The position numbers and the translations under genes are program-made. A stretch of DNA of 64,000 nt, from assembly GCF_011299575.1 (NCBI RefSeq), contig NZ_CP049863.1:868001-932000 (forward strand), in the 5' to 3' direction. Positions 1-64,000 of this stretch are shown one piece after another; the first letter of the stretch is position 1, and every line of letters starts with the position of its first letter. The notes below the pieces were generated by a model. The model worked only from the letters and a program-made list of their open reading frames with translations. It searched no databases and was not told the origin of the DNA. This DNA comes from Leucobacter viscericola (GTDB lineage Bacteria; Actinomycetota; Actinomycetes; Actinomycetales; Microbacteriaceae).

Positions 1-150
1 GATAACTACGACGCATGTGAACGTCTCTTCAGAATGTGAGCGACGCTCGTCGGAGCTCAATTTCGCTCAATTTGCACGATCCTGAAAGCTCGACCCAGCA
101 CCCATTTTTGTCGAGATTGCACCTCATCGCCGAGCCCGCGGTTTGGAGCC

Positions 151-277
151 GCAGGCTCGGCGCCGGAACGCAGGCTCGACGCTGGAACGCAGGCTCGGCG
201 CTGGAGCGCTAGCTCAGCGGGGAAGCACTAGCTCGGCGGGGAAGCGCTAGCTCAGCGGTGAAGCGCGGGCTCGGCAA
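151..277. repeat. 19-bp tandem repeat array, about 7 units
   Basis: Consecutive 19-base units begin at 151, 170, 189, 208, 227, 246 and 265; the consensus is roughly GCNRGCTCGGCGNTGGAAC, with GCTAGCTCAGCGG-type variants in the later units. Spacing is exact with no indels and the last unit is incomplete. It lies between the rpsO terminator and the window edge, where the downstream gene (pnp in many actinobacteria) would be expected beyond base 1. The first 150 bases show no convincing gene; a short direct repeat GCTCAATTT occurs twice near base 57. Function unknown. There are no non-repeated spacers, so it is not a CRISPR array. Confidence 0.8.
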
Positions 278-314
278 AAGGGGCATGCCAGGGGCGCGCA
301 GCGCCCCAAACGCA

Positions 315-346
315 GAAGCGCCCCCGCCAAAAGGCGGGGGCGCTTC
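315..346 (-). terminator. Rho-independent-type terminator of rpsO
   Basis: A perfect 14-bp stem (315-328 with 333-346) closes on an AAAA loop just 3' of the rpsO stop on the minus strand. The stem is almost all G and C; the following minus-strand bases are only weakly T-rich, as is usual in high-GC actinobacteria. Confidence 0.85.
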
Positions 347-369
347 GCAGTTGGTCTGAGTAGGCGAAC

Positions 370-639
370 CTATCGACGCAGACCAAGGCGCTCGATGAGC
401 GAGCGGTAACGCGTGATGTCCACGTCCTGGAGGTAACCCAGGAGGCGGCGGCGCTGGCCGACGAGCAGCAGCAGGCCACGGCGCGAGTGGTGATCGTGCT
501 TGTGATCCTTGAGGTGCTCGGTCAGATCCTTGATCCGGCGGGTGAGCATTGCAACCTGAACCTCTGGGGAACCGGTGTCACCAGGCTTGGTTGCATACTC
601 GTCGATGATTGCTTTCTTGACCTCTGCGGGCAATGCCAT
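370..639 (-). CDS. rpsO: 30S ribosomal protein S15
   Basis: An 89-residue protein, exactly the usual S15 length. It binds the central domain of 16S rRNA early in small-subunit assembly. The sequence has the family hallmarks: [15 protein letters not shown] near residues 22-36, the [20 protein letters not shown] region at about 43-62, and a basic C-terminus. The ATG is preceded by AGGGGA at 8-nt spacing. It is monocistronic as far as the window shows, with its own promoter and terminator. Identification is certain. Confidence 0.99.
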
Positions 640-727
640 AGTAGGTCCCCTTTCAGTTGCTGCGCGGCGCTATCAGCAGGGTGCTGGAGCTCTCTTTATC
701 CGCGGCCGTTCTAACGGCAACCTGTAC

Positions 728-755
728 ATACTAGCACCCGCAATCCCGACATCAA
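728..755 (-). promoter_or_regulatory. Probable sigma-70-type promoter of rpsO
   Basis: On the minus strand a -35-like TTGATG (755-750) and a -10-like TAGTAT (733-728) are separated by 16 bp. Transcription would begin near 721, giving a leader of about 80 nt before the rpsO ATG. S15 is autoregulated through its leader in several bacteria, but no specific fold is claimed here. Confidence 0.5.
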
Positions 756-873
756 CCCGAAACACAGTTGTGATGCCCGCTTCACACCGCGGTGACGGAC
801 TCGAAACAGCCGCGACAGAAACTGTTCGCAGGGACGATCCACTCGCCCGGGGAGACTAGAGGGAGGCACCACC

Positions 874-2115
874 ATGGAAGCCACAGATGTTTGGACACTC
901 GCGAGCACCGCGCTCGTACTCATCATGACACCGGGGCTCGCGCTCTTCTACGGCGGGCTCGTGCGGGTCCGCTCGGTCGTCAACATGATGCTCTTCAGCG
1001 TCAGCGCTATGGGTGTAGTCGGGGTCCTGTGGATCCTGATCGGCTACAGCATGAGCTACTTCTCCGATGGTGAGAGCGGCTTCGCGGGCAGCCCGTTCAA
1101 GGACTTCGGGCTGGTCAATACGGATCCGGCCTCCTTCATCGGGGTCGGTTTTGGCGCCGTCTTCGCGATGATCACGACGGCACTCATTTCGGGAGCCATC
1201 GCGGATCGTGTCGGCCTCGGCTCCTGGGTCCTGTTCTCGGGCGTCTGGGCGACGCTGGTCTACTTCCCAGTGGCAGCCTGGGTGTGGGGCGGTGGCTGGA
1301 TCATGCAGCTCGGCACCTGGCTCGGCACCCCCGACGTCATTGACCTCGCGGGCGGCACGGCGATCCACATCAACGCTGGCGCGGCAGCGCTCGCCCTCGC
1401 GATCGTCGTGGGCAAGCGCCGCAACTTCGCGCAGGGATCACACAAGCCCCACAGCATTCCGCTCGTGACCATCGGCGCTGCACTGCTGTGGTTCGGGTGG
1501 ATCGGCTTCAACGCCGGACTCGCGACCGAGATTGGTGAGGCCGGCCTGATCCTGGTCAACACCCTCGCCGCTCCCGCGGCCGGCATTATCGGCTGGATCA
1601 TCACCGACGTTGCCCGCGGCAAGAAGCCCGGTGTGGTCGGCGCCTCCTCCGGAGCCATCGCGGGTCTCGTGGCCATCACTCCCGCCGCCGCGAACCTCTC
1701 GCCACTGTGGGCGCTCCTGCTCGGCCTCATTGCGGGTGCGGCTTGCGCGTTCGCTATCGAACTCAAGTACCGCCTGGGCTACGACGACTCACTCGATGTG
1801 GTTGGCCTGCACCTCGTCGCGGGTGTGATTGGCACCCTCTACCTCGGCTTCTTCGCTTTCAAAGACGGCCTGTTCACCGGTGGCAATGGCGGACTGTTGC
1901 TCGTGCAGGCAATCTCGGTAGTTGGCGTCGCCACCTATTCCTTCGTGGTCTCGATGATCATCGCGCGAGTCGTGAAAGCCCTCACCGGGCTACGGGTGCC
2001 ACGCGAGGTCGAGGAGGCGGGGATCGACACCTTCGCACACGGCGAGGAAGCCTACGACTACCTTCCCGATGTCACCCCGGCACGGCAGCCCGAGCCTGTC
2101 GGTGGCGCCCGGTAA
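874..2115 (+). CDS. amt: Ammonium transporter, Amt/MEP/Rh family
   Basis: 413 residues with about 11 hydrophobic helices, typical of Amt trimers that conduct NH4+/NH3 across the cytoplasmic membrane. The N-terminus (TALVLIMTPGLALFYGGLVR, about residues 11-30) and a pore segment with GGTAIHINAGAAAL (about 160-173, pore histidine) match the family. The cytoplasmic tail near 395 carries the HGEEAYDY motif seen in GlnK-regulated transporters. The ATG follows GAGGGAGG at good spacing. No glnK/glnD follows, as often found; instead an inositol-phosphatase-like gene begins 9 bp downstream, so the two are probably co-transcribed. Confidence 0.97.
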   Translation: MEATDVWTLASTALVLIMTPGLALFYGGLVRVRSVVNMMLFSVSAMGVVGVLWILIGYSMSYFSDGESGFAGSPFKDFGLVNTDPASFIGVGFGAVFAMITTALISGAIADRVGLGSWVLFSGVWATLVYFPVAAWVWGGGWIMQLGTWLGTPDVIDLAGGTAIHINAGAAALALAIVVGKRRNFAQGSHKPHSIPLVTIGAALLWFGWIGFNAGLATEIGEAGLILVNTLAAPAAGIIGWIITDVARGKKPGVVGASSGAIAGLVAITPAAANLSPLWALLLGLIAGAACAFAIELKYRLGYDDSLDVVGLHLVAGVIGTLYLGFFAFKDGLFTGGNGGLLLVQAISVVGVATYSFVVSMIIARVVKALTGLRVPREVEEAGIDTFAHGEEAYDYLPDVTPARQPEPVGGAR

Positions 2116-2124
2116 GGTCGAACC

Positions 2125-2955
2125 ATGACGGCAACGACTCACGCAGACCCCAAAGAACTCGCAACAATCGCCAGCAGGATCGCGCGCACTGCAGGCAAGC
2201 GGATCCTCGAACTGCGCAGTGCCGGGGTCACAGTTGCCGCCACCAAATCAAGCATCGTCGACATGGTGACCGAGGCCGACCGTGAGTGCGAGCGACTGGT
2301 TGTCGCAGCCCTCCGGGAGGCCCGGCCCGACGATAGCATCGTCGGTGAAGAGGGTGCGGCCATCGAGGGATCGAGCGGAATCACCTGGGTGATCGACCCG
2401 ATCGATGGCACCACGAACTACCTCTACGACCTGCCCGTGTACTCGGTGAGCATCGCGGCCACAGTGCCCGATACCACTGCGTTTGCGGATGGTCGCCGCG
2501 CCATCGCCGGAGCCGTCTACAACCCGTGCAACGATGAACTCTTTGAGGCCCACGAGGGCGGCGGCGCGCGCCTCAACGGAGCACCGATCCGCATCTCCGA
2601 AAAGCGCGAGCTCGCGACGGCACTGATTGGCACGGGATTTGGCTACACGGTCGAGCGCAAGCGCGAACAACTGGAAATGCTCGGCAGGATCCTGCCGCTC
2701 ATTCGCGACATTCGCCGACTCGGATCGGCCGCCTACGACCTGTGCCTCGTTGCGGCCGGGCGCCTCGACGCGTTCTTTGAGAAGGGCTTGCAGCCCTGGG
2801 ATTACGCGGCGGCAGCACTGATTGCCCGCGAGGCGGGTGCCACGATCCTGGGCCGCGATGATGCGACTCCACCCGGTGAACCCCTCATTTTCGTGGCGGA
2901 CCCGCACCTCGCGAGCGAGCTGCGCGCGGTGGTACTGGGCCACCCGCACGATTAG
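2125..2955 (+). CDS. Inositol monophosphatase family protein (SuhB/IMPase-like)
   Basis: 276 residues. The lithium-sensitive phosphatase fold is shown by three metal-binding motifs: VGEE (about 73-76), WVIDPIDGTTNY (about 91-102) and PWDYAAAALIAREAGA (about 224-239). Family members dephosphorylate inositol phosphates, histidinol phosphate or other sugar phosphates; the sequence does not decide the substrate. The ATG follows AAGG, 9 bp after the amt stop, so it is likely translated from the amt transcript. It converges with the gene at 2992; the 36-bp gap has only a weak hairpin. Confidence 0.93.
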   Translation: MTATTHADPKELATIASRIARTAGKRILELRSAGVTVAATKSSIVDMVTEADRECERLVVAALREARPDDSIVGEEGAAIEGSSGITWVIDPIDGTTNYLYDLPVYSVSIAATVPDTTAFADGRRAIAGAVYNPCNDELFEAHEGGGARLNGAPIRISEKRELATALIGTGFGYTVERKREQLEMLGRILPLIRDIRRLGSAAYDLCLVAAGRLDAFFEKGLQPWDYAAAALIAREAGATILGRDDATPPGEPLIFVADPHLASELRAVVLGHPHD

Positions 2956-2991
2956 CAGGCTCACGCGAGCGCACCAGAAGGTGCTCCGCAG

Positions 2992-3258
2992 CTAGCCTTC
3001 CCAGCTCGCCGCGAGCGCGGTCAGTGACTTCGCGTGCTGCGCGAGCGCGGCAGCGGGATCCTCGGCTCGCCCGACCGCGACCCCGAGCAGGAACGTACTC
3101 AGGGGTGCGGCGGGGCGGGCAACGTCGTGCGCAACGTCACGGGCGACGTCGAGCAGCGTGGCGATGTTGATGGTGTCGGGATCGAGACCGAGTTCCGCTG
3201 CCGCCGCGGCGAGCCAGGAGTCGAGTGCCTCAGGAGGCAGGTGCTTGGGGTTGCTCAT
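2992..3258 (-). CDS. DUF6457-type small protein, molybdopterin-linked
   Basis: 88 residues, soluble, alanine-rich and acidic. The pattern PEALDSWLAAAAAELGLDP followed by a helical block ending near AKSLTALAAS resembles the small domain (DUF6457) found beside or fused to actinobacterial mobA. The start overlaps the mobA stop by 4 bp, so it is the last gene of a moeA-mobA operon and probably acts in cofactor guanylylation or in presenting substrate to MobA; that role is inferred from context. It has no cysteine clusters and no membrane segment. Confidence 0.75.
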   Translation of the reverse strand: MSNPKHLPPEALDSWLAAAAAELGLDPDTINIATLLDVARDVAHDVARPAAPLSTFLLGVAVGRAEDPAAALAQHAKSLTALAASWEG

Positions 3259-3920
3259 GGTGTTCTCCTTTGTGCGTTGAGGGTTCGTGCCCGCTCAAGG
3301 TCGTCGGGGTTGTCGATGTCGGCTGTCACCTCGGGTAGGGCGTCGATCCAGTGCAGGTCTAGCGTGCCGAGCAGTCGGCGCAGGGGGGCGTTTTCAAGGT
3401 CGGTTCCGAGACGCTGGGCTCCCGTACGAAGTGAGGTCACTCGATAGAGTCCAGCCAACCATTGGGGGCGGCCTTCACTATCTCGAAGTGCGCAGCCGTC
3501 GAAACTACCTGTACTTTGAAGACCGGTATCGGTTTCCTCAGGGGAGATCCTGCGATTCGCAAGCTCACGCAGGATGACAGGGGCAGTCGTCCCCACCAAG
3601 GCCTCACACACACGATCCGGCCGCACCAGATCGCAGGAGAGCAGCAGCACCCATTCCGAGTGCAGCGCCGGCAGGGCTGCGGCGAGCGCGGCCAGAGGAC
3701 CCGCGAACGGCGGATCTTCGCGCACAACGATTACCCCGTCTCCACCTGCGTGATCCGGACCGACAACAACAACGTGTTCGGCACCGGCAGCACGCACAGC
3801 AGCTACCGCGCGATCGACCAGGCGCTCGCCGCCGAGCGTCAGCGTGGCCTTGTCGACGCCGCCGAGTCGGCTCCCTCGCCCTCCGGCGAGCACCACCGCG
3901 TCGAATGCAAGCCGGTTCAC
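3255..3920 (-). CDS. mobA: Molybdenum cofactor guanylyltransferase-like protein
   Basis: 221 residues. The nucleotidyltransferase signature LAGGRGSRLGGVDK is at residues 11-24, and the acidic metal-binding LLLSCDLVRPD lies near 93-103. MobA attaches GMP to Mo-molybdopterin to give the bis-MGD cofactor used by NarG and FdhF-type enzymes, both encoded here. Its ATG overlaps the moeA stop (ATGA) and its stop overlaps the next gene, so translation is coupled. A CTP-dependent homologue (MocA-like) cannot be excluded by sequence, but bis-MGD enzymes nearby favour MobA. Confidence 0.9.
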   Translation of the reverse strand: MNRLAFDAVVLAGGRGSRLGGVDKATLTLGGERLVDRAVAAVRAAGAEHVVVVGPDHAGGDGVIVVREDPPFAGPLAALAAALPALHSEWVLLLSCDLVRPDRVCEALVGTTAPVILRELANRRISPEETDTGLQSTGSFDGCALRDSEGRPQWLAGLYRVTSLRTGAQRLGTDLENAPLRRLLGTLDLHWIDALPEVTADIDNPDDLERARTLNAQRRTP

Positions 3921-5173
3921 GGTGCCACCAGGATCACGGGCACAGTCTCCCCCGTAACGACGTCGCCGCGATCGGCGTCGACCAGGGCGTACCCGTTCGC
4001 GGCACCGTGTCCGCCGACCGCGTGCGAGATGCCACGCGGGTTCACCGCGGGAGCGCAGCTCAGCACGGCCTCTCCGTCAGGCCCGGCCTGAGATCGAACA
4101 ACGACGGGCAGCACCTGCAAAACCCCCTCCGCCCCCCGCCAATCGGCCGCGGCTACAGCGGGCACGGTGATCCTGCGCACCTCACCTCGCCCCTGCATCG
4201 CGAGCAGTGCCGGGCGCACAAACAGCTCGAAGCTCACGGCCGCGCTGACCGGGTTGCCCGACAGGGCGAACAAGAACGCACCCCCGCTGAGCCGGCCCGC
4301 GCACTGCAACTTCGCCGGGCGCACCGCGACTCGCGTCGCCAGCACCTCGGGCTCGGCCTCGAGCGCGATACGCACGACGTCGTGTGTGCCCGGCCCGATC
4401 CCACCCGTTGTAATAACCGCGTCGAAGCGCTCACCCAGTTCACGCAGCAGGTCTGCCAGCGAGACGGCCTCGTCGCTGCTGTGATGCACTTCAGTGGTCT
4501 GAATGCCGCACTCGCGCAGCAGACCGGTGATGAGCACGGAGTTGGACTCCGGGATCTGGCCACGCTCAAGCGACTCCCCCAAGCCGCGCAGCTCCGATCC
4601 GGTCACTACGACAGCCACACACGGCACCGTGCGCACCAGCACACGCTCCACCCCGGCTGCGGCGAGCGCCGCGAGCCGAGCCGCCCCGAGCAGTTCGCCC
4701 GCCGTCGCAAGCACACTCCCCTCTGCGATGTCTTCGCCCCTGCGTCGAACGTTCACGCCCGCTGCAACCGCGGCCTGCACAAGAACGGAATCGGTGGCCC
4801 AGGATCCGTCGTCCCTGTCGCCCCGGGTGTTTTCTACCGGGATTACCGCGTCTGCGGCGCTTGGCACTGGCGCGCCGGTCATGATGCGGACGGCGTCTCC
4901 ATGGCCCAGGTGCGGATCCGAGGCGCTTCCGGCGAGCACCTCTCCGACGATCCGCAATGCCACCGGGCTGTCGGCATTCGCGCCCGCAACGTCCGCGGCG
5001 CGAACCGCATAGCCGTCCATCGCCGAGTTATCCCAGAGGGGCAGCGAGAATCGGGCCCGCACATCCGCGGCGAGGGTGAGCCCGTGGGCCTCGCGAAGGG
5101 AGACCTCCTCAGCGGGCAGGACTCCAACGCGCTCCAGAATCCAGCTCAGATGTTCACGCACTGTGGTCCGCAC
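3917..5173 (-). CDS. moeA: Molybdopterin molybdotransferase (copy 1)
   Basis: 418 residues from a GTG at 5173, chosen because AGAGG sits 7 nt upstream; a GTG nine codons earlier (5200) has no ribosome site. MoeA inserts molybdate into adenylylated molybdopterin. The [11 protein letters not shown] motif is near residue 48-58, the catalytic-domain segment [13 protein letters not shown] is near 270, and [14 protein letters not shown] is near 310. It is first gene of the moeA-mobA-DUF6457 operon and diverges from fdhD across about 80 bp. A second moeA is at 33198. In copy 1 the usual GGxSxGxxD signature reads GGIGPGTHD. Confidence 0.96.
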
Positions 5174-5256
5174 AGCACCGCCTCTTTTCTGCAGGGCCAC
5201 TGCCGGTTTACGCGTGTGGTCTTGCTCTCAGTGTGTATCAATGCTATCCAAGGAGT

Positions 5257-6144
5257 GTGTCTCGCATAGCCGCACGTCGCAGAGTCACCCGTATGACCGT
5301 GGGTGGACCAGTTTCTCAGCGCGCCGATTTTCTCACGGTTGAAGAGCCGTTGGAGATTCGTGTGTTCGGTAAGTCGTTGGCGGTGACCATGCGTACCCCG
5401 GGGCACGACGTGGAGCTCGCAGCCGGTTTTCTCGTGTCAGAGGGTGTGATTCATCACGCTGAGCACTACTCGACCGCTCGGTATTGCGCGGGAGCCACTG
5501 TCGACGATGGCAACACCTACAACGTGCTCGACGTGACGCTGGCACCGGGGGTTGCACCCCCGGATCCGAGCTTGGAACGCAATTTCTACACCACCAGCTC
5601 GTGTGGGCTCTGCGGCAAGGCCAGCATCGACGCGGTCCACACGGCCTCGCACTACACGGTTGATAAGGATCCGCTCTCGATTGATGCCGCGAAGCTCGAG
5701 ACGTTTCCTGACCTACTTCGAGCAGAACAGGCGGTGTTCGATCGCACCGGTGGCCTCCACGCGGCCGCCCTCTTCGACGGCACCACGGGCGAGATGCTGG
5801 TGCTGCGCGAAGATGTGGGCCGCCACAATGCCGTCGACAAGGTTGTGGGTTGGGCGCTGATGCACGATCGGCTTCCCGCCCGCAACTGCGTGCTCATGGT
5901 GTCAGGTCGCGCGAGCTTCGAACTCACGCAGAAGGCCCTCATGGCGGGGATTCCGATGCTCGCCGCGGTCTCGGCACCTTCCTCGCTTGCCGCTGACCTC
6001 GCGAACGATGTCGGCATGACGCTCGTTGGGTTCTTGCGAGGCCCGTCAATGGTCGTCTACAGCCGCGCAGACCGCATCACCAACGAGACCGGCTTCGCCG
6101 ATCCTGACCCAACCCCCTCCCCTCAGAAGGCAGCTCTCTCATGA
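5257..6144 (+). CDS. fdhD: Formate dehydrogenase sulfurtransferase FdhD
   Basis: FdhD passes sulfur from a cysteine desulfurase to the Mo ion of formate-dehydrogenase-type enzymes. About 295 residues with the family motif CGLC (C116, C119), the [11 protein letters not shown] segment (residues 54-64) and [11 protein letters not shown] near the C-terminus. The conserved N-terminal RxxARRRVTR requires a start no later than GTG 5257; a GTG at 5233 is the alternative. AAGGAG lies only 1 nt from GTG 5257, so the true start is uncertain. The stop overlaps the following molybdoenzyme ATG (ATGA), matching its maturation role. Confidence 0.95.
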
Positions 6145-8465
6145 CCCCCAAACCCCTCGAGAACGACTTTTCTGACGCCGACATCGAGGTGTCTGCGCCC
6201 AAAACCCACGCCGTGGGCATCGAGGGGGTTTATCACTCGATGGAACCAGCGATCAAGCAGATGGGTCTCGCGCGCACCGCGAAGCTCATGACAAAGATCA
6301 ACCACAAAGACGGCTTCGACTGCATGAGCTGTGCGTGGCCCGATCCTGATCACCGCAAGACAGCCGAGTTCTGCGAGAACGGCGCGAAGGCCGTGACGTG
6401 GGAGGCAACCCCGCTCAAGGTTGAGCGATCCTTCTGGCAAGAGCACTCGATCTCGTCGCTGGAAGACAAAACCGAGTACTGGCTCGGCATGCAGGGGCGG
6501 CTGATCGAGCCCGTCTACAAGGCCAAGGGATCAGACCACTACGAGCCCATCAGCTGGGACGACGCCTACGCTGTGGTCGCAAAGCATCTCAATGAACTCG
6601 CCGATCCCAACGAGGCCGCGTTTTACACAAGCGGCCGCGCCTCGAACGAGGCCGCGTTTGTTTACCAGCTCCTCGCGCGGGTGCTCGGCACGAACAACCT
6701 GCCGGACTGCTCCAACATGTGTCACGAGTCGACCGGCACCGCGATGCTGCACACGGTCGGCATCGGCAAGTCAACCGTCTCGTACAAGGATTTCGGCGAG
6801 GCCGACCTGATTATTGTGATGGGCCAGAACCCCGGCACCAATCACCCGCGTATGCTCACGGCACTGCACGAGGCGAAGCAGCACGGTGCACGAATCGTCG
6901 CGGTGAATCCGCTGCCAGAGGCCGGGCTGATTGGCTACAAGGATCCGCAGAGTGTCAAGGGGTATCTCGGCAAGGCGACGCAGATCGCGGATCAGTTCTT
7001 GAAGATCCGCTCGGGCGGAGACATGGCACTGCTGCAGGCGATCTCGAAGCGGGTGCTTGAGGCCGAGGCTGAGTACCCCGGTGAGGTGCTGGATCACGAC
7101 TTCATCGAGCGGCACTGCGATGGCTTTGACGCGTTCGCCGAGCACATGGCGAAGGTTGACGAGCGCGAGGTTGAGCGGGCTACGGGCCTGTCGACGACCG
7201 AGATCGACGAGCTAGCCGATCACTACCTGAGTTCCGAGCGCGTCATTATTTGCTGGGCGATGGGGATCACGCAACACCGCAAGGGCGTCGATACGATCCG
7301 CGAGATTATCAATCTGTTGCTGCTGCGCGGAAACATCGGCAAGCCGGGTGCCGGAGCCTCCCCCATTCGCGGCCACAGCAACGTGCAGGGTGACCGCACG
7401 ATGGGCGTGTGGGAGCAGATGCCCGACTCGTTTCTCGACGCCCTCGGCAAGGAGTTCAACTTTGAGCCCCCGCGCGATCACGGTGTTGACGCCGTGCACG
7501 GCATTCGCGCCCTCGACGAGGGCAAGATCAAAGTGTGGATGAGCCTTGGTGGCAACCTGCTCGGCGCGATCTCTGACACCCACCTCGCCGAATCGGCTAT
7601 GCGCAAGACCGCGCTGAGTGTGCAGCTGTCGACCAAGCTCAATCGCTCGCACGTTGTGACCGGCGAGGAAGCACTCATTTTGCCCGTGCTCGGCCGCACC
7701 GAGGTCGACGAGCAGGCCTCAGGGCCGCAATACATCACGGTCGAGGACTCGGTGTGCGCGGTGCACGCGTCGCACGGTCAGGTCGCGCCCATCTCAGACC
7801 AGATGCGCTCAGAGACCGCGATTGTGGCCGGCATCGCGCACGCCACGTTTGGGGATCGCCACGGTATCGACTGGCCCGCCATGATTCGCAACTACGACGT
7901 GATTCGGGATCACATCTCGCGTGTTGTGCCCGGCTGCGAGAGCTACAACGAAAAGACCCGCACCCGCGATGGTTTTGTGCTGCCAAACGGCCCGCGCGAC
8001 TCGCGCACCTTCCCAACGGAAACAGGCAAGGCGCGCATCACCGTGAACGAGCTCGAGCACGTCGAGTGCCCACCGGGGCGCCTCATTCTGCAGACCGTGC
8101 GCTCACACGACCAGTTCAACACGACCATCTACAGTCTGAACGACCGTTACCGCGGCATCAAAAAGGGCCGCTACGTCGTGTTTGTGCACCCCGACGACAT
8201 CACGGACCTCGGGCTCACCGACGGCCAGACGGTCGATATCTTCAGTGAGTGGAAAGACCAGCCGGACCGGGTGCTGCGTGGATTCCGGGTGGTCGCGTTT
8301 CCGACGGCCCGCGGCTGTGCTGCGGCGTACTTTCCCGAGGCGAACGTGCTGATCCCGCTCGATAACACGGCGCTTGAGAGTAATACCCCCGTATCCAAGG
8401 CCGTTGTTGTTCGGCTTGAGCCCTCAGCGACCCCCGCGGGTGTGGGGCGCCCGGTCACGGTGTAG
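6141..8465 (+). CDS. FdhF/YdeP-family molybdopterin oxidoreductase
   Basis: 774 residues. A bis-MGD enzyme of the formate dehydrogenase alpha/YdeP group. Cysteines C61, C64 and C78 (CMSCAWPDP... FCENG) form the YdeP-type N-terminal cluster site. The probable Mo-ligand region is CSNMCHES (C190, C194). The C-terminal molydop-binding domain (about 640-770) includes [12 protein letters not shown]. It uses cysteine, not selenocysteine: no in-frame TGA. No TAT signal, beta or gamma subunit is present, so it is cytoplasmic and stand-alone. Translation is coupled to fdhD by a 4-bp overlap. Formate is the likely substrate, but YdeP-type enzymes are poorly characterised. Confidence 0.92.
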
Positions 8466-8497
8466 GTATGTGGCGGTGTAGGTACTCAAAAATCTTT

Positions 8498-8518
8498 CGC
8501 CGGTGATTATTTCCGGCG
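8498..8518 (+). promoter_or_regulatory. Palindromic operator candidate upstream of hmp (TTATTTCCGG motif)
   Basis: CGCCGG (8498-8503) and CCGGCG (8513-8518) form an inverted repeat around nine AT-rich bases. The 10-mer TTATTTCCGG (8507-8516) also occurs, in the same orientation to the gene, before narK1 and narK2. It ends 80 nt before the hmp ATG. Shared control of nitrate and NO genes by one regulator is inferred. Confidence 0.6.
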
Positions 8519-8596
8519 GATCCGCGAGCGCAGTTGTGTGGTCTGCGAGACGATGGCGAAGGTTATGTTCAACTCGCCATCAGGAGGCATCTACAC

Positions 8597-9805
8597 ATGG
8601 AACTAACACCACAATCAAGAGAAATTGTTGCTGCGACAGCGGGGGTCGTCGCAGAGCACGCAAACGCGATCACCAAGGTGTTCTACCCCGATATGTTTGC
8701 GGCGCACCCCGAGCTGCTTCGCATCTTCAACGTCGCCAATCAGGCGATCGGTGAGCAACCGCAGGCGCTCGCGGCCTCGGTCGTGGCCTTTGCCGTGCAG
8801 CTGATCGATCCGAACGCACCTGACTTCACACCCGTGATGCAGCGCATCGCGCACAAGCACGTGTCGCTCGGTATCAAGGCACCCGAGTACACGATCGTCG
8901 GCCACCACCTGTTGAAAGCAGTGAAGACCGTGCTCGGCGACGCCATCACCCCCGAGGTGCACAATGCGTGGGACGAGGTGTACTGGCTCTTCGGCACCGC
9001 GCTCATCGCTGAAGAAGCGAAGCTGTACGCACTCGGCGGCACCGATCCCGAGCACCCGTGGCGGCAGTACCGCGTTGTCGAGCGCTTCGAAGAGGCCGAC
9101 GAGGTCTTTTCACTGCTGCTCGCTCCAGTGTCGGGCGAGGTGCCAGCGCACCGCACCGGTCAGTACGTGGCGATCGCGGTTGACCTGCCGGGTGGCGCAC
9201 GCCAGCCGCGTCAGTACACGATCTCGTCGGGCCCGCGCGGTGATTCGCTGCGCGTGACCATCAAGCGTGTGCGGGGCGTCGACGGCAACCCCGACGGCCA
9301 GGTTTCGGGCTGGCTGTACGAAAACGCGAAGCCCGGCACGATCCTCGACGTGTCGCAGCCAGCCGGTGACGTCGTGCTCGACGAGTCAGACACTCCCCTC
9401 GTGTTTGTGTCCGCCGGCATCGGGATCACCCCGGTGGCCGCAATCATGGAGGATCTGTCGCGTCGGCAGCCCGACCGCAAGGTTCGTATGTTCCACGCCG
9501 ACAAGTCGCACAAGCAGCACGCGCTCTATGACGGCCTCCGCCGTCAGGTGCTCGCAATGAAGGACGCGAAGGCGCAGAACTGGTACGAAGACGGTGCAGA
9601 CTCTGCCCCGACCCTGCACCCGGCGCGCAGCGGCTTCATGGATCTCTCCGATGTCGAGGTGCCCGCCGAGGCCCACGCCTTCATGTGCGGCCCGCTGCCG
9701 TTCATGCAGATCGCACGCCACGAGCTGATCGCAAAGGGCATTCCGAGCGAGAACATTCACTACGAGGTGTTCGGGCCCGACCTCTGGGCGCAAAACCCGG
9801 TATAG
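8597..9805 (+). CDS. hmp: Flavohemoprotein nitric oxide dioxygenase
   Basis: 402 residues from the ATG at 8597, which has AGGAGG 9 nt upstream; a longer reading from 8534 has no such site. N-terminal globin domain (about 1-140) with B10-like Y30 and proximal His H88 in AHKHVSLGI. Then a ferredoxin-reductase FAD domain (RQYTISSG, about 217-224) and an NAD domain (GIGITPVAAI, about 275-284). It converts NO and O2 to nitrate using NAD(P)H. It guards against NO produced by the NirK and Nar enzymes encoded further on. It follows the FdhF-like gene by 131 bp and has its own candidate operator. Confidence 0.97.
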   Translation: MELTPQSREIVAATAGVVAEHANAITKVFYPDMFAAHPELLRIFNVANQAIGEQPQALAASVVAFAVQLIDPNAPDFTPVMQRIAHKHVSLGIKAPEYTIVGHHLLKAVKTVLGDAITPEVHNAWDEVYWLFGTALIAEEAKLYALGGTDPEHPWRQYRVVERFEEADEVFSLLLAPVSGEVPAHRTGQYVAIAVDLPGGARQPRQYTISSGPRGDSLRVTIKRVRGVDGNPDGQVSGWLYENAKPGTILDVSQPAGDVVLDESDTPLVFVSAGIGITPVAAIMEDLSRRQPDRKVRMFHADKSHKQHALYDGLRRQVLAMKDAKAQNWYEDGADSAPTLHPARSGFMDLSDVEVPAEAHAFMCGPLPFMQIARHELIAKGIPSENIHYEVFGPDLWAQNPV

Positions 9806-9835
9806 ATCCGGTCTGCACACCTCAGCGCCGACCCG

Positions 9836-9907
9836 TCAGCCGGTGCACACAACTCAGCCGGTTGGAAACCTGGATTTCCAACCGGCTGAGTTGTGTGCAC
9901 CGGCTGA
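9836..9907. terminator. 33-bp perfect hairpin between convergent hmp and fmdA
   Basis: Arms 9836-9868 and 9875-9907 are perfect inverted complements of 33 bases around a 6-nt CCTGGA loop. It ends just before the fmdA stop codon and lies 30 bp after the hmp stop, so it can serve both convergent transcripts. Each arm contains CAGCCGGT twice. There is no T-run on either side. The stem is much longer than the other terminators in the window. Confidence 0.75.
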
Positions 9908-9911
9908 AGCC

Positions 9912-11168
9912 CTAGCGATTGGCAGCCACCGGTGCCCCAATCCCAGGATCAATTTGCGTGGGGCCCGCGGCCGAGGGCCGCACGTCGAAGTCGAAGATCT
10001 CCGTGGGCAGGTACACCGTCGAACACGAGTTCGGAATGTCCACGACGCCCGAGAGCCGCCCCTCGATCGGGGCAGCGCCCAGCAGCAGGTACGCCTGCTC
10101 TGGACTGTAGCCAAACTTGGTGAGGTAGTCGATCGCGTGCAGGCAGGCGCGCTGGTATGACAGGTGCGAGTCCAGGTATTTCTGCTCACCGTCGAGCGTG
10201 ACCGAGGTACCCGAGAACGCCAACCAGTGACTGTAGTTTGGCTCGACATTGCCGGGCATGAAGATGGCGTTTTCGCTCACGCCGTAGGTCTCCATGCCGC
10301 CCTTGATGATGTCGACGCGCAGGTCAATGAACCCGCCCATTTCGATAGCACCGCAGAAGGTGATCTCGCCGTCGCCCTGCGAGAAGTGCAGATCACCCAT
10401 CGACAGGTTGGCGCCGTCGACAAACACCGGGTAGAAAACGCGGGATCCCTTCGTGAAGTTTTTGATGTCTTGGTTGCCGCCGTTCTCGCGTGGTGGTGCC
10501 GTACGAGCCGCCTCGGCGCCAACGCGCGCCCACTGGTCACGCGGCACTCCGCCCAGGATCGCGTGCTCTGCCTCGGGTGGCAGCGCGAGCGGGGGCACAC
10601 GATCCGGATCCGTAGCGATCAGAGCACCCTCGCGGTTGTTCCAGGTGGCGAGCAGGCCCTCCGAGGGTGCGGTACCCATGAGTCCAGGGTGGATGATGCC
10701 GGTGAACGAGACCCCCGGCACGTGCCGCGACGTTGCGGTTTGACCCGCAAAATCCCAGACCGCCTTATAGGCGTCGGGAAACTGCTCGGTGAGAAAGCCG
10801 CCACCGTTGTTGCGGGAGAAGATGCCGGTGTAGCCCCAGCCCTGCCCGGCAAGCGGTCCAGAGTCCTCCTGCGGAATGGGTCCAACATCGAGGATGTCGA
10901 CGATGAGCAGGTCACCAGGTTTTGCACCCTCCACTCGAAAGGGGCCGCTCAGGGTGTGCACCGTGAGCAGGGGTGCCTCAAGGATGTCTAGCGCTGAGTC
11001 ATCGTTGTGGATCGCACCATCGAACCACTCGCGGCAGTCAACGCGAAAACTTTCCCCCGGTTTGACCGTGGCCACGGGCGGAATCTCGGGGTGCCAGCGG
11101 TTGTGCCCGAGTTTCTCCTGTTCCGTAAACTTCTTCGCGGAATCGAGCGGAAAGAGGTTCTTTGGCAT
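9912..11168 (-). CDS. fmdA: Formamidase/acetamidase (FmdA/AmdA family)
   Basis: 418 residues, the usual family length. It hydrolyses formamide (or acetamide) to ammonia and the acid in the cytoplasm. Family features include GHNRWHPEIPPV near residues 19-30, LLIVDILDVGPIP near 80-92, an internal SFTGIIHPGLMGTAPS near 152-167 and the C-terminal AYLLLGAAPIEGRLSGVVD. The ATG at 11168 is chosen because AAAGGAG precedes it; codons further upstream are not family-like. The FmdB-like zinc ribbon gene lies 34 bp upstream on the same strand, forming an fmdB-fmdA pair. The product formate could feed the FdhF-like enzyme; that link is inference. Confidence 0.93.
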   Translation of the reverse strand: MPKNLFPLDSAKKFTEQEKLGHNRWHPEIPPVATVKPGESFRVDCREWFDGAIHNDDSALDILEAPLLTVHTLSGPFRVEGAKPGDLLIVDILDVGPIPQEDSGPLAGQGWGYTGIFSRNNGGGFLTEQFPDAYKAVWDFAGQTATSRHVPGVSFTGIIHPGLMGTAPSEGLLATWNNREGALIATDPDRVPPLALPPEAEHAILGGVPRDQWARVGAEAARTAPPRENGGNQDIKNFTKGSRVFYPVFVDGANLSMGDLHFSQGDGEITFCGAIEMGGFIDLRVDIIKGGMETYGVSENAIFMPGNVEPNYSHWLAFSGTSVTLDGEQKYLDSHLSYQRACLHAIDYLTKFGYSPEQAYLLLGAAPIEGRLSGVVDIPNSCSTVYLPTEIFDFDVRPSAAGPTQIDPGIGAPVAANR

Positions 11169-11202
11169 CGCGGGTACTCCTTTGATCGTGAGGGGTGGGC
11201 GC

Positions 11203-11490
11203 CTATGCCCGTGGCAGCTTCGCGTGAAGGGGGTTCTGGGTGACTCGCTGGGGTCGCGCCGATCCACGCGATGGCAAGCGGTCGACCACGGCGGGCTCGT
11301 GGGCGCTCCGCGCCGAGTGGTCGAGCAGCTGAAAAGCCGCGTTCCCCGCGGCAGACAGATGCGGTGCGGTAATCACTCGCTTCGCCAGGCCACCACAGGC
11401 TCGGCACTCGGTCGTTGTCGGCACATCCGCCATTGAAAATAGGGCGTCAAAGTGACAGCCCTCGGAGCACCGGAATGTGTAACTGGGCAT
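11203..11490 (-). CDS. fmdB: FmdB-family zinc ribbon protein
   Basis: 95 residues from the ATG at 11490 (GGAG 6 nt upstream). The zinc ribbon is built from C9 and C13 (FRCSEGC) and the CRAC pair at about 31-34, starting with MPSYTFRC. The C-terminus TQNPLHAKLPRA is typical of the actinobacterial FmdB group. FmdB was first described as a putative regulator of formamidase; the molecular role is not settled. It precedes fmdA and diverges from the TOBE regulator across about 150 bp. Confidence 0.85.
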   Translation of the reverse strand: MPSYTFRCSEGCHFDALFSMADVPTTTECRACGGLAKRVITAPHLSAAGNAAFQLLDHSARSAHEPAVVDRLPSRGSARPQRVTQNPLHAKLPRA

Positions 11491-11639
11491 TTGTGCTCCG
11501 TCCTCGCTCCGTCGCGTGCAGTACTTGACCATCTCGCCGTTGAGCTGATCGAGCACTACCTGGGACGCTATCGAGCTTCAAAAGAGAAGTCAACGATTTT
11601 TCACGGCCCTCAGGTCGGCAACTCCGCAGATGCGGCTCT

Positions 11640-12050
11640 ATGCTGATATTTATGACGCATTTCAGGATCCGTGAGGCCGCAGCCCTGGTTGGCGTGAGTA
11701 ATGACACCGTTCGCCGTTGGGTCACGGACGGGCACCTCGAGTCGTCCACCGACGCCTCGGGTCGCCAAGTGGTTTCGGGCCGCTCGTTGGCAGCCCGGGC
11801 CATCGCACTCGCGCCGTCGGTAGACGACGATGCCGTGGTGCGCCGTAGTGCCCGCAACCGCTTCACCGGTATCGTCACGGCCATCGAGATTTCTGGGCTC
11901 ATCGCTCAGGTCGAGCTGCAGTGCGGGCCGAATCGTGTTGTGTCACTCATGACCTCAGAAGCCGCGGTTGACCTCAATCTTGAGGTGGGATCCCGAGCCA
12001 CCGCGGTCGTCAAGGCCACCATGGTCATTATCGAAACTGAGCAGAGATAG
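11640..12050 (+). CDS. HTH-TOBE molybdate-responsive regulator
   Basis: 136 residues (132 if ATG 11652 is used; neither has a clear ribosome site, so a leaderless start is possible). An excisionase/MerR-like helix-turn-helix with RIREAAALVGVSNDTVRRWV occupies roughly residues 9-28, and a mono-TOBE (Mop) domain roughly 70-135. TOBE domains bind molybdate or tungstate, so it probably senses intracellular molybdate. It stands 7 bp before modA, as in many actinobacterial mod operons, and is expected to control modABC. Confidence 0.88.
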   Translation: MLIFMTHFRIREAAALVGVSNDTVRRWVTDGHLESSTDASGRQVVSGRSLAARAIALAPSVDDDAVVRRSARNRFTGIVTAIEISGLIAQVELQCGPNRVVSLMTSEAAVDLNLEVGSRATAVVKATMVIIETEQR

Positions 12051-12057
12051 GAACACA

Positions 12058-12897
12058 GTGAATCAAACGGACTTCCCCCGACACCCGGTTCGCACGATCC
12101 TGAAAACAGTCGCGCTTGCAGGAGCCGCTGCGCTCATGCTTTCGGGGTGCTCATCAGCGGCCACCCCAGATGCGAAACATCCGGAGCCTTCCGCAAGCAG
12201 CGAGCTCAGCGGCGAACTTTCCGTCTTCGCTGCCGCTTCGCTGCAGCCGGCGTTTGAGCCACTCAGTAAGGAGTTCACGAAGAAGCACCCCGGAGTGACC
12301 TTCTCCTTCAGCTTTGACGGTTCCTCGGCACTCGCCACGCAGATCTTGAGCGGAGCGCCAGCCGACGTGTTTGCTTCCGCCGACGAGGCAAATATGAAGA
12401 AGGTCGAGGAAGGCGGTTTGAACACCGGCGTTCCCACACTCTTTGCCACCAGCGAGCTTGTGATTGCGGTAGCCCCCGGAAATCCACTCGGGATCACCTC
12501 GCTCGCGGATCTCGCGAAGCCCACCAAAGACGGCGCCGATCCTACCGTGGTGATCTGCGCGGCCGAGGTTCCGTGTGGCGCAGCTTCGCACACACTTCTC
12601 GACCGAGACAAGGTCGCGCTCTCGCCCGCCAGCGAAGAGCAAAACGTGACCGCGGTGTTGACCCGGGTGCGGGAGGGAGAAGCCGATGCGGGTCTCGTCT
12701 ACGCCTCCGACGTGCAACGCTCGAACGGCGAGGTTGAGGGCATTCCGATCAAGGGTTCTGAAGACGCAGCCGGCAGCTACCTTGCAGTGCCGCTGCAGGG
12801 CTCAAAGCTGTCAGAAGAGGCCGCGGCCTTCGTCGACTTCTTGAAGTCCGAGGAAGCTCGCTCGCTACTCCTGAAGCTCGGGTTCCGAGCGCCGTGA
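12058..12897 (+). CDS. modA: Molybdate ABC transporter substrate-binding lipoprotein
   Basis: 279 residues from a GTG at 12058, 7 bp after the regulator stop and preceded by AGATAGG. A signal peptide ends in the lipobox LSGC (C31), so the protein is lipid-anchored outside the membrane. The mature part shows ModA hallmarks: LSVFAAASLQPAFEPL, then FDGSSALATQILSGAPADVF and SADEANMKK. It binds molybdate and hands it to ModB. Its stop overlaps the modB start (GTGA). Confidence 0.95.
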   Translation: MNQTDFPRHPVRTILKTVALAGAAALMLSGCSSAATPDAKHPEPSASSELSGELSVFAAASLQPAFEPLSKEFTKKHPGVTFSFSFDGSSALATQILSGAPADVFASADEANMKKVEEGGLNTGVPTLFATSELVIAVAPGNPLGITSLADLAKPTKDGADPTVVICAAEVPCGAASHTLLDRDKVALSPASEEQNVTAVLTRVREGEADAGLVYASDVQRSNGEVEGIPIKGSEDAAGSYLAVPLQGSKLSEEAAAFVDFLKSEEARSLLLKLGFRAP

Positions 12898-13699
12898 TCC
12901 GCACCACCACGCAGACCACCCTGCCGGCCACGCTCTGGGCGCCGGCAGGGTTGGCCGTTGCCGTTCTGCTGCTGCCGCTGGCCGCACTCTGTATTCGGGT
13001 CGATTGGGCCCGGGTGCCCGCAACGCTCGCCTCTCCCGAGGCGCTTGGGGCGCTCGGGCTCTCACTCTTCACAGCCAGTATTGCGACGGTGCTCTGCGTG
13101 CTGCTCGGGCTCCCACTCGCCTTCGTCATCGCGCGTGCGCCGGGCCCAATTGCAACCGCTCTGCGCGCGCTCACGACACTTCCGCTCGTGCTCCCACCGC
13201 TCGTTGGGGGCTCGCGCTGCTGTCACTACTCGGGCGGGGCGGTGTGCTCGGCGATTGGCTTGCAGAGTTCGGGATCAGGATCCCCTTCACCACCGCAGCC
13301 GTAGTGATCGCGCAGACCTTCGTGGCACTGCCGTTTTTGGTGATCGCTGTCGAGGGCGCACTGCGCAGCCTCGACAGCGGATACGAGCACGCGGCCGAGA
13401 GCCTGGGGGCACGGCCCTGGACAGTGCTGCGCCGGGTCACCCTTCCGCTGCTCGCGCCCAGTCTGACGGCAGGGGCGATCCTGTGCTTCACCCGAGCGCT
13501 CGGCGAGTTTGGGGCCACCGCCCTTTTTGCGGGGAACTCCCCCGGCACCACTCGCACCATGCCCCTCGCCATCTACACAGCGTTCAATGGGGCCGGTGTG
13601 ACCCAAGACACAGCCCTCACGCTCTCGCTACTGCTGGTTCTCGTGGCGATTGTCGCGCTCATTCTCATGCGAATACGACCGAGCGGAATCGCAGCATGA
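12894..13699 (+). pseudogene. modB: Molybdate ABC permease modB, frameshifted by one base
   Basis: The first reading frame gives about 105 residues of a good ModB N-terminus ending at TLPLVLPPLVGG. It then leaves frame, and the correct continuation (LALLSLLGRGGVLGDWLAEF onward, including EHAAESLGARPWTVLRRVTL, the EAA loop) lies in another frame up to 13699. The junction is the five-G run at 13206-13210; a sixth G restores V-G-G-L and one 268-residue permease. The remainder is well preserved and the overlaps with modA and modC are intact, so a sequencing error or a recent mutation is more likely than decay. ModB forms the membrane channel for molybdate. Confidence 0.88.
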
Positions 13700-14781
13700 G
13701 CGGGCTCGACTGCGCAGTTCAGGTGCAGCGCGGAGACTTTGAGCTCAACGCTGCTGTGCGGGCCGCACCCGGCGAGGTGCTCGCCGTGATCGGAGCGAAC
13801 GGCTCGGGCAAGTCGACGCTGCTCGGGGCCATCGCCGGCACTCACCCGATTGCTAACGGCTCGGTGCGCCTTGGTTCGCGTGTTTTGTGTTCCCGGGGAG
13901 GCCAGGCCCCCACGGTTTCGCTGCGCCGCTCGGCTCGTCGCGTGGGCTTCCTCGATCAGCGGGCCCGGCTGTTTCCTCATCTCAGCGCCCGCGCCAACAT
14001 TGCCTTCGGACCTCGGGCGCAGGGCGAAAGCCGACGCACCGCCGAGGCGACAGCCGAGGAGTGGCTGGTGCGAGTCGGACTGTCCGGTCGTGGTGATGCC
14101 AGGTCGAGCCAACTCTCCGGCGGCCAACAGCAACGAGTGGCTATTGCCCGCACGCTCGCGGCCGATCCCGCACTGCTGCTGATCGACGAGCCCTTTGCGG
14201 CGCTCGACGTAACGAGCAGCGGCGAGTTGCGAGAACTGATCGCGACGGAAGCGCGCCGCATGCAGATTCCCGTGGTGCTCGTCAGCCACGATCCAATCGA
14301 CCTGATCTCGCTTGCCTCTCGTGTTGTGGTACTTGAGGCTGGCGCGGTCACTCAGTCGGGAACAGTGGCGGAGGTACTCGGGTCACCCGAGACGCCGTTC
14401 GCAGCGGCATTCACCGGGCGCGTGCTACTGAGGGGCACTGCCTCAGATAGCGGAGTGCTGACACCTGACGCCCCGCTGCGGGAACTCCACGGGGTCGGGA
14501 AGCTACCCAGTCCCGGCACAGCGGCCAGCGCGAGTTTTGAGGCTGCGGCGGTGCGGGTGGTTCCGGATCCCGCGCCCTCATCAGCGACAGAGAATTCATG
14601 GAGCGGCACGATCAGCGCCATTTCGGCGGGGCCTGCCGGGGTACGACTCGAGTGCGCCGAGTGGCCAGGAATCTATGCGGAGCTACCGCTTTCCCGCGCC
14701 TTCGAACCGTGGATAACAGTGGGTGCGAGCGCACGCTGGGAGTTGCCCACGGAGGCAGTACGTTTTGGCACACCGCACTGA
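13696..14781 (+). CDS. modC: Molybdate ABC transporter ATP-binding protein
   Basis: 361 residues from ATG 13696, which overlaps the modB stop (ATGA). Walker A GANGSGKST is at residues 33-41, the Q-loop region FLDQRARLFPHLSAR near 86-100, the signature LSGGQQQRVAIARTLA near 135-150, and Walker B LLLIDEPFAALD near 155-166. A C-terminal TOBE domain (about 280-360) allows regulation by cytoplasmic molybdate. It powers ModAB-dependent molybdate import. An uninterrupted upstream extension of this frame over modB is not coding. Confidence 0.95.
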   Translation: MSGLDCAVQVQRGDFELNAAVRAAPGEVLAVIGANGSGKSTLLGAIAGTHPIANGSVRLGSRVLCSRGGQAPTVSLRRSARRVGFLDQRARLFPHLSARANIAFGPRAQGESRRTAEATAEEWLVRVGLSGRGDARSSQLSGGQQQRVAIARTLAADPALLLIDEPFAALDVTSSGELRELIATEARRMQIPVVLVSHDPIDLISLASRVVVLEAGAVTQSGTVAEVLGSPETPFAAAFTGRVLLRGTASDSGVLTPDAPLRELHGVGKLPSPGTAASASFEAAAVRVVPDPAPSSATENSWSGTISAISAGPAGVRLECAEWPGIYAELPLSRAFEPWITVGASARWELPTEAVRFGTPH

Positions 14782-14877
14782 TTAAAAACGGGCAGGAGCC
14801 AACGACAGCGTCGGTTCGCAGTGTTATGGTCGTGGGGCAGGCGCAAATGCGCGGCGAAACCCTCGGGAGGTGCGTGA

Positions 14878-15957
14878 GTGTCGAAGAATTCCGTTCCCAC
14901 CCCCCGGTCACGGCAACTCCCTTCGACGGGTCTCTTGGACGCCAGGCAGCGACAGCTACAAGACCTGCGCATCTCCGTGACCGACCGCTGCAACTTCCGC
15001 TGCGTCTACTGCATGCCAAAGGAATTGTTCGGGCGTGACTACCAGTTTCTCGAGCGCAGTGAGCTGCTCACCTTCGAGGAGATTGAGCGCATCGCCCGAG
15101 TCTCGGTGGGCTTGGGCGTGCGCAAGCTCCGATTGACCGGTGGTGAACCGCTGCTGCGGCGCGGCATCGAAGACCTCGTCTCCAAGCTTGCGGCGCTGCG
15201 CACTCCCGACGGCGAGCGCGTCGACCTGGCCCTCACCACAAACGGCTCGGCGTTGCCGGTCAAGGCTCAGGCTCTGCGCGAGGCCGGTCTGCAACGGGTG
15301 ACCATTTCGGTCGACTCGCTCAAAGAGGACCGTTTTCAGGCGATCAACGACGTGCGCTTCCCGCTTGCCCGGGTATTCGACGGCATCGCCGCCGCGGAAG
15401 CCGCGGGGCTCGGCCCGATCAAGATCAACGCGGTGATCAAGCGCGGCGTCAATGACGACGAGGTCCTAGCCCTCGCCGAACACTTCCGCGGCACCGGTCA
15501 CACACTGCGCTTCATCGAGTACATGGACGTTGGCACTTCAAACGGTTGGGAGATGGCCGACGTGGTGCCGTCTGCCGAAATTCTGAGCACCATCAACGCG
15601 GCACACCCCCTCGAACCGCTCACCCCCAGCCACCCGGGCGAGACCGCAAAGCGGTGGCGCTACGTCGACGGTGGCGGTGAGATCGGTGTGATCTCGAGCG
15701 TAACGGGGGCATTCTGCGGCACCTGCACCCGCGCCCGTATCTCGGTCGAGGGCAAACTCTTCACCTGCCTGTTCGCGACCGAGGGCACCGACCTGCGAGC
15801 ACTGCTCAGGGGTGGCGCAGACGACGAGGCGCTCGCCGCAGCGCTCACTGGCATCTGGAATGCCCGCGATGATCGCTACTCCGAGCTGCGCGCGCGGCTG
15901 TCTATCCCGGGCTCTCCCGCTCGCCAACGCATCGAAATGTCGTACATTGGCGGTTGA
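14878..15957 (+). CDS. moaA: GTP 3',8-cyclase MoaA
   Basis: 359 residues. A radical SAM enzyme that, with MoaC, turns GTP into cyclic pyranopterin monophosphate, the first step of molybdenum cofactor synthesis. The SAM-cluster motif CNFRCVYC gives C38, C42 and C45. The second cluster includes C280 and C283 in FCGTC and a further Cys near 297. The protein ends with the catalytic GG doublet. GTG start at 14878 follows GGGAGG at 7 nt. It is 96 bp after modC; that gap shows no recognised Moco riboswitch. Confidence 0.97.
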
Positions 15958-15964
15958 GCGGATC

Positions 15965-17116
15965 GTGAACCAGGGTGCCACCACCACTCGGAACCCGTTC
16001 TGGCGAATTCTCTTTTTCGCCCCCGCAGCAATCGCGCTGATCCTCGGTCTCGTTGCCGGGCTCAGACTTCTCAAGCTGTTCCCCGAGGATCAGCCCGACG
16101 TCTATACCGGGGTTCACGGCCCCCTGATGGTATTCGGGTTTATCGGCACACTTATCGCGCTCGAGCGCGCCGTTGCGATCCGCCGCTGGTGGGGTTACGC
16201 TTCGCCTGCGTTTCTTGGATCTGGCGGAATCGTGCTCGCCATCGGGCTCAATCACCGCGCCGGGCAGCTCTTGCTCACTCTTGGACTCGTTGTGTTTCTT
16301 GCGGTGTACCGAGTCATCTGGCAGCGACAGCACACCGCAGCAACCGCGATCCAAGCTCTCGGGGCCGTGGCCGCGCTGTGTGCGGTGCTGCTGTGGCTGG
16401 GTGGATCTGGTGTCCCTCAACAACTCCCGCTCATGGTGACGTTTCTAGTCTTGACCATCGCCGGTGAGCGACTCGAACTTGCACGGGCCGCGATCAAGAC
16501 TGGCCTGGCTGAGACTCTCGCGATCTGGATCGCTGGCGTAATGCTGGCCGCCGCCATCGTGCCGGTCCTCGCGCCGCTAGCTGGCCAGCCTGTGTTTGGA
16601 GCTGCGCTGATCGCTCAGGTGGCCTGGCTGTGGCGCTACGACATCGCCCGCAACACCATTCGAGGCACCGGTATCACTCGCTACATGGCATTCTGCCTAC
16701 TCAGCGGTTACATCTGGCTCGCGGTGTCGGGGCCCATCTGGGTCGGCCCCGCTTCGGCACTCTCCGGTCGCTTCTACGACGCCGCGATCCACACCGCTTT
16801 TATCGGTTTTGTGCTGTCGATGATCATGGCGCACGCGCCCGTGATTCTGCCCGCCGTGCTGCGCGTTTCGCTCCCCTATACCCCGCTCATGTACGGCCCT
16901 GCGGCGCTGCTGCAGCTGGGGCTCGCGATTCGTGTGGGCCTTGGTGATTTCTACGACATTGAGCTTGCGGTGCAAATCGGCGGCACCCTCAACGTGTTGG
17001 CAGTGATCCTGTTCGCCGCAACTGTCATTTTTGCCGCGATCCGCATGCGACGCGCTCGCGCCTCACACGCTCAAATCCAACCGCAATCGCAGAAAGTCCC
17101 CGATGCAGAGACGTAA
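15965..17116 (+). CDS. NnrS-like polytopic membrane protein
   Basis: About 383 residues from GTG 15965 (TTG 15947 is an alternative), almost entirely made of some 11-12 hydrophobic helices. Histidines sit at helix ends, as in NnrS-type haem/copper proteins: TGVHGPLMVFGFIGTLIALE (H51) and IHTAFIGFVLSMIMAHAPV near residues 275-293. Starts 7 bp after moaA and overlaps nirK by 14 bp, so it is co-expressed with the nitrite reductase. NnrS proteins are associated with NO stress and denitrification. A role in protecting from NO or serving NirK is inferred; family assignment is by pattern and context. Confidence 0.7.
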   Translation: MNQGATTTRNPFWRILFFAPAAIALILGLVAGLRLLKLFPEDQPDVYTGVHGPLMVFGFIGTLIALERAVAIRRWWGYASPAFLGSGGIVLAIGLNHRAGQLLLTLGLVVFLAVYRVIWQRQHTAATAIQALGAVAALCAVLLWLGGSGVPQQLPLMVTFLVLTIAGERLELARAAIKTGLAETLAIWIAGVMLAAAIVPVLAPLAGQPVFGAALIAQVAWLWRYDIARNTIRGTGITRYMAFCLLSGYIWLAVSGPIWVGPASALSGRFYDAAIHTAFIGFVLSMIMAHAPVILPAVLRVSLPYTPLMYGPAALLQLGLAIRVGLGDFYDIELAVQIGGTLNVLAVILFAATVIFAAIRMRRARASHAQIQPQSQKVPDAET

Positions 17117-19760
17117 CTGGTACCTCCTGATGAACAGCCTGGTCGGGCTGTGGCTCGCGGCGGCCGCGGTAGGTGTTGGCGTGCATCGCTTCGTGCCGCA
17201 CCAGGTTTGGCTGATGGTGCACCTTGCGCTGCTCGGCACAGTCTCGACCGCGATCTACATTTGGAGTCAGCACTTCGCAGACACCCTGCTGCGTCGCCCG
17301 GGGCTGGGCGGCCGGGTATCACTCGGGCTGCGGCTCGCCACCCACACCGTGGGTGCCGTGCTCGTGGTCATCGGCATGCTCGCCAGCCAGTGGATGCTGG
17401 TGGCGGCCGGTGGAGTGCTCGTTGGGCTGGCTGCGTTCACACACGCCTTCTTGCTGTGGCGACAGTTGCGCGGTGCGCTCCCTTCACGATTCAGGCCGCT
17501 CGTTCGCTACTACATTGTGGCGTCGCTCATGCTGATCGGCGGCGTGACGCTCGGCATTCTGCTCGCGAGCGCGGAGGGTGGGTCCGAGCACGTGCGACTG
17601 CTGGTGGGCCATGTCGCCTTCAATTTCTTGGGGTGGATCGGCCTCACTGTCACCGGAACGGCGATTCTGCTGTGGCCAACGATCCTGCACGCCCGAATGA
17701 AAGACAATGCCGACACGGGGATCCGCCGCGCGCTCCCGCTACTTTCAGCAGGCATCCTGATCGTTGCCCTTGCGGCGGCCGTCGATGCGCCTCTGCTGGT
17801 CGCGGTTGGTCTTGCGGTCTGGCTCGTTGGCATTGCGTTCCCCTTGTACTACGGTGCGCAGCAGGCGCGCGAAATGCCGCCCGGAACATTCGCCGGTTGG
17901 AGCGTGGGCGCCGGAATTTCATGGCTGGTTCTCTCAGTGGCAGGGTACCTCGTTGTTGTCGCCTTGAACCCGGATTGGGTGCGCATGGTCGGTGCGCTGA
18001 TGTGGTTCCTGATCCCGTTTGTGGCGGGGGCGGCTGTGCAGATCGTGATTGGGGCGCTCAGCTACCTGTTATCGGTCGTTATTGGTGGCAGCCCGCAGGC
18101 GGGCAAGGTTGCCGCCGAGATGTTGGATCGGCACTCCGCGTTCCGTGTGGTCGCGTTCAACGGCGGGCTGCTCTTGTATTTGCTGCCGCTGCCGAGCCTG
18201 GTAAAAGTGCTGCTCTCGGGATTTGTGTTCGGTGTGCTGATCACCTGGGGCGTGTTGGCAGTTCGAGCTGTGGTCGCCGCGCGCACGCACAAGAAGCAGC
18301 AGCCGGAGCCGGTTCAGCCGGGCGGCGGTGTGCCCCTCACCCTTACGCAGGCTCCTGCGCCTCGGCCTCGCTTCTACGGCGCGATCACCGCGGCGATCGG
18401 CGTGCTCGCACTGGTGGTTTGCGGGGGCGTTGCGCTCGATCCAGCCTCCGCCGGCATCGGCACCTTTGCTGCGAACACTCGGGTCACACCCACAGGGCAG
18501 ACCACTGTGGCAGAGGTGTCCGTCGAGGGCATGCGGTTTGTACCGGCCACGATTGAGGTGCCAGCGGGCAATGAACTTGTCATCAACCTCACGAACACCG
18601 GCACCGACACGCACGACCTCACCCTCGCAACCGGGCTCAGCACACCTCGACTCGCTCCTGGTCAGAGTGCCACGATCGAAGCCGGAGTGATCGGCGGCAA
18701 CGTCGAGGGCTGGTGCTCAATCGCCGGACACCGCCAGATGGGCATGGTGCTCGATATCGTGGCGACCGGGCTGGGCGCGGGCGCCGAAGCCGGCTCGGAA
18801 TCCGGTTCAGGATCGGAATCAAGCACAGCGCACCACGAAGGTGACTCTGCCTCAGCAGTCCCGGCAGCAGGTGCAGCCACCGACATTGATCTTGAGCATG
18901 CGCCAGGCAAAAAGTTCAAACCGTGGGATGCGGCGTTGCCCCCGGCCAGCGCCGAGACGGTTCACCGCGTCACACTCAAGGTGTCAGAGAACGTACAAGA
19001 GGTCGCACCGGGCGTGACACAAACGCTGTGGTCGTTCGGTGGCCAAACGCCCGGGCCCGCTTTGCGCGGCAAGATCGGTGACACCTTCATCATCACCCTT
19101 CAGAATGACGGCTCGATTGGCCACTCGATCGATTTCCACGCTGGCGCGCTCGCCCCCGACAAACCAATGCGCACGATCCAACCCGGCGAATCCCTTGAGT
19201 ACACTTTCACGGCGACACGCGCTGGCATCTGGATGTATCACTGCTCAACCATGCCCATGTCGCTGCACATCGCGAACGGCATGTTTGGAGCGGTCGTCAT
19301 TGATCCCCCGGACCTCAGTCCCGTCGACCACGAATACCTGGTGGTGCAGAGCGAGCTCTATCTCGGGGAACAGGGCGGGGTTGCGAACGCGGCCAAGATC
19401 GCGGCTGAAGCACCGGACCTGGTGGTGTTCAACGGCTACGCTAACCAGTACCGCTTCGCCCCGCTAACGGCGAAGGTTGGCGAGCGTGTACGGGTCTGGG
19501 TTCTCGATGTTGGCCCCTCGCGTCCAACTTCATTTCACATCGTGGGCGGGCAGTTCGACACTGTTTTCTTTGAGGGCGATTACCAGCTGAAACAAGGCGG
19601 CAGCACGGGCGTGGGTGGATCGCAGGCCCTTGGGCTGCAGGCTGCCCAGGGTGGCTTCGTCGAGCTCGCCTTCCCAGAGGCGGGCAACTACTCCTTCGTA
19701 AACCACGCCATGGTCGACGCTGAGCGCGGCGCAAATGGATTATTCAAGATCTCGAAATAG
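17103..19760 (+). CDS. nirK: Copper nitrite reductase fused to membrane and cupredoxin domains
   Basis: 885 residues in three parts. (1) Residues 1-450 form roughly 11-12 membrane helices with an NnrS-like segment around GHVAFNFLGWIGLTVTGTA (H170). (2) Residues 465-554 are a cupredoxin with type-1 copper ligands H504, C538, H543 and M546 or M548. A Gly/Ser-rich linker covers 557-592. (3) Residues 615-885 are NirK: type-1 ligands H674, C714, H722, M727; type-2 ligands H679, H713, H812; and the catalytic Asp D677. NirK reduces nitrite to NO. The fusion would tether the trimer to the outer face of the membrane, with the extra cupredoxin as a built-in electron donor (inference). The ATG at 17103 overlaps the preceding gene. 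Confidence 0.93.
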   Translation: MQRRNWYLLMNSLVGLWLAAAAVGVGVHRFVPHQVWLMVHLALLGTVSTAIYIWSQHFADTLLRRPGLGGRVSLGLRLATHTVGAVLVVIGMLASQWMLVAAGGVLVGLAAFTHAFLLWRQLRGALPSRFRPLVRYYIVASLMLIGGVTLGILLASAEGGSEHVRLLVGHVAFNFLGWIGLTVTGTAILLWPTILHARMKDNADTGIRRALPLLSAGILIVALAAAVDAPLLVAVGLAVWLVGIAFPLYYGAQQAREMPPGTFAGWSVGAGISWLVLSVAGYLVVVALNPDWVRMVGALMWFLIPFVAGAAVQIVIGALSYLLSVVIGGSPQAGKVAAEMLDRHSAFRVVAFNGGLLLYLLPLPSLVKVLLSGFVFGVLITWGVLAVRAVVAARTHKKQQPEPVQPGGGVPLTLTQAPAPRPRFYGAITAAIGVLALVVCGGVALDPASAGIGTFAANTRVTPTGQTTVAEVSVEGMRFVPATIEVPAGNELVINLTNTGTDTHDLTLATGLSTPRLAPGQSATIEAGVIGGNVEGWCSIAGHRQMGMVLDIVATGLGAGAEAGSESGSGSESSTAHHEGDSASAVPAAGAATDIDLEHAPGKKFKPWDAALPPASAETVHRVTLKVSENVQEVAPGVTQTLWSFGGQTPGPALRGKIGDTFIITLQNDGSIGHSIDFHAGALAPDKPMRTIQPGESLEYTFTATRAGIWMYHCSTMPMSLHIANGMFGAVVIDPPDLSPVDHEYLVVQSELYLGEQGGVANAAKIAAEAPDLVVFNGYANQYRFAPLTAKVGERVRVWVLDVGPSRPTSFHIVGGQFDTVFFEGDYQLKQGGSTGVGGSQALGLQAAQGGFVELAFPEAGNYSFVNHAMVDAERGANGLFKISK

Positions 19761-19781
19761 ACCTATCTCGCGAACCGCGGC

Positions 19782-20210
19782 CTAGTCAGGCATGACCTTA
19801 CGAGAGATTGCCTGTACATCTCCATCGAGTCCGTCCACCTGTTTTTGCAATCGGTCAAAGCGCTTATCGACCTGCTCGAAGCGCTGGTCGACCTGTTCGA
19901 AGCGTTGGTCGACCTGCTCGAAACGCCGATCGACCTCTTCAAAACGCCGGTCCACTTCATTGAAGCGCAACACCATCTCTGTTTTGAGTCCATCAATTCG
20001 CTCATTTACGGAGTTGAACTTAGTGTCCATCGAGTCGAACTTCGATTCCATGGTCTGAGTAAGCGCGGAGATCTGCGCAGAAAACTGCACTGTCACACCA
20101 TCAAACTTCGACGACAGGGTTCGCATAAATAGCTGGGTGATAATCGTGATCAGCCCAATCATGATCGCTGCAAACACCCCAATAAGGGTCCAAACTTGTG
20201 GTTCATTCAT
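19782..20210 (-). CDS. Membrane-anchored coiled-coil protein, paralogue 1
   Basis: 142 residues from ATG 20210 (GAGAGG 10 nt upstream). One N-terminal membrane helix (VWTLIGVFAAIMIGLITI, about 6-23) is followed by a long heptad coiled coil with repeats of the form DRRFEQV between about 78 and 115, ending GLDGDVQAISRKVMPD. No catalytic motif. A second copy lies at 35476, and the upstream non-coding DNA is also conserved between the copies. The two copies bracket the nitrate/Moco block in the same orientation. Function unknown; not recognised as a named family. Confidence 0.8.
   Translation of the reverse strand: MNEPQVWTLIGVFAAIMIGLITIITQLFMRTLSSKFDGVTVQFSAQISALTQTMESKFDSMDTKFNSVNERIDGLKTEMVLRFNEVDRRFEEVDRRFEQVDQRFEQVDQRFEQVDKRFDRLQKQVDGLDGDVQAISRKVMPD
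19866..19970 (-). repeat. 21-bp in-frame tandem repeats encoding coiled-coil heptads
   Basis: Five contiguous 21-base units begin at 19866, 19887, 19908, 19929 and 19950. Each encodes one heptad of the coiled-coil protein on the minus strand. Unit number could change by slippage without breaking the frame. Shorter 21-bp repeats occur at the matching place in paralogue 2, near 35690-35735. Confidence 0.8.
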
Positions 20211-20339
20211 CGGGATCATGCCTCTCATTCTGACTGATTTCAGACCAGAATGCCAGGCCAAAGCGCTGATCAAGGCGCAAAAATGGAATCTGTGGATAAG
20301 TACCGAAGATCCACCAAAATGGGGTGCCTGTTAGCGAAG
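20211..20339 (-). repeat. Conserved non-coding block upstream of paralogue 1, with DnaA box
   Basis: About 130 bp matching 35893-36022 at most positions. Shared runs include CATTCTGACTGATTTCAGAC, CTGATCAAGGCGCAAAAA, AATCTGTGGATAAGT and GCCTGTTAGCGAAG. A hairpin CATTCTG...CAGAATG sits near the ribosome site. TGTGGATAA at 20291-20299 is, on the other strand, TTATCCACA, a perfect DnaA box. It probably contains the promoter; the conservation outside the coding region is what marks it as a duplicated cassette. Confidence 0.75.
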
Positions 20340-20368
20340 GTCGAAGACTCCACTAACGCACCAAAACA

Positions 20369-20689
20369 CTACTTCCGTGTGAACCGCACAATACATTTCT
20401 CGGGCGCACGCTCCACATAGGCCTGCTCGAAACCGTCATCAAACTCGCGGTCAACCTGGGCGAGCAGGGGCAGCGGATCGTGCGGCGCGATCAGATCCAT
20501 CGAGAATCCGGGCCGAATAGAACCGAGTGCCCCAAGAATGGTTGCGTGCCGGATCGCGTGCGGAATCTCCCGAGCATCAAGCACAATTCGATCCGCGTCA
20601 TTCTCCTGACACGTGCAGACGTGCCCGGATCCGCAACCGCCCTGCGCCCCAGCGGGATTGGCACCGATCTCAACGGGTTGCACAGACAT
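20369..20689 (-). CDS. DUF2249 domain protein
   Basis: 106 residues. An N-terminal cysteine cluster, GGCGSGHVCTCQ (about residues 17-28), precedes a DUF2249 domain recognisable from LDAREIPHAIRHATILGAL and PHDPLPLLAQVDREF. Such proteins accompany denitrification and NO-response genes; they may bind metal or a haem-linked partner, but no activity is established. It lies 36 bp after narI on the same strand and is probably the last gene of the nar operon. Its GGGAG ribosome site is in the 3' arm of a 6-bp hairpin (20694-20710). Confidence 0.87.
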   Translation of the reverse strand: MSVQPVEIGANPAGAQGGCGSGHVCTCQENDADRIVLDAREIPHAIRHATILGALGSIRPGFSMDLIAPHDPLPLLAQVDREFDDGFEQAYVERAPEKCIVRFTRK

Positions 20690-20725
20690 ACAATTCTCCC
20701 TTCAGGAGAAAACTCAAGCGAATAG

Positions 20726-21484
20726 TTACAGCCGCCGAAGCTTGTCTGGGTCCGGCGTTTCGATACTTTCCCAACCGCGACGCTTCTGCCGCGACCCCTG
20801 CTGCTCGTCGCGCGAGCGGTACACGATGTAGGGGCGGAACAGGTAACCAACCGGCGCAGAGAACACGTGCACCAGCCGGGTGAACGGCCACAGCATAAAC
20901 AGCGCCATCGCACACAGTACGTGCAGCTGGAACATGACCGGCACCGCTTCCATCAGCTCGGGCTGCGGCTGGAACACGATGAGGCTGCGCAGCCACGGCG
21001 AAATCGTGCCGCGGTACTCATATCCGGGGCCAAGCACCTGAAACATGAACGTCGCGATCGTGCCAAACAGCAGCGTCGCACCGAGAAAGGCGTACATCAC
21101 CTTGTCCATCGCGGTGGTTGCGAGCAACACGGCACCAGTCATGCGGCGGCGGTAGACCAGAATCACAAGCCCCACAAGTGTGAGAACGGCGGCAATCGAC
21201 CCCATCCAAGTGGCCCCGAGGTGATAGATGTGCTCGCTGATGCCGATGGCGTAGAGCCACTCGCGCGGGATCAAAAGCCCCACCACGTGACCGGCGATCA
21301 CCATCAAGATCCCGATATGGAACATCGGTGATCCCCAGCGCAGCAACTTACTCTCGTAGATCTGGCTCGACCGGGTGGTCCACCCGAACTTATCGTAGCG
21401 GTACCGCCAGATGTGGCCGACGACAAAGGCGGCGGCAGCGGCGTACGGAACGGCAACCCACAGCAGCACTCCGACGGGAGTCAT
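20726..21484 (-). CDS. narI: Respiratory nitrate reductase, gamma subunit (cytochrome b)
   Basis: 252 residues with five membrane helices. NarI oxidises menaquinol on the outer side and passes electrons through two b haems to NarH. The membrane segments carry histidines in the expected places: VVGHIWRYRYDKFGW (about 21-35), FHIGILMVIAGHVVGL (about 55-70) and LHVLCAMALFMLWPFTRLVH near 190-210. The start overlaps the narJ stop by 4 bp. Confidence 0.97.
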   Translation of the reverse strand: MTPVGVLLWVAVPYAAAAAFVVGHIWRYRYDKFGWTTRSSQIYESKLLRWGSPMFHIGILMVIAGHVVGLLIPREWLYAIGISEHIYHLGATWMGSIAAVLTLVGLVILVYRRRMTGAVLLATTAMDKVMYAFLGATLLFGTIATFMFQVLGPGYEYRGTISPWLRSLIVFQPQPELMEAVPVMFQLHVLCAMALFMLWPFTRLVHVFSAPVGYLFRPYIVYRSRDEQQGSRQKRRGWESIETPDPDKLRRL

Positions 21485-22197
21485 CGCAGGACCTCCTCGC
21501 GATTTGGATCGGTTTGGGAAAACGGTTTCAAAGCCCCGAGAAAACTCACACCAACAGTCTCGGTCGGCGGTCCCTCATTGATCAGGTCGAGATAGCGCTC
21601 GCGCGTACCGGGGTCCATCTCGGGCAGGGTCAGGCAGATCGCCTCAACTACGAAGGCGTACGGGCTCTCGTACTCTCGCAGGCCCGCCCGCAGCACCTCG
21701 ATGCCCTCACGGTGCGCGGCAAGCAGCTCCTGCGCAATCGGAGAATCGCTCAGAGCCGAGAACTCAAGCACAACCGGCAGAAAGTCGGGCAGCTCAGGGG
21801 CATCGAACTCCCAGCCTGCAGCCCGATACGCCTCCTGAAACGTGACGAGCGCCATGCCTCGACGGCGAGTGTCGCCAGCCGCGTAGTAACTTAGGTACAG
21901 GCAGCACTTACGCTTCAGGTCGAAGGTGGTGACGTACTCCTTCTGCCGCTGCACAGTATCCTTCACCACCTGCGCGTCGAAGTAACGCTGGAAGGCAGCT
22001 GCCACCGGTTCTGGCAGCTGAGCAACCAGCTTCTCCAGTCGCGGCAGCTGCTGCTCGTACTCCGCACTCGGATAGTCGAGCAGATGCGAGGCGACAATGT
22101 GGGCGATGGATCGCTGCGCCTGATCCATTGCCACGATTTCAAGTCGCTCCGGCGCAATCTTCTGCCGCAGCGGCCCCAAGACCCGGGTGCTACTCAT
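21481..22197 (-). CDS. narJ: Nitrate reductase assembly chaperone NarJ
   Basis: 238 residues. A soluble helical TorD/NarJ-type chaperone that holds NarGH until the Mo cofactor is inserted and NarI is joined. The N-terminal half has ASHLLDYPSAEYEQQLPRL, and the middle carries the family pattern DLKRKCCLYLSYYAAGDTRRRG followed by a helix beginning MALVTFQEAYRAAGWE. Its ATG overlaps the end of narH by 8 bp. An internal ATG (22128) is possible but lacks a ribosome site. Confidence 0.96.
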   Translation of the reverse strand: MSSTRVLGPLRQKIAPERLEIVAMDQAQRSIAHIVASHLLDYPSAEYEQQLPRLEKLVAQLPEPVAAAFQRYFDAQVVKDTVQRQKEYVTTFDLKRKCCLYLSYYAAGDTRRRGMALVTFQEAYRAAGWEFDAPELPDFLPVVLEFSALSDSPIAQELLAAHREGIEVLRAGLREYESPYAFVVEAICLTLPEMDPGTRERYLDLINEGPPTETVGVSFLGALKPFSQTDPNREEVLR

Positions 22198-23851
22198 TGT
22201 TCTCGCCGCCCTCAGTCTTCTCCGGTGGGAACATGCCCTTCGTGCCGTCCCCGTCTCCGTTCCAGTTCAGCAGGTTGACGCGACCACGGGTCGACGGCAA
22301 CCGAGCGTCTGTCTGCCGCTTCTTTGTGAGTTGGAAGGTCTCAGCCGAGGCCGACACCTGCGGTCCGCTGCCGCCACCGAAGGGGTTGGGTCCGCCCATG
22401 CCGGGGCCACCATCCACGTCGAGCGAGCAGCCCATCTCTTCGAGATCCTTTGCTTGCTCGGCGTGCGCGGCCGGGATCACGTTGCGATCCTCGTATTTCG
22501 CGATCGCGAGCAAACGGTACATCTCTTCGATCTTCTCGCCGGTCATACCAACGGCAGACGCGATGCGCTCGTCACGCTCCTCCTCCAGGTTGATGCGTCG
22601 CATATACGAGCGCATCGCCGCGAGCTTCTTCAGCGATTCGTTCACCGGGTCGATATCCCCCGCGGTAAACAGTCCCGCGAGGTACTCGATCGGGATCCGC
22701 AGCTTGTCAATGGCGGCGAAGAGTGTCCGTGCGTCTTCACCGTCGTTACCCGAACTGGCGACCACATCAACAACGGGTGACAGCGGCGGGATGTACCAAA
22801 CCATCGGCATGGTGCGGTATTCGGGATGCAGCGGCAGAGCCACCCGGTAGTCGTTGATGAGCTTCCAGATCGGGCTGTTCTGTGCGGCCTCGATCCAGTC
22901 CTCGGGTATCCCCTCGGCCCGCGCCGCCTCAACAACCGCGGGGTCGTTCGGGTCGAGAATAATGTCGCGCTGTGCCTCGAGCAGGTCCTGCTCGTTTTCA
23001 ACGGAGGCGGCCTCGGCAACGCGGTCTGCGTCGTAGAGCACGAGGCCTAGATACCGCAGGCGCCCAACGCAGGTCTCCGAGCACACGGTCGGCAGGCCGA
23101 CCTCGAGCCGCGGATAGCACAGCGTGCACTTCTCGGCCTTGCCCGTCTTGTGGTTGAAGTAGACCTTCTTGTAGGGGCAACCCGAGACGCACATGCGCCA
23201 GCCGCGGCACGCGTCCTGATCCACCAGCACGATGCCGTCTTCGCTGCGTTTGTACATCGCGCCCGAGGGGCACGAAGCGACACACGAGGGGTTCAGGCAG
23301 TGCTCGCAGATGCGCGGCAGGTAGAACATGAAGCTCTGCTCGAACTCCATCGCCACGTGCTCGCTCATGTGTTTAAGGATCGGATCATCGGCGATAGTCT
23401 CGGGCGAGCCACCGAGGTTGTCGTCCCAGTTCGCCGACCACTTGATCTTCATGTCTTCGCCCGTGAGCAGGCTCTTGGGCCGGGCCACCGGGGTGTGCGC
23501 GCCCTGCGGTGCGTTCAGCAGGTTGTCGTAGTCGTAGGTCCACGGCTCGTAGTAGTCGTGCACCTCCGGCAGCTTCGGGTTCGAGAAGATACTTGAGAGC
23601 TTCTTCAAGCGCCCGCCCGAGCGCAGTTTCAACCGGCCGCGCTTATTGCGCACCCAGCCGCCGCCCCACTTCTCCTGGTCTTCGTAGCCGCGCGGGTAAC
23701 CAACTCCCGGGCGGGTCTCAACATTGTTGAACCAGACGTACTCAACGCCGCTGCGGTTCGTCCAAGCTTGCTTGCAGGTGACGCTGCAGGTGTGGCACCC
23801 GATGCACTTGTCGAGATTCATGATCATCGACATCTGAGCCATGACCTTCAT
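22190..23851 (-). CDS. narH: Respiratory nitrate reductase, beta subunit (Fe-S)
   Basis: 553 residues. Carries the electron-transfer clusters between NarI and NarG. The first ferredoxin motif CIGCHTCSVTC gives C16, C19, C22 and C26; further cysteine groups appear in CEHCLNPSCVASCP, CRGWRMCVSGCP (with the Trp typical of the 3Fe-4S site) and CTLCYPR. The C-terminal extension contains a Gly/Pro-rich segment near 485-505. The start overlaps the narG stop by one base (TGATG), so the two are translationally coupled. Confidence 0.98.
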   Translation of the reverse strand: MKVMAQMSMIMNLDKCIGCHTCSVTCKQAWTNRSGVEYVWFNNVETRPGVGYPRGYEDQEKWGGGWVRNKRGRLKLRSGGRLKKLSSIFSNPKLPEVHDYYEPWTYDYDNLLNAPQGAHTPVARPKSLLTGEDMKIKWSANWDDNLGGSPETIADDPILKHMSEHVAMEFEQSFMFYLPRICEHCLNPSCVASCPSGAMYKRSEDGIVLVDQDACRGWRMCVSGCPYKKVYFNHKTGKAEKCTLCYPRLEVGLPTVCSETCVGRLRYLGLVLYDADRVAEAASVENEQDLLEAQRDIILDPNDPAVVEAARAEGIPEDWIEAAQNSPIWKLINDYRVALPLHPEYRTMPMVWYIPPLSPVVDVVASSGNDGEDARTLFAAIDKLRIPIEYLAGLFTAGDIDPVNESLKKLAAMRSYMRRINLEEERDERIASAVGMTGEKIEEMYRLLAIAKYEDRNVIPAAHAEQAKDLEEMGCSLDVDGGPGMGGPNPFGGGSGPQVSASAETFQLTKKRQTDARLPSTRGRVNLLNWNGDGDGTKGMFPPEKTEGGENNE

Positions 23852-26800
23852 CAGTAATCGACCTCCTGGCTGCGGCGACGGATCACGGTGACCTCATCAC
23901 GTTGGTTTCCCGTCGGCCCCAGGTAGTTGAAGGCGAACGAGAGCTGGGCATATCCACCAATCAGGTGGCTGGGTTTGAGAAGCACCCGCGTAAGCGAGTT
24001 GTGAATGCCACCGCGCAGGCCGCTGGTCTCGGTGCGGGGCACATCGACCGTGCGGTCCTTCGCGTGGTACATGTACACGGTGCCCTCGGGCATACGGTGC
24101 GAAACGATCGCGCGGGCCACCACAACTCCGTTGCGGTTGTAAGACTCAATCCAGTCGTTGTCGCGCACACCGATCTTGTCGGCGTCCTGCGGGCTCATCC
24201 AGATCGTGGGGCCGCCTCGCGAGAGCGACAGCATAAACAGGTTGTCCTGGTACTCCGAGTGAATCGACCACTTGGAGTGCGGGGTGAGGTATCGAACTGC
24301 AACCTCGGCACGGCCCTCGGAGCCCGGTGCCCCCGTGGCTTCCTGCGATCCGACAATCGAATCACCGAACAACCGGTGCATGTCGAGCGGCGGCCGGTAG
24401 ATCGGCAGTCCCTCACCGAGCTCACTCATCCAGTCGTGGTCGAGGAAGAAATGCATGCGACCGGTCAGCGTGTGCCACGGCTTCAGGTGCTCGACGTTGA
24501 CGGTGAACGCACTGTAGCGGCGGCCACCGTGCTCGGATCCCGACCACTCGGGCGAGGTGATCACACTCATGGGGCGCGCCTGCACATCGGCAAATGTGAT
24601 CCGGTTGCCCTCGTGATCTTCCGAGAGCTGCGTGAACTTCTGACCAGTGTGCTTCTCGAGGGCGCGGAAGCCCTCGGTTGCAAGGCGACCGTTGCTAGTG
24701 CCGGAGAGGGCGAGGATCGTGTCACACACTTTCACGTCGGTATCGAGCAGCGGTAGCCCTTCAGTTACCGGGTGCTTCGCCGTGCCGTTCAGGCGCTTCA
24801 GCTTCTCGACCTCTGGGGTTGGGTCGTACTTGATCCCCTTGGTAATCATGCCGAGTTTGGTCGCGAGCGGCCCGAGCGCCTTCATTTTCGCACCGATCGC
24901 GGTGTAGTCACGCTCAACCACGATCAGCTTCGGCATGGTGACACCGGGCACGAGTGGTTGGTCGTGCAGCACCGTACCGTGTGGGGTGGCGAGCGCGTCG
25001 GGTGTATCGTGCAGCAGCGGGGCCGCAATCAGATCCTTACGTGTGCCGAGGTGTTCGACCGCCATCTCACTGATCGAATCGGCGAGATTGTTGAAGATCT
25101 CAAAGTCGGTCTTCGTTTGCCACGGTGGTTTGATCGCCGGGTTGAAGGAATGGATGAACGGGTGCATGTCCGTCGACGACAGATCGTGCTTTTCGTACCA
25201 GGTGGCCGCAGGGAACACGATGTCCGAGAACAGCGTGGTGCTGGTCATACGGAAGTCGGTTGTGACGAGCAAGTCGAGTTTGCCCTCGGGGGCTTCGTCA
25301 TGCCACTTGATCGAGCGCGGTCTGCGTGCCTCGTCGGCCTCGCTCGCGCGAATCGCCGAGTCGGTGCCAAGCAGGTGCTTCAGGAAGTACTCGTTGCCCT
25401 TACCCGAGGATCCGAGAATGTTTGCGCGCCACACGTTCAGCACGCGCGGAAAATTCTCGGGTGAATCGGGATCCTCGCACGCGTACTTCAGGCTACCGTC
25501 TTGCAAGCTCTGCACAACGTAGTCGGCGGGCTCCATGTCCGCGGCATCCGCATCGTCGACAAGGTCGAGCGGGTTACGGTCGTATGTCGGGTAGCTTGGC
25601 ATCCAACCGCGCTTGGCCGAATCTACGAGGCAGTCGGCGGTAGTGCGGTCGGCGAAGTCACCTTTGGCGAGCGGGGAGGCGAGCTGGTCGGCCGGCAGGC
25701 CGTCGTAGCGCCACTGGTCGGTAGCCATGTACCAGAACGCGGTGCCGATCATGGCGCGACCCGGGCGCACCCAGTCCCCCGCGGTGCCGTACTGTGTGTA
25801 CCCCGTGACCGGGCGCACCTTCTCTTGGCCGACGTAGTGGGCCCAGCCACCGCCGTTCACGCCCTGGCAACCCGTCATGGTGGTGAGCGCGAGGAAGGTG
25901 CGGTAAATGGTGTCGGAGTGGAACCAGTGGTTCGTGCCTGCCCCCATCAGAATCATCGAGCGGCCCTTCGACTGCTCGGCATTCTGCGCAAACTCGCGGC
26001 CGATCCGCTCAGCCTTCTCGGCGGGAACGGAGGTGATCTCCTCCTGCCAGGCGGGCGTTCCGGGTGAGCTCGCATCGTCGTAGCCCTGCGCCCATACGCC
26101 GGGCAGGCCCTCGCGGCCAATGCCGTACTGCGCGAGCATCAGGTCGAACACGGTCGTGACTGTATGGCCGTCAACAACCGTAATTGGCACGCCACGACGC
26201 ACGATGCCCGCACCGCCCGCCTGCTCGTTACCCGCGTCGGGAGCAACATCGAAGCGGGGCAGGTCGAGCGGTGCGGCCTCGCCGCTCCACTTCGGCGAAT
26301 CCATGATGGACAGCCGGGGATCGGTATCGCCGAGATCGAGGTTCCACTTGCCCTCGTCTTCAGCGCTGAATCGGTGGCCGAGTGAGCCGTTGGGCACAAC
26401 GGGAAGACCCTGCTGGTCGAGCAGCACGGTCTTGAACTTGTCGTTCGTGGTGTGCTCGTCCGTGTCAGCCAGGTCTGAGGCAGTTAAGAACTTGCCGGGC
26501 ACCCACGCATCACCGCGGCGCTCGAGCGCCACGAGGTAGGGCGCATCGGCGTAGGTCTTCATGTAGTGCTCGAAGTACGGGGTGCGGCGATCCACGAAGA
26601 ATTCTTTGAGGATCACGTGGCCCATCGCCATCGCGAGCGCCCCGTCCGTGCCGGGGTGCGGCGCGAGCCACTCGTCAGCAAATTTTGTGTTGTCGGCGTA
26701 GTCGGGCGAGACCGTAATGACTTTCTGACCCTTGTAGCGGGCCTCGGTCATGAAGTGAGCGTCCGGTGTGCGGGTGACCGGAACGTTCGATCCCCACATC

Positions 26801-27597
26801 ATCAGGTACGAGGAGTTCCACCAGTCAGCCGACTCAGGCACGTCGGTCTGGTCGCCAAACACCTGCGGGCTTGCGACCGGCAGGTCCGCGTACCAGTCGT
26901 AGAACGACTGCATGGTACCGCCGAGCAAATTGATAAAGCGCGCACCGGCGCCGTGCGACACCATCGACATCGCGGGAATCGGTGAGAAACCCGCGACGCG
27001 GTCGGGGCCGTACTTCTTGATCGTGTGCACGTGCGCGGCGGCGACCATCTCGTTCGCCTCGTCCCACGTTGCGCGCACAAGGCCACCCTTGCCGCGGGCG
27101 CGCTTGTAGCTGCGGCTGGTCTCGGGATCTTCGGTCACCGCAGCCCAGGCAAGCACGGGATCGCCGAGGCGCGCCTTTGCCTCGCGGTAGGCGGAAAGTA
27201 GCACACCCCGCACGTAGGGATAGCGCACGCGGGTTGGCGAGTAGGTGTACCAGCTGAAGGCCGCACCACGTGGGCAGCCGCGGGGCTCGTACTCCGGTGA
27301 GTCCGGCCCGACAGTCGGATAATCCGTCTGCTGGGTCTCCCACGTGATGATGCCGTCTTTGACGTACACCTTCCACGAGCAGGATCCTGTGCAGTTCACA
27401 CCGTGGGTTGAGCGCACAACTTTGTCGTGCGACCAGCGGTCACGGTAGAAGGAGTCGCCCTTGCGGCCACCCTCGAGAAAAAGGGAACGGAGGTCTTTGG
27501 AGGTTTCACCGCGGTGCAGGAATCGTCCAAGCGATAGGAGCGAGTCCTCAAGAGGACCGTCGGTTGCTGGGGGTACTGGTTTGGTGTCGCGTGACAT
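23851..27597 (-). CDS. narG: Respiratory nitrate reductase, alpha subunit
   Basis: 1248 residues, the usual NarG length. It reduces nitrate to nitrite at a bis-MGD molybdenum site on the cytoplasmic face. The FS0 4Fe-4S site is H65, C69, C73 (HGVNCTGSC) and C108 (RGCPRG). The downstream region YLMMWGSNVPVTRTPDAHF and the C-terminal SIHSEYQDNLFMLSLSRGGP fit the family. ATG 27597 has AGGA at 6 nt and lies 14 bp after narK1, so narK1-narGHJI is one operon, as in Corynebacterium narKGHJI. No TAT signal is present, as expected for cytoplasmic-side NarG. Confidence 0.99.
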   Translation of the reverse strand: MSRDTKPVPPATDGPLEDSLLSLGRFLHRGETSKDLRSLFLEGGRKGDSFYRDRWSHDKVVRSTHGVNCTGSCSWKVYVKDGIITWETQQTDYPTVGPDSPEYEPRGCPRGAAFSWYTYSPTRVRYPYVRGVLLSAYREAKARLGDPVLAWAAVTEDPETSRSYKRARGKGGLVRATWDEANEMVAAAHVHTIKKYGPDRVAGFSPIPAMSMVSHGAGARFINLLGGTMQSFYDWYADLPVASPQVFGDQTDVPESADWWNSSYLMMWGSNVPVTRTPDAHFMTEARYKGQKVITVSPDYADNTKFADEWLAPHPGTDGALAMAMGHVILKEFFVDRRTPYFEHYMKTYADAPYLVALERRGDAWVPGKFLTASDLADTDEHTTNDKFKTVLLDQQGLPVVPNGSLGHRFSAEDEGKWNLDLGDTDPRLSIMDSPKWSGEAAPLDLPRFDVAPDAGNEQAGGAGIVRRGVPITVVDGHTVTTVFDLMLAQYGIGREGLPGVWAQGYDDASSPGTPAWQEEITSVPAEKAERIGREFAQNAEQSKGRSMILMGAGTNHWFHSDTIYRTFLALTTMTGCQGVNGGGWAHYVGQEKVRPVTGYTQYGTAGDWVRPGRAMIGTAFWYMATDQWRYDGLPADQLASPLAKGDFADRTTADCLVDSAKRGWMPSYPTYDRNPLDLVDDADAADMEPADYVVQSLQDGSLKYACEDPDSPENFPRVLNVWRANILGSSGKGNEYFLKHLLGTDSAIRASEADEARRPRSIKWHDEAPEGKLDLLVTTDFRMTSTTLFSDIVFPAATWYEKHDLSSTDMHPFIHSFNPAIKPPWQTKTDFEIFNNLADSISEMAVEHLGTRKDLIAAPLLHDTPDALATPHGTVLHDQPLVPGVTMPKLIVVERDYTAIGAKMKALGPLATKLGMITKGIKYDPTPEVEKLKRLNGTAKHPVTEGLPLLDTDVKVCDTILALSGTSNGRLATEGFRALEKHTGQKFTQLSEDHEGNRITFADVQARPMSVITSPEWSGSEHGGRRYSAFTVNVEHLKPWHTLTGRMHFFLDHDWMSELGEGLPIYRPPLDMHRLFGDSIVGSQEATGAPGSEGRAEVAVRYLTPHSKWSIHSEYQDNLFMLSLSRGGPTIWMSPQDADKIGVRDNDWIESYNRNGVVVARAIVSHRMPEGTVYMYHAKDRTVDVPRTETSGLRGGIHNSLTRVLLKPSHLIGGYAQLSFAFNYLGPTGNQRDEVTVIRRRSQEVDY

Positions 27598-27611
27598 GTC
27601 GTTTCCTGTCC

Positions 27612-28928
27612 TTAGCTCGGCATCTCAGCATTGCGGCGGGTGTAGTAGTGCCAGGCGAGCCAGGTGCAGATCGCACAGAACACGGCACAACCGATGAAGA
27701 AAGAGGTCGGGTCGATGAACGAAAGCGAGACGCCAACAATGAAGGGCCCGAAGGCGGCGAGCGCCGCGGTCCAGCCGATGGCTCCGCCTGCCTGGCGTTT
27801 CGGGAAGATCATGGGCATCTGTTTGAACGTGCCAGCGTTCGTGAACCCCGCGAAGAAGAAAATGATGAGCATGCCAGTCAAAAAGCCCCAGAACTCGTCC
27901 ACCGATGACGGCGAGAGGAAGAAGGCTGTAACGACGGTGCCTGCGGTCATACCGATGCCACCAACGAAGGTGAAGACCGCGCCACCAAACTTGTCGCAGA
28001 GAGGACCACAGAGCGCACGAACCAGTGCGCCCAGCAGCGGGCCGATGAACGCAAAGGCGAGCGGGTTGGGTCCGTCTTCGAAGCCGCCGTAGACACTACG
28101 AATGATGAGCCCCATCTGCGCCGCAAGGCCACTGTAGAGGCCAAACGACATCATGTAGAGCGCCGTCATAATCCAGGTGTGCTTCAGCCGGAAGATGTCG
28201 AACTGCTCGCGGAAATTAGCCTTGACCGGCACTCGCCGCAGGTACACAACCGCGAGCACTACGGCGAGCACAGCCCACGGGATCAGCACGAGACCCGCGT
28301 TGTGCAGCCAGATCAGCGCACCGTCGTTCTTCTGCTGCGGTGCGAGGTAGGAGGTGCCGAGGAGCCCAAAGCCAATGACCCACGGGATGAGAAATTGAAC
28401 GAGCCCGATGCCGAAGTTGCCGATTCCGGCCTGCAGGCCGAGAGCGGTGCCCTGTAGGCGCTTCGGAAAGAAGTAGCTCGTCGAGGCCATAAATCCTGAG
28501 AAGCTACCACCTGCGATGCCCGAGGCGATCGCCAACATGATCAGAACGGAGTACGAGGTTGTGGAATCCTGTACCGCCATTGCCCAGCCGCCCATCGGAA
28601 TGAGCAAAAAGAGGGTGTTGTAGACCACGAGGTTTCGGGTACCGATGATGGGCGGCAGAAACAGGAGAAGGAAGCGGCTCACTCCGGCTGCCAGGCCCGG
28701 CATCGCCGCGAGCCAGTACAGCTGTCCGTCGGTGAGGTTGAAGCCGATCTCGTTCAATCGCGGTGCGATAGCACTCACCAGGTACCAGGTGGAGAAGCCG
28801 AGCATGAGCGCGTACGTCGTGATCGACAGGGTACGCCAGGCAAGCTTGCTGTCCCAGGTAGCGGCGTTTTCTGGATCCCAGTTCGAGAGATCCTTTTTGA
28901 GCGTGGTTGACATGGTTTCGGTCGACAT
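27612..28928 (-). CDS. narK: Nitrate/nitrite transporter, NNP family (narK1)
   Basis: 438 residues, 12 predicted helices, major facilitator fold. The ATG at 28928 is chosen because GAGGAG precedes it by 6 nt. The nitrate signature appears as LGLQAGIGNFGIGLVQFLIP near 165-184, and SFSGFMASTSYFFPKR precedes it. As first gene of the nar operon it supplies NarG with nitrate and/or exports nitrite. About 96 nt upstream is the TTATTTCCGG motif shared with hmp and narK2. Confidence 0.95.
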   Translation of the reverse strand: MSTETMSTTLKKDLSNWDPENAATWDSKLAWRTLSITTYALMLGFSTWYLVSAIAPRLNEIGFNLTDGQLYWLAAMPGLAAGVSRFLLLFLPPIIGTRNLVVYNTLFLLIPMGGWAMAVQDSTTSYSVLIMLAIASGIAGGSFSGFMASTSYFFPKRLQGTALGLQAGIGNFGIGLVQFLIPWVIGFGLLGTSYLAPQQKNDGALIWLHNAGLVLIPWAVLAVVLAVVYLRRVPVKANFREQFDIFRLKHTWIMTALYMMSFGLYSGLAAQMGLIIRSVYGGFEDGPNPLAFAFIGPLLGALVRALCGPLCDKFGGAVFTFVGGIGMTAGTVVTAFFLSPSSVDEFWGFLTGMLIIFFFAGFTNAGTFKQMPMIFPKRQAGGAIGWTAALAAFGPFIVGVSLSFIDPTSFFIGCAVFCAICTWLAWHYYTRRNAEMPS

Positions 28929-29022
28929 GCTGTCTCCTCGTGCGATTCTTCGGCGACCCTCTAAGAAGCCCCGAACTCTGTATTCAGTCAAGCGAAGAGC
29001 CCCGGCTCACTCAACGAGCAAA

Positions 29023-29040
29023 GGCCGGAAATAAGGTTTG
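29023..29040 (-). promoter_or_regulatory. TTATTTCCGG operator candidate upstream of narK1
   Basis: Read toward narK1 the sequence is TTATTTCCGG (29034 to 29025), identical to the motif before narK2 and hmp and in the same orientation. The flank here is less symmetrical (CAAACC on one side, CC on the other). It ends 96 nt before the narK1 ATG, in the gap after the narK2 stop. Confidence 0.6.
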
Positions 29041-29052
29041 GACCCTCGGGGG

Positions 29053-30339
29053 CTACCCGGCATCACGGTCCGCGGTGGCCGGGTGTGCGCGGTCGCGATG
29101 GTCGTGTGAGACAACCACCTGCATCCACACCAAAGAGATGAGCGCAATGCCAAACAGCACCCCGAACGTTGCGCTCTGCATGCTCAAACCGGTCCACTCC
29201 TGCGCGTAGGCGAATAATGGCGGTAGCGCCACAGCGCCGAGCCCACCGATCAGGCCGACAAGCCCACCGACCGCACCAACGTCTTTAGGGAAGTACTCGG
29301 GGATGTGCTTGAAGACGGCTGCCTTACCCACCCCCATGGCGATCCCCACTACAAAGAGCAATACTGTGAATACCCACACGTTGCTCGGCACCATCATCGC
29401 GCCAGTCGCGAGCACCATGGTGCACAGCGAGATGTACATGATTGGCCTGGCACCGTGCTTGTCAGAGAGCCAGCCCCCGACTGGGCGAAGCAGTGACGCT
29501 GGAAAGATGAATAGCGCTGTGAGGAGTGCAGCCAACCCCAGGTTCAGACCGAAGTTCTTGACGTAAAAAGTGGGCATCCATCCTGAGAGCGCGACGTACG
29601 CACCAAAGACGACGACGTAGTAAAGCGAGAACCGCCACACGCGCACCTTCTTAAGCACCCGAAACTGTTGCGCCAGCGGCACTCCCGCGCCGGGTGTGAT
29701 GTCGGGTCGCGGGGAGCCATACCAAGTAATCGCGGCCATAACCAGAAGCAGTAACGCATACATGACCGGAATAAATCGCCAGCCGCCCGGAATCAACCCG
29801 CCAAGAAACCCTCCTGCAGGCAATACCGCGAGCAACAGCGGCGCCACCAGTTTGGTCACCGAAGCGCCCACGTTGCCAGCGCCAAAGATGCCGAGCGCGA
29901 GCCCCTGCTGCGACTTTGGGTACCACGCGCTCACCCACGAGACACCGATGGTGAAGCTGTTGCCCGCCAAACCAATGAGAAACGCGAAGATGAGCAGTTG
30001 TGTATAAGAGTCAGCGTAGATAACGAAGTACGTCGGGATCGCGCTGACCACCATGAGTGCGGCCATCACACTGCGGCCGCCCCAGCGGTCCGCCATGATT
30101 CCTGTGATGAGCCGCCACAGCGACCCGTTCAGCGCCGCGACCGAAATAAGCCAGGCGACCTGGGAGTTTGTGAGCCCAAATTCCTCCGCGATCGGTACGG
30201 AGAGCACACCAAATTGCAGCCACACCGCAAACATGAGCGTGAAGCCGATGGTACCGATCCAAAGCACTTTGCTGCGATCTCGCGTCGACCGAGATCGCTG
30301 AACTACGGTCGAAGAAGTGTCAGATAACGTCTGTGCCAT
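29053..30339 (-). CDS. Nitrate/nitrite transporter, NNP family (narK2)
   Basis: 428 residues with 12 helices. ATG 30339 follows GAGGTGG at proper distance; an upstream GTG (30348) sits on the ribosome site itself. Nitrate-porter motifs appear as GLAGNSFTIGVSWVSAWYPK and the glycine-rich LGIFGAGNVGASV (about 138-150). It is more like the short NarK2/NasA type than narK1. It is separated from narK1 by 124 bp containing the shared operator motif, so it may be a separate transcript. Two porters of different type often divide nitrate/H+ symport and nitrate/nitrite exchange; which does what is not decided by the sequence. Confidence 0.94.
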   Translation of the reverse strand: MAQTLSDTSSTVVQRSRSTRDRSKVLWIGTIGFTLMFAVWLQFGVLSVPIAEEFGLTNSQVAWLISVAALNGSLWRLITGIMADRWGGRSVMAALMVVSAIPTYFVIYADSYTQLLIFAFLIGLAGNSFTIGVSWVSAWYPKSQQGLALGIFGAGNVGASVTKLVAPLLLAVLPAGGFLGGLIPGGWRFIPVMYALLLLVMAAITWYGSPRPDITPGAGVPLAQQFRVLKKVRVWRFSLYYVVVFGAYVALSGWMPTFYVKNFGLNLGLAALLTALFIFPASLLRPVGGWLSDKHGARPIMYISLCTMVLATGAMMVPSNVWVFTVLLFVVGIAMGVGKAAVFKHIPEYFPKDVGAVGGLVGLIGGLGAVALPPLFAYAQEWTGLSMQSATFGVLFGIALISLVWMQVVVSHDHRDRAHPATADRDAG

Positions 30340-30430
30340 GAAGCCCACCTCGATGAGATTGGGCGGCGGGACCGCCCGCCTTTAGGTGACTTCAGGTTAT
30401 GGTTTGACGGCGACGAATGGCTGGCTCAAA

Positions 30431-30448
30431 AACCGGAAATAACCGGTT
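30431..30448 (-). promoter_or_regulatory. Palindromic TTATTTCCGG operator candidate upstream of narK2
   Basis: AACCGG (30431-30436) and CCGGTT (30443-30448) form a perfect inverted repeat around AAATAA. Read toward narK2 it contains TTATTTCCGG, the motif shared with hmp and narK1, ending 93 nt before the ATG. It lies between the narK2 start and the stop of the ArnR-like regulator gene. Confidence 0.65.
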
Positions 30449-30465
30449 GTCTGAGGTCAGCGCAA

Positions 30466-31161
30466 TTATTCGCTGGCGCGCACAGCAGGAAACGGAAGGG
30501 CGGCAGAGGCTTGTTCGGCCTGTCGTTTCTGCTCAACCTGCTTGAGGTGAAGCTTGCAGACTCCGGGGGTCGCAAACGGGTGAAGCTGATCCGCCTTAAG
30601 CGGTCCCTGAGTAATGGCGAGCATCATGTCGATCAGACCGAGGTGAACCGCGCACACCATCTCTTGATGATCTGAAACCATCGATTTGAAGGGGCACGAG
30701 AAGAGATTTACTTCAAGGTTGGTGTGATCGATTTCAGGATCGAATCCCACCTGCTCGAGGTGATCTTCAAGGATTTCAAGTTGCTGAGTGATCTCATCGT
30801 CAACAGTTTCGCCAAGCGGTTCATTGATGTTCTGCTCCATCAGGATCCGTTTGAAAAGATCAGCTCTACTTTGCGCTGATTCAAGTTTGCGCTCACCAAT
30901 ATCGTCAAGGTCTTCGTGCCCGGTTCTGGCAGAGTAAAACATCTTCGGACGACCCCGAGTTTTGCGATCCTCACTGCGTGCTAACACAAAACCGTCTTCA
31001 ACGAGTCGCTGCAGGTGCTCGCGCACGGTGTTGTGGTGCAGTTCGACTTCAGCAGCAAGTTCATCGGCCGTGCACTCCCCCTGTCTCTGCAGCACAAAAA
31101 GTAGCTGCACTCGGCTCAGGGAAGACAACGTGCGGTAGGTGCTCATATGGTCAAGCGACAT
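30466..31161 (-). CDS. Iron-sulfur HTH regulator, ArnR/SufR-like
   Basis: 231 residues. A winged helix (about 10-80) with TADELAAEVELHHNTVREHL and a wing TRGRPKMFY. The C-terminal half keeps three cysteines, C156 (FSCPF), C170 (EMVCAVHLG) and C202 (GVCKLHL). Their spacing resembles the 4Fe-4S ligands of SufR-type regulators. In Corynebacterium glutamicum the Fe-S regulator ArnR sits beside narKGHJI and represses it and hmp. Position here, next to narK2, and the shared motif at the same target set support an ArnR-like role: release of repression at low oxygen or in the presence of NO. The ribosome site is weak (GAGG at 13 nt). Confidence 0.8.
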   Translation of the reverse strand: MSLDHMSTYRTLSSLSRVQLLFVLQRQGECTADELAAEVELHHNTVREHLQRLVEDGFVLARSEDRKTRGRPKMFYSARTGHEDLDDIGERKLESAQSRADLFKRILMEQNINEPLGETVDDEITQQLEILEDHLEQVGFDPEIDHTNLEVNLFSCPFKSMVSDHQEMVCAVHLGLIDMMLAITQGPLKADQLHPFATPGVCKLHLKQVEQKRQAEQASAALPFPAVRASE

Positions 31162-31291
31162 GGTCGTAAAAAACCTCGGTCAATTCGTGGAACGGTGAAC
31201 GCACCCGATTTCTGACGTTCGAGGCGCGAGATGAGGCCCCTGCACCCTTATCCGGGCTCATTCTAACTGACGATTCAGAGAACGCCTCGGG

Positions 31292-31711
31292 CTACGAATC
31301 GATCCCAACCCACTCCGAGGTTCCGGCCGCGAAGTGCTGCCGTTTCCAAATGGGCACCTCGTGTTTGATCCGTTCGACCAGGCGTTCGATCGCCGCAAAC
31401 GCCTCAGCGCGGTGCGCAGCGGAGGCCGCGGCGACGAGGGCGGCGTCGCCTATTTCGAGCGAACCGATCCGGTGCACCGCGGCCAACCGCAGCCCCGTGC
31501 TCGCCTGCTCCGCAGCGACAAGTTCCCGCAAAAATCGTTCGGCCTCGGGGTGCGCGCTGTAGTCGAGGGCGCTCACGCCCTCTCCCCCGTCGTGGTTCCG
31601 AATCACGCCATAGAACACCACCGTTGCCCCGCACTCGGGTGAGTCAACGGCGGCCCGCACGGCGGCCTCGTCAATTGGCTGGTCGGTGATCTTGGCATAG
31701 ACCTCGGTCAT
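31292..31711 (-). CDS. moaE: Molybdopterin synthase catalytic subunit MoaE
   Basis: 139 residues. With thiocarboxylated MoaD it inserts the two sulfurs that make molybdopterin. Family features are VVFYGVIRNHDGGEGVSALD (about 30-49), the HRIGSLEIGDAALVAA segment (about 80-95) and the lysine-bearing HEVPIWKRQHF (about 115-125). Its ATG overlaps the stop of the upstream moeB-like gene (ATGA). Confidence 0.97.
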   Translation of the reverse strand: MTEVYAKITDQPIDEAAVRAAVDSPECGATVVFYGVIRNHDGGEGVSALDYSAHPEAERFLRELVAAEQASTGLRLAAVHRIGSLEIGDAALVAAASAAHRAEAFAAIERLVERIKHEVPIWKRQHFAAGTSEWVGIDS

Positions 31712-32838
31712 CGTGCACTTCCTTCAAGTAGCTGTGGAGCGATCCGCGCGAGCTCTTGTACCCCGCCACGCAAGAAGCGCACCTCGCCGCCGCCGCGCGC
31801 GATGAGAAGCTTTGCAGCGCGGATCGATCGCGGGTCTCGCTCGCAGTACACAATAGCGGGGGTTGTGAGCGGTGAGGATCCGGCCTCGAGTTCGTCCAGG
31901 GGAAGCGACTCAGAGCCGGTGATCCACAGCCGCTCTCGTTCCTCAACCGTGCGAACGTCGAGGAGCGTTGGCACCCCGCCAGCACCCAGCAACGCGAGAA
32001 GCTCGGCAGCCGTTACGGAGGGTGGTTCGGGATCGGGCCCGGCACAGAAGAGCTCGTAGTCGATCAGCTCGGTGACCGGCTTCGCCGCGGGATCCTGCCT
32101 GAAGGCCAGCTCTCGGGTCGCTGCCCGCAGCGAGTCATAGATCAGCACTCTGCCGAGCAGCGGATCACCGATTCCGGTGAGGAGTTTGAGGGTCTCCGTC
32201 GCGAGCAACGAACCGATCGTGCCGCACAGTCCGGGCAGCACCCCGCCCGTGCCGCAGTCAACAACGTCTTCGGGGGCTGGCGGGCTCGGAAACAGGTCGC
32301 GATACCCGGGGTACCGGGGGCGCCACGAAACCCCCACCTGGCCGTGAAACTGCAGGATCGATCCCCACACGAGCGGCAAACCGAGCAGCTCGGCGGCATC
32401 GGCGACGAGGTAGCGGGTCGGAAAGTTATCGCTGCCGTCGACGATCAGGTCGTAATCACGAAAGATGTCGAGAGCGTTTTCAATGGTGAGTCTCGTGTTG
32501 TGCGTCACAACGTGAATCGAGGGATCGATGGCACGGACGGAGTCGGCGAGCGAGTCCACCTTGGCCCTACCAATATCTGCGGTGCCGTGCGATACCTGCC
32601 GGTGCAGGTTGGAGAGCTCAACACGGTCATCATCGACGATCCCGATCGTGCCGACTCCCGCCCCCGCGAGATAGGGCACACTCGCGCTGCCCAGCCCGCC
32701 TGCCCCGACAACGAGCACCCGCGCTGCTGCGATCCTGCGCTGAGCCTGTTCCCCGAATCCTGGCAACAGCATCTGGCGCTGTGCGCGCGAGCGCTGCTCC
32801 GCAGTCAGTTCCGGGCCTTCATCCCGCATAGCTTCCAT
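31708..32838 (-). CDS. moeB: MoeB/ThiF adenylyltransferase with rhodanese domain
   Basis: 376 residues. The E1-like domain has the nucleotide motif VVGAGGLGSASVPYL (about 42-56) and DDRVELSNLHRQ (about 73-84). The rhodanese domain at about 270-370 has a candidate catalytic Cys in VYCERDP. It adenylylates the MoaD C-terminus and supplies sulfur, like MoeZ-type fusions. The YRCLFP cysteine found in many homologues is Asp here (YRDLFP) and only the second cysteine pair region (DCGTGG, GLCG) is present, so zinc binding may be altered. It forms an operon with moaE and diverges from moaD. Confidence 0.93.
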   Translation of the reverse strand: MEAMRDEGPELTAEQRSRAQRQMLLPGFGEQAQRRIAAARVLVVGAGGLGSASVPYLAGAGVGTIGIVDDDRVELSNLHRQVSHGTADIGRAKVDSLADSVRAIDPSIHVVTHNTRLTIENALDIFRDYDLIVDGSDNFPTRYLVADAAELLGLPLVWGSILQFHGQVGVSWRPRYPGYRDLFPSPPAPEDVVDCGTGGVLPGLCGTIGSLLATETLKLLTGIGDPLLGRVLIYDSLRAATRELAFRQDPAAKPVTELIDYELFCAGPDPEPPSVTAAELLALLGAGGVPTLLDVRTVEERERLWITGSESLPLDELEAGSSPLTTPAIVYCERDPRSIRAAKLLIARGGGEVRFLRGGVQELARIAPQLLEGSAR

Positions 32839-32934
32839 GCGGCAAGTCTAGATTGTGGCCCAGACAAGCTTCACCGTTATTATTCACGATCTGCAGGCCG
32901 GGAACCCCCGAACCTCACCGGGTAGCATGTCGGT

Positions 32935-33201
32935 ATGGCGCAGATTACCGTTCGCTACTTTGCCGCGGCCGCGGAGGCCGCCGGTCGCGAAGAAGAACCC
33001 TGGGACCTCGACGCGGCCGACACACTCGAATCGCTGAAAGGCGCACTCGGCGAGCGCTACGGCGAGCCCATGCGCAAGGTGCTGCGATCCGGATCCTTCC
33101 TGGTTGACGGTGTCGTGCGCCGTGAGGGCGCCATTACGGCGGTCGGCAGTGAAATTCGAGGCATCACGGTCGACGTACTCCCACCGTTTGCGGGCGGATG
33201 A
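32935..33201 (+). CDS. moaD: Molybdopterin synthase sulfur carrier subunit MoaD
   Basis: 88 residues with a ubiquitin-like beta-grasp pattern (ITVRYFAAAAEAAGREEE at the start) and the obligatory C-terminal GG (PPFAGG) that becomes the thiocarboxylate. It works with MoaE, encoded divergently 1.2 kb away, and is activated by the MoeB-like protein. The stop overlaps the next ATG (ATGA), starting the moaD-moeA-moaC-mog operon. Confidence 0.94.
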   Translation: MAQITVRYFAAAAEAAGREEEPWDLDAADTLESLKGALGERYGEPMRKVLRSGSFLVDGVVRREGAITAVGSEIRGITVDVLPPFAGG

Positions 33202-34496
33202 GCACGAACAGGCGTCTGATTGAGACGCACCAGCAAGCGGTCCGCTCACTTCTCACCCCGGTGTTCAAGAGGCTTCGGGCGGCGACCCCCGACTCCGTCG
33301 CGGTTGACTCTCCCGAGCTGCTAGGCCGAGTCGTAGCGATGGAAGTCACAACCGCAATTCCGCTGCCTCCCTTCGATAATTCTCAAATGGACGGGTACGC
33401 GGTCAGAGCTGAAGACGTAGCCACTGCGAGCCCTTCCCTCCCCGTGACGCTGACGCTCGGCTTCACAACGGCGGCCGGCGACTCGCAACTCACGCACGTT
33501 CCAGGAACCGCTTCTCCCGTCATGACGGGAGCCGTCATTCCGCTCGGTGCCGATGCCGTCGTGCCAGTCGAACTCACACTTCCCCCGCGGTTTCCAAAAC
33601 TGAACCGCAGGGGCGAGCCGGATCCCACCGGTAACGTGGATATTGCATCGGCCGCACCCGCGGGCCAATTCGTGCGCAAGCGCGGCGAAGACGCCCCAAG
33701 CGGCGCACCGATCCTTCCCGCGGGCACCCGGTTGACACCGACCCGCGTTGGTGCGCTCGCCGCAGCCGGATGCACCACCGTCCAGGTTCTTCCGCGGCTG
33801 CGCGTGCTGCTCTGTTCAACCGGTGATGAAATTAGTCAGGTTTCTGAGCCGACTCAGGCCAGTGAACCGAGCCAGCTTGAGATCGGAAAGATTCACGACG
33901 CCAACACACCGATGCTCGCCGCTGCCCTGCGGGAGGCGGGTGCCGAAGTGGACACTCTGCGCTGCGGAGATCAGGCAGGAGCCCTGCAAGAGGCCCTTGC
34001 GTCAGTCTCCGCCAGCTACGACCTGATCATCACCTCGGGCGGCATCAGCGCCGGTGCGTTTGAGGTGGTACGTGAGGCATTCGCACCGCTCGGGGCCGAG
34101 TTCTTGTCGGTTGCCATGCAACCTGGTGGACCACAGGGCCTAGGCGAGATCGTACTTCCCGGGGGCGCAGTCCCCGCGGTGTGTTTTCCAGGCAACCCCG
34201 TCAGCGCGTTTATCTCGGCCGAGTGCTTTGTACTTCCGCTGCTTCGCGAGTACGCAGGCCTACCTGCGGAACGCCCACGGGTGCAACGACAGCTCGCCCA
34301 CGACACGAGCTCACCTCTTGAGAAGCATCAGGTGCGCCGCGGGCGCATTGAAGCGGATGGCCGCGTGTCGCTGAGCGGCCCCGGGTCACACCTGCTCAGC
34401 GAGCTCGCGCTCGCCGACGTGCTGGTGCAACTACCACTGGGCCAAGACTCATTTCTCGAAAACACCCCGGTCGAAACCTGGAGGATCAATGACTGA
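33198..34496 (+). CDS. moeA: Molybdopterin molybdotransferase (copy 2)
   Basis: 432 residues. The conserved [14 protein letters not shown] (about 57-70) and the MoCF-domain segments [15 protein letters not shown] (about 277-291) and [16 protein letters not shown] (about 331-346) identify MoeA. It differs considerably from copy 1 at 3917: longer, with a serine-glutamine-rich insertion near 215-230. Two MoeA proteins are common in actinobacteria; division of labour (for example different acceptor enzymes or metals) is unknown. The start overlaps moaD and the end overlaps moaC by 8 bp. Confidence 0.95.
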
Positions 34497-34983
34497 CACG
34501 ACTACGCCCGAATCCCAGCAGCTCACTCACCTGCGCGGCGACGGCAGCGCGCACATGGTCGATGTCACGGAGAAGCCCGTGACGAAACGCACGGCACGCG
34601 CCGAGGCAACCCTGGTCACCCGCGCAGACGTCGTCGAGCTACTCGTTTCTGGTGAACTGCCCAAGGGCGAGGCACTCGGCACCGCACGTATCGCGGGGAT
34701 CATGGCTGCCAAGCGCACCTCGGAGTTGATTCCGCTTTGTCACCCGCTGCCACTCACAAAACTCGCCGTGGATTTTGAACCGCAGGGTGATCGCGTGCGG
34801 ATCCTCGCGACCGTCACCACCCGAGGAGTCACCGGCGTCGAGATGGAAGCGCTGACGGCCGCGAGCGTCGCCGCTCTCACGCTCTACGACATGATTAAGG
34901 CCGTGGACAAACACGCTGCGATCACCGACACGCGTGTGCTGGCGAAATCGGGCGGCAAGAGCGGCGATTGGTCGGTCGAGTGA
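34489..34983 (+). CDS. moaC: Cyclic pyranopterin monophosphate synthase MoaC
   Basis: 164 residues. MoaC completes the MoaA-initiated conversion of GTP into cPMP. The family sequence is strongly kept: [18 protein letters not shown] at about 18-35, [20 protein letters not shown] (66-85) and the catalytic region [19 protein letters not shown] with KAVDK (about 117-140). ATG follows GGAGG. The gene overlaps moeA upstream and the mog gene downstream (GTGA). Confidence 0.98.
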
Positions 34984-35462
34984 CCCGGCGCGCGGTTGTC
35001 ATCGTTGCCTCCACCCGCGCCGCAGCGGAGCAGGCGGAGGACCGGACCGGACCCGTGATCCGCGACTGGCTTGAGGCCCGGGGGTTTGAGACAAACTCGC
35101 CCGTCATAGTCGCTGATGGCTCCCCTGTCGGCGACGCAGCCCGCACAGTGTTGAAGACGCAACCAACAGTCATCATCACGACCGGCGGCACCGGCATCTC
35201 GCCGAGCGATGCAACACCCGAACAGATCGCGCCCCTGCTTGATGTACAGCTTCCCGGGATCATCGAAGAAATTCGCCGCCGTGGCGCTGCCGTGGTCGCC
35301 ACCGCAATCGTCACCCGCGGTGTCGCCGGTTTCTCAGGCGACACCTTTCTGGTAACTCTGCCGGGATCACCGGGAGGAGTGCGCGATGGCCTGGCCGTGC
35401 TCGACTCAGTGCTGGAACACCTACTCGGCCAGCGTATGGGGTCAGCATCCGGTAACCACTAG
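34980..35462 (+). CDS. mog: Molybdopterin adenylyltransferase, MoaB/Mog family
   Basis: 160 residues from GTG 34980, which overlaps the moaC stop. It activates molybdopterin by adenylylation before MoeA inserts Mo. Motifs: [19 protein letters not shown] (about 64-82) and [16 protein letters not shown] near the C-terminus. It is last of the moaD-moeA-moaC-mog operon and converges with the coiled-coil paralogue 2 with a 13-bp gap. MoaB versus MogA subfamily cannot be settled by eye. Confidence 0.94.
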
Positions 35463-35475
35463 CGCACGGACGCTG

Positions 35476-35892
35476 CTAGCGCTCTCCTATCTCAGGGAAC
35501 ACCCGTTTCGAGATCGCTTGCACGTCACCGTCAAGATTGTTCATTTGCTTCTCGAGACTACCGAAGCGTCGATCGACATCGTCAAAGCGCAGTACCATCT
35601 CGGTTCTGAGTCCGTCAACGCGCTCGTTTACGGCAGTGAGCTTCAGATCCATTGCATCAATCCGCGAATTCACACCGTCAAACCTCGACTCCACCGAGTC
35701 AAACCGCGACTCCACCGAGTCGAACCTCGAACCCATGGCCTTAAACTGTTCGCCCACCGCCTTGAACTCCGACGTCACGGAGTCAAACTTTGCCGAAATC
35801 GTACGCATGAACAACTGCGTAATGACTCCGACCAGCCCAATCATCGTCGCACCGAACACCCCGATCAGGGTCCACACCTGCGGTTCATTCAT
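35476..35892 (-). CDS. Membrane-anchored coiled-coil protein, paralogue 2
   Basis: 138 residues from ATG 35892 (AAAGG 10 nt upstream). Same plan as the gene at 19782: MNEPQVWTLIGVFGA membrane helix, then a coiled coil with heptads such as SRFDSVE, ending LDGDVQAISKRVFPE. Ends are nearly identical between the copies, whereas the middle heptads differ. Upstream DNA is conserved too. Both copies are on the minus strand and flank the nar-moa block, each directly after a convergent plus-strand operon. Function unknown. Confidence 0.8.
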   Translation of the reverse strand: MNEPQVWTLIGVFGATMIGLVGVITQLFMRTISAKFDSVTSEFKAVGEQFKAMGSRFDSVESRFDSVESRFDGVNSRIDAMDLKLTAVNERVDGLRTEMVLRFDDVDRRFGSLEKQMNNLDGDVQAISKRVFPEIGER

Positions 35893-36022
35893 CTCGATCA
35901 TGCCTTTCATTCTGACTGATTTCAGACAAGAATGCCAGAGCTAAACCTCTGATCAAGGCGCAAAAACGCAATCTGTGGATAAGTTGCGGGATCCTTCTAA
36001 ATACGACCGCCTGTTAGCGAAG
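35893..36022 (-). repeat. Conserved non-coding block upstream of paralogue 2, with DnaA box
   Basis: Matches the block at 20211-20339 in the same orientation, with only scattered changes. A perfect DnaA box TTATCCACA is read on the minus strand from 35982 to 35974. Together with the gene it makes a direct repeat of about 550 bp on each side of a 15-kb island. Confidence 0.75.
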
Positions 36023-36043
36023 TTCAACCCGCCAAAAAGACAG

Positions 36044-37480
36044 CTAGACCCCGAGCATCGCTTCAATCGGCCCGCGCGCGAAGAACACCACAAAACCGAC
36101 CGCCACAACCCACAGCAGCCAGTGGACACGCTTTGCTTGACCACTGAGGGCATGAACGAGCACCCAGGCCACAAAACCCGCACCGATGCCGTTGGCGATT
36201 GAGTAGGTCATCGGCATCACCGTGACCGTCAAGAAGACGGGCAGCAGCACACGGAAGTCAGTGAAGTTGATGTTTTTGATCTGCGCCATCATCAGCGCAC
36301 CAACGATCACCAGCGCGGCCGCAGCAACCTCGGTGGGCACAATCTGCGTAAGGGGCGTGAAGAACATCGCGAGTAAAAACATCGCGCCGGTCATGATGTT
36401 AGCGAAGCCCGTGCGCGCCCCCTCGCCGATACCCGCACCCGACTCAATAAAGACGGTGTTCGAGGACGACGAGGTGAGGCCGCCGGCAATCGCACCAACA
36501 CCCTCAACAACCAGCGCAGACTTTAGGCGCGGGAAGTTGCCCTTCTCATCGGCCAAACCGGCCTCACGAGACAGCCCTGTAAAGGTGCCCATCGCGTCGA
36601 AGAAGTTCGTGAACAGCAGCGTGAAGACCAGCATGATGACGGTCACGATCCCGACCCGCCCAAGGTCAAAGCTCACCGCTCCAACCAGGCTCAGATCCGG
36701 AATACTAAATGGCGCCCCAGTGAGGCTCGGCACGGTGAGTCCCCAGCCGCCAGCGTGCTCCTGGCTCGATCCAAGATGCCAGATCGATTCAACGATCACG
36801 GAGATCACGGTGCCCGAAACGAGGCCGATCAGCAGGCCGCCCTTCACCTTGGCCGCGACGAGAACACCCGTGAGAATCAGCGTGACCACAAAGATGAGAG
36901 TCGGAATCGTAACAACGGATCCCCCGATGCCCAGCCCAACAGGAGGCGAGGGGTTTCCTGTTGCCGTAACAAACCCAGCGTTCACAAACCCGATGAAGGC
37001 GATAAACAGCCCGATACCAACCGTGATTGCAAGCTTGAGCTCAACGGGAACCGCATCAAAGATCATGCGGCGAAGGCCAGTGGCAGCGAGCAGCACAATC
37101 AACACACCGTTGATAACCACAAGCGCCATGGCTTCAGGCCAGGTCACCTGACCAACAACGGAGAAGGCGAGGAAGGCGTTGATCCCGAGCCCTGCAGCAA
37201 AGCTAAATGGCAAACGAGAGACAAGACCAAACAGGATCGTCATCACACCGGCGGTCAGCGCCGTCACCGCGCTCACCGCAGCGAAGGAGAGCTGGTTTCC
37301 ATCGACGTCGGAGGTGGTGGTGAGGATGATCGGGTTAAGGATCACGATGTAGGCCATCGTCACGAAGGTAACCAGGCCACCACGAATCTCAGTCGCGAAG
37401 CTCGACCCCCGCTCGGTGATCTGGAAGTAGCGGTCAACCGCTCCCCGCGCTACAGCTTCCGTCTGGTTCGCCTCTGCCAC
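36044..37480 (-). CDS. NCS2/AzgA-type purine permease
   Basis: 478 residues from GTG 37480, chosen because GGAG precedes it by 6 nt. About 12-14 membrane helices. Typical AzgA features: ERGSSFATEIRGGLVTFVTM with MAYIVILNP after it, TAGVMTILFGLVSRLPFSFA with AAGLGINAF, and ESGAGIGEGARTGFANIMTG near 340-360. These transporters take up hypoxanthine, guanine or adenine with protons. It stands alone, with a structured leader; substrate choice is not visible. Confidence 0.92.
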   Translation of the reverse strand: MAEANQTEAVARGAVDRYFQITERGSSFATEIRGGLVTFVTMAYIVILNPIILTTTSDVDGNQLSFAAVSAVTALTAGVMTILFGLVSRLPFSFAAGLGINAFLAFSVVGQVTWPEAMALVVINGVLIVLLAATGLRRMIFDAVPVELKLAITVGIGLFIAFIGFVNAGFVTATGNPSPPVGLGIGGSVVTIPTLIFVVTLILTGVLVAAKVKGGLLIGLVSGTVISVIVESIWHLGSSQEHAGGWGLTVPSLTGAPFSIPDLSLVGAVSFDLGRVGIVTVIMLVFTLLFTNFFDAMGTFTGLSREAGLADEKGNFPRLKSALVVEGVGAIAGGLTSSSSNTVFIESGAGIGEGARTGFANIMTGAMFLLAMFFTPLTQIVPTEVAAAALVIVGALMMAQIKNINFTDFRVLLPVFLTVTVMPMTYSIANGIGAGFVAWVLVHALSGQAKRVHWLLWVVAVGFVVFFARGPIEAMLGV

Positions 37481-37500
37481 AGGCTGCTCCGATCCTAGAT

Positions 37501-37540
37501 CCTGGGTGTTTCCTGAACAGGAAAACCCTAACACCCTGGA
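37501..37540 (-). promoter_or_regulatory. Structured leader or operator upstream of the purine permease
   Basis: The 16-bp palindrome TTTCCTGAACAGGAAA (37509-37524) is nested inside a second inverted repeat GGGTGTT (37504-37510) and AACACCC (37530-37536). The element lies 20-60 nt before the permease GTG. It could be a repressor site or an RNA leader fold. It does not match the purine riboswitch consensus that I know. Confidence 0.4.
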
Positions 37541-37579
37541 GAGCGGTGCAATAACTTGGCTGCGTCTCACAAAAACAAA

Positions 37580-37604
37580 GGCCCCCGGACAGTGTCCGGG
37601 GGCC
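37580..37604 (-). terminator. Terminator of the FKBP gene
   Basis: A GC-rich 10-bp stem (37580-37589 with 37595-37604) with a 5-nt loop follows the FKBP stop by 15 bp on the minus strand. It is followed there by TTTGTTTTTG, so it is a standard intrinsic terminator. Confidence 0.85.
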
Positions 37605-37619
37605 GAAGTTGTCGAGGCG

Positions 37620-37991
37620 TTAGCTCACGCCCTGCAGATCAATCACGAAGATCAGCGTCTTGCCCGAGAGCGGGTGTCCGCCAGCAGTGCCGTAAGCCTG
37701 TGCGGGCGGCACGATGAGCTTGCGGCGGCCGCCAACCTTCATTCCAGGGATGCCGGTCTGCCACCCCTGAATCAGCGAGCGCAGCGGGAAGTTGATTGAC
37801 TCACCACGGCTCCACGAGGAATCAAACTCTTCGCCGGAATCAAACTCGACTCCGAGATAGTGCACGTCGACGGTCGAACTCGCGAGAGCCTCCTCGCCGG
37901 TTCCCTCGATGAGATCAACGATCTCAAGCTCGGTTGGTGCGGGCCCCTCGGGGGCATCGATCTCGGGCTTGGTGTTCGCAGTTTCAGTCAT
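37620..37991 (-). CDS. FKBP-type peptidyl-prolyl cis-trans isomerase
   Basis: 123 residues, one FKBP domain (about 30-122) without a signal peptide, so cytoplasmic. Motifs are VHYLGVEFDSGEEFDSSW, LIQGWQTGIPGMKVGGRRKL with IVPPAQAYG, and the closing LIFVIDL. It catalyses proline isomerisation in protein folding. Monocistronic, with its own terminator. The 198-bp gap upstream to the FAH-family gene has no further gene. Confidence 0.96.
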   Translation of the reverse strand: MTETANTKPEIDAPEGPAPTELEIVDLIEGTGEEALASSTVDVHYLGVEFDSGEEFDSSWSRGESINFPLRSLIQGWQTGIPGMKVGGRRKLIVPPAQAYGTAGGHPLSGKTLIFVIDLQGVS

Positions 37992-38189
37992 AACCTCATT
38001 CTCTCGGATTCTGAGGCAATTTCACCTCAGAGTTCGCTCAGAGGAAACTCCGTCATTTACGGCGGCAACCGAACCCGGTGTCGCGAGCCTCCCCCTCAGC
38101 CGAGCAAATTCCATAGCAAAGCTACCGAAGAACGGTCAGAAGTTTAGAGGTCACCACCAAGAGCCCGGCGGTTCCGATACCCTGGGGAA

Positions 38190-39056
38190 GTGAGATTTGC
38201 ACACTTAATCAGCTCCCCAGGAAAATCCCCCGAACTTGTTGTGGTTCGAGGGGATCGATACATCCCTGTCAGCAGCCTCGGTGTGATCGCAAGCTCGCTG
38301 CAGCAGTTTATTGAGGCTGGCCCCGAAGCCCAGGATCGTGTGCGCGCCGCGCTGGCCGCGCTCCCCGAAGACGCGGGGCAAACAATCGACGGCACCAGCT
38401 TCGGCCCGGCCATCGTCGATCCCCCCATCGTTTTGGCTGTCGGCCTCAACTACGACGAACACGCGAGCGAGCTCAACCTCGACAACGACTCCGGCCCCGT
38501 GCTGTTTTCGCTGTTCCCCAACTCGCTCAACGGACACAACGCCGAGGTCCCCATCCCAACCCACATCAGCGAGGAAGTGGACTACGAGGGTGAACTCGGT
38601 GTGGTCATTGGCAAGGCGGCAAAGAACGTCTCGGCCGAGGAAGCGCTCGACTACGTGTTCGGGTACACCGTCATCAACGACATCACGGCGCGCAACATCC
38701 AGTTCCAAGAGCCACAGTGGTCGCGCTGCAAGTCGTTCGACGGCTTCACCCCCGTTGGCCCGGTTGTTGTGACCGCAGATCAGATTCCAGATCCGCAGGC
38801 GCTGCACCTCACGACCGACGTGGACGGGCTTCGTGTGCAGGACTCCTCAACCGGTTTCATGATCCGCACGGTGGCGCAACTCATCGCGTCGATCTCGCAG
38901 TCACTCACGCTACTCCCGGGCACGGTCATCTCTACAGGTTCTCCAGGGGGCGCTGGACGCTCGCGTAAGCCCCCGCTGTACCTTCGCCCCGGCACCGAGG
39001 TTACCGTGACGATTGAGAACATCGGCGCACTTACCTCACACTGCGTACAAGCATAA
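38190..39056 (+). CDS. Fumarylacetoacetate hydrolase (FAH) family protein
   Basis: 288 residues from GTG 38190 (GGGGA just upstream). The FAH C-terminal domain covers about 85-285. Metal-binding acids are visible in EVDYEGELGVVIGKAAKN (about 128-145) and the following NDITARNIQ (about 163-171), with STGSPGGAG near 250. Such enzymes cleave C-C bonds of acylpyruvates or decarboxylate oxaloacetate; no pathway partner is adjacent, so the substrate is unknown. Confidence 0.92.
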   Translation: MRFAHLISSPGKSPELVVVRGDRYIPVSSLGVIASSLQQFIEAGPEAQDRVRAALAALPEDAGQTIDGTSFGPAIVDPPIVLAVGLNYDEHASELNLDNDSGPVLFSLFPNSLNGHNAEVPIPTHISEEVDYEGELGVVIGKAAKNVSAEEALDYVFGYTVINDITARNIQFQEPQWSRCKSFDGFTPVGPVVVTADQIPDPQALHLTTDVDGLRVQDSSTGFMIRTVAQLIASISQSLTLLPGTVISTGSPGGAGRSRKPPLYLRPGTEVTVTIENIGALTSHCVQA

Positions 39057-39163
39057 AAGGGCGGCTCCCTGAGGGAAGCTCCACTGAAATGTAGTAGCCT
39101 TTTTCTGCTTGGGGCGTTGCCGGGAGGCCCTAGCTCTTCTCAAGCTCAAAAGTGGGGGTTCTT

Positions 39164-41740
39164 GTGGTGTACGTTGCGCGTTCAGAAGAACTGGCGGCCT
39201 GTAGGACCGCTGTTTTACAGTGCCTTTCTATAGATATTGTTGGACGAGTAGGGAGTGGCCGCTCCGAACTCATTAAGGCCCTCACCGCGGAGCTGCTCGA
39301 GGCCGGACGCAAAGTCATCACGATTGCCGGCTACTCAGCGGCCGCCAACAAGCCGTTCAGGGCCCTTGAGCTCGCTGGATTTGGCGCAGGATCTGAGCGC
39401 GCTTCAGCTGAGCGCAACTCCCCCACAACCGCGCTTCTCAGGGCAGCTTCTGAGCGGCCCAGCGTCATCACGGTCGACGATGCTCATCTCCTTGACGATG
39501 ACTCCTGGGCAGCACTCGCTGCCGTGCACACTGAAACAGGAACGCCGTTCGTCATCTCCCGCGCCCAAACATTGACCGCAGAGGGTGAATCAGACCGCTC
39601 GGTAAGGTCGCTCGCGTCTTCAACGATGATGCTCAAACTCGGACCGCTCACCTTCGAGGCGACCACTGAACTGCTGCTCGATCGCCTCGGTGGACCAGCC
39701 GAACTGGACGTTCTGTCGAGAGTGTTTCGCAAGTCGGGTGGGCTACCAGGTCTCGTTACTGCCATCGCCGACACAGCGATCCTCTCCGGCCGTCTGACAC
39801 AAAAGGATCAGGTCTGGTCGATGTCCGGTGAGTTTTGGGACAGCAATCTGACCGGCTCCGTTAAGCATCTGCTTTCAGGCATGACCCGAAGCCAGATGGA
39901 TCTCATCGAGGCGCTCGGGGTCTTTGGATCGCTGAGCTTAGATGTCGCCCTTGAGCTCGTCGGAGAAGAGGCGCTCGAATCGCTTGAGGCCTCAGAAGTC
40001 ATCGCCATCGTTTCAACCGATGCGCAGGCAAAAGTCGCGCTCGATCCCCCACTCATAGGCGAGTGGGTCCGGCACGAACCGTCTTCGTTGCGGCGCAGAC
40101 GTGTTACTGAGGCACTCAAGGAGAAATTTCCCGAGTCCAGGCCGCTCGCGCCGACCGCAACCTCGCGCGTTGACGGCGCACTGTCAACGGCAAACTCAGC
40201 ATTGGGCGGCACGGTGGCACACGAGCGCGCAAACCGACTGAGAATCGCTCGCGACGCTTGGAAACTCAGCGGAGGCTTTTCGAGTGGCCTTACCCTTCTC
40301 AAGCAGCTCCACGCCTCACCTTCGAATCCCGAAGAGATCGAGGACGTGTATGAAAAGCTGCGCGAAGACGAGGGTGCCCCCTCCGAGCGGGCTGAGTTCC
40401 GTCAGCTTCGCATGCACTGGCTTGCTTACGGCCTGGACCGTCCACAGGAAGCAATCGGGCTTGCGCAAAACCTGCCGTCCGAGCTTCTCCCCTTCTCCGA
40501 GTACTTGTGCGCAGTAGCGCTGCGCATTCAGATCGACGCCTTCGGAGTGCCAAACGATGTTGACGATCAACTCGAGCAAATGCGCCAGCCTGACCAACGC
40601 GATTCAGGATGGGTCGATATTTCTGAGGCGTTTGTTCGTATCGTGCAGGGAAAGCCGGTCTCCGCACTCAACGTGTTGAGTCGAGTTACCCCGACGCCAG
40701 AGGGCGAGCTTGCCTCGATGCACGAGCTCTTGTATCTCTGGGCGCGTATGGGCAACGGTGAGGTCGCCTGGGGGTTCGAAGCCTCCATGAAGCTTCTCAA
40801 CGCCGCGCTTGAGCGGTTTGATCTGCCGCTCACCAGGGCGTATGCACTTCCCGCGGCAACTTGCCTTCACGCCGTCGGGCACTACGGAGCCGGCGAATCT
40901 CTACTCGGGGCGGTGCTCACACTCGGCCCACCCGCGGTCGGGCAAGAACGCACACACGTCGCCCTGCTGAGCTATGCGGCCGCCTTTAGTTGCCTCGGTG
41001 GGCACTTCACCCTGGCAGACTCCCTCACTCGAGAGGCTGAACGGCCAGCGCTTCCGCCGAGCCCGTTTCCTGCGGCGACCGCGGGCCAGGCACGTGCGTC
41101 ACTACAGAACCTCGCGGGCGACCGAGCGGGCGCGGTGCGCTCACTCGTTGAGTCTTTCGAAGAGTTGAAAGACCGCGGATACCTACTCTCCGCGGTCGAC
41201 GGCGGCCTCATCAGCGGCGCGATGATGGGAATAGGCGACCTGCTCCCCACCATTTACCCCATGATCGGTTCCATGGAGGGAGAGTGGCGCCCGCGCTACC
41301 TCGGTTACATCATGGCCGTGGCGAAATCCGATGCGGCGGCATTGGAATCCAGCACGGCGCACCTCATTGAGGCGGGGCGGCTAGCCGCCGCGCAGTTCGG
41401 CGCGACAGAGCTGCGTCGACTGTACGTCGCAAACCAAGACAAATCCGGCGTCGAGCGCGCCGACAAACTCATCGAGCGTGTGGTCCGACTTCGAGACGAT
41501 ATTGACGTCTCTGCAGCCGCCTGGCTCTACGGCAAGCATTTTAGGATCACGGCCGACCTCACCGGCAGAGAGCAAGAGATGGCCCGTCTCGCCGCCAAGG
41601 GGCTCAGCAATCAGGCAATTGCGGATCACCTGACCGTGAGTCTCCGCACCGTCGAGACCCACCTCTCATCGGCCTACCGCAAACTCGGCATTCGCAACCG
41701 CGCTGACCTTCTTGAGCTCAACTGGGATTGGGACGCATAG
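39164..41740 (+). CDS. Large LuxR-family ATPase regulator, paralogue 1
   Basis: 858 residues from GTG 39164, which aligns with the start of the paralogue at 52470 and follows GGGGG at 5 nt (GTG 39152 also possible). N-terminal P-loop ATPase: GRVGSGRS at residues 27-34, with Arg33 where the Walker A lysine is expected, and Walker B SVITVDDAHLL near 97-107. A long helical, TPR-like middle follows. The C-terminal LuxR HTH (about 798-858) has the DLTGREQEMARLAAKGLSNQ start and VSLRTVETHLSSAYRKLGIR. It converges on a surface-protein gene. Control of the neighbouring surface proteins is inferred from context. Confidence 0.88.
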   Translation: MVYVARSEELAACRTAVLQCLSIDIVGRVGSGRSELIKALTAELLEAGRKVITIAGYSAAANKPFRALELAGFGAGSERASAERNSPTTALLRAASERPSVITVDDAHLLDDDSWAALAAVHTETGTPFVISRAQTLTAEGESDRSVRSLASSTMMLKLGPLTFEATTELLLDRLGGPAELDVLSRVFRKSGGLPGLVTAIADTAILSGRLTQKDQVWSMSGEFWDSNLTGSVKHLLSGMTRSQMDLIEALGVFGSLSLDVALELVGEEALESLEASEVIAIVSTDAQAKVALDPPLIGEWVRHEPSSLRRRRVTEALKEKFPESRPLAPTATSRVDGALSTANSALGGTVAHERANRLRIARDAWKLSGGFSSGLTLLKQLHASPSNPEEIEDVYEKLREDEGAPSERAEFRQLRMHWLAYGLDRPQEAIGLAQNLPSELLPFSEYLCAVALRIQIDAFGVPNDVDDQLEQMRQPDQRDSGWVDISEAFVRIVQGKPVSALNVLSRVTPTPEGELASMHELLYLWARMGNGEVAWGFEASMKLLNAALERFDLPLTRAYALPAATCLHAVGHYGAGESLLGAVLTLGPPAVGQERTHVALLSYAAAFSCLGGHFTLADSLTREAERPALPPSPFPAATAGQARASLQNLAGDRAGAVRSLVESFEELKDRGYLLSAVDGGLISGAMMGIGDLLPTIYPMIGSMEGEWRPRYLGYIMAVAKSDAAALESSTAHLIEAGRLAAAQFGATELRRLYVANQDKSGVERADKLIERVVRLRDDIDVSAAAWLYGKHFRITADLTGREQEMARLAAKGLSNQAIADHLTVSLRTVETHLSSAYRKLGIRNRADLLELNWDWDA

Positions 41741-41759
41741 CGAGCCCCTCAAACACGAA

Positions 41760-41794
41760 GGCTGGTCTTGAACGCAGTGCGCTCAAGACCAGCC
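41760..41794. terminator. Bidirectional terminator between luxR-type gene and surface gene
   Basis: Perfect 12-bp arms GGCTGGTCTTGA (41760-41771) and TCAAGACCAGCC (41783-41794) around an 11-nt loop that itself pairs CGC with GCG. It lies between two convergent stop codons. Confidence 0.8.
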
Positions 41795-41809
41795 AATCAT
41801 TAATGCGAG

Positions 41810-44800
41810 TTAGCCGCGGCTTGTTGCGATTTTGCGGCGGCGCCACAGAACGATGCCAGCGCCGCTCAGAAGCAGCACGAACCCTGAGAGCAACACAGCG
41901 GTCGGGTTTGATCCCGTCTGTGCAAGACTCTCACCCGGCTTCGATGCAGCCGGAGCTGTCGCCGTCGTGACCGTGTCAGTAGGCGGCACAATCGCGTCGA
42001 CTCCCTCGGGAGCAGTTGCGTGTCCCGTGGCCACATTCACGACCCCACCAGATGCAATATCTTTGGCGGTCACTCTGTAAGAGGTTGCGGTGACGCAGGT
42101 CATCGTCTCACCCGGCAGCAGTGTTGTTCTCGGGCAATTCACCCGGCCCGCTTTTGGATCATCAACTCCAACATCGGTGAGGGTCATATTTCCGGTGTTC
42201 ATGAGCACAAATGAGTAGTCAATCGTCTCGTCTGGGTCGGCAAGACCGTTGCCGTTCTTGTCATTCAGTGCCGCGCTCTTGGCGAGCGTCATGGCTGCGA
42301 CAGCCGCCGCGGTCGGAGTGGTCACCGTATCAATCGGTGGCACAACCGGGTCAATCCCCTCCGGGGTCACGGCCTTGCCCGTTGCAGTGTTCAGAACCTT
42401 GCCCTTGATCAGGTCGTGTTCTGTCACGACATACGCCGCATCCGCAGTACAGGTGATGGTCTCTCCTGGAGAGAGGTTCTCCTGGGGGCAGGTGACCGCG
42501 CCGGCCTGCGGATCTTCCACACCAACCCCCGTAAGGGTCACATTCCCGGTGTTCTTGAGCACAAACGAGTAGCTGATGGTCTCGCCGAGGTCGGCGACGC
42601 CGTTGGCATTTTTGTCATCGAGCTTCGCGGCTTTTTCGATGGATAGTCCACCAGCAGCGCTCGGGGTTGGTGTGGTTACCGTGTCGGTCGGCGGCACGAT
42701 GGGATCCACGCCCTCCGGCGGGGTTGCGTTCCCCGTAGCCGTGTTCACAACTCCACCCGCAATAACGTCCTGTTCCGTCACGGTGTAGGGCGCATCTGCA
42801 GTACACATCATCTGCTCTCCGGGAGCAAGAACGGCCTGGGGGCAGGTCACTGCTCCGGCTTTCGGATCGTCTACGCTCACATCGGTAAGCGTCACGTTGC
42901 CATTGTTCACAACTCGAAACGAGTAAGCGATACGTTCGCCAGCGTCCGCGAGTCCGTTACCGTTTGCATCGTCAAGATCGGCGATTTTCTCCAGGGCCAG
43001 GCTCGGTCCGGGCACTGCGGCTGGTGTGACGATGGTGTCGGTCGGCGGCTCGATCGGCGCGACCCCCGGCGGAGGGGTCGCGATCCCCGTTGCCGTGTTA
43101 AACACACCGCGCGCGAGTACATCGTCTTCAGTCACCACGTAAGAGGCGTCTGCAGTGCACGTCACACTGGCGCCCGGGGCGAGAGTCGTTTGAGGACACG
43201 TGACGGCGCCTGCTTTTGTGTCGTCAACGCCCACTCCCGTGAGCGTCACGTTGCCCGTGTTCGTCAAGACAAACGAGTAATCGATCGTTTCACCCGCGTC
43301 CGCGAGGCCATTGCCGTTGGTATCGTTCAGTGATCCTGACTTCGCAATCGCGAGGCCTGCTGCCACCGCCGCGGTCGGAGTCGTCACGGTGTCCGTCGGA
43401 GGTGTGATTGGTTCCACTCCCTCGGGCACCGATGCGTTGCCCGTAGCGGTGTTCACAACGCCTCCGTCGATCACGTCCTGCTCCGCCACCGTGTACGCGG
43501 CATCAGCCGTGCACGTGACGGTTGCTCCCGGGGCCAGCGTTGTTTGCGGGCACGACACAGCACCGGCTTTTGGATCGTTGACACCAACACCGGTCAGAGT
43601 CACGCTTCCGGTATTCGTCAACACGAACGAGTAGTCAATTGTCTCTCCCACATCTGCAAGACCGTTTCCATTGTCATCGTTCACTGATGCAGACTTCTCG
43701 AGTGTGAGGGAGGCAGCGGTGGGGTCCACATCGACGGTCGCGGAGGAGGTGTCGGTGAGCGGTTCGAGTGTTGAGGTGAGTGCGGATGCTGTTGCTGTAT
43801 TCACGAGGGTGCCAGACGGATCATTTGCCTGGGCTGCGGTTACAACGAGGGATCCGGTGCACACCATTGAAGCGGTCGGGCCGCCGGCTGCACCGAGCTC
43901 ATTGACCGGGCAGACAACGTTGCTGATCAGCGGATCGGCAACTGTGACGTCGGAAAGCGGCTCAGCCCCGGTGTTCGTCACGACAAACTGGTACGGAATG
44001 GTGTCGCCAAGCGTGTAAGTATCCGGCTGCGGGGTCGTACGGTCAACCTGCTTGGTGATGTCGAGCTGCCCCAGGAGGTCAACCGTTTCAATGCGGAGGT
44101 TCCGGATCAGGTGCACATCCGTAATCGATCCGGTTGATCCCGAGATTCCGAACTTGTACGTCGCGGGCGCAGGGTCCGTCATCGTGTAAGTCAGCACGTT
44201 CTGGTAATTAGTGCTTGTCCCGGAGAAGTCGATGTCTACCGTCACAGTGGGGAAGGTGCCAGGGCTCACCGTAATACGCACGTTTCGGATCGCGTTATCT
44301 GGACCGGTAGCAGAGTGCAGGTTGCCGGGCAGAAGTGAATTATTGCTCGGCCCAATTGCGGAGTGCGCCAGCAAGCAGTAACCCGTTTGCCCCTCTCCCG
44401 GTCCGCGGAGAGACACGGTGTTTGAGACCCGCGTGGCAAAGGGAGAGGGGGTCGCGCACCCTCTGCCGAGGCCACCAAAGTCTCCGATAAAGTTGCCCCA
44501 GCTATCAAGGCCAACTCCAACGTAGCCACCCGCCACCCCGGGGGTGGTGTTGTTTTGCCCGTACCCGAGCGAACCGCCCTCGGCACCGACTCGGTCGAGG
44601 ACACGAGACCCATCTGAGAGGAAGAACCCGATACCGTCGGCGGCAGCGCCACCGTACTGTGCCTGGTCAAAGTTCAGGATCATGCCCGCGCTCGACGGCA
44701 GCGCGCGGTCGAACACCATGCCGCCGGTCCCGTACTGGGTGTTGTCAGTAAGCTGCAGAAAACCGGGAAGCACTCCGGGGGTCGGTGTTCCAACGGTCTC

Positions 44801-45100
44801 AGTGCAGGGACCCAGATTTGACTGTGTAGGGCCTGGGGCCGCAGAAGCACCGGTTAGGCAGGCCTCACTCAGCCCAATCGCGCGCGCGTCGTTCACGCTC
44901 GCACCGGTAAAGGTCTCGTCAAGCAGCAGCGAACCGCCCGCTGCGTGTGCTGGGGTGGATGAGCTGGCTCCAACGAGCGACGCGCCAAGCATGGCGGTTA
45001 TGGCGAGCCCGGCAAGCAGTCTGTTTCGCCCGGGCTTGAGGGTTCTTTGGGAACCACCCCCGCCACCGTTCGTCGAAATCGATCGTGTCATGCGATACAT
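41810..45100 (-). CDS. LAXTG-anchored surface protein with lectin-like and DUF7507 repeats
   Basis: 1096 residues from ATG 45100 (AAAGGA 8 nt upstream). A signal peptide ends near AHA (residues 51-53). Residues about 55-340 resemble an L-type lectin (FDQAQYGGAAADGIGFFLSD, GGYVGVGLDSWGN). A DUF11-like unit spans 345-460, and five 118-residue repeats begin at 464, 582, 700, 818 and 936. Each repeat has an NGNGLAD calcium-loop-like stretch and NTATG. The C-terminus has LAQTG (1059-1063), a membrane helix and RRRK, a sorting signal for class E sortase. No sortase is in the window. Probably an adhesin. Confidence 0.9.
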   Translation of the reverse strand: MYRMTRSISTNGGGGGSQRTLKPGRNRLLAGLAITAMLGASLVGASSSTPAHAAGGSLLLDETFTGASVNDARAIGLSEACLTGASAAPGPTQSNLGPCTETVGTPTPGVLPGFLQLTDNTQYGTGGMVFDRALPSSAGMILNFDQAQYGGAAADGIGFFLSDGSRVLDRVGAEGGSLGYGQNNTTPGVAGGYVGVGLDSWGNFIGDFGGLGRGCATPSPFATRVSNTVSLRGPGEGQTGYCLLAHSAIGPSNNSLLPGNLHSATGPDNAIRNVRITVSPGTFPTVTVDIDFSGTSTNYQNVLTYTMTDPAPATYKFGISGSTGSITDVHLIRNLRIETVDLLGQLDITKQVDRTTPQPDTYTLGDTIPYQFVVTNTGAEPLSDVTVADPLISNVVCPVNELGAAGGPTASMVCTGSLVVTAAQANDPSGTLVNTATASALTSTLEPLTDTSSATVDVDPTAASLTLEKSASVNDDNGNGLADVGETIDYSFVLTNTGSVTLTGVGVNDPKAGAVSCPQTTLAPGATVTCTADAAYTVAEQDVIDGGVVNTATGNASVPEGVEPITPPTDTVTTPTAAVAAGLAIAKSGSLNDTNGNGLADAGETIDYSFVLTNTGNVTLTGVGVDDTKAGAVTCPQTTLAPGASVTCTADASYVVTEDDVLARGVFNTATGIATPPPGVAPIEPPTDTIVTPAAVPGPSLALEKIADLDDANGNGLADAGERIAYSFRVVNNGNVTLTDVSVDDPKAGAVTCPQAVLAPGEQMMCTADAPYTVTEQDVIAGGVVNTATGNATPPEGVDPIVPPTDTVTTPTPSAAGGLSIEKAAKLDDKNANGVADLGETISYSFVLKNTGNVTLTGVGVEDPQAGAVTCPQENLSPGETITCTADAAYVVTEHDLIKGKVLNTATGKAVTPEGIDPVVPPIDTVTTPTAAAVAAMTLAKSAALNDKNGNGLADPDETIDYSFVLMNTGNMTLTDVGVDDPKAGRVNCPRTTLLPGETMTCVTATSYRVTAKDIASGGVVNVATGHATAPEGVDAIVPPTDTVTTATAPAASKPGESLAQTGSNPTAVLLSGFVLLLSGAGIVLWRRRKIATSRG
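41951..43711 (-). repeat. Five tandem 354-bp coding repeats
   Basis: Within the surface-protein gene, five repeats of exactly 118 codons follow each other with no indel (the last slightly shorter before the sorting signal). Shared protein landmarks per unit include LxKSAxLND, ETIDYSFVLTNTGNVTLT, KAGAVTCPQTTL and PPTDTVTTPT. DNA similarity allows expansion or contraction by recombination. Confidence 0.9.
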
Positions 45101-45176
45101 CAATTGTTTCCTTTGTTCTGTGATGCGTGTTGTACGTATGAGGAGGAGCACGCGCATGGTTCTGCAGCGCGCCAGA

Positions 45177-45219
45177 GGGGTGTTGAGGTGGCCGCAAGTT
45201 GCGACTCTCTCAACACCCC
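45177..45219 (-). terminator. Branched hairpin after the second surface-protein gene
   Basis: Arms GGGGTGTTGAG (45177-45187) and CTCAACACCCC (45209-45219) enclose an inner CGCAA-G-TTGCG hairpin. It lies 28 bp past the stop at 45248 and about 80 bp before the ATG of the next gene on the same strand. There is no T-run, so it could be an attenuator or processing site rather than a full stop. Confidence 0.5.
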
Positions 45220-45247
45220 GTTGTTCACTTCCGTGGGGTCGTGACCG

Positions 45248-48200
45248 TTACGCGTTTGCCTTGCGGCGGTGTGCGACGACTAGTGCGGTTCCGGCGCCCA
45301 GGAGCAGCAGCACGGCTGCGCCAGCCAGGATCCCGACCCCTGTCCCGCCGGTGACCGCGAGCGGGATCAGTGGCGACAGTTCCAGTGGCGGATCGATCAC
45401 GGTCACGTCTTCCGCTTCACATTCGCCATCCTTGCTGCACGCGACCGGGGTCTTCACCGTCGCAACGTTCACGACCTCGCGAGTCGCGTCCGCATTCACC
45501 GTGACCGTCACCTTCACCGTCTTCACGGCTTTCCCAGCAAGGGTGCCCAGCGACCACGTCACCGTGTGTGTCGCCGTGTTGTACACGCCACCATCACTCG
45601 ACGACACATACGTGACGTTCTGCGGGAGACGGTCCGTGACAACCGCCTTTTCCGCATCCACACTGGTCTCGTTGGTGACGGTCACGTCATACGTGAGTTT
45701 TCCACCCGGCTGTGTGCTCTCCTTGTGGTCGGTCTTCACAATTGACAGTTTCGGCAGCACGTCACGATCCGTCGACTCGCACGCGTCTTCCTGAATGCAG
45801 CCACCCGGAATATCAACGACTGCCGTGTTGAGCACCTCATCACCCGGCTTCGCATCAGCTGCGACCTTCACGGTCACCTTCACAACCGTTGTTGCGCCCG
45901 GCGCGAGCTCGCCCAGTTTCCAGGTGACCGTCTTGCCATCAGCCGACACCACACCACCATCAGTCGCGGACACAAACACCGCATTCTTCGGCAGCGAGTC
46001 CGTCACAACGGCATCCGTGATCGTCTTGGTAGTCGAGTTGTTGCCAACGGTGAGATCGTAAGTGAGTTCTTCCCCGGCCTTCACCTCGGTCTTGTGATCG
46101 TCCTTCAGAATCCACACATCTGACGGGGTGACATCGATATCGGTCGCTTCACACTCGTCCACACCGGTCGCGGGATCATCAATACAAACCCCGTCCGTGG
46201 TGATCGTTGCCGTGTTCGCAATCTCGGTATCCGGGGCAAGCTTCTCGTGTACCTTCACCGTGACCACAATCTCACGCGCCTCACCCGGCTCAAGCGTCCC
46301 GATGTTCCACTCAATCCGGTTGTCGGTGCGGGTCCCCTCAACTGATGCGCTCACGAAGTCGACGTTTGCGGGCAGTATGTCGGTCACAACCACGTCGGGG
46401 GCATCCACGTCACCAATGTTTTTGGCGGTCAGCACGTAGTCGAGGGTCTCGCCCGACCGCACAATCGTCTTGCCGTCATCCTTCGTCATTGAGACCGCAG
46501 GCACCCGATCAATATCGGTCGACTCACACTCGTCCACATCGGTCGTGGGATCATCCACACACACGTTTTCGGTCAACACACGCGCCGTGTTGCTCACGAT
46601 CTCGTTCCCGAGCACCGAATCAGCCACTGTCGTGACGACCTGGATTGTCTGCGTGCTATTCGCGTCCATGTCACCGAGGCTCCACGACACCGCACGCGTC
46701 GCAGCGTCATACGTGCCACCGTTCGTGGCAGACACAAACACCAGATTCTGCGGCAACACATCAGACACCGTCACGTCCTTCGCAGCGTACTGCGACTTGT
46801 TCGTCACCACGAGGTCATACGTGAGCTGCTCCCCCGGCTGAACGATCGTCTCGTGATCATCCTTCTCGATCGAGATCGCCGGTGTGTGATCGACGTCAAT
46901 CGACTCACACTCGTTGGTTTCGGTTGCAGGATCGTCGATGCAGCCCTGCGGCAGATCCACTGTCGCGACGTTCGCGATATCAACGCCAGCACCAACCGTG
47001 GCCGCAACGTTCGCGGTCACCTCGACCGTGGTCGAGCTTCCAGCTGCGAGCGACGGGATCGTCCACGACACCTTGCCGGTTGCCGGATCGTACGTGCCGT
47101 CCTGACCGGCCGACACAAACTCCAGCTCGGCGGGCAACGCGTCGGTCACCGTCACGTTGTCCGCAGCAACCGTGCCCGCGTTGGTCACCGTCAAGGTGTA
47201 GGTGAGGGCTTCGCCCGGCACCACGGTTTCTTTGTTGTCGGTCTTCACGATCCTAATCGCGGGCGTCTCGTCAATATCGACCGCTTCACATTCATTCACA
47301 GGTGTGGCGGGATCATCCGTGCAGCCCTGATCGGTATCAATGATCGCGACGTTCCGGATCTGCTGGCCCGGCTTCACGTCCGCGTCAACCGTGACCGTCA
47401 CATGCACAGTCTGCGCAGCGCCCGCAGCAAGCGTTCCAACGTTCCAGGTCACCCGACGCAGTGCAGGATCGTACGAGCCTCCGTCAGTTGCCGATACAAA
47501 CGTCACCCCGGCAGGAAGCACGTCGGTCGCGGTGACCCCCGTAGCCCGATCCGCACCGGTGTTAGTAACCGTCACGTCATACGTGAGGGACTCGCCAGCA
47601 CCGACGATGGTCTTGCCGTCGGTCTTCTCGATCTTCACCGATGTTTGCGCGAGGGGATGTGTTGTCGTGCACTCGGGCTCGGTGCCCGCGACACAGTTCG
47701 AAGGCACGTCGACCCCGCCGGGGCCCTCGCCCGCAGCAACCACATGATTCAACAGGGCAGCCCCGTTAGCAGCGTTCCCGTGCACGGTCACCCTGTAGGA
47801 AAGCGTCACCTTGCCGCCCACGGCCAGGTCCCCAGTCCACGACAGCGTGTTTCCCGACACCGTCGGAGCCACACCAGCAGACGAGGTCAGCGATCCAGCA
47901 ACCAGGTCAGCATCATCAAACACACCAGACAGGTCGTCCGTCACAGCAACATTCGAGAGGGCTGTATCGCCCGTGTTCTCAGCGACCACCGAGTACGTAA
48001 CCGTGTCACCACGGCCCACGACCGTGTTCGAGACCGGATCAGCCGTCTTCGCAACGTGCAGTCCCGGTGTCAAAGCGGGCACTGGGTGCGTGGTTGTGCA
48101 CTCGGCTTCGGTCCCGTCAACACAGTTCGACGGCACCTTAGGCCCACCAGGTACCTCGCCCGCAGCGACGACATGATTCACCAGCGTCGCTGCCGCAATC

Positions 48201-49690
48201 GAATCCGTCTTCACCTTTACCTTGTACGACAGCGTCACCTTTTCCCCAACAGCAAGGTTCCCCGTCCACGAGAGCGTGTTCCCCGACACCGTCGGGGCCG
48301 CACCGGCAGACGAGGTCAGCGATCCCGCCACCAGGTCAGCATCATCCAGCACCCCGGCAAGATCATCTGTGACCGTCACAAGTCGCAACGGAGTCTCACC
48401 CGTGTTCTCAGCAACCACCGAATAGGTGACCGTGTCACCACGCGCCACCGAGGTGCCCGACACTGGGTCAGCGGTTTTCACCACGTGCAGCCCGGGAACA
48501 GGCTCAGCCAGCACAGTTGCGTCGAATACTACCGATGCCATCGGAAACAGGCTGATGTTGTCAATCGCGAGGTCATTGCCAAAACTCTCAGAACCGTAGT
48601 TCCTCACGCCAATGGTCAACGACGTTGCGGAGCCGGTGTTCACGAGCGATGTTGTGTGAACCCACGCCGTGTCACCGTTGTAGCAGGAAGCTTGCACGGG
48701 CGAAGGCTGGCTCGAACCGATGAGGTTATCGCCCGCAAAGAAGGCGCTGCGTACGGGAGCAACTTTTCCGCTCTGGCTGTAACTCACGTTGGCGATGTAG
48801 CCGGAGAAGGAGTAGAAGGTATCGGGCTGGAGTCCCGTCACAGTGGTTTTGATCAGGTCATTCGGAACCGGCATTGTCGACGAACCGTTGACGATCAGCA
48901 GCTTTCCTGAGGGCGCCGAGTCAGCCTCCGAGACCCCGGTATTCCAGGGAGCATCACACAGTGAGCTGGTTGTCACGGGACTGAGTGGCATCGGGTTATC
49001 AACACTGCGCAGATCTGCCCAGAGGTTGTTGTAGTGCCCCTCTCGTGGCCCGTTAATTCCCGCGGTGGGCCAGATCGAGTACTGGCCGTCACAGGGCCCG
49101 TACTGCCCGGCAGGATTACAATCCCCCGGTTCGCCCACCGTTGGGTCGTGGTATTCATAGTTTGTGTTGCCTGCGGTGAGCTGAGGTTTAGCCGTTCCAA
49201 TGTAGTCAAACGTGCCACCGTCGAAATCAGTGATGAGATTGGGCGACAGGGCTTCCCTCGAGAGCGACAGCCCCGAGAGCGTTCCGATGTATCCAACGGG
49301 AGGAATGATCGAGACTTGGCCGGAGAGAACTGCGCTCTTCGGCAGGGAGTACAACACCGGGTCAGGAGACGCAGGCTGCACAGTAGCCCCACCATTCTTC
49401 ACGACCCAGTCAGTGGGGAGGCCTCCCAGCAGGTAGCTGCTAAATGATGCCCCTGAGTCATTGTTGTCTGCCGCGGTGAGTGTAAACCCGGGATCAGCTG
49501 AGGAACTGCGCACGGTAATTGCGGATCCGACAGAAGCGGTCAATCCGTCAGACATCGCGCTCGCCGGGAGCCCGGCAAACATGCTCGAGAGCAGTCCGGC
49601 AGCAACCCCAACTGCGAGCCCCTTTTTACCAACTCGCAACTGCGAGCTTCGTCTCACAGCTCGCAAAGAAAACTTTCTTCTAACCTGCAT
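45248..49690 (-). CDS. Giant LAXTG-anchored surface protein with eight DUF11-type repeats
   Basis: 1480 residues from ATG 49690 (AAGGA 6 nt upstream). A signal peptide ends near LPASA (41-45). Residues 50-395 are a unique ectodomain with a carbohydrate-binding-like part (LQPDTFYSFSGYIANVSY, NDLAIDNISLFP). Two DUF11-type repeats start at 400 and 543 (LHVxKTADPVS); six further repeats run from 684, each with VTDxLPxxVxFVSA and NTAxV. Linkers carry paired cysteines, as in CIDDPATETNECES. The sorting signal is LAVTG (1444-1448) + helix + HRRK. It probably forms a long rigid stalk. LuxR paralogue 2 lies upstream on the same strand. Confidence 0.9.
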   Translation of the reverse strand: MQVRRKFSLRAVRRSSQLRVGKKGLAVGVAAGLLSSMFAGLPASAMSDGLTASVGSAITVRSSSADPGFTLTAADNNDSGASFSSYLLGGLPTDWVVKNGGATVQPASPDPVLYSLPKSAVLSGQVSIIPPVGYIGTLSGLSLSREALSPNLITDFDGGTFDYIGTAKPQLTAGNTNYEYHDPTVGEPGDCNPAGQYGPCDGQYSIWPTAGINGPREGHYNNLWADLRSVDNPMPLSPVTTSSLCDAPWNTGVSEADSAPSGKLLIVNGSSTMPVPNDLIKTTVTGLQPDTFYSFSGYIANVSYSQSGKVAPVRSAFFAGDNLIGSSQPSPVQASCYNGDTAWVHTTSLVNTGSATSLTIGVRNYGSESFGNDLAIDNISLFPMASVVFDATVLAEPVPGLHVVKTADPVSGTSVARGDTVTYSVVAENTGETPLRLVTVTDDLAGVLDDADLVAGSLTSSAGAAPTVSGNTLSWTGNLAVGEKVTLSYKVKVKTDSIAAATLVNHVVAAGEVPGGPKVPSNCVDGTEAECTTTHPVPALTPGLHVAKTADPVSNTVVGRGDTVTYSVVAENTGDTALSNVAVTDDLSGVFDDADLVAGSLTSSAGVAPTVSGNTLSWTGDLAVGGKVTLSYRVTVHGNAANGAALLNHVVAAGEGPGGVDVPSNCVAGTEPECTTTHPLAQTSVKIEKTDGKTIVGAGESLTYDVTVTNTGADRATGVTATDVLPAGVTFVSATDGGSYDPALRRVTWNVGTLAAGAAQTVHVTVTVDADVKPGQQIRNVAIIDTDQGCTDDPATPVNECEAVDIDETPAIRIVKTDNKETVVPGEALTYTLTVTNAGTVAADNVTVTDALPAELEFVSAGQDGTYDPATGKVSWTIPSLAAGSSTTVEVTANVAATVGAGVDIANVATVDLPQGCIDDPATETNECESIDVDHTPAISIEKDDHETIVQPGEQLTYDLVVTNKSQYAAKDVTVSDVLPQNLVFVSATNGGTYDAATRAVSWSLGDMDANSTQTIQVVTTVADSVLGNEIVSNTARVLTENVCVDDPTTDVDECESTDIDRVPAVSMTKDDGKTIVRSGETLDYVLTAKNIGDVDAPDVVVTDILPANVDFVSASVEGTRTDNRIEWNIGTLEPGEAREIVVTVKVHEKLAPDTEIANTATITTDGVCIDDPATGVDECEATDIDVTPSDVWILKDDHKTEVKAGEELTYDLTVGNNSTTKTITDAVVTDSLPKNAVFVSATDGGVVSADGKTVTWKLGELAPGATTVVKVTVKVAADAKPGDEVLNTAVVDIPGGCIQEDACESTDRDVLPKLSIVKTDHKESTQPGGKLTYDVTVTNETSVDAEKAVVTDRLPQNVTYVSSSDGGVYNTATHTVTWSLGTLAGKAVKTVKVTVTVNADATREVVNVATVKTPVACSKDGECEAEDVTVIDPPLELSPLIPLAVTGGTGVGILAGAAVLLLLGAGTALVVAHRRKANA
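45371..48493 (-). repeat. Eight DUF11-type coding repeats
   Basis: Residues 400-1440 of the giant protein: two related units with a 143-residue period, then six diverged units of about 125 residues. DNA copies are less alike than in the 354-bp array next door, so this array looks older or under less homogenisation. Confidence 0.8.
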
Positions 49691-49893
49691 TCACATTCCT
49701 TCGATTCCACAACCTTGCCTCCCTCGCGGAATGAACTGACCCCGCGATAAGACTGCGCGGAATTAGACATCAGCGGCCCAAGTGGCCTGCCAGGCACGAG
49801 AAGTTTTCCACGCGATATGCGCAAATGCGGTCGCTTCAGAACAATCTCAGTGGTGGTTCGAACGGTTTTGCGGTTAGTCCTGCGCTCAGCGCA

Positions 49894-52470
49894 CTAGATG
49901 CTCTCTTGCCAGTCCCACTGCAGTTCCAGGAGCCCCACACGATTGCGCACCCCGAGCTTTTGGTAGGCCGCCGAAAGGTGCGTTTCCACCGTGCGCAGAC
50001 TGAGGTGAAGCTGCTCGGCGATCTGCTTGTTGCTGTGCCCCCGCAACGCGAGATACACGAGTTCTCTCTCGCGCACGGTGAGGTCAGCGACAACCTCGTA
50101 GTGTTTGCCATACAGCCAGCCCGCTGCCGCGACATCGATCTCATCGCGGAGGTCGGTCACCCTCGCAAACAATCGCTCGGATCGTGCGACCCCAGCGGGA
50201 TCCTGCGCGGCACTGTACAGGCGCCGCAGCTCGGTCGCGGCGTAGTGTGCAGCAGCCAGTCGACCCTCACGAATGAGCTGTTCAGCGCATGACTCTATAG
50301 CTTCGGTGTCCTCAGCCGACAGTGCGTGGATGTATGCGAGATAACGCACACGCCACTCCCCCTCAAGCAGGTTGAGGAGCGGAGCAATTTCGGGCAGCAG
50401 TTCACTCATCCCGAACATCAACCCACCAACCATGCCCCCGTCGACAGCGGAGAGAAGGTATCCACGCGACCTGAGCTGCTCAAACAACGCGACCATTGAG
50501 GTGATCGCTGACGCCCGGTCTCCCGTCAGGTTATGCATTGCCGCGCGTGCAGACCCGGCGTTCGCGCCTGAGAGGGGCCCTGGCGGGAGATTTGCCCGCT
50601 CAGCCTCAAGCGTTAAGGACTCTGCCAGCGGCAGTTTCCCACTGAGTGCATTAAATACGGCGGCGTAACTCAGCAGCCCAGCCTGGGTTCGTTCCTGGCC
50701 AACCGCCGGCACTCCCAGAGTCAGCACAGCCTCCATCAGCGAACAGCCAACTCCGTACTGGCCAATTGCAAGAAGACAAGACACCGCGATGAGAGCGTAC
50801 TCGCGAGTCATTCGAAGGTCGAGCCGGGAGAGCGAATCGTTGAGATACTCGGTCGATTCCTCGAAGGCTCCCTTGATATCTCCGCTGCTCATTCGCGACC
50901 ACATTCGCACGACATCACTGAACGACGAAAGCTCACTGCCGGGTTCGGGCTGGAGATTCGAGAGAAGTTCCAGTGCGCTTATCGCTCGTCCCTGCACGAG
51001 GCGAACGTAGGCTTCGGCCACAGTCCCCCACCCGGTCTCGACCGTGCGAGGCCGACGCAACTGCGCAAGTCGCTCTTCGATGTCGGCGGGAACCCCATCA
51101 ATTTCGACCGCGATCCTCACCGCAATAGCCTCGAGATACTCGGAGTAGGGCTCCAGATCGGGATCAAGCTTGAAGGCGAGTGCAAGAGCATCCTGGGTCC
51201 GTCCGAGACGGAAGGCGAGCCAGTTCATGCGGAGACGCCTGAAACGCGCGCGATCACACGGAGCACCGCCCGCGTCTTCGAGCGCAGCGTAGAGGTTTTC
51301 AATAGCATCAGGATCAGTGGGTGTGGATTGAAGCTCGTCGAGGTAGGCCACCCCCGAAGCAAATGAGGGATTTTGATCCCATGCTTCTCGTGCGGCTTCC
51401 AGACGGTTCACTCGCTCATGATCGACGGCACCACCAAGAGCTGGGTTGGCCATCGAAAGGGCACGACTCAGTGCGGAGGGGGCCTGGGAGTGCAGAGCCT
51501 CTGGCACCCGCTCACGCAGAGTCGCTTCGACGCGTCGTCGCCTCACTGACGGCGACCCGTGCCGCACCCACTCACCAATCAGAGGAGGGTCGAGCACAAC
51601 GCTCGGTCGACTGCCGGTAGAGACAACCGCAACAATCTTTGCGGCCTCAAGCGTCTCGAGCTCTTCTTCTCCCACCAGCTCGATGGCGGTCTCTAGGTCG
51701 ACTGCCCCAAGTATGCCGATTGCCTCGATGAGATCCATCTGGGGGCGCGTCACATCGCCGAGCAGGTGTTCAATCACCCCAGAGAGGTTGTCGTCCCAAA
51801 ACTTCCCCGACATGGTCCACACCCCGTCAAGCAGGGTGAGTCGCCCCGACAGCTTCGCCACATCAATAATCGCGACGATGAGGCTCGGTAATCCTCCAGA
51901 CTTGCGATACACCCGTGTGAGCACGTCAAGACTCGCAGGATCACCGAGTCGGTTGAGTAGAAGCTCGGTTGTTGCACCGAAGGTGAGCGGTTTGAGCCGC
52001 ACCATGATTGAGGCCGAAGCGAGCGATCGCACCGAGCGATCGGGAGAGCTACCTGAGGGCCGTTCGTTCCGTGCCACCACGAGCGGAACTGAAGTTGTGC
52101 CGTGCACCGCGGCCAACACCGCCCACGATTCGCTGTCGAGAAGGTGAGCATTATCAATCAGAATCACGCTGGGCCTGCGCAGCACCATGTCGCGCAGTGC
52201 CGAAATAGCGTCTGTCCGATTTGAGGGTTTGTCGATGGCCCCTGGCACGTCAAACCCGGCAAGTTGGAGTGCCAGGAACGGCCGTTCGGCCGAGGCCGGA
52301 GAACCCGCAAATGAAATAGTTTGTAGCCCCGCCTCTGCCAGTGAAGTCGCTGCCCCTCTCAGCAAAGCAGAGCGACCGCTCCCAGATCGGCCGACGATTT
52401 CTACGGAAATACCTTGCAGGATTGAAGACCTGCAAGCAAGTAACTCTTCCGTGCGCACTACGAACGACAT
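49894..52470 (-). CDS. Large LuxR-family ATPase regulator, paralogue 2
   Basis: 858 residues from ATG 52470 (GAGG 6 nt upstream), exactly as long as paralogue 1 and similar along its whole length. The P-loop is GRSGSGRS (27-34), again with Arg33 in place of lysine; Walker B is SVILIDNAHLLD, with Asn instead of the second acidic residue. The LuxR HTH near 798-858 reads LSLRTVETHLSAAYQKLGVR. It is read toward the giant surface-protein gene, 203 bp away, and likely regulates it; the signal is unknown. Confidence 0.88.
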   Translation of the reverse strand: MSFVVRTEELLACRSSILQGISVEIVGRSGSGRSALLRGAATSLAEAGLQTISFAGSPASAERPFLALQLAGFDVPGAIDKPSNRTDAISALRDMVLRRPSVILIDNAHLLDSESWAVLAAVHGTTSVPLVVARNERPSGSSPDRSVRSLASASIMVRLKPLTFGATTELLLNRLGDPASLDVLTRVYRKSGGLPSLIVAIIDVAKLSGRLTLLDGVWTMSGKFWDDNLSGVIEHLLGDVTRPQMDLIEAIGILGAVDLETAIELVGEEELETLEAAKIVAVVSTGSRPSVVLDPPLIGEWVRHGSPSVRRRRVEATLRERVPEALHSQAPSALSRALSMANPALGGAVDHERVNRLEAAREAWDQNPSFASGVAYLDELQSTPTDPDAIENLYAALEDAGGAPCDRARFRRLRMNWLAFRLGRTQDALALAFKLDPDLEPYSEYLEAIAVRIAVEIDGVPADIEERLAQLRRPRTVETGWGTVAEAYVRLVQGRAISALELLSNLQPEPGSELSSFSDVVRMWSRMSSGDIKGAFEESTEYLNDSLSRLDLRMTREYALIAVSCLLAIGQYGVGCSLMEAVLTLGVPAVGQERTQAGLLSYAAVFNALSGKLPLAESLTLEAERANLPPGPLSGANAGSARAAMHNLTGDRASAITSMVALFEQLRSRGYLLSAVDGGMVGGLMFGMSELLPEIAPLLNLLEGEWRVRYLAYIHALSAEDTEAIESCAEQLIREGRLAAAHYAATELRRLYSAAQDPAGVARSERLFARVTDLRDEIDVAAAGWLYGKHYEVVADLTVRERELVYLALRGHSNKQIAEQLHLSLRTVETHLSAAYQKLGVRNRVGLLELQWDWQESI

Positions 52471-52664
52471 CGTTTCCCTCACCCCTGCAAAAAATGTGTA
52501 CCTCGGAAGGCTACTAGCCTTCCGACACCAGTCTTTTACACGTGAAAACTCGTCGCGCAGCAACTCAAATTCTTACCTCAGTTCTTAGCTGGCGTCACCT
52601 CAGCCGGGGCTCTGAACTACCACGAGAACACACAGAACCCAGCGCAACGGCGCTCAACGTAGGC

Positions 52665-52745
52665 TATAGTGCCGGGATCCGGGTGGTGCGCGGGGCCACC
52701 GTTTCTATTGGGGGGAATATAGGGAAACCGGGGCCCCGCGATCCG
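52665..52745 (+). other. Structured inverted repeat in a 460-bp gene-free gap
   Basis: The gap 52471-52930 holds no gene that I can support. Inside it, arms 52689-52705 and 52724-52740 match at 15 of 17 positions around an 18-nt loop (CGCGGGGCC ... GGCCCCGCG core). A TATAGT at 52665-52670 could be a -10 box for a plus-strand transcript of this element. It may be a small RNA, or a distant control site for LuxR paralogue 2; neither is shown. Confidence 0.35.
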
Positions 52746-52930
52746 GTGTACAACAGCGTCAACCGGACTCCGTAAACGCTATGCCTGAAACATGCGACTT
52801 GCAGTTAGCAACCGGGTATCTCAGTACCGGTACAGTCGCCTTTGCGGGATGGGGCAGAACAAGTCAGTGCTGCGGGTGCACGTTTTGCCGGTTCGTTTCC
52901 TTCGAGGCGTGCCTCGGGGCTGTCTCCCAA

Positions 52931-52977
52931 ACACAGAAGGGCGGTGAGGATCCAAGATCCCCACCGCCCTTCTGTGT
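52931..52977 (-). terminator. Terminator of aspA
   Basis: 21-bp arms with one mismatch (52931-52951 and 52957-52977) around CCAAG, 8 bp past the aspA stop on the minus strand. Confidence 0.85.
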
Positions 52978-52984
52978 GAAAGTA

Positions 52985-54478
52985 CTACTTCTTTGCCGGC
53001 TGCGCCTTTGCGGGCGCAGGCTCGGTCTTTTCGGGGTTACCGGGCACGACATCAATCGCGCCGGTCTCGGGAGCGAGACCCGCGAGCTTCAGCGGCTGCA
53101 GCAGGTCAGAGAGCTCTTCTTCGCCGAGCAGTCCACGAGACACGACCAGATCGGAGATCTTGGCGTTCGTTGCGAGCGCTTCCTTCGCGAGCTTGGCTGC
53201 CTCGGAGTAGCCGATCACGGGCGCGAGCGCCGTGATGACGGTCACGGAGCGCGACACCATGTCTTCGAGGCGATCCTCGTTTGCCGTGATGCCGTCGACG
53301 CAGTTGACGCGCAGCGTCTGGCAGGCGCGCTCAAGCCAGGTGATCGACTGGAAGATCGAGTGAGCGATGATCGGCTCAAACGCGTTCAACTGCAGCTGAC
53401 CGGCTTCCACAGCCATCGACACGGTGACGTCAGATCCCGCAACGGCGTACGCAACCTGCGAGACGGCCTCCGGAATCACCGGGTTGACCTTGCCAGGCAT
53501 GATCGAGGATCCGGCCTGGCGCGCGGGCAGGTTGATCTCACCGAGGCCAGCCTGCGGTCCCGATGACAGCAGACGCAGGTCGTTCGAGATCTTGGAGAGC
53601 TTCAGCGCGCTGCGCTTGAGGGCACCCGAGAACGTAATGAACACGCCGGTGTCGCTCGTGGACTCCACGAGGTCACCCGCGGTCACCAGCTCAAGATCGG
53701 TGATCTCGCGCAGGTGCTTGATGACGGCTTCTTTGTAGCCCTTGGGGGCGTTGATGCCGGTGCCGATGGCGGTGGCACCCATGTTGACCTCGCGCAGCAG
53801 GGTCACGGCCTCCTGCAGGCGCTCGATGTCTTCGCGCAGCGTAACCGCAAACGCGTTGAACTCCTGGCCGAGTGTCATCGGCACGGCGTCCTGCAACTGT
53901 GTGCGGCCAACCTTGACGATGTGCGAGAACTCGCGGCCCTTGGCGGCGAAGGACTCCGAGAGCAGCTTCAGTTCTTCGAGCAGGCTGTCGAGCGAAAACG
54001 CGAGCGCAATTTTGATTGCGGTCGGGTAGGTATCGTTGGTCGACTGGCTGTGGTTTGTGTGATCGTTCGGGTTGATGAACGCGTAGTCACCCTTGGGGTG
54101 CCCCGCGAGCTCAAGCGCACGGTTCGTGATGACCTCGTTTGCATTCATGTTGGTTGAGGTGCCGGCACCGCCCTGCACCACCCCAACAACAAACTGATCG
54201 TGCAGCATGCCCGTTTTGATCTCTTCGCAGGCACGATCGATCAGGATCGCACGCTGCTCATCGAGCGCGCCGATCTCAAGGTTGGCACGCGCTGCAGCCT
54301 GCTTCACACACGCGAACGCGCGAATGAAGTCGGGGTACACCGAGATTGGACGACGAGCGATCGGGAAGTTCTCGTGTGCTCGAGCCGTGTGGACACCCCA
54401 GTACGCAGTTGCTGGGATCTCCAGGCTGCCAATCGAGTCCGTCTCCGTGCGAGTCTGAGCCGCCAGGTAGTCAGTCAC
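52985..54478 (-). CDS. aspA: Aspartate ammonia-lyase
   Basis: 497 residues. It converts L-aspartate to fumarate and ammonia. The superfamily signature GSSIMPGKVNP is near 317-327, with TSTNMNANEVITNRA (about 105-119), NHSQSTNDTYPTA (about 143-155) and GRTQLQDAVPMTLGQEF (about 192-208); these favour aspartase over class II fumarase (which reads KSQSSNDTFPTA). The last 18 residues are a Pro/Ala/Lys-rich tail not found in enterobacterial AspA. A GTG start is used. Fumarate formed here could act as carbon source or electron acceptor. Confidence 0.9.
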   Translation of the reverse strand: MTDYLAAQTRTETDSIGSLEIPATAYWGVHTARAHENFPIARRPISVYPDFIRAFACVKQAAARANLEIGALDEQRAILIDRACEEIKTGMLHDQFVVGVVQGGAGTSTNMNANEVITNRALELAGHPKGDYAFINPNDHTNHSQSTNDTYPTAIKIALAFSLDSLLEELKLLSESFAAKGREFSHIVKVGRTQLQDAVPMTLGQEFNAFAVTLREDIERLQEAVTLLREVNMGATAIGTGINAPKGYKEAVIKHLREITDLELVTAGDLVESTSDTGVFITFSGALKRSALKLSKISNDLRLLSSGPQAGLGEINLPARQAGSSIMPGKVNPVIPEAVSQVAYAVAGSDVTVSMAVEAGQLQLNAFEPIIAHSIFQSITWLERACQTLRVNCVDGITANEDRLEDMVSRSVTVITALAPVIGYSEAAKLAKEALATNAKISDLVVSRGLLGEEELSDLLQPLKLAGLAPETGAIDVVPGNPEKTEPAPAKAQPAKK

Positions 54479-54553
54479 CAGTTATCTTTGCTCCATAGTC
54501 AAAGGGTGCGGATGATGCCGCATGAACGACCACAAGCCTATCCCCGAACTCCG

Positions 54554-56037
54554 TTATCGGCCAATGCGCCGCGAGGTTCCGTCAGCCTCGTTTTCTGGAC
54601 CGTCATTTTCGATCTCCGCTGCGATGCCGTCGATCCGAATCGCGCCGGTCGTAGCATCGGCAACTGCGCCGTCTTGCGGAGCGGAATCCCCCGGCACAAG
54701 CAGCCCCTCCTCCCGCCGCAGCACGGAGATCGGAGCGGTGAGGGTTTCGGTCTGATGGGCGTGATCATCGTCAACGCCGGGCCGCCCAACGTGCGTCACG
54801 GTGAACCGTAGGCCCTCGTCACGGTGGAAGCGCAGTTGCCGCTCAACCATCAGCCAGGTGATGCCAATTCCAAACGCGAGGAACGCCGCGACGGCGCTGA
54901 TCACAAGTGTGGATCGTGCGCCCAGCACATCGGCGGCCGCACCCACAAGTGGTGCACCAATGGGAGTGCCTCCCATCAGCACGGCCACGTATAGGGCCAG
55001 CACCCGCCGCGAACGGCCGGGTCGGTGGTGGTCTGCACAAACCCGTTTGCAGTCGTGAGCAGGGTTGAAATGGCGAACCCGAGGAAGATGAGCGTGAGGG
55101 CGAAGGTCCAGAACGTGGGCATCACGGCGGCAAGCACACTGACGGCACCGATCCCACCCGCCGCAATAATCACAACTCGCATGCGAGCCGCGGGTCGCCT
55201 CGCCACAAGCAGCGCCCCGGTGAGCGAGCCGATGGCGAGAATCGACGAGAGCAGCCCGTAGTCGCCCGCGCCTCGCCCAAACTCGACCGCCATGGTCGAA
55301 GACATGACGGGAAAGTTCATGCTGAACGTGCCAAGCAGAAACACCATCACAAACACAACGATCATGTCATGTCGTGAGCGCACGTATCGCAAACCAGCGG
55401 AGAGCTGCCGCAACTGAGATTCGCGCTGCCCTTTCTTTGGCGTGGCTTTTGCCGCCGTACGGATCAGCAACAGCGCCCCGAGCACCCCGAGAAACGAGAC
55501 GGCGTTGATCATAAACACCCAGCCGGATCCGACAACCGCGATCAGCACACCCGCCACGGCGGGCCCGACCAGTCTGGCGGAGTTGAAGGAGGCGGAGTTC
55601 AACGCAACCGCGTTGGAGAGGTTCGCGGGGCCCACGAGGTCAGAGACAAACGCCTGTCGTGCCGTGGTGTCGAACGCGTTGACAACGCCAAGACCCAGCG
55701 CAAACGCGTACAGGTGCCACAGCTCTGCCTGGCCGGTAATAAGGAGCGCGCCGAGACCCGCCGCAAACAGCATGAGCAGCGACTGGGTCACAAGCAGCAC
55801 ATGGCGACGCTCGAAACGGTCAGCCACGGCCCCACTGAAAGGCACAAGCAGCAGCTGCGGACCAAACTGCAGTGCCATCGTCACACCAACGGCCGAGGCG
55901 TTATTGGTGGTGAGCTCGGTCAGCACCACCCAGTTCTGGGTGGTTGCCTGCATCCAGGCACCAATGTTCGATACAAGCGCTCCGAAGAACCAGATGCGGT
56001 AATTACGTACGGCGAGGGATCGGAACATATTCGACAC
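54554..56037 (-). pseudogene. MFS exporter, frameshifted by one base
   Basis: From 56037 (GTG behind AAGGAGG, or ATG 56028) the frame encodes an MFS_3-type transporter beginning FRSLAVRNYRIWFFGALVSN and holding about 10 helices. It leaves frame after TTDPAVRG near 55004-55008. The continuation VLALYVAVLMGGTPIGAPLV and a cytoplasmic tail are in another frame ending at 54554. One extra base in the GCGGG stretch restores a 494-residue protein. No other damage is seen, so sequencing error or recent mutation are both possible. The family exports drugs or siderophores; substrate unknown. Confidence 0.85.
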
Positions 56038-56084
56038 TGGCGGGGCGACCTCCTTGGCTACCCATCAACCTTACGCCGTGTCGA

Positions 56085-56954
56085 TTAAAACTTGCCGCCC
56101 ATGTCAAGCAGGCGGCGGATTCGATCCGGGATAGGCGGGTGTGTCGCGAAGAGTTTCTGCACCATGCCGGGCTTCAGCGGGTCAGCGATCCACAGGTGAG
56201 CCATGCTTGAGCTCTGCTTCTGCAGTGGCGCGCCGTACTCGGAAAGCTTGTGCAGGGCACTCGCGAGTGCTTCCGGGTGCCTGGTGGTCAGCGCTCCGGT
56301 GGCGTCCGCCAGGTACTCACGCTGCCGCGAAACGGCCAGCTGCACGATCGTCGCGATGATCGGCGCGACAATCATGGCGACGAGACCAAAGATCAACACG
56401 ACCGGGTTGCCGTTGTTGTTGCGCCCGAAGAACGCAACGCGCATCATCACATCGGCGATCATGCCGATCGCGACGACGAGGCCGTACACGATCATCGAGA
56501 CGCGGATGTCGTAGTTGCGCACGTGGCCGAGCTCGTGGGCCATGACACCCTCAAGCTCGGAATCGGTCATGATGTCGAGCAGCCCGGTTGTCGCGGCCAC
56601 CATGGCGTGCTCGGGATCGCGACCCGTCGCAAACGCGTTGGGCGCGGGATCATTCACGATGTAGACCTCGGGCATCGGCGAACCTGTTGTGATCGCGAGG
56701 TTCTCGACGATCCGGTACAACCGTGGGTTGTCGGCCTCGGTGATGCGCCTGGCCCCGCTCATCGAGATGGCCTGACGCCCCGCCGCGAAGTACTGAATCG
56801 CGGCGTACACGACCGAGATCACCACAACGGTGATGACGATCCCTGGAGACCGATAGATGTACGCAGCAAGCCACCCGAGTCCACCGACGATAACGATGAA
56901 CAGCAGGATGATGAAGAAACTATTGACCTTGTTGCGACGTATCGCGCTGTACAC
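56085..56954 (-). CDS. htpX: M48-family membrane metalloprotease, HtpX-like
   Basis: 289 residues. Two N-terminal helices (about 12-52), the zinc site HELGH (about 141-145) and a downstream glutamate in SRQREYLADATGAL (about 207-220), with two further helices between them (about 160-205). It degrades damaged membrane proteins. It lies 11 bp after lemA in the same operon, an arrangement common in actinobacteria. Confidence 0.95.
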   Translation of the reverse strand: MYSAIRRNKVNSFFIILLFIVIVGGLGWLAAYIYRSPGIVITVVVISVVYAAIQYFAAGRQAISMSGARRITEADNPRLYRIVENLAITTGSPMPEVYIVNDPAPNAFATGRDPEHAMVAATTGLLDIMTDSELEGVMAHELGHVRNYDIRVSMIVYGLVVAIGMIADVMMRVAFFGRNNNGNPVVLIFGLVAMIVAPIIATIVQLAVSRQREYLADATGALTTRHPEALASALHKLSEYGAPLQKQSSSMAHLWIADPLKPGMVQKLFATHPPIPDRIRRLLDMGGKF

Positions 56955-56965
56955 GGCCTACCCCG

Positions 56966-57535
56966 CTAGAACTGAATGCGCGGCGGCTCTGAGATCGCTG
57001 CCACGTCTTCAACCTCGAAGAACTCGCGCTCCTTGAAGCCCATGCCACGCACGAAGATGGTGTTCGGAAAGACCTGGATCTTTGTGTTGAACTCGCGCAC
57101 GCCACCGTTGTAGAAACGGCGCGAGGCCTGAATCTTGTTCTCGGTGTCGACGAGTTCGCTCTGCAGCTGAAGGAAGTTAGTGCTGGCCTGCAGCTGCGGG
57201 TATGCCTCAGCGACGGCGAAGATGCTCTTCAGCGCTTGCTGCATGTGGTTCTCGGCGGCAGAGGCCTCAGCCGGCCCCTGCGCTGAAACGGTTTCGGCTC
57301 GCGCCTGGGTGACAGCCTCGAACACACCCTTCTCGTGTTCGGCGTAACCCTTCACCGTCTCGACCAGGCTCGGGATCAAATCAGCTCGACGCTTGAGCTG
57401 CACCGTAATGTCGCTCCACGCCTCGTCCACACGCACGCGAAGCGTCACGAGCGAGTTGTAGGTGATCCACACGTATGCGATCAGCAGGACAAGTACGCCA
57501 GCCACGATGAGCGTAGCAATTAATCCACCAGTCAT
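56966..57535 (-). CDS. lemA: LemA family protein
   Basis: 189 residues. An N-terminal membrane helix (LIVAGVLVLLIAYVWITYN, about 9-27) precedes a helical bundle with the family motif VDEAWSDITVQLKRRADLIP (about 37-56). FYNGGVREFNTKIQVFPN with TIF lies near 141-161. LemA proteins sit in the membrane with a helical outer domain; the function is unclear but they often pair with HtpX or other proteases, as here. ATG follows AGGA at 7 nt. Confidence 0.94.
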   Translation of the reverse strand: MTGGLIATLIVAGVLVLLIAYVWITYNSLVTLRVRVDEAWSDITVQLKRRADLIPSLVETVKGYAEHEKGVFEAVTQARAETVSAQGPAEASAAENHMQQALKSIFAVAEAYPQLQASTNFLQLQSELVDTENKIQASRRFYNGGVREFNTKIQVFPNTIFVRGMGFKEREFFEVEDVAAISEPPRIQF

Positions 57536-57584
57536 GGTTTGATCCTAACGGAACAATCCCCTGAACTCGCTGGGGATCAACGAC

Positions 57585-58898
57585 TCAATCCCCCAGCACA
57601 CGCGTCAAATATGCATTCGCAAATACCCGTTCAGGATCGAGCCGATCCCGAGCCGCCAAAAAGCGCTCAAAACCGGGGTACAGCTCTCGCAGTGAGCGGG
57701 CGTTTTGTGTGTGCATCTTGCCCCAGTGCGGTCGCCCCTCGTGGTCAGCCAAAATCGCCTCGGCCTCCCGGAAATAGCTGCGATCTCGCTCACGCCAGTA
57801 TCGATGCACGGCGATGTATCCGGTCTCGCGTCCGTTTGCGGTCGACAGCAGCAGATCGTCGGCCGCGGCCGACCGCACCTCGATCGGAAACGAAACCCGA
57901 TACCGCCGCTTGCCAATCATGCGGCGAAGCTCCCGCACTGCGTCGGGTACCGCTTCGAGTGGCACCCCGTACTCCATCTCTCGGAAGTGCACCCGGCGCT
58001 GCGTCACAAACACCCGGTGAGATTCGTCGCTGTAGCTGCGCTTACTCGATACCGAGCTGACAAGCCGGTTGAGGCGCGGCACCGCCCGCGGCAGCGCACC
58101 GCCGACAGCGGTGACGGCCCCGAAGGCAGCGTTGTTGGCGAGTTCCTCATCGGCGAAGCGCTTGAAGCGTCCGAGCGGTTCGGCCTGGGCTTCCGGGGCC
58201 AGGCGGGTGTTGTTTTTTGTGCGTGCGCCGCGGGTGTGCGGAAACCAGTAAAACTCGTAGTGGTCGGTTGTGCGGGATCGCTCTACGAACGTATCGAGCA
58301 CCTCCTCAAGCGGCATCGGCGCCTCTTCAGCGTGCAAGAGGTATCTCGGCACACACTGCACCGTGACGGTGGCGAGCACACCGAGTGCCCCGATCCCGAG
58401 CGCAACCGCGGGCAGCAGTTCAGCATTCTCGTCTTCACTCACGGTGAGGATCTCGCCGGTTCCCGTCACGAGCGTCGCAGCAACAATGGCGGTTGCGAGC
58501 CCGCCGAGGCCCAGTCCGGTGCCGTGTGTACCCGTCTGAGTGGCGCCGGTGATGGTCTGCCGGTCAATGTCACCCATGTTGTGCAGTGCAAGGCCGAGCG
58601 GGGTGAGGATCGCCGGGAGTTCCCAGAGGTGGGTACCTCCCCAGAGGGTGACCCGCCCACGATCCCGATCAGCAGAAACCAGCCCGCGCAGTTTGCTCAT
58701 GTCAAGACGCACGCCGTCGGTCGCGCCAACACCCGTGAAGCTGTGGGAGGCGCCGATGGGCTTCACCGTGTGGCCTGTCTCTGCGGCCCGGTTCACTGCG
58801 AGCACAATCTGTTCGATGCTCTTTGGGGCAATTGCGAGTACCGGTTGCGACGACTCTGTTCTCGCCCAGTTCTGCCAGCGTGTGGTCATAGGAAGCAC
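57585..58898 (-). CDS. FAD-dependent D-arabinono-1,4-lactone oxidase family enzyme
   Basis: 437 residues. The FAD-binding domain (about 1-185) has KPIGASHSFTGVGATDG (about 46-62) and THGTGLGLGGLATAI (about 119-133). The ALO domain keeps HWGKMHTQNARSL (about 391-403) and LDPERVFANAYL near the end. Related enzymes oxidise sugar lactones or alditols with O2. The GTG at 58898 has AGGAG at 7 nt; ATG 58889 is an alternative. It overlaps the upstream deaminase-like gene, suggesting a joint pathway for an unusual sugar or sugar-acid; substrate unknown. Confidence 0.9.
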   Translation of the reverse strand: MLPMTTRWQNWARTESSQPVLAIAPKSIEQIVLAVNRAAETGHTVKPIGASHSFTGVGATDGVRLDMSKLRGLVSADRDRGRVTLWGGTHLWELPAILTPLGLALHNMGDIDRQTITGATQTGTHGTGLGLGGLATAIVAATLVTGTGEILTVSEDENAELLPAVALGIGALGVLATVTVQCVPRYLLHAEEAPMPLEEVLDTFVERSRTTDHYEFYWFPHTRGARTKNNTRLAPEAQAEPLGRFKRFADEELANNAAFGAVTAVGGALPRAVPRLNRLVSSVSSKRSYSDESHRVFVTQRRVHFREMEYGVPLEAVPDAVRELRRMIGKRRYRVSFPIEVRSAAADDLLLSTANGRETGYIAVHRYWRERDRSYFREAEAILADHEGRPHWGKMHTQNARSLRELYPGFERFLAARDRLDPERVFANAYLTRVLGD

Positions 58899-60151
58899 TG
58901 CCCTTCTCCTCGATAGCTTGGGATCGCGGGCAGCGCCGAGCCGTCCGCGGTCACCGGCACGATCTCGTTTGTGTGCTCAAGCGGTTCTCCGGCCTTTGTG
59001 TGCCGCAGCCACACTCGGTCCCCCGGCTTCATTTGCCGTGCGGCCTCACCTCGCAGCGGGGTTTGCACTTCACCGGCCCCCTCACGCGGCTCATACTTCA
59101 GTCCCTCCGGCCATACCGGCAGGGGCAGGCGGTCTGGCGCTGCCGGCCCCGAGGCGATCCAGCCGCCCCCGAGCAGCGTGGCGCGATCCTGTGTCGGCTT
59201 GCGCACCACGTCAAGCGCAAACGCCAGTGCTGGCGCGGGCGTGAACACCGAGTAGTGGTCAAACAGGTGGGGCCCATAGAGACCGCTGCCCGCGGCAACC
59301 TCGGTAATGACCGATTCAGACGCCGTGCGCTCAACCGATCCCGTACCACCACCGTTGACGAACTCCAGTTCTGCAACCTCGCTCACCGCAGCGATGGCGG
59401 CGGCCCGGCGCTCCGCGAGTTCTGCCCCGCTCGCCCGCTGAATCGTGCGCAAGAGTACGGCCTCGGCGGGCTTTCCCGCGGGTCGGTCACCCACCCCCGC
59501 GATCTGCGCCTCATACGCCATCACACCGACGAGCGTAAACCCGTCGCGCCGCTCGACGCGGGCCGCGAGAGCCTGCAGCTCGTGGGGCTGTCGCAGCGCC
59601 GAACGCCGAACGCCGATGTGCCCGAGCACCGGGTTACGCCAGGAGGCATCAAGATCGAGGCAGACTCGGATTGTGCTTCGTTTAGCGGGAGGGATCGCGG
59701 CATCGATGAGGTCCAACTGATCCTCGCTGTCGATCATCACGGTGACGCGTTCACTCGCCCGCGCGCTCTCCCCCAATCGTTTGAGCGCGGCGAAGTCTGC
59801 CGTCGGATACCCGACAACAACGTCGTCGATCGTCTCGGCCAGCCACAGCGCCTCGGCAAGGGTGTAGGCGAGGATTCCTCGAAACCCGGGCAGCGCGAGC
59901 ACGGCGTCAAGCACACCCCTCGCACGAACAGACTTACTAGCGACACGAATCGGGAGCCCACCCGCGCGACGCATGAGGTCGTGCGCGTTGTGATGCAGCG
60001 CCTCGACGCTCAGCGCGACGACGGGTGCTGACCGGTCTTGTGTTGCCGCTGTAAATGCACCCCAGTAGCTCTCCGGGTTGTGCCAGGGCTGCCGCTCAGC
60101 CCGCGCTCGAAGGTCTACCGCTGTGAGGTCGAGCGCCGCGTCGAGAGTCAT
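58886..60151 (-). CDS. PLP-fold amino acid deaminase/aldolase (alanine racemase N-terminal domain)
   Basis: 421 residues. The TIM-barrel Ala-racemase N-domain starts about residue 45, with the candidate PLP lysine in IRVASKSVRARGVLD (about 68-82). The C-terminal D-serine dehydratase-like part ends in LPAIPSYRGEGQCFL. FVNGGGTGSVERT (near 270-282) would contact the PLP phosphate. Relatives act on D-threonine or D-serine. The end overlaps the lactone oxidase start by 13 bp, a pairing seen in other actinobacteria. Confidence 0.87.
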   Translation of the reverse strand: MTLDAALDLTAVDLRARAERQPWHNPESYWGAFTAATQDRSAPVVALSVEALHHNAHDLMRRAGGLPIRVASKSVRARGVLDAVLALPGFRGILAYTLAEALWLAETIDDVVVGYPTADFAALKRLGESARASERVTVMIDSEDQLDLIDAAIPPAKRSTIRVCLDLDASWRNPVLGHIGVRRSALRQPHELQALAARVERRDGFTLVGVMAYEAQIAGVGDRPAGKPAEAVLLRTIQRASGAELAERRAAAIAAVSEVAELEFVNGGGTGSVERTASESVITEVAAGSGLYGPHLFDHYSVFTPAPALAFALDVVRKPTQDRATLLGGGWIASGPAAPDRLPLPVWPEGLKYEPREGAGEVQTPLRGEAARQMKPGDRVWLRHTKAGEPLEHTNEIVPVTADGSALPAIPSYRGEGQCFL

Positions 60152-60197
60152 AGTCGAAGTGTAGAACGCAGACCATGCTCGCTGCTAGAGGTTGTAG

Positions 60198-60344
60198 CTA
60201 TTCGCGCAGATCCCGATCAAGCTCGGCCTGCCACTGCGCTTTTGCCTGGGCGCGCCGTCGCCGCCAAGCGCGCACCCTCATGAACACCCCGAGGGTGATC
60301 GCAATGAGGATCGCGACGATCAGCACTACTTTCGCAACAAGCAC
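60198..60344 (-). CDS. 48-residue single-helix membrane protein, probably leaderless
   Basis: A short reading frame starts at GTG 60344, the base immediately after the tRNA. It encodes an N-terminal helix (VAKVVLIVAILIAITLGVF, about 3-21) followed by a very basic stretch MRVRAWRRRRAQ and an acidic end ELDRDLRE. This is a sensible type of small membrane protein: one helix, positive-inside basic tail. There is no Shine-Dalgarno other than tRNA sequence. Not recognised as a named family. Confidence 0.55.
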   Translation of the reverse strand: MLVAKVVLIVAILIAITLGVFMRVRAWRRRRAQAKAQWQAELDRDLRE

Positions 60345-60418
60345 GTCCCCCACTGGGATTCGAACCCAGACTGGATCGATTTTAAGTCGACTGCCTCTGC
60401 CGGTTGGGCTATGGGGGG
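60345..60418 (-). tRNA. tRNA with UAA anticodon (Leu-type anticodon, class I shape)
   Basis: Read on the minus strand it folds into a cloverleaf: acceptor pairs 2-7 good, D-arm GCC/GGC, anticodon stem GTCGA/TCGAT with loop CTTAAAA (anticodon TAA), variable loop CCAGT, and T-arm CTGGG-TTCGAAT-CCCAG. Pair 1-72 is C-A, mismatched. Leucine tRNAs normally have a long variable arm; this one has five bases. CCA is not encoded. It may be a true tRNA with unusual identity or a degenerate copy. Confidence 0.75.
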
Positions 60419-60473
60419 CCCTATTGATTCTGCCAGATGTTCAGGACCTGCCGTGACCGATCCCGACAAAATA

Positions 60474-60509
60474 GTAGGCCCCGTCGTTGGGCAGAACGAC
60501 GGGGCCTAC
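60474..60509 (-). terminator. Terminator of pckG
   Basis: 15-bp perfect stem GTAGGCCCCGTCGTT (60474-60488) with 60495-60509, 6-nt loop, 32 bp after the pckG stop on the minus strand and followed by TATTTTG. Confidence 0.87.
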
Positions 60510-60540
60510 GGCTTGTGTGAGCGCTAGGCACTCAGGCTTA

Positions 60541-62376
60541 CTACTTACTCAAACGAGCGCGGAGGCTCGCGAGCTGCTCCTGCAGGGCTGCAGGCGTACG
60601 ATCGCCAAACTGTGCGAAGAACTCTTCGGTGAGGTCGGCCTCTGCGAGCCAGGAGTCGGCGTGCACCGAGAACAGCTCTTCGAGATCGGCCTCTGGCACC
60701 TCGATGCCGTTGAGGTTCAGCTCGCCAGCGGCGGGAACGGTGCCAATCGCGGTCTCGCGACCGGTGACGTCACCCTCGACCCGGCGAATCACCCAGTCGA
60801 TCACGCGCGAGTTGTCGCCGAAGCCTGGCCACAGGAAGCGACCGTCGGCACCCTTACGGAACCAGTTGACCTGGAAGATCTTCGGAGCCTTGTCACCAAG
60901 AATCTCGCCCATCTCGAGCCAGTGGCCCCAGTAGTCGGCCATGTTGTAGCCGCAGAACGGCAGCATCGCGAAGGGATCGCGGCGCAGCTCGCCAACGGTG
61001 CCTTCCTGGGCCGCGGTCTTTTCGGAGGAGATCGTCGCGCCAACAAAGACGCCGTGGTTCCAAGAGAGCGACTGGGCCACGAGCGGCACGTTGGTCGCGC
61101 GGCGTCCACCGAACAAGATTGCGTCGAGTGGCACACCATCCTGCTCGTACCAGTCCTGCGCGAGCGTCGGGGTCTGCTGAATCGGCACCGTGAAGCGCGA
61201 GTTCGGGTGTGCGGCGACGCGACCCGACTCGGGGGTCCAGTCGTTGCCCTCCCAGTCGATCAGGTGCGCAGGGACCTCATCGGTCTTGCCCTCCCACCAC
61301 ACGTCACCCTCGTCGGTCAGTGCGACGTTGGTGTAGATGGTGTTGCCCCACAGGGTCTCCATCGCGACGGGGTTGGTCGTCTCGCCGGTGCCGGGTGCCA
61401 CGCCGAAGAAACCCGCCTCGGGGTTGATCGCGTACAGGCGGCCGTCTTTGCCGGGGCGCAGCCACGCAATGTCGTCACCGATGGTCTCGACCTTCCATCC
61501 GGGGATGGTTGGCTGCAGCATGGCGAGGTTCGTCTTGCCGCAGGCAGACGGGAACGCCGCCGAGAGGTGGTACGACTTGCCGGAATCGGTGTTGGTCAGC
61601 TTCAGCAGCAGCATGTGCTCAGCGAGCCAGCCCTCGTTTTTGCCCATTACGCTGGCGATACGCAGCGCAAAGCACTTCTTCGAGAGCAGCGCGTTGCCGC
61701 CGTAGCCGGAGCCGTACGACCACACCTCAAGCGTGTCAGGGAAGTGTGTGATGTACTTCGTGTCATTGCACGGCCATGCAACGTCTTCCTGCCCGTACTC
61801 GAGGGGCATGCCGACCGAGTGAACGGTGCGCACCCACTCGCTGCCGGGAGTGATGCCGTCGAGTGCGGTCTGGCCCATGCGGGTCATGATTCGCATGTTC
61901 AGCACTGCGTAGGGCGAATCGGTGATCTCGATGCCGAGCTGTGTGATGGCGCCGCCAACGGGCCCCATCGAGAACGGAACGATGTACATGGTGCGACCGC
62001 GCATAGCGCCGTCGAAGTAGGGGTTGAGCTCGGCCTTCATGGCCTCGGGAGCAACCCAGTTGTTGGTCGGGCCTGCATCGGCTTCGCTCTCGGAGCAGAT
62101 GAATGTGCGATCCTCAACGCGCGCCACGTCGGCGGGGTGCGAGCGAGCGAGGAAGCTGCCGGGGCGCAGATCCTTATTGAGTGGAACGAGGGTACCGGCC
62201 TCGACCATCTCCGTGGTGATGCGGTTCCATTCGTCTTGTGAGCCGTCGCACCACACAATTGCGTCGGGCTTTACGAGCTCGGCAACGGTGGTCACCCACT
62301 CCAGAATCTCCGGTTTGGTGGTGGTGGCTTCGGCGCGCACGAGATCTGCGATCTCGATGACCTGGTTGGTACCCAT
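60541..62376 (-). CDS. pckG: Phosphoenolpyruvate carboxykinase (GTP)
   Basis: 611 residues from ATG 62376 (GGAG at 8 nt). It converts oxaloacetate and GTP to PEP and CO2 in gluconeogenesis. The P-loop [14 protein letters not shown] is near 276-289, the substrate region [17 protein letters not shown] near 229-245, and the end region [11 protein letters not shown] near 522-532 is typical of GTP-type enzymes. It diverges from a RamB/ScfR-type regulator, which in corynebacteria controls acetate metabolism genes. Confidence 0.99.
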
Positions 62377-62486
62377 TGACGTTCTCCTCGGGTGTGAACC
62401 TTGAGTGGTAAGAATCGGTGTCATATCCATTCTCGGTACTCCCGAAGCTGCAAGTTTACCGATTCGGGTGTAAAGATTTTAGCTTT

Positions 62487-62501
62487 TTGACATATAGTCA
62501 A
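62487..62501 (+). promoter_or_regulatory. Palindrome over the -10 region of the ScfR-type gene
   Basis: TTGACATATAGTCAA is a perfect inverted repeat (5-bp arms, 5-nt spacer). TATAGT at 62493-62498 is a good -10 box 6 nt before the ATG at 62505, which lacks a ribosome site, so transcription probably starts at or near the ATG. A protein bound here would block that promoter; control of divergent pckG is also possible. Confidence 0.5.
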
Positions 62502-62504
62502 TTT

Positions 62505-63977
62505 ATGGCACCTGAAGCGACCCCCTCTATTAGCGAGGCAGAAGTTGATCGTCTCCTGCTCGGAAAGCGGCTGCGACACTTCAGAACACGCTCGGGCCTC
62601 ACCCTCGATCAACTCGGCGAAAAGGTCGGTGTTGTCGCGAGCCAGCTCTCCCTCATCGAGAACGGCAAGCGCGAACCGCGACTCGGTCTGCTTCAGGGGC
62701 TCGCCCGCGAGTTTGGCATCGACCCCTCTGAGCTACTGAAACACGAGGCTCCGGATCATCGCAGCGCCCTGGAGATCGAGCTCGAACGTGCGCAGTCAGC
62801 CCCCGGTTACTCCCGCCTGGGCCTCCCCCACGTGCGTACACCACGAACGCTGAGTGACGACACCCTCGAGGCCATCGTGGGACTGCATCGTGAACTCGCG
62901 CGTCGATCCCGAGCCGCTGCAACAACCTCAGAGGAAGCCCGCCGGGCAAACACCGCCATCCGCATGCAAATGCAGGAGCGCGACAACTACATGCCCGAGG
63001 TCGAGGTTTTGGCTTCCGACCTCATGCGGCGCATCGGTCACGGCACGGGAGCCGTCACGCACCGCCAGGTCGCGATGCTGGCGGAGATGCTCGGCTTCAC
63101 ACTCATCTTCGTTGACGATCTGCCCTCAAACACACGAAGTATTACAGATCTTGAGAACGGTCGCATTTATTTGCCGCCCGCATCGATCCCTGGTGGCCAC
63201 GGCCTGCGATCCCTCGCACTGCAGGCAATGGCTCACCGCGTGCTCGGCCACTCCGAACCGGCAAGTTATGCAGAATTTCTCGAACAGCGGCTTCAGATCA
63301 ACTACTTCGCGGCAGCCTGCCTGCTGCCAGAGGCCCGCGCGGTCGAGTTCTTGCAGCAGGCAAAGCGCAACCGTAACCTCGCAATTGAAGATCTTCGCGA
63401 CGCATTCGGGGTCACTCACGAGGCCGCGGCCCACCGATTCACCAACCTCGCCACGAGACACCTCGATCTGCGGGTGCACCACTATCGCGCGGACGGCGCG
63501 GGATCCCTGGTGCGCGGCTACGCAAACGATGGGCTGCCGTTCCCGGCCGATACCTCAGGCTCGATCGAGGGCGAGGTGCTCTGCCACAAGTGGGGTGGCC
63601 GATCCGCGTTCAATCGAACCAACCGCACGAGTGAGTTCTATCAATACACCGACACCCCGTCGGGTACCTTCTGGTCGAGCGTGCAGACGGGCGACGCGGA
63701 GCAGGGCCCGTTCGCGATTGCCTGTGGTGTCTCGTTTGACGACACACGCTGGTTCCGCGGCCGCGACACCAGCGTGCGAGCGGTGTCGACCTGCCCTGAC
63801 GAATCCTGCTGCCGCATGGCGCGCCCCGAGTTGCTGACGCGCTGGTCTGGCAAGGCGTGGCCGAGCGCGCGCATGCACGCGCACGTGCTCACACCACTGC
63901 CGACGGGCACCTTCCCGGGGGTCGACGACACGGATATGTACGAGTTTTTGTCGCGGCACGCGCCCCAGGAGAACTGA
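62505..63977 (+). CDS. ScfR/RamB-type XRE-family transcriptional regulator
   Basis: 490 residues from ATG 62505, apparently leaderless. XRE helix-turn-helix at about 20-75 (LRHFRTRSGLTLDQLGEKVG, QLSLIENGKREPRLGLLQ). An IrrE-like domain spans about 200-330, where the usual zinc-protease HExxH is degenerate (MAHRVLGH), and a DUF2083 domain with cysteines (LCHKWGGRS, DESCCRM) covers 340-490. RamB of Corynebacterium has this architecture and responds to acetate/short-chain fatty acids. It probably regulates pckG and related carbon genes. Confidence 0.88.
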   Translation: MAPEATPSISEAEVDRLLLGKRLRHFRTRSGLTLDQLGEKVGVVASQLSLIENGKREPRLGLLQGLAREFGIDPSELLKHEAPDHRSALEIELERAQSAPGYSRLGLPHVRTPRTLSDDTLEAIVGLHRELARRSRAAATTSEEARRANTAIRMQMQERDNYMPEVEVLASDLMRRIGHGTGAVTHRQVAMLAEMLGFTLIFVDDLPSNTRSITDLENGRIYLPPASIPGGHGLRSLALQAMAHRVLGHSEPASYAEFLEQRLQINYFAAACLLPEARAVEFLQQAKRNRNLAIEDLRDAFGVTHEAAAHRFTNLATRHLDLRVHHYRADGAGSLVRGYANDGLPFPADTSGSIEGEVLCHKWGGRSAFNRTNRTSEFYQYTDTPSGTFWSSVQTGDAEQGPFAIACGVSFDDTRWFRGRDTSVRAVSTCPDESCCRMARPELLTRWSGKAWPSARMHAHVLTPLPTGTFPGVDDTDMYEFLSRHAPQEN

Positions 63978-64000
63978 CCCGCTGCTTCCCTCGCGGCCTA

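Follow-up and report, generated by a model that had tools for sequence, protein, structure and literature searches.

Comparison of sequences points to a small nitrate, NO and molybdenum regulon in Leucobacter viscericola, in which a conserved candidate operator is joined by a linked regulator built like ArnR. The finding is real, and it goes beyond the initial annotation, which had noted one 10-mer before hmp, narK1 and narK2 and read it as a nitrate/NO regulon operator. Relatives show that this 10-mer, TTATTTCCGG, corresponds to the promoter-proximal half of a wider putative operator of ~16 bp with a consensus of about CCGTGAWT|AWTCACGG. The idea that such an operator is served by the 231-aa protein encoded at 30466..31161 (minus strand) is supported by comparative evidence, namely linkage, co-occurrence and a conserved motif, from which we infer binding.

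Three copies of one 10-mer precede hmp and the narK genes

The observation of a 10-mer in three copies was confirmed. In the window (the whole 64,000-nt stretch of DNA that was analysed), identical copies of TTATTTCCGG are found at 8507-8516 on the plus strand and at 29034-29025 and 30442-30433 on the minus strand, with no fourth copy, and the distances to the ATG of hmp, narK1 and narK2 are 80, 96 and 93 nt, respectively, as annotated. None of 100 dinucleotide-preserving shuffles of the window contained a copy, and from base composition one expects 0.055 copies in the window and 3.2 in the genome. The genome, a single contig of 3,697,133 bases, contains five copies, compared to two matches of the reversed-pattern control. 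Both copies outside the window are within coding frames, one of 202 aa and one for an E1-E2 ATPase; thus, all three non-coding copies precede nitrate/NO genes. When one mismatch is allowed, there are 86 matches in the genome compared to 77 for the control, and this lack of a clear excess of degenerate copies would fit a chance repeat, or a plain promoter element with no dedicated regulator; however, the shuffles, the intergenic placement, the conservation across genera and the recurrent promoter geometry described below make that explanation highly improbable. A large degenerate regulon in this genome was rejected, based on the same one-mismatch counts. The pattern WTWTTYMCGGY has 27 genome matches versus 17 for its reversed control, with the best-placed new site before mop, and an Rfam search of 8200-33300 returned no match.

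The genes downstream of the three copies are readily assigned. The hmp gene (8597..9805, plus strand) encodes a flavohaemoprotein (NO dioxygenase) with Pfam globin and NAD-binding matches above cut-off and a match to NCBIfam PRK13289.1 (E 2e-103) below its cut-off. The narGHJI genes span 20726..27597 on the minus strand (narG 23851-27597, narH 22190-23851, narJ 21481-22197 and narI 20726-21484), each above its NCBIfam cut-off. On the same strand are two nitrate/nitrite transporter genes, narK1 (27612..28928), directly before narG, and narK2 (29053..30339), which match TIGR00886 with E values of 8e-72 and 1e-67, in both cases below the cut-off of that model. A separate gene at 17031-19760 (plus strand) encodes a 909-aa protein whose C-terminal part (residues 643-906) resembles nitrite reductase of the copper-containing type (E 3e-44 for TIGR02376, under the cut-off of that model) and could be a local source of NO; no site was found before this gene among the 25 best matrix matches in the window.

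The symmetric candidate operator differs from the annotated palindrome

It had been proposed that the 10-mer sits in CCGG-flanked palindromes at hmp and narK2. Inverted CCGG...CCGG repeats are indeed present, but their spacers differ (9 at hmp versus 6 at narK2), as do their registers, and the symmetric form in relatives is the consensus given above, not the CCGG repeats. In L. coleopterorum, in which hmp is 98% and the regulator 77% identical to those of the window, GATTATTTCCGG (8505..8516, plus strand, in the window) persists at an unchanged distance from hmp, but the adjoining upstream sequence differs, and with it the left CCGG arm. The CCGG palindrome was therefore rejected as the operator, given the unequal spacers and the unconserved left hmp arm. 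In this species, the 77% regulator relative loses frame before the third cysteine (loci L007 and L092), and the moaE match is split in the assembly, which is either real decay or an assembly error.

In seven other Leucobacter hmp promoters a similar box occupies the same place, CCGTGAATAATCACGG being exact in two and present in looser forms in the rest, and in six of these seven a more distant regulator (~30% identical) is convergent to hmp. We searched 30 of 54 Leucobacter genomes for the regulator (25 at first, then five more together with two of the first again). Among the 25, a homologue (E ≤1e-20) was found in seven, all of which have full-length hmp or clear narK, and in none of the 18 others; over all 30, it was found in 8/8 genomes with full-length hmp and in 4/4 with clear narK. 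These homologues are mostly of the type that is ~30% identical to the regulator of the window, which itself is the only homologue found in its own genome. The seventh of the hmp genomes counts against the regulator-operator explanation, as its similar box accompanies a mere fragment of hmp and it has no well-scoring regulator match. No close narK2 was found in the 53 other Leucobacter genomes, although three have a homologue with 34-35% identity. Upstream of Leucobacter narK-like genes at three loci, we noted a motif copy that points to narK together with a similar copy that points away from it.

The regulator and the motif are linked to nar genes in other genera

A profile scan of genome contigs yielded at least 382 confirmed relatives of the regulator, and we analysed the best 80 loci, which were thus selected for a gene related to that of the 30466-31161 protein. 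Of these 80 loci, 49 contain narG, which is downstream of the regulator in 47, either within 1.1 kb (38 loci) or with narK between them (nine loci). Among the best 80, the putative operator precedes narG or narK in Cryobacterium, Agromyces, Cellulomonas and Sanguibacter; in Microbacterium and related loci that lack nar genes, the motif precedes either cydA (Pfam Cyt_bd_oxida_I) or the regulator gene itself, and in two other nar-less loci it precedes a DUF2249 gene. We extracted 71 upstream regions of narG, narK1 and hmp, and 59 have the motif, a count that is circular in that these regions also served to train the matrix; 58 are on the sense strand and one, in a shared divergent region, is on the opposite strand. 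Of the 12 regions that lack the motif, nine belong to operon-internal genes. The motif is absent before one hmp (L103), one narG (L145) and one narK1 (L167), which counts against the regulator-operator explanation.

A relative at a profile E value ≤1e-12 is present in at least 121 of 394 genomes sampled from the class. In nine or more Cryobacterium loci, a second regulator, ~27-32% identical, precedes the nar-linked regulator, either immediately or at a distance of a few kb, and in nine loci from other actinomycete families a related regulator has a DUF2249 gene, nar genes or both in its vicinity.

Motif presence follows presence of the regulator in three small comparisons

If the motif is read by the linked regulator, its presence should follow that of the regulator. 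Three small comparisons favour this link, short of proof, and in the order and class samples 'without regulator' means no match among at most 20 or at most 7 candidates scored per genome, such that absences may be misses. Within the family, with the genome of the window set aside, ATTATTCACGG is found in 4/5 genomes with the regulator and 0/4 without (P = 0.04), and three of the four family matches precede the regulator gene or cydA. In the order sample, ATTATTCACGG is found in 18 of 149 genomes, at 23 places, for four of which the gene context beyond overlapping frames is known; because promoter matches also overlap frames, such overlap alone proves little. The motif precedes cydA in 6/13 family genomes with a close regulator, compared to 0/9 without and 0/2 with a distant regulator (P = 0.023, or 0.013 if the two distant-regulator genomes are included), as scored with a matrix that includes cydA sites of other Microbacteriaceae. 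Similarly, the motif precedes narG in 5/17 cases with the regulator and 0/13 without (P = 0.043; 30 loci from 50 genomes with narG). These comparisons ignore phylogeny, use score thresholds of 12 and 9 bits that were set after the scores were known, and cover 1.5 kb of upstream sequence, beyond which some narK promoters lie.

Several observations count against the regulator-operator explanation: one narG genome without regulator scores 8.2 bits, which matches the level of narK1 in the window, and six further cydA promoters of regulator genomes lack the motif. The cydA of the window strain is also without it (best score 1.4 bits). At four loci, cydA promoters lacking the nar-type motif have TTCTAC...GTAGAA-like boxes, which suggests another bd oxidase regulator.

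These comparisons bear on whether another transcription factor, for instance one of the CRP/FNR type, acts on the motif, with the linked regulator acting elsewhere or additionally. Such a factor might account for the activator-like geometry described below although the best analogue of the regulator is a repressor, and the 80 loci were, after all, selected for presence of the regulator; moreover, GlxR also activates narK in Corynebacterium glutamicum (PMC12343034). However, the motif tracks the regulator in all three comparisons, and several Microbacterium carry it before the regulator gene itself. The half-sites of CRP/FNR operators are separated by N6, compared to N4 in the TGA-N4-TCA of the candidate operator. 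We consider control by another factor improbable, though less so than a chance repeat.

Molybdenum genes as additional putative targets

Two further targets of the regulator, mop-modA and moaD-moeA, are probable and were overlooked by the initial annotation. We scored the window with a matrix from other genera, for which 69 sites had been reduced to 33 non-redundant ones, and the three best sites were those before mop (22.0 bits), moa/moe (17.8 bits) and hmp (13.8 bits), a ranking that is less circular than the count obtained with a matrix trained on the same regions. The reversed matrix reaches 15.3 bits, and of 100 Markov simulations none had a best score as high as that of mop, eight one as high as that of moa/moe and 59 one as high as that of hmp. 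The case for the mop-modA site as a putative target is therefore strong and that for the moaD-moeA site suggestive, while the evidence for the hmp and narK sites is the repeated 10-mer, together with conservation in the case of hmp. By this matrix the hmp site alone is not unusual and the narK sites score low (8.1 bits for narK1; narK2 is not among the 25 best window matches), which counts against the regulator-operator explanation, as does the absence of the moa/moe site in L. coleopterorum.

The first putative site, GATTTTTCACGG (11595..11606, plus strand), precedes a gene for a Mop/TOBE molybdate-binding protein with an HTH (11640..12050, plus strand; start probably 11652), in which TOBE is above and Mop just below cut-off. 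It is followed on the same strand by modA (12058-12897; TIGR01256 above cut-off), a gene for a 607-aa ABC-ATPase-containing protein (12958-14781), which together (12058..14781) probably serve molybdate uptake, and moaA (14878..15957). The second site, operator-like (32877..32889, plus strand; the minus strand reads TCGTGAAT|AATAACGG), is between divergent moeB and moaD. On the minus strand, upstream of the regulator gene, are moaE and moeB (31292..32838); on the plus strand are moaD (32935-33201; ThiS family, named from its context), moeA (33198-34496), moaC (34489-34983) and a gene for a MoCF-domain protein (34968-35462).

Candidate operators are usually found at a fixed distance from -10-like hexamers

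The candidate operator is usually 32-33 nt upstream of a -10-like hexamer. Among 36 non-redundant sites, 10 of 15 occurrences of TAnnnT and 22 of 44 of nAnnYT are at CGG+32/33, and TTG is exactly at CGG+10 in 17 of the 36 sites. Four of six promoters in the window have such a hexamer at 32/33: hmp (GACGAT, 8549-8554, CGG+32), narK2 (TAACCT at CGG+33, downstream of the putative operator copy at 30433..30442, minus strand), mop (TATGCT, 11639-11644) and moaD (TAGCAT, 32923-32928, +33). The exceptions, which count against the regulator-operator explanation, are narK1, whose putative operator copy (29025..29034, minus strand) has TTGAGT at CGG+10 and no -10-like hexamer at the usual place, and moeB, with TAGACT at +23. 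In mop and moaD, possible leaderless ATGs (11652 and 32935) are each at +45, seven nt past the -10, as expected of leaderless transcripts. A -10 at 32-33 nt together with an ATG at +45 puts the 3' end of the operator at about -46 and the midpoint of the operator at about -53.5.

Activators typically have their sites at a set distance immediately upstream of the -35 region, which repressors do not need. This geometry suggests activation or dual control over plain repression of the ArnR type, and with respect to the sign of control we slightly favour activation. The same regulator might instead act on the same operator as a pure repressor released by NO; this is the published mode of ArnR in C. 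glutamicum, which shares the targets (narK/narG and hmp), domain layout and cysteine pattern and reportedly keeps narKGHJI and hmp repressed up to the nitrosylation of its [4Fe-4S] cluster (PMC12343034). That the 32-33 nt from operator to -10 recur across genera and before different targets, with the operator upstream of the -35 region, argues against pure repression, which we regard as rather unlikely, although well ahead of control by another factor.

The regulator resembles ArnR in build

The structure model of the regulator (pLDDT 88.2) has an ArsR/MarR-like winged helix at the N-terminus, although the fold search used the whole model and bears only on the winged helix, not the C-terminal domain. 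In the C-terminal part, the three cysteines and the His of the pattern C156-X13-C170-x2-H173...C202 are invariant in 19/19 aligned relatives, and in 22/22 of a second alignment with largely the same sequences.

The initial annotation had likened the targets to those of ArnR, and this analogy stands for targets, domain layout and cysteine pattern, with ArnR compared by description; the promoter geometry speaks against plain repression of the ArnR type. According to PMC12343034, ArnR is a protein with an ArsR/MarR-type winged helix and three C-terminal cysteines (Cys179, 193 and 223) and a conserved His, it is encoded beside the nar operon, and it represses narKGHJI and hmp until NO nitrosylates a [4Fe-4S] cluster. 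The window regulator likewise has the winged helix, three C-terminal cysteines and conserved His, its gene is linked to the nar operon both in the window and in the narG-containing relative loci. Candidate operators precede both narK and hmp, with promoter geometry that looks activator-like. The first cysteine spacing is X13 in both proteins, but the second is X31 here versus X29 in ArnR, and the gene is upstream of the nar genes here but downstream for ArnR (PMC12343034). Further differences are the extra predicted targets (mod and moa/moe here, cydA and DUF2249 in relatives) and the activator-like placement of the candidate operator.

The regulator differs from other known systems. SufR, a [4Fe-4S] winged-helix protein (PMC12343034), shares the winged helix, but the genes linked to the window regulator are nitrate/NO genes, and the match to SufR_cyano (NCBIfam) is weak (30.1 bits versus a cut-off of 178.8), outside SufR membership. 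NsrR, an NO-sensing hmp repressor of the Rrf2 family (PMC12343034), is alike in its hmp target and expected NO role, but the domains here are of the ArsR/MarR type, with no Rrf2 model among the domain matches at E ≤0.001. By domain matches, FNR/CRP-type nar activators are a different protein family. Such activators would explain upstream sites at a fixed distance as well as joint control of nar, cyd and molybdenum genes.

Taken together, the three-cysteine winged-helix regulator would have an operator of ~16 bp, with the 10-mer as its promoter-proximal half, and a dimer of the regulator would bind at about -53.5, just upstream of promoters that have a -10 32-33 nt downstream of the operator and a -35 that is often weak or not recognisable. 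By analogy to ArnR, an Fe-S cluster may report NO or oxygen, and the regulator would switch on, or gate, jointly nitrate transport and reduction, removal of NO by Hmp, molybdate uptake and molybdopterin synthesis. We give this explanation as a whole an even chance of being correct.

Direct homologues of FNR and NsrR are missing from C. glutamicum, which relies on ArnR in their place (PMC12343034). In the open-licence literature, we found no description of such an operator in Micrococcales, and ArnR is the one regulator of similar build that we found described for nar. A broader reading, which we put forward tentatively and at somewhat less than even chance, is that the regulator may belong to an unrecognised Fe-S winged-helix activator family, widespread in Actinomycetes, which would take the role of FNR/NsrR in these bacteria and jointly switch on nitrate respiration, molybdenum supply, bd oxidase and NO defence from one operator position at ~-53.5, with at least the molybdenum operons leaderless. 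The results suggest that several actinobacterial families have regulators built like ArnR whose operator can be read from the sequence; they provide testable targets, from nar, hmp, mod and moa/moe to cydA and DUF2249, and raise the question of activation versus repression.
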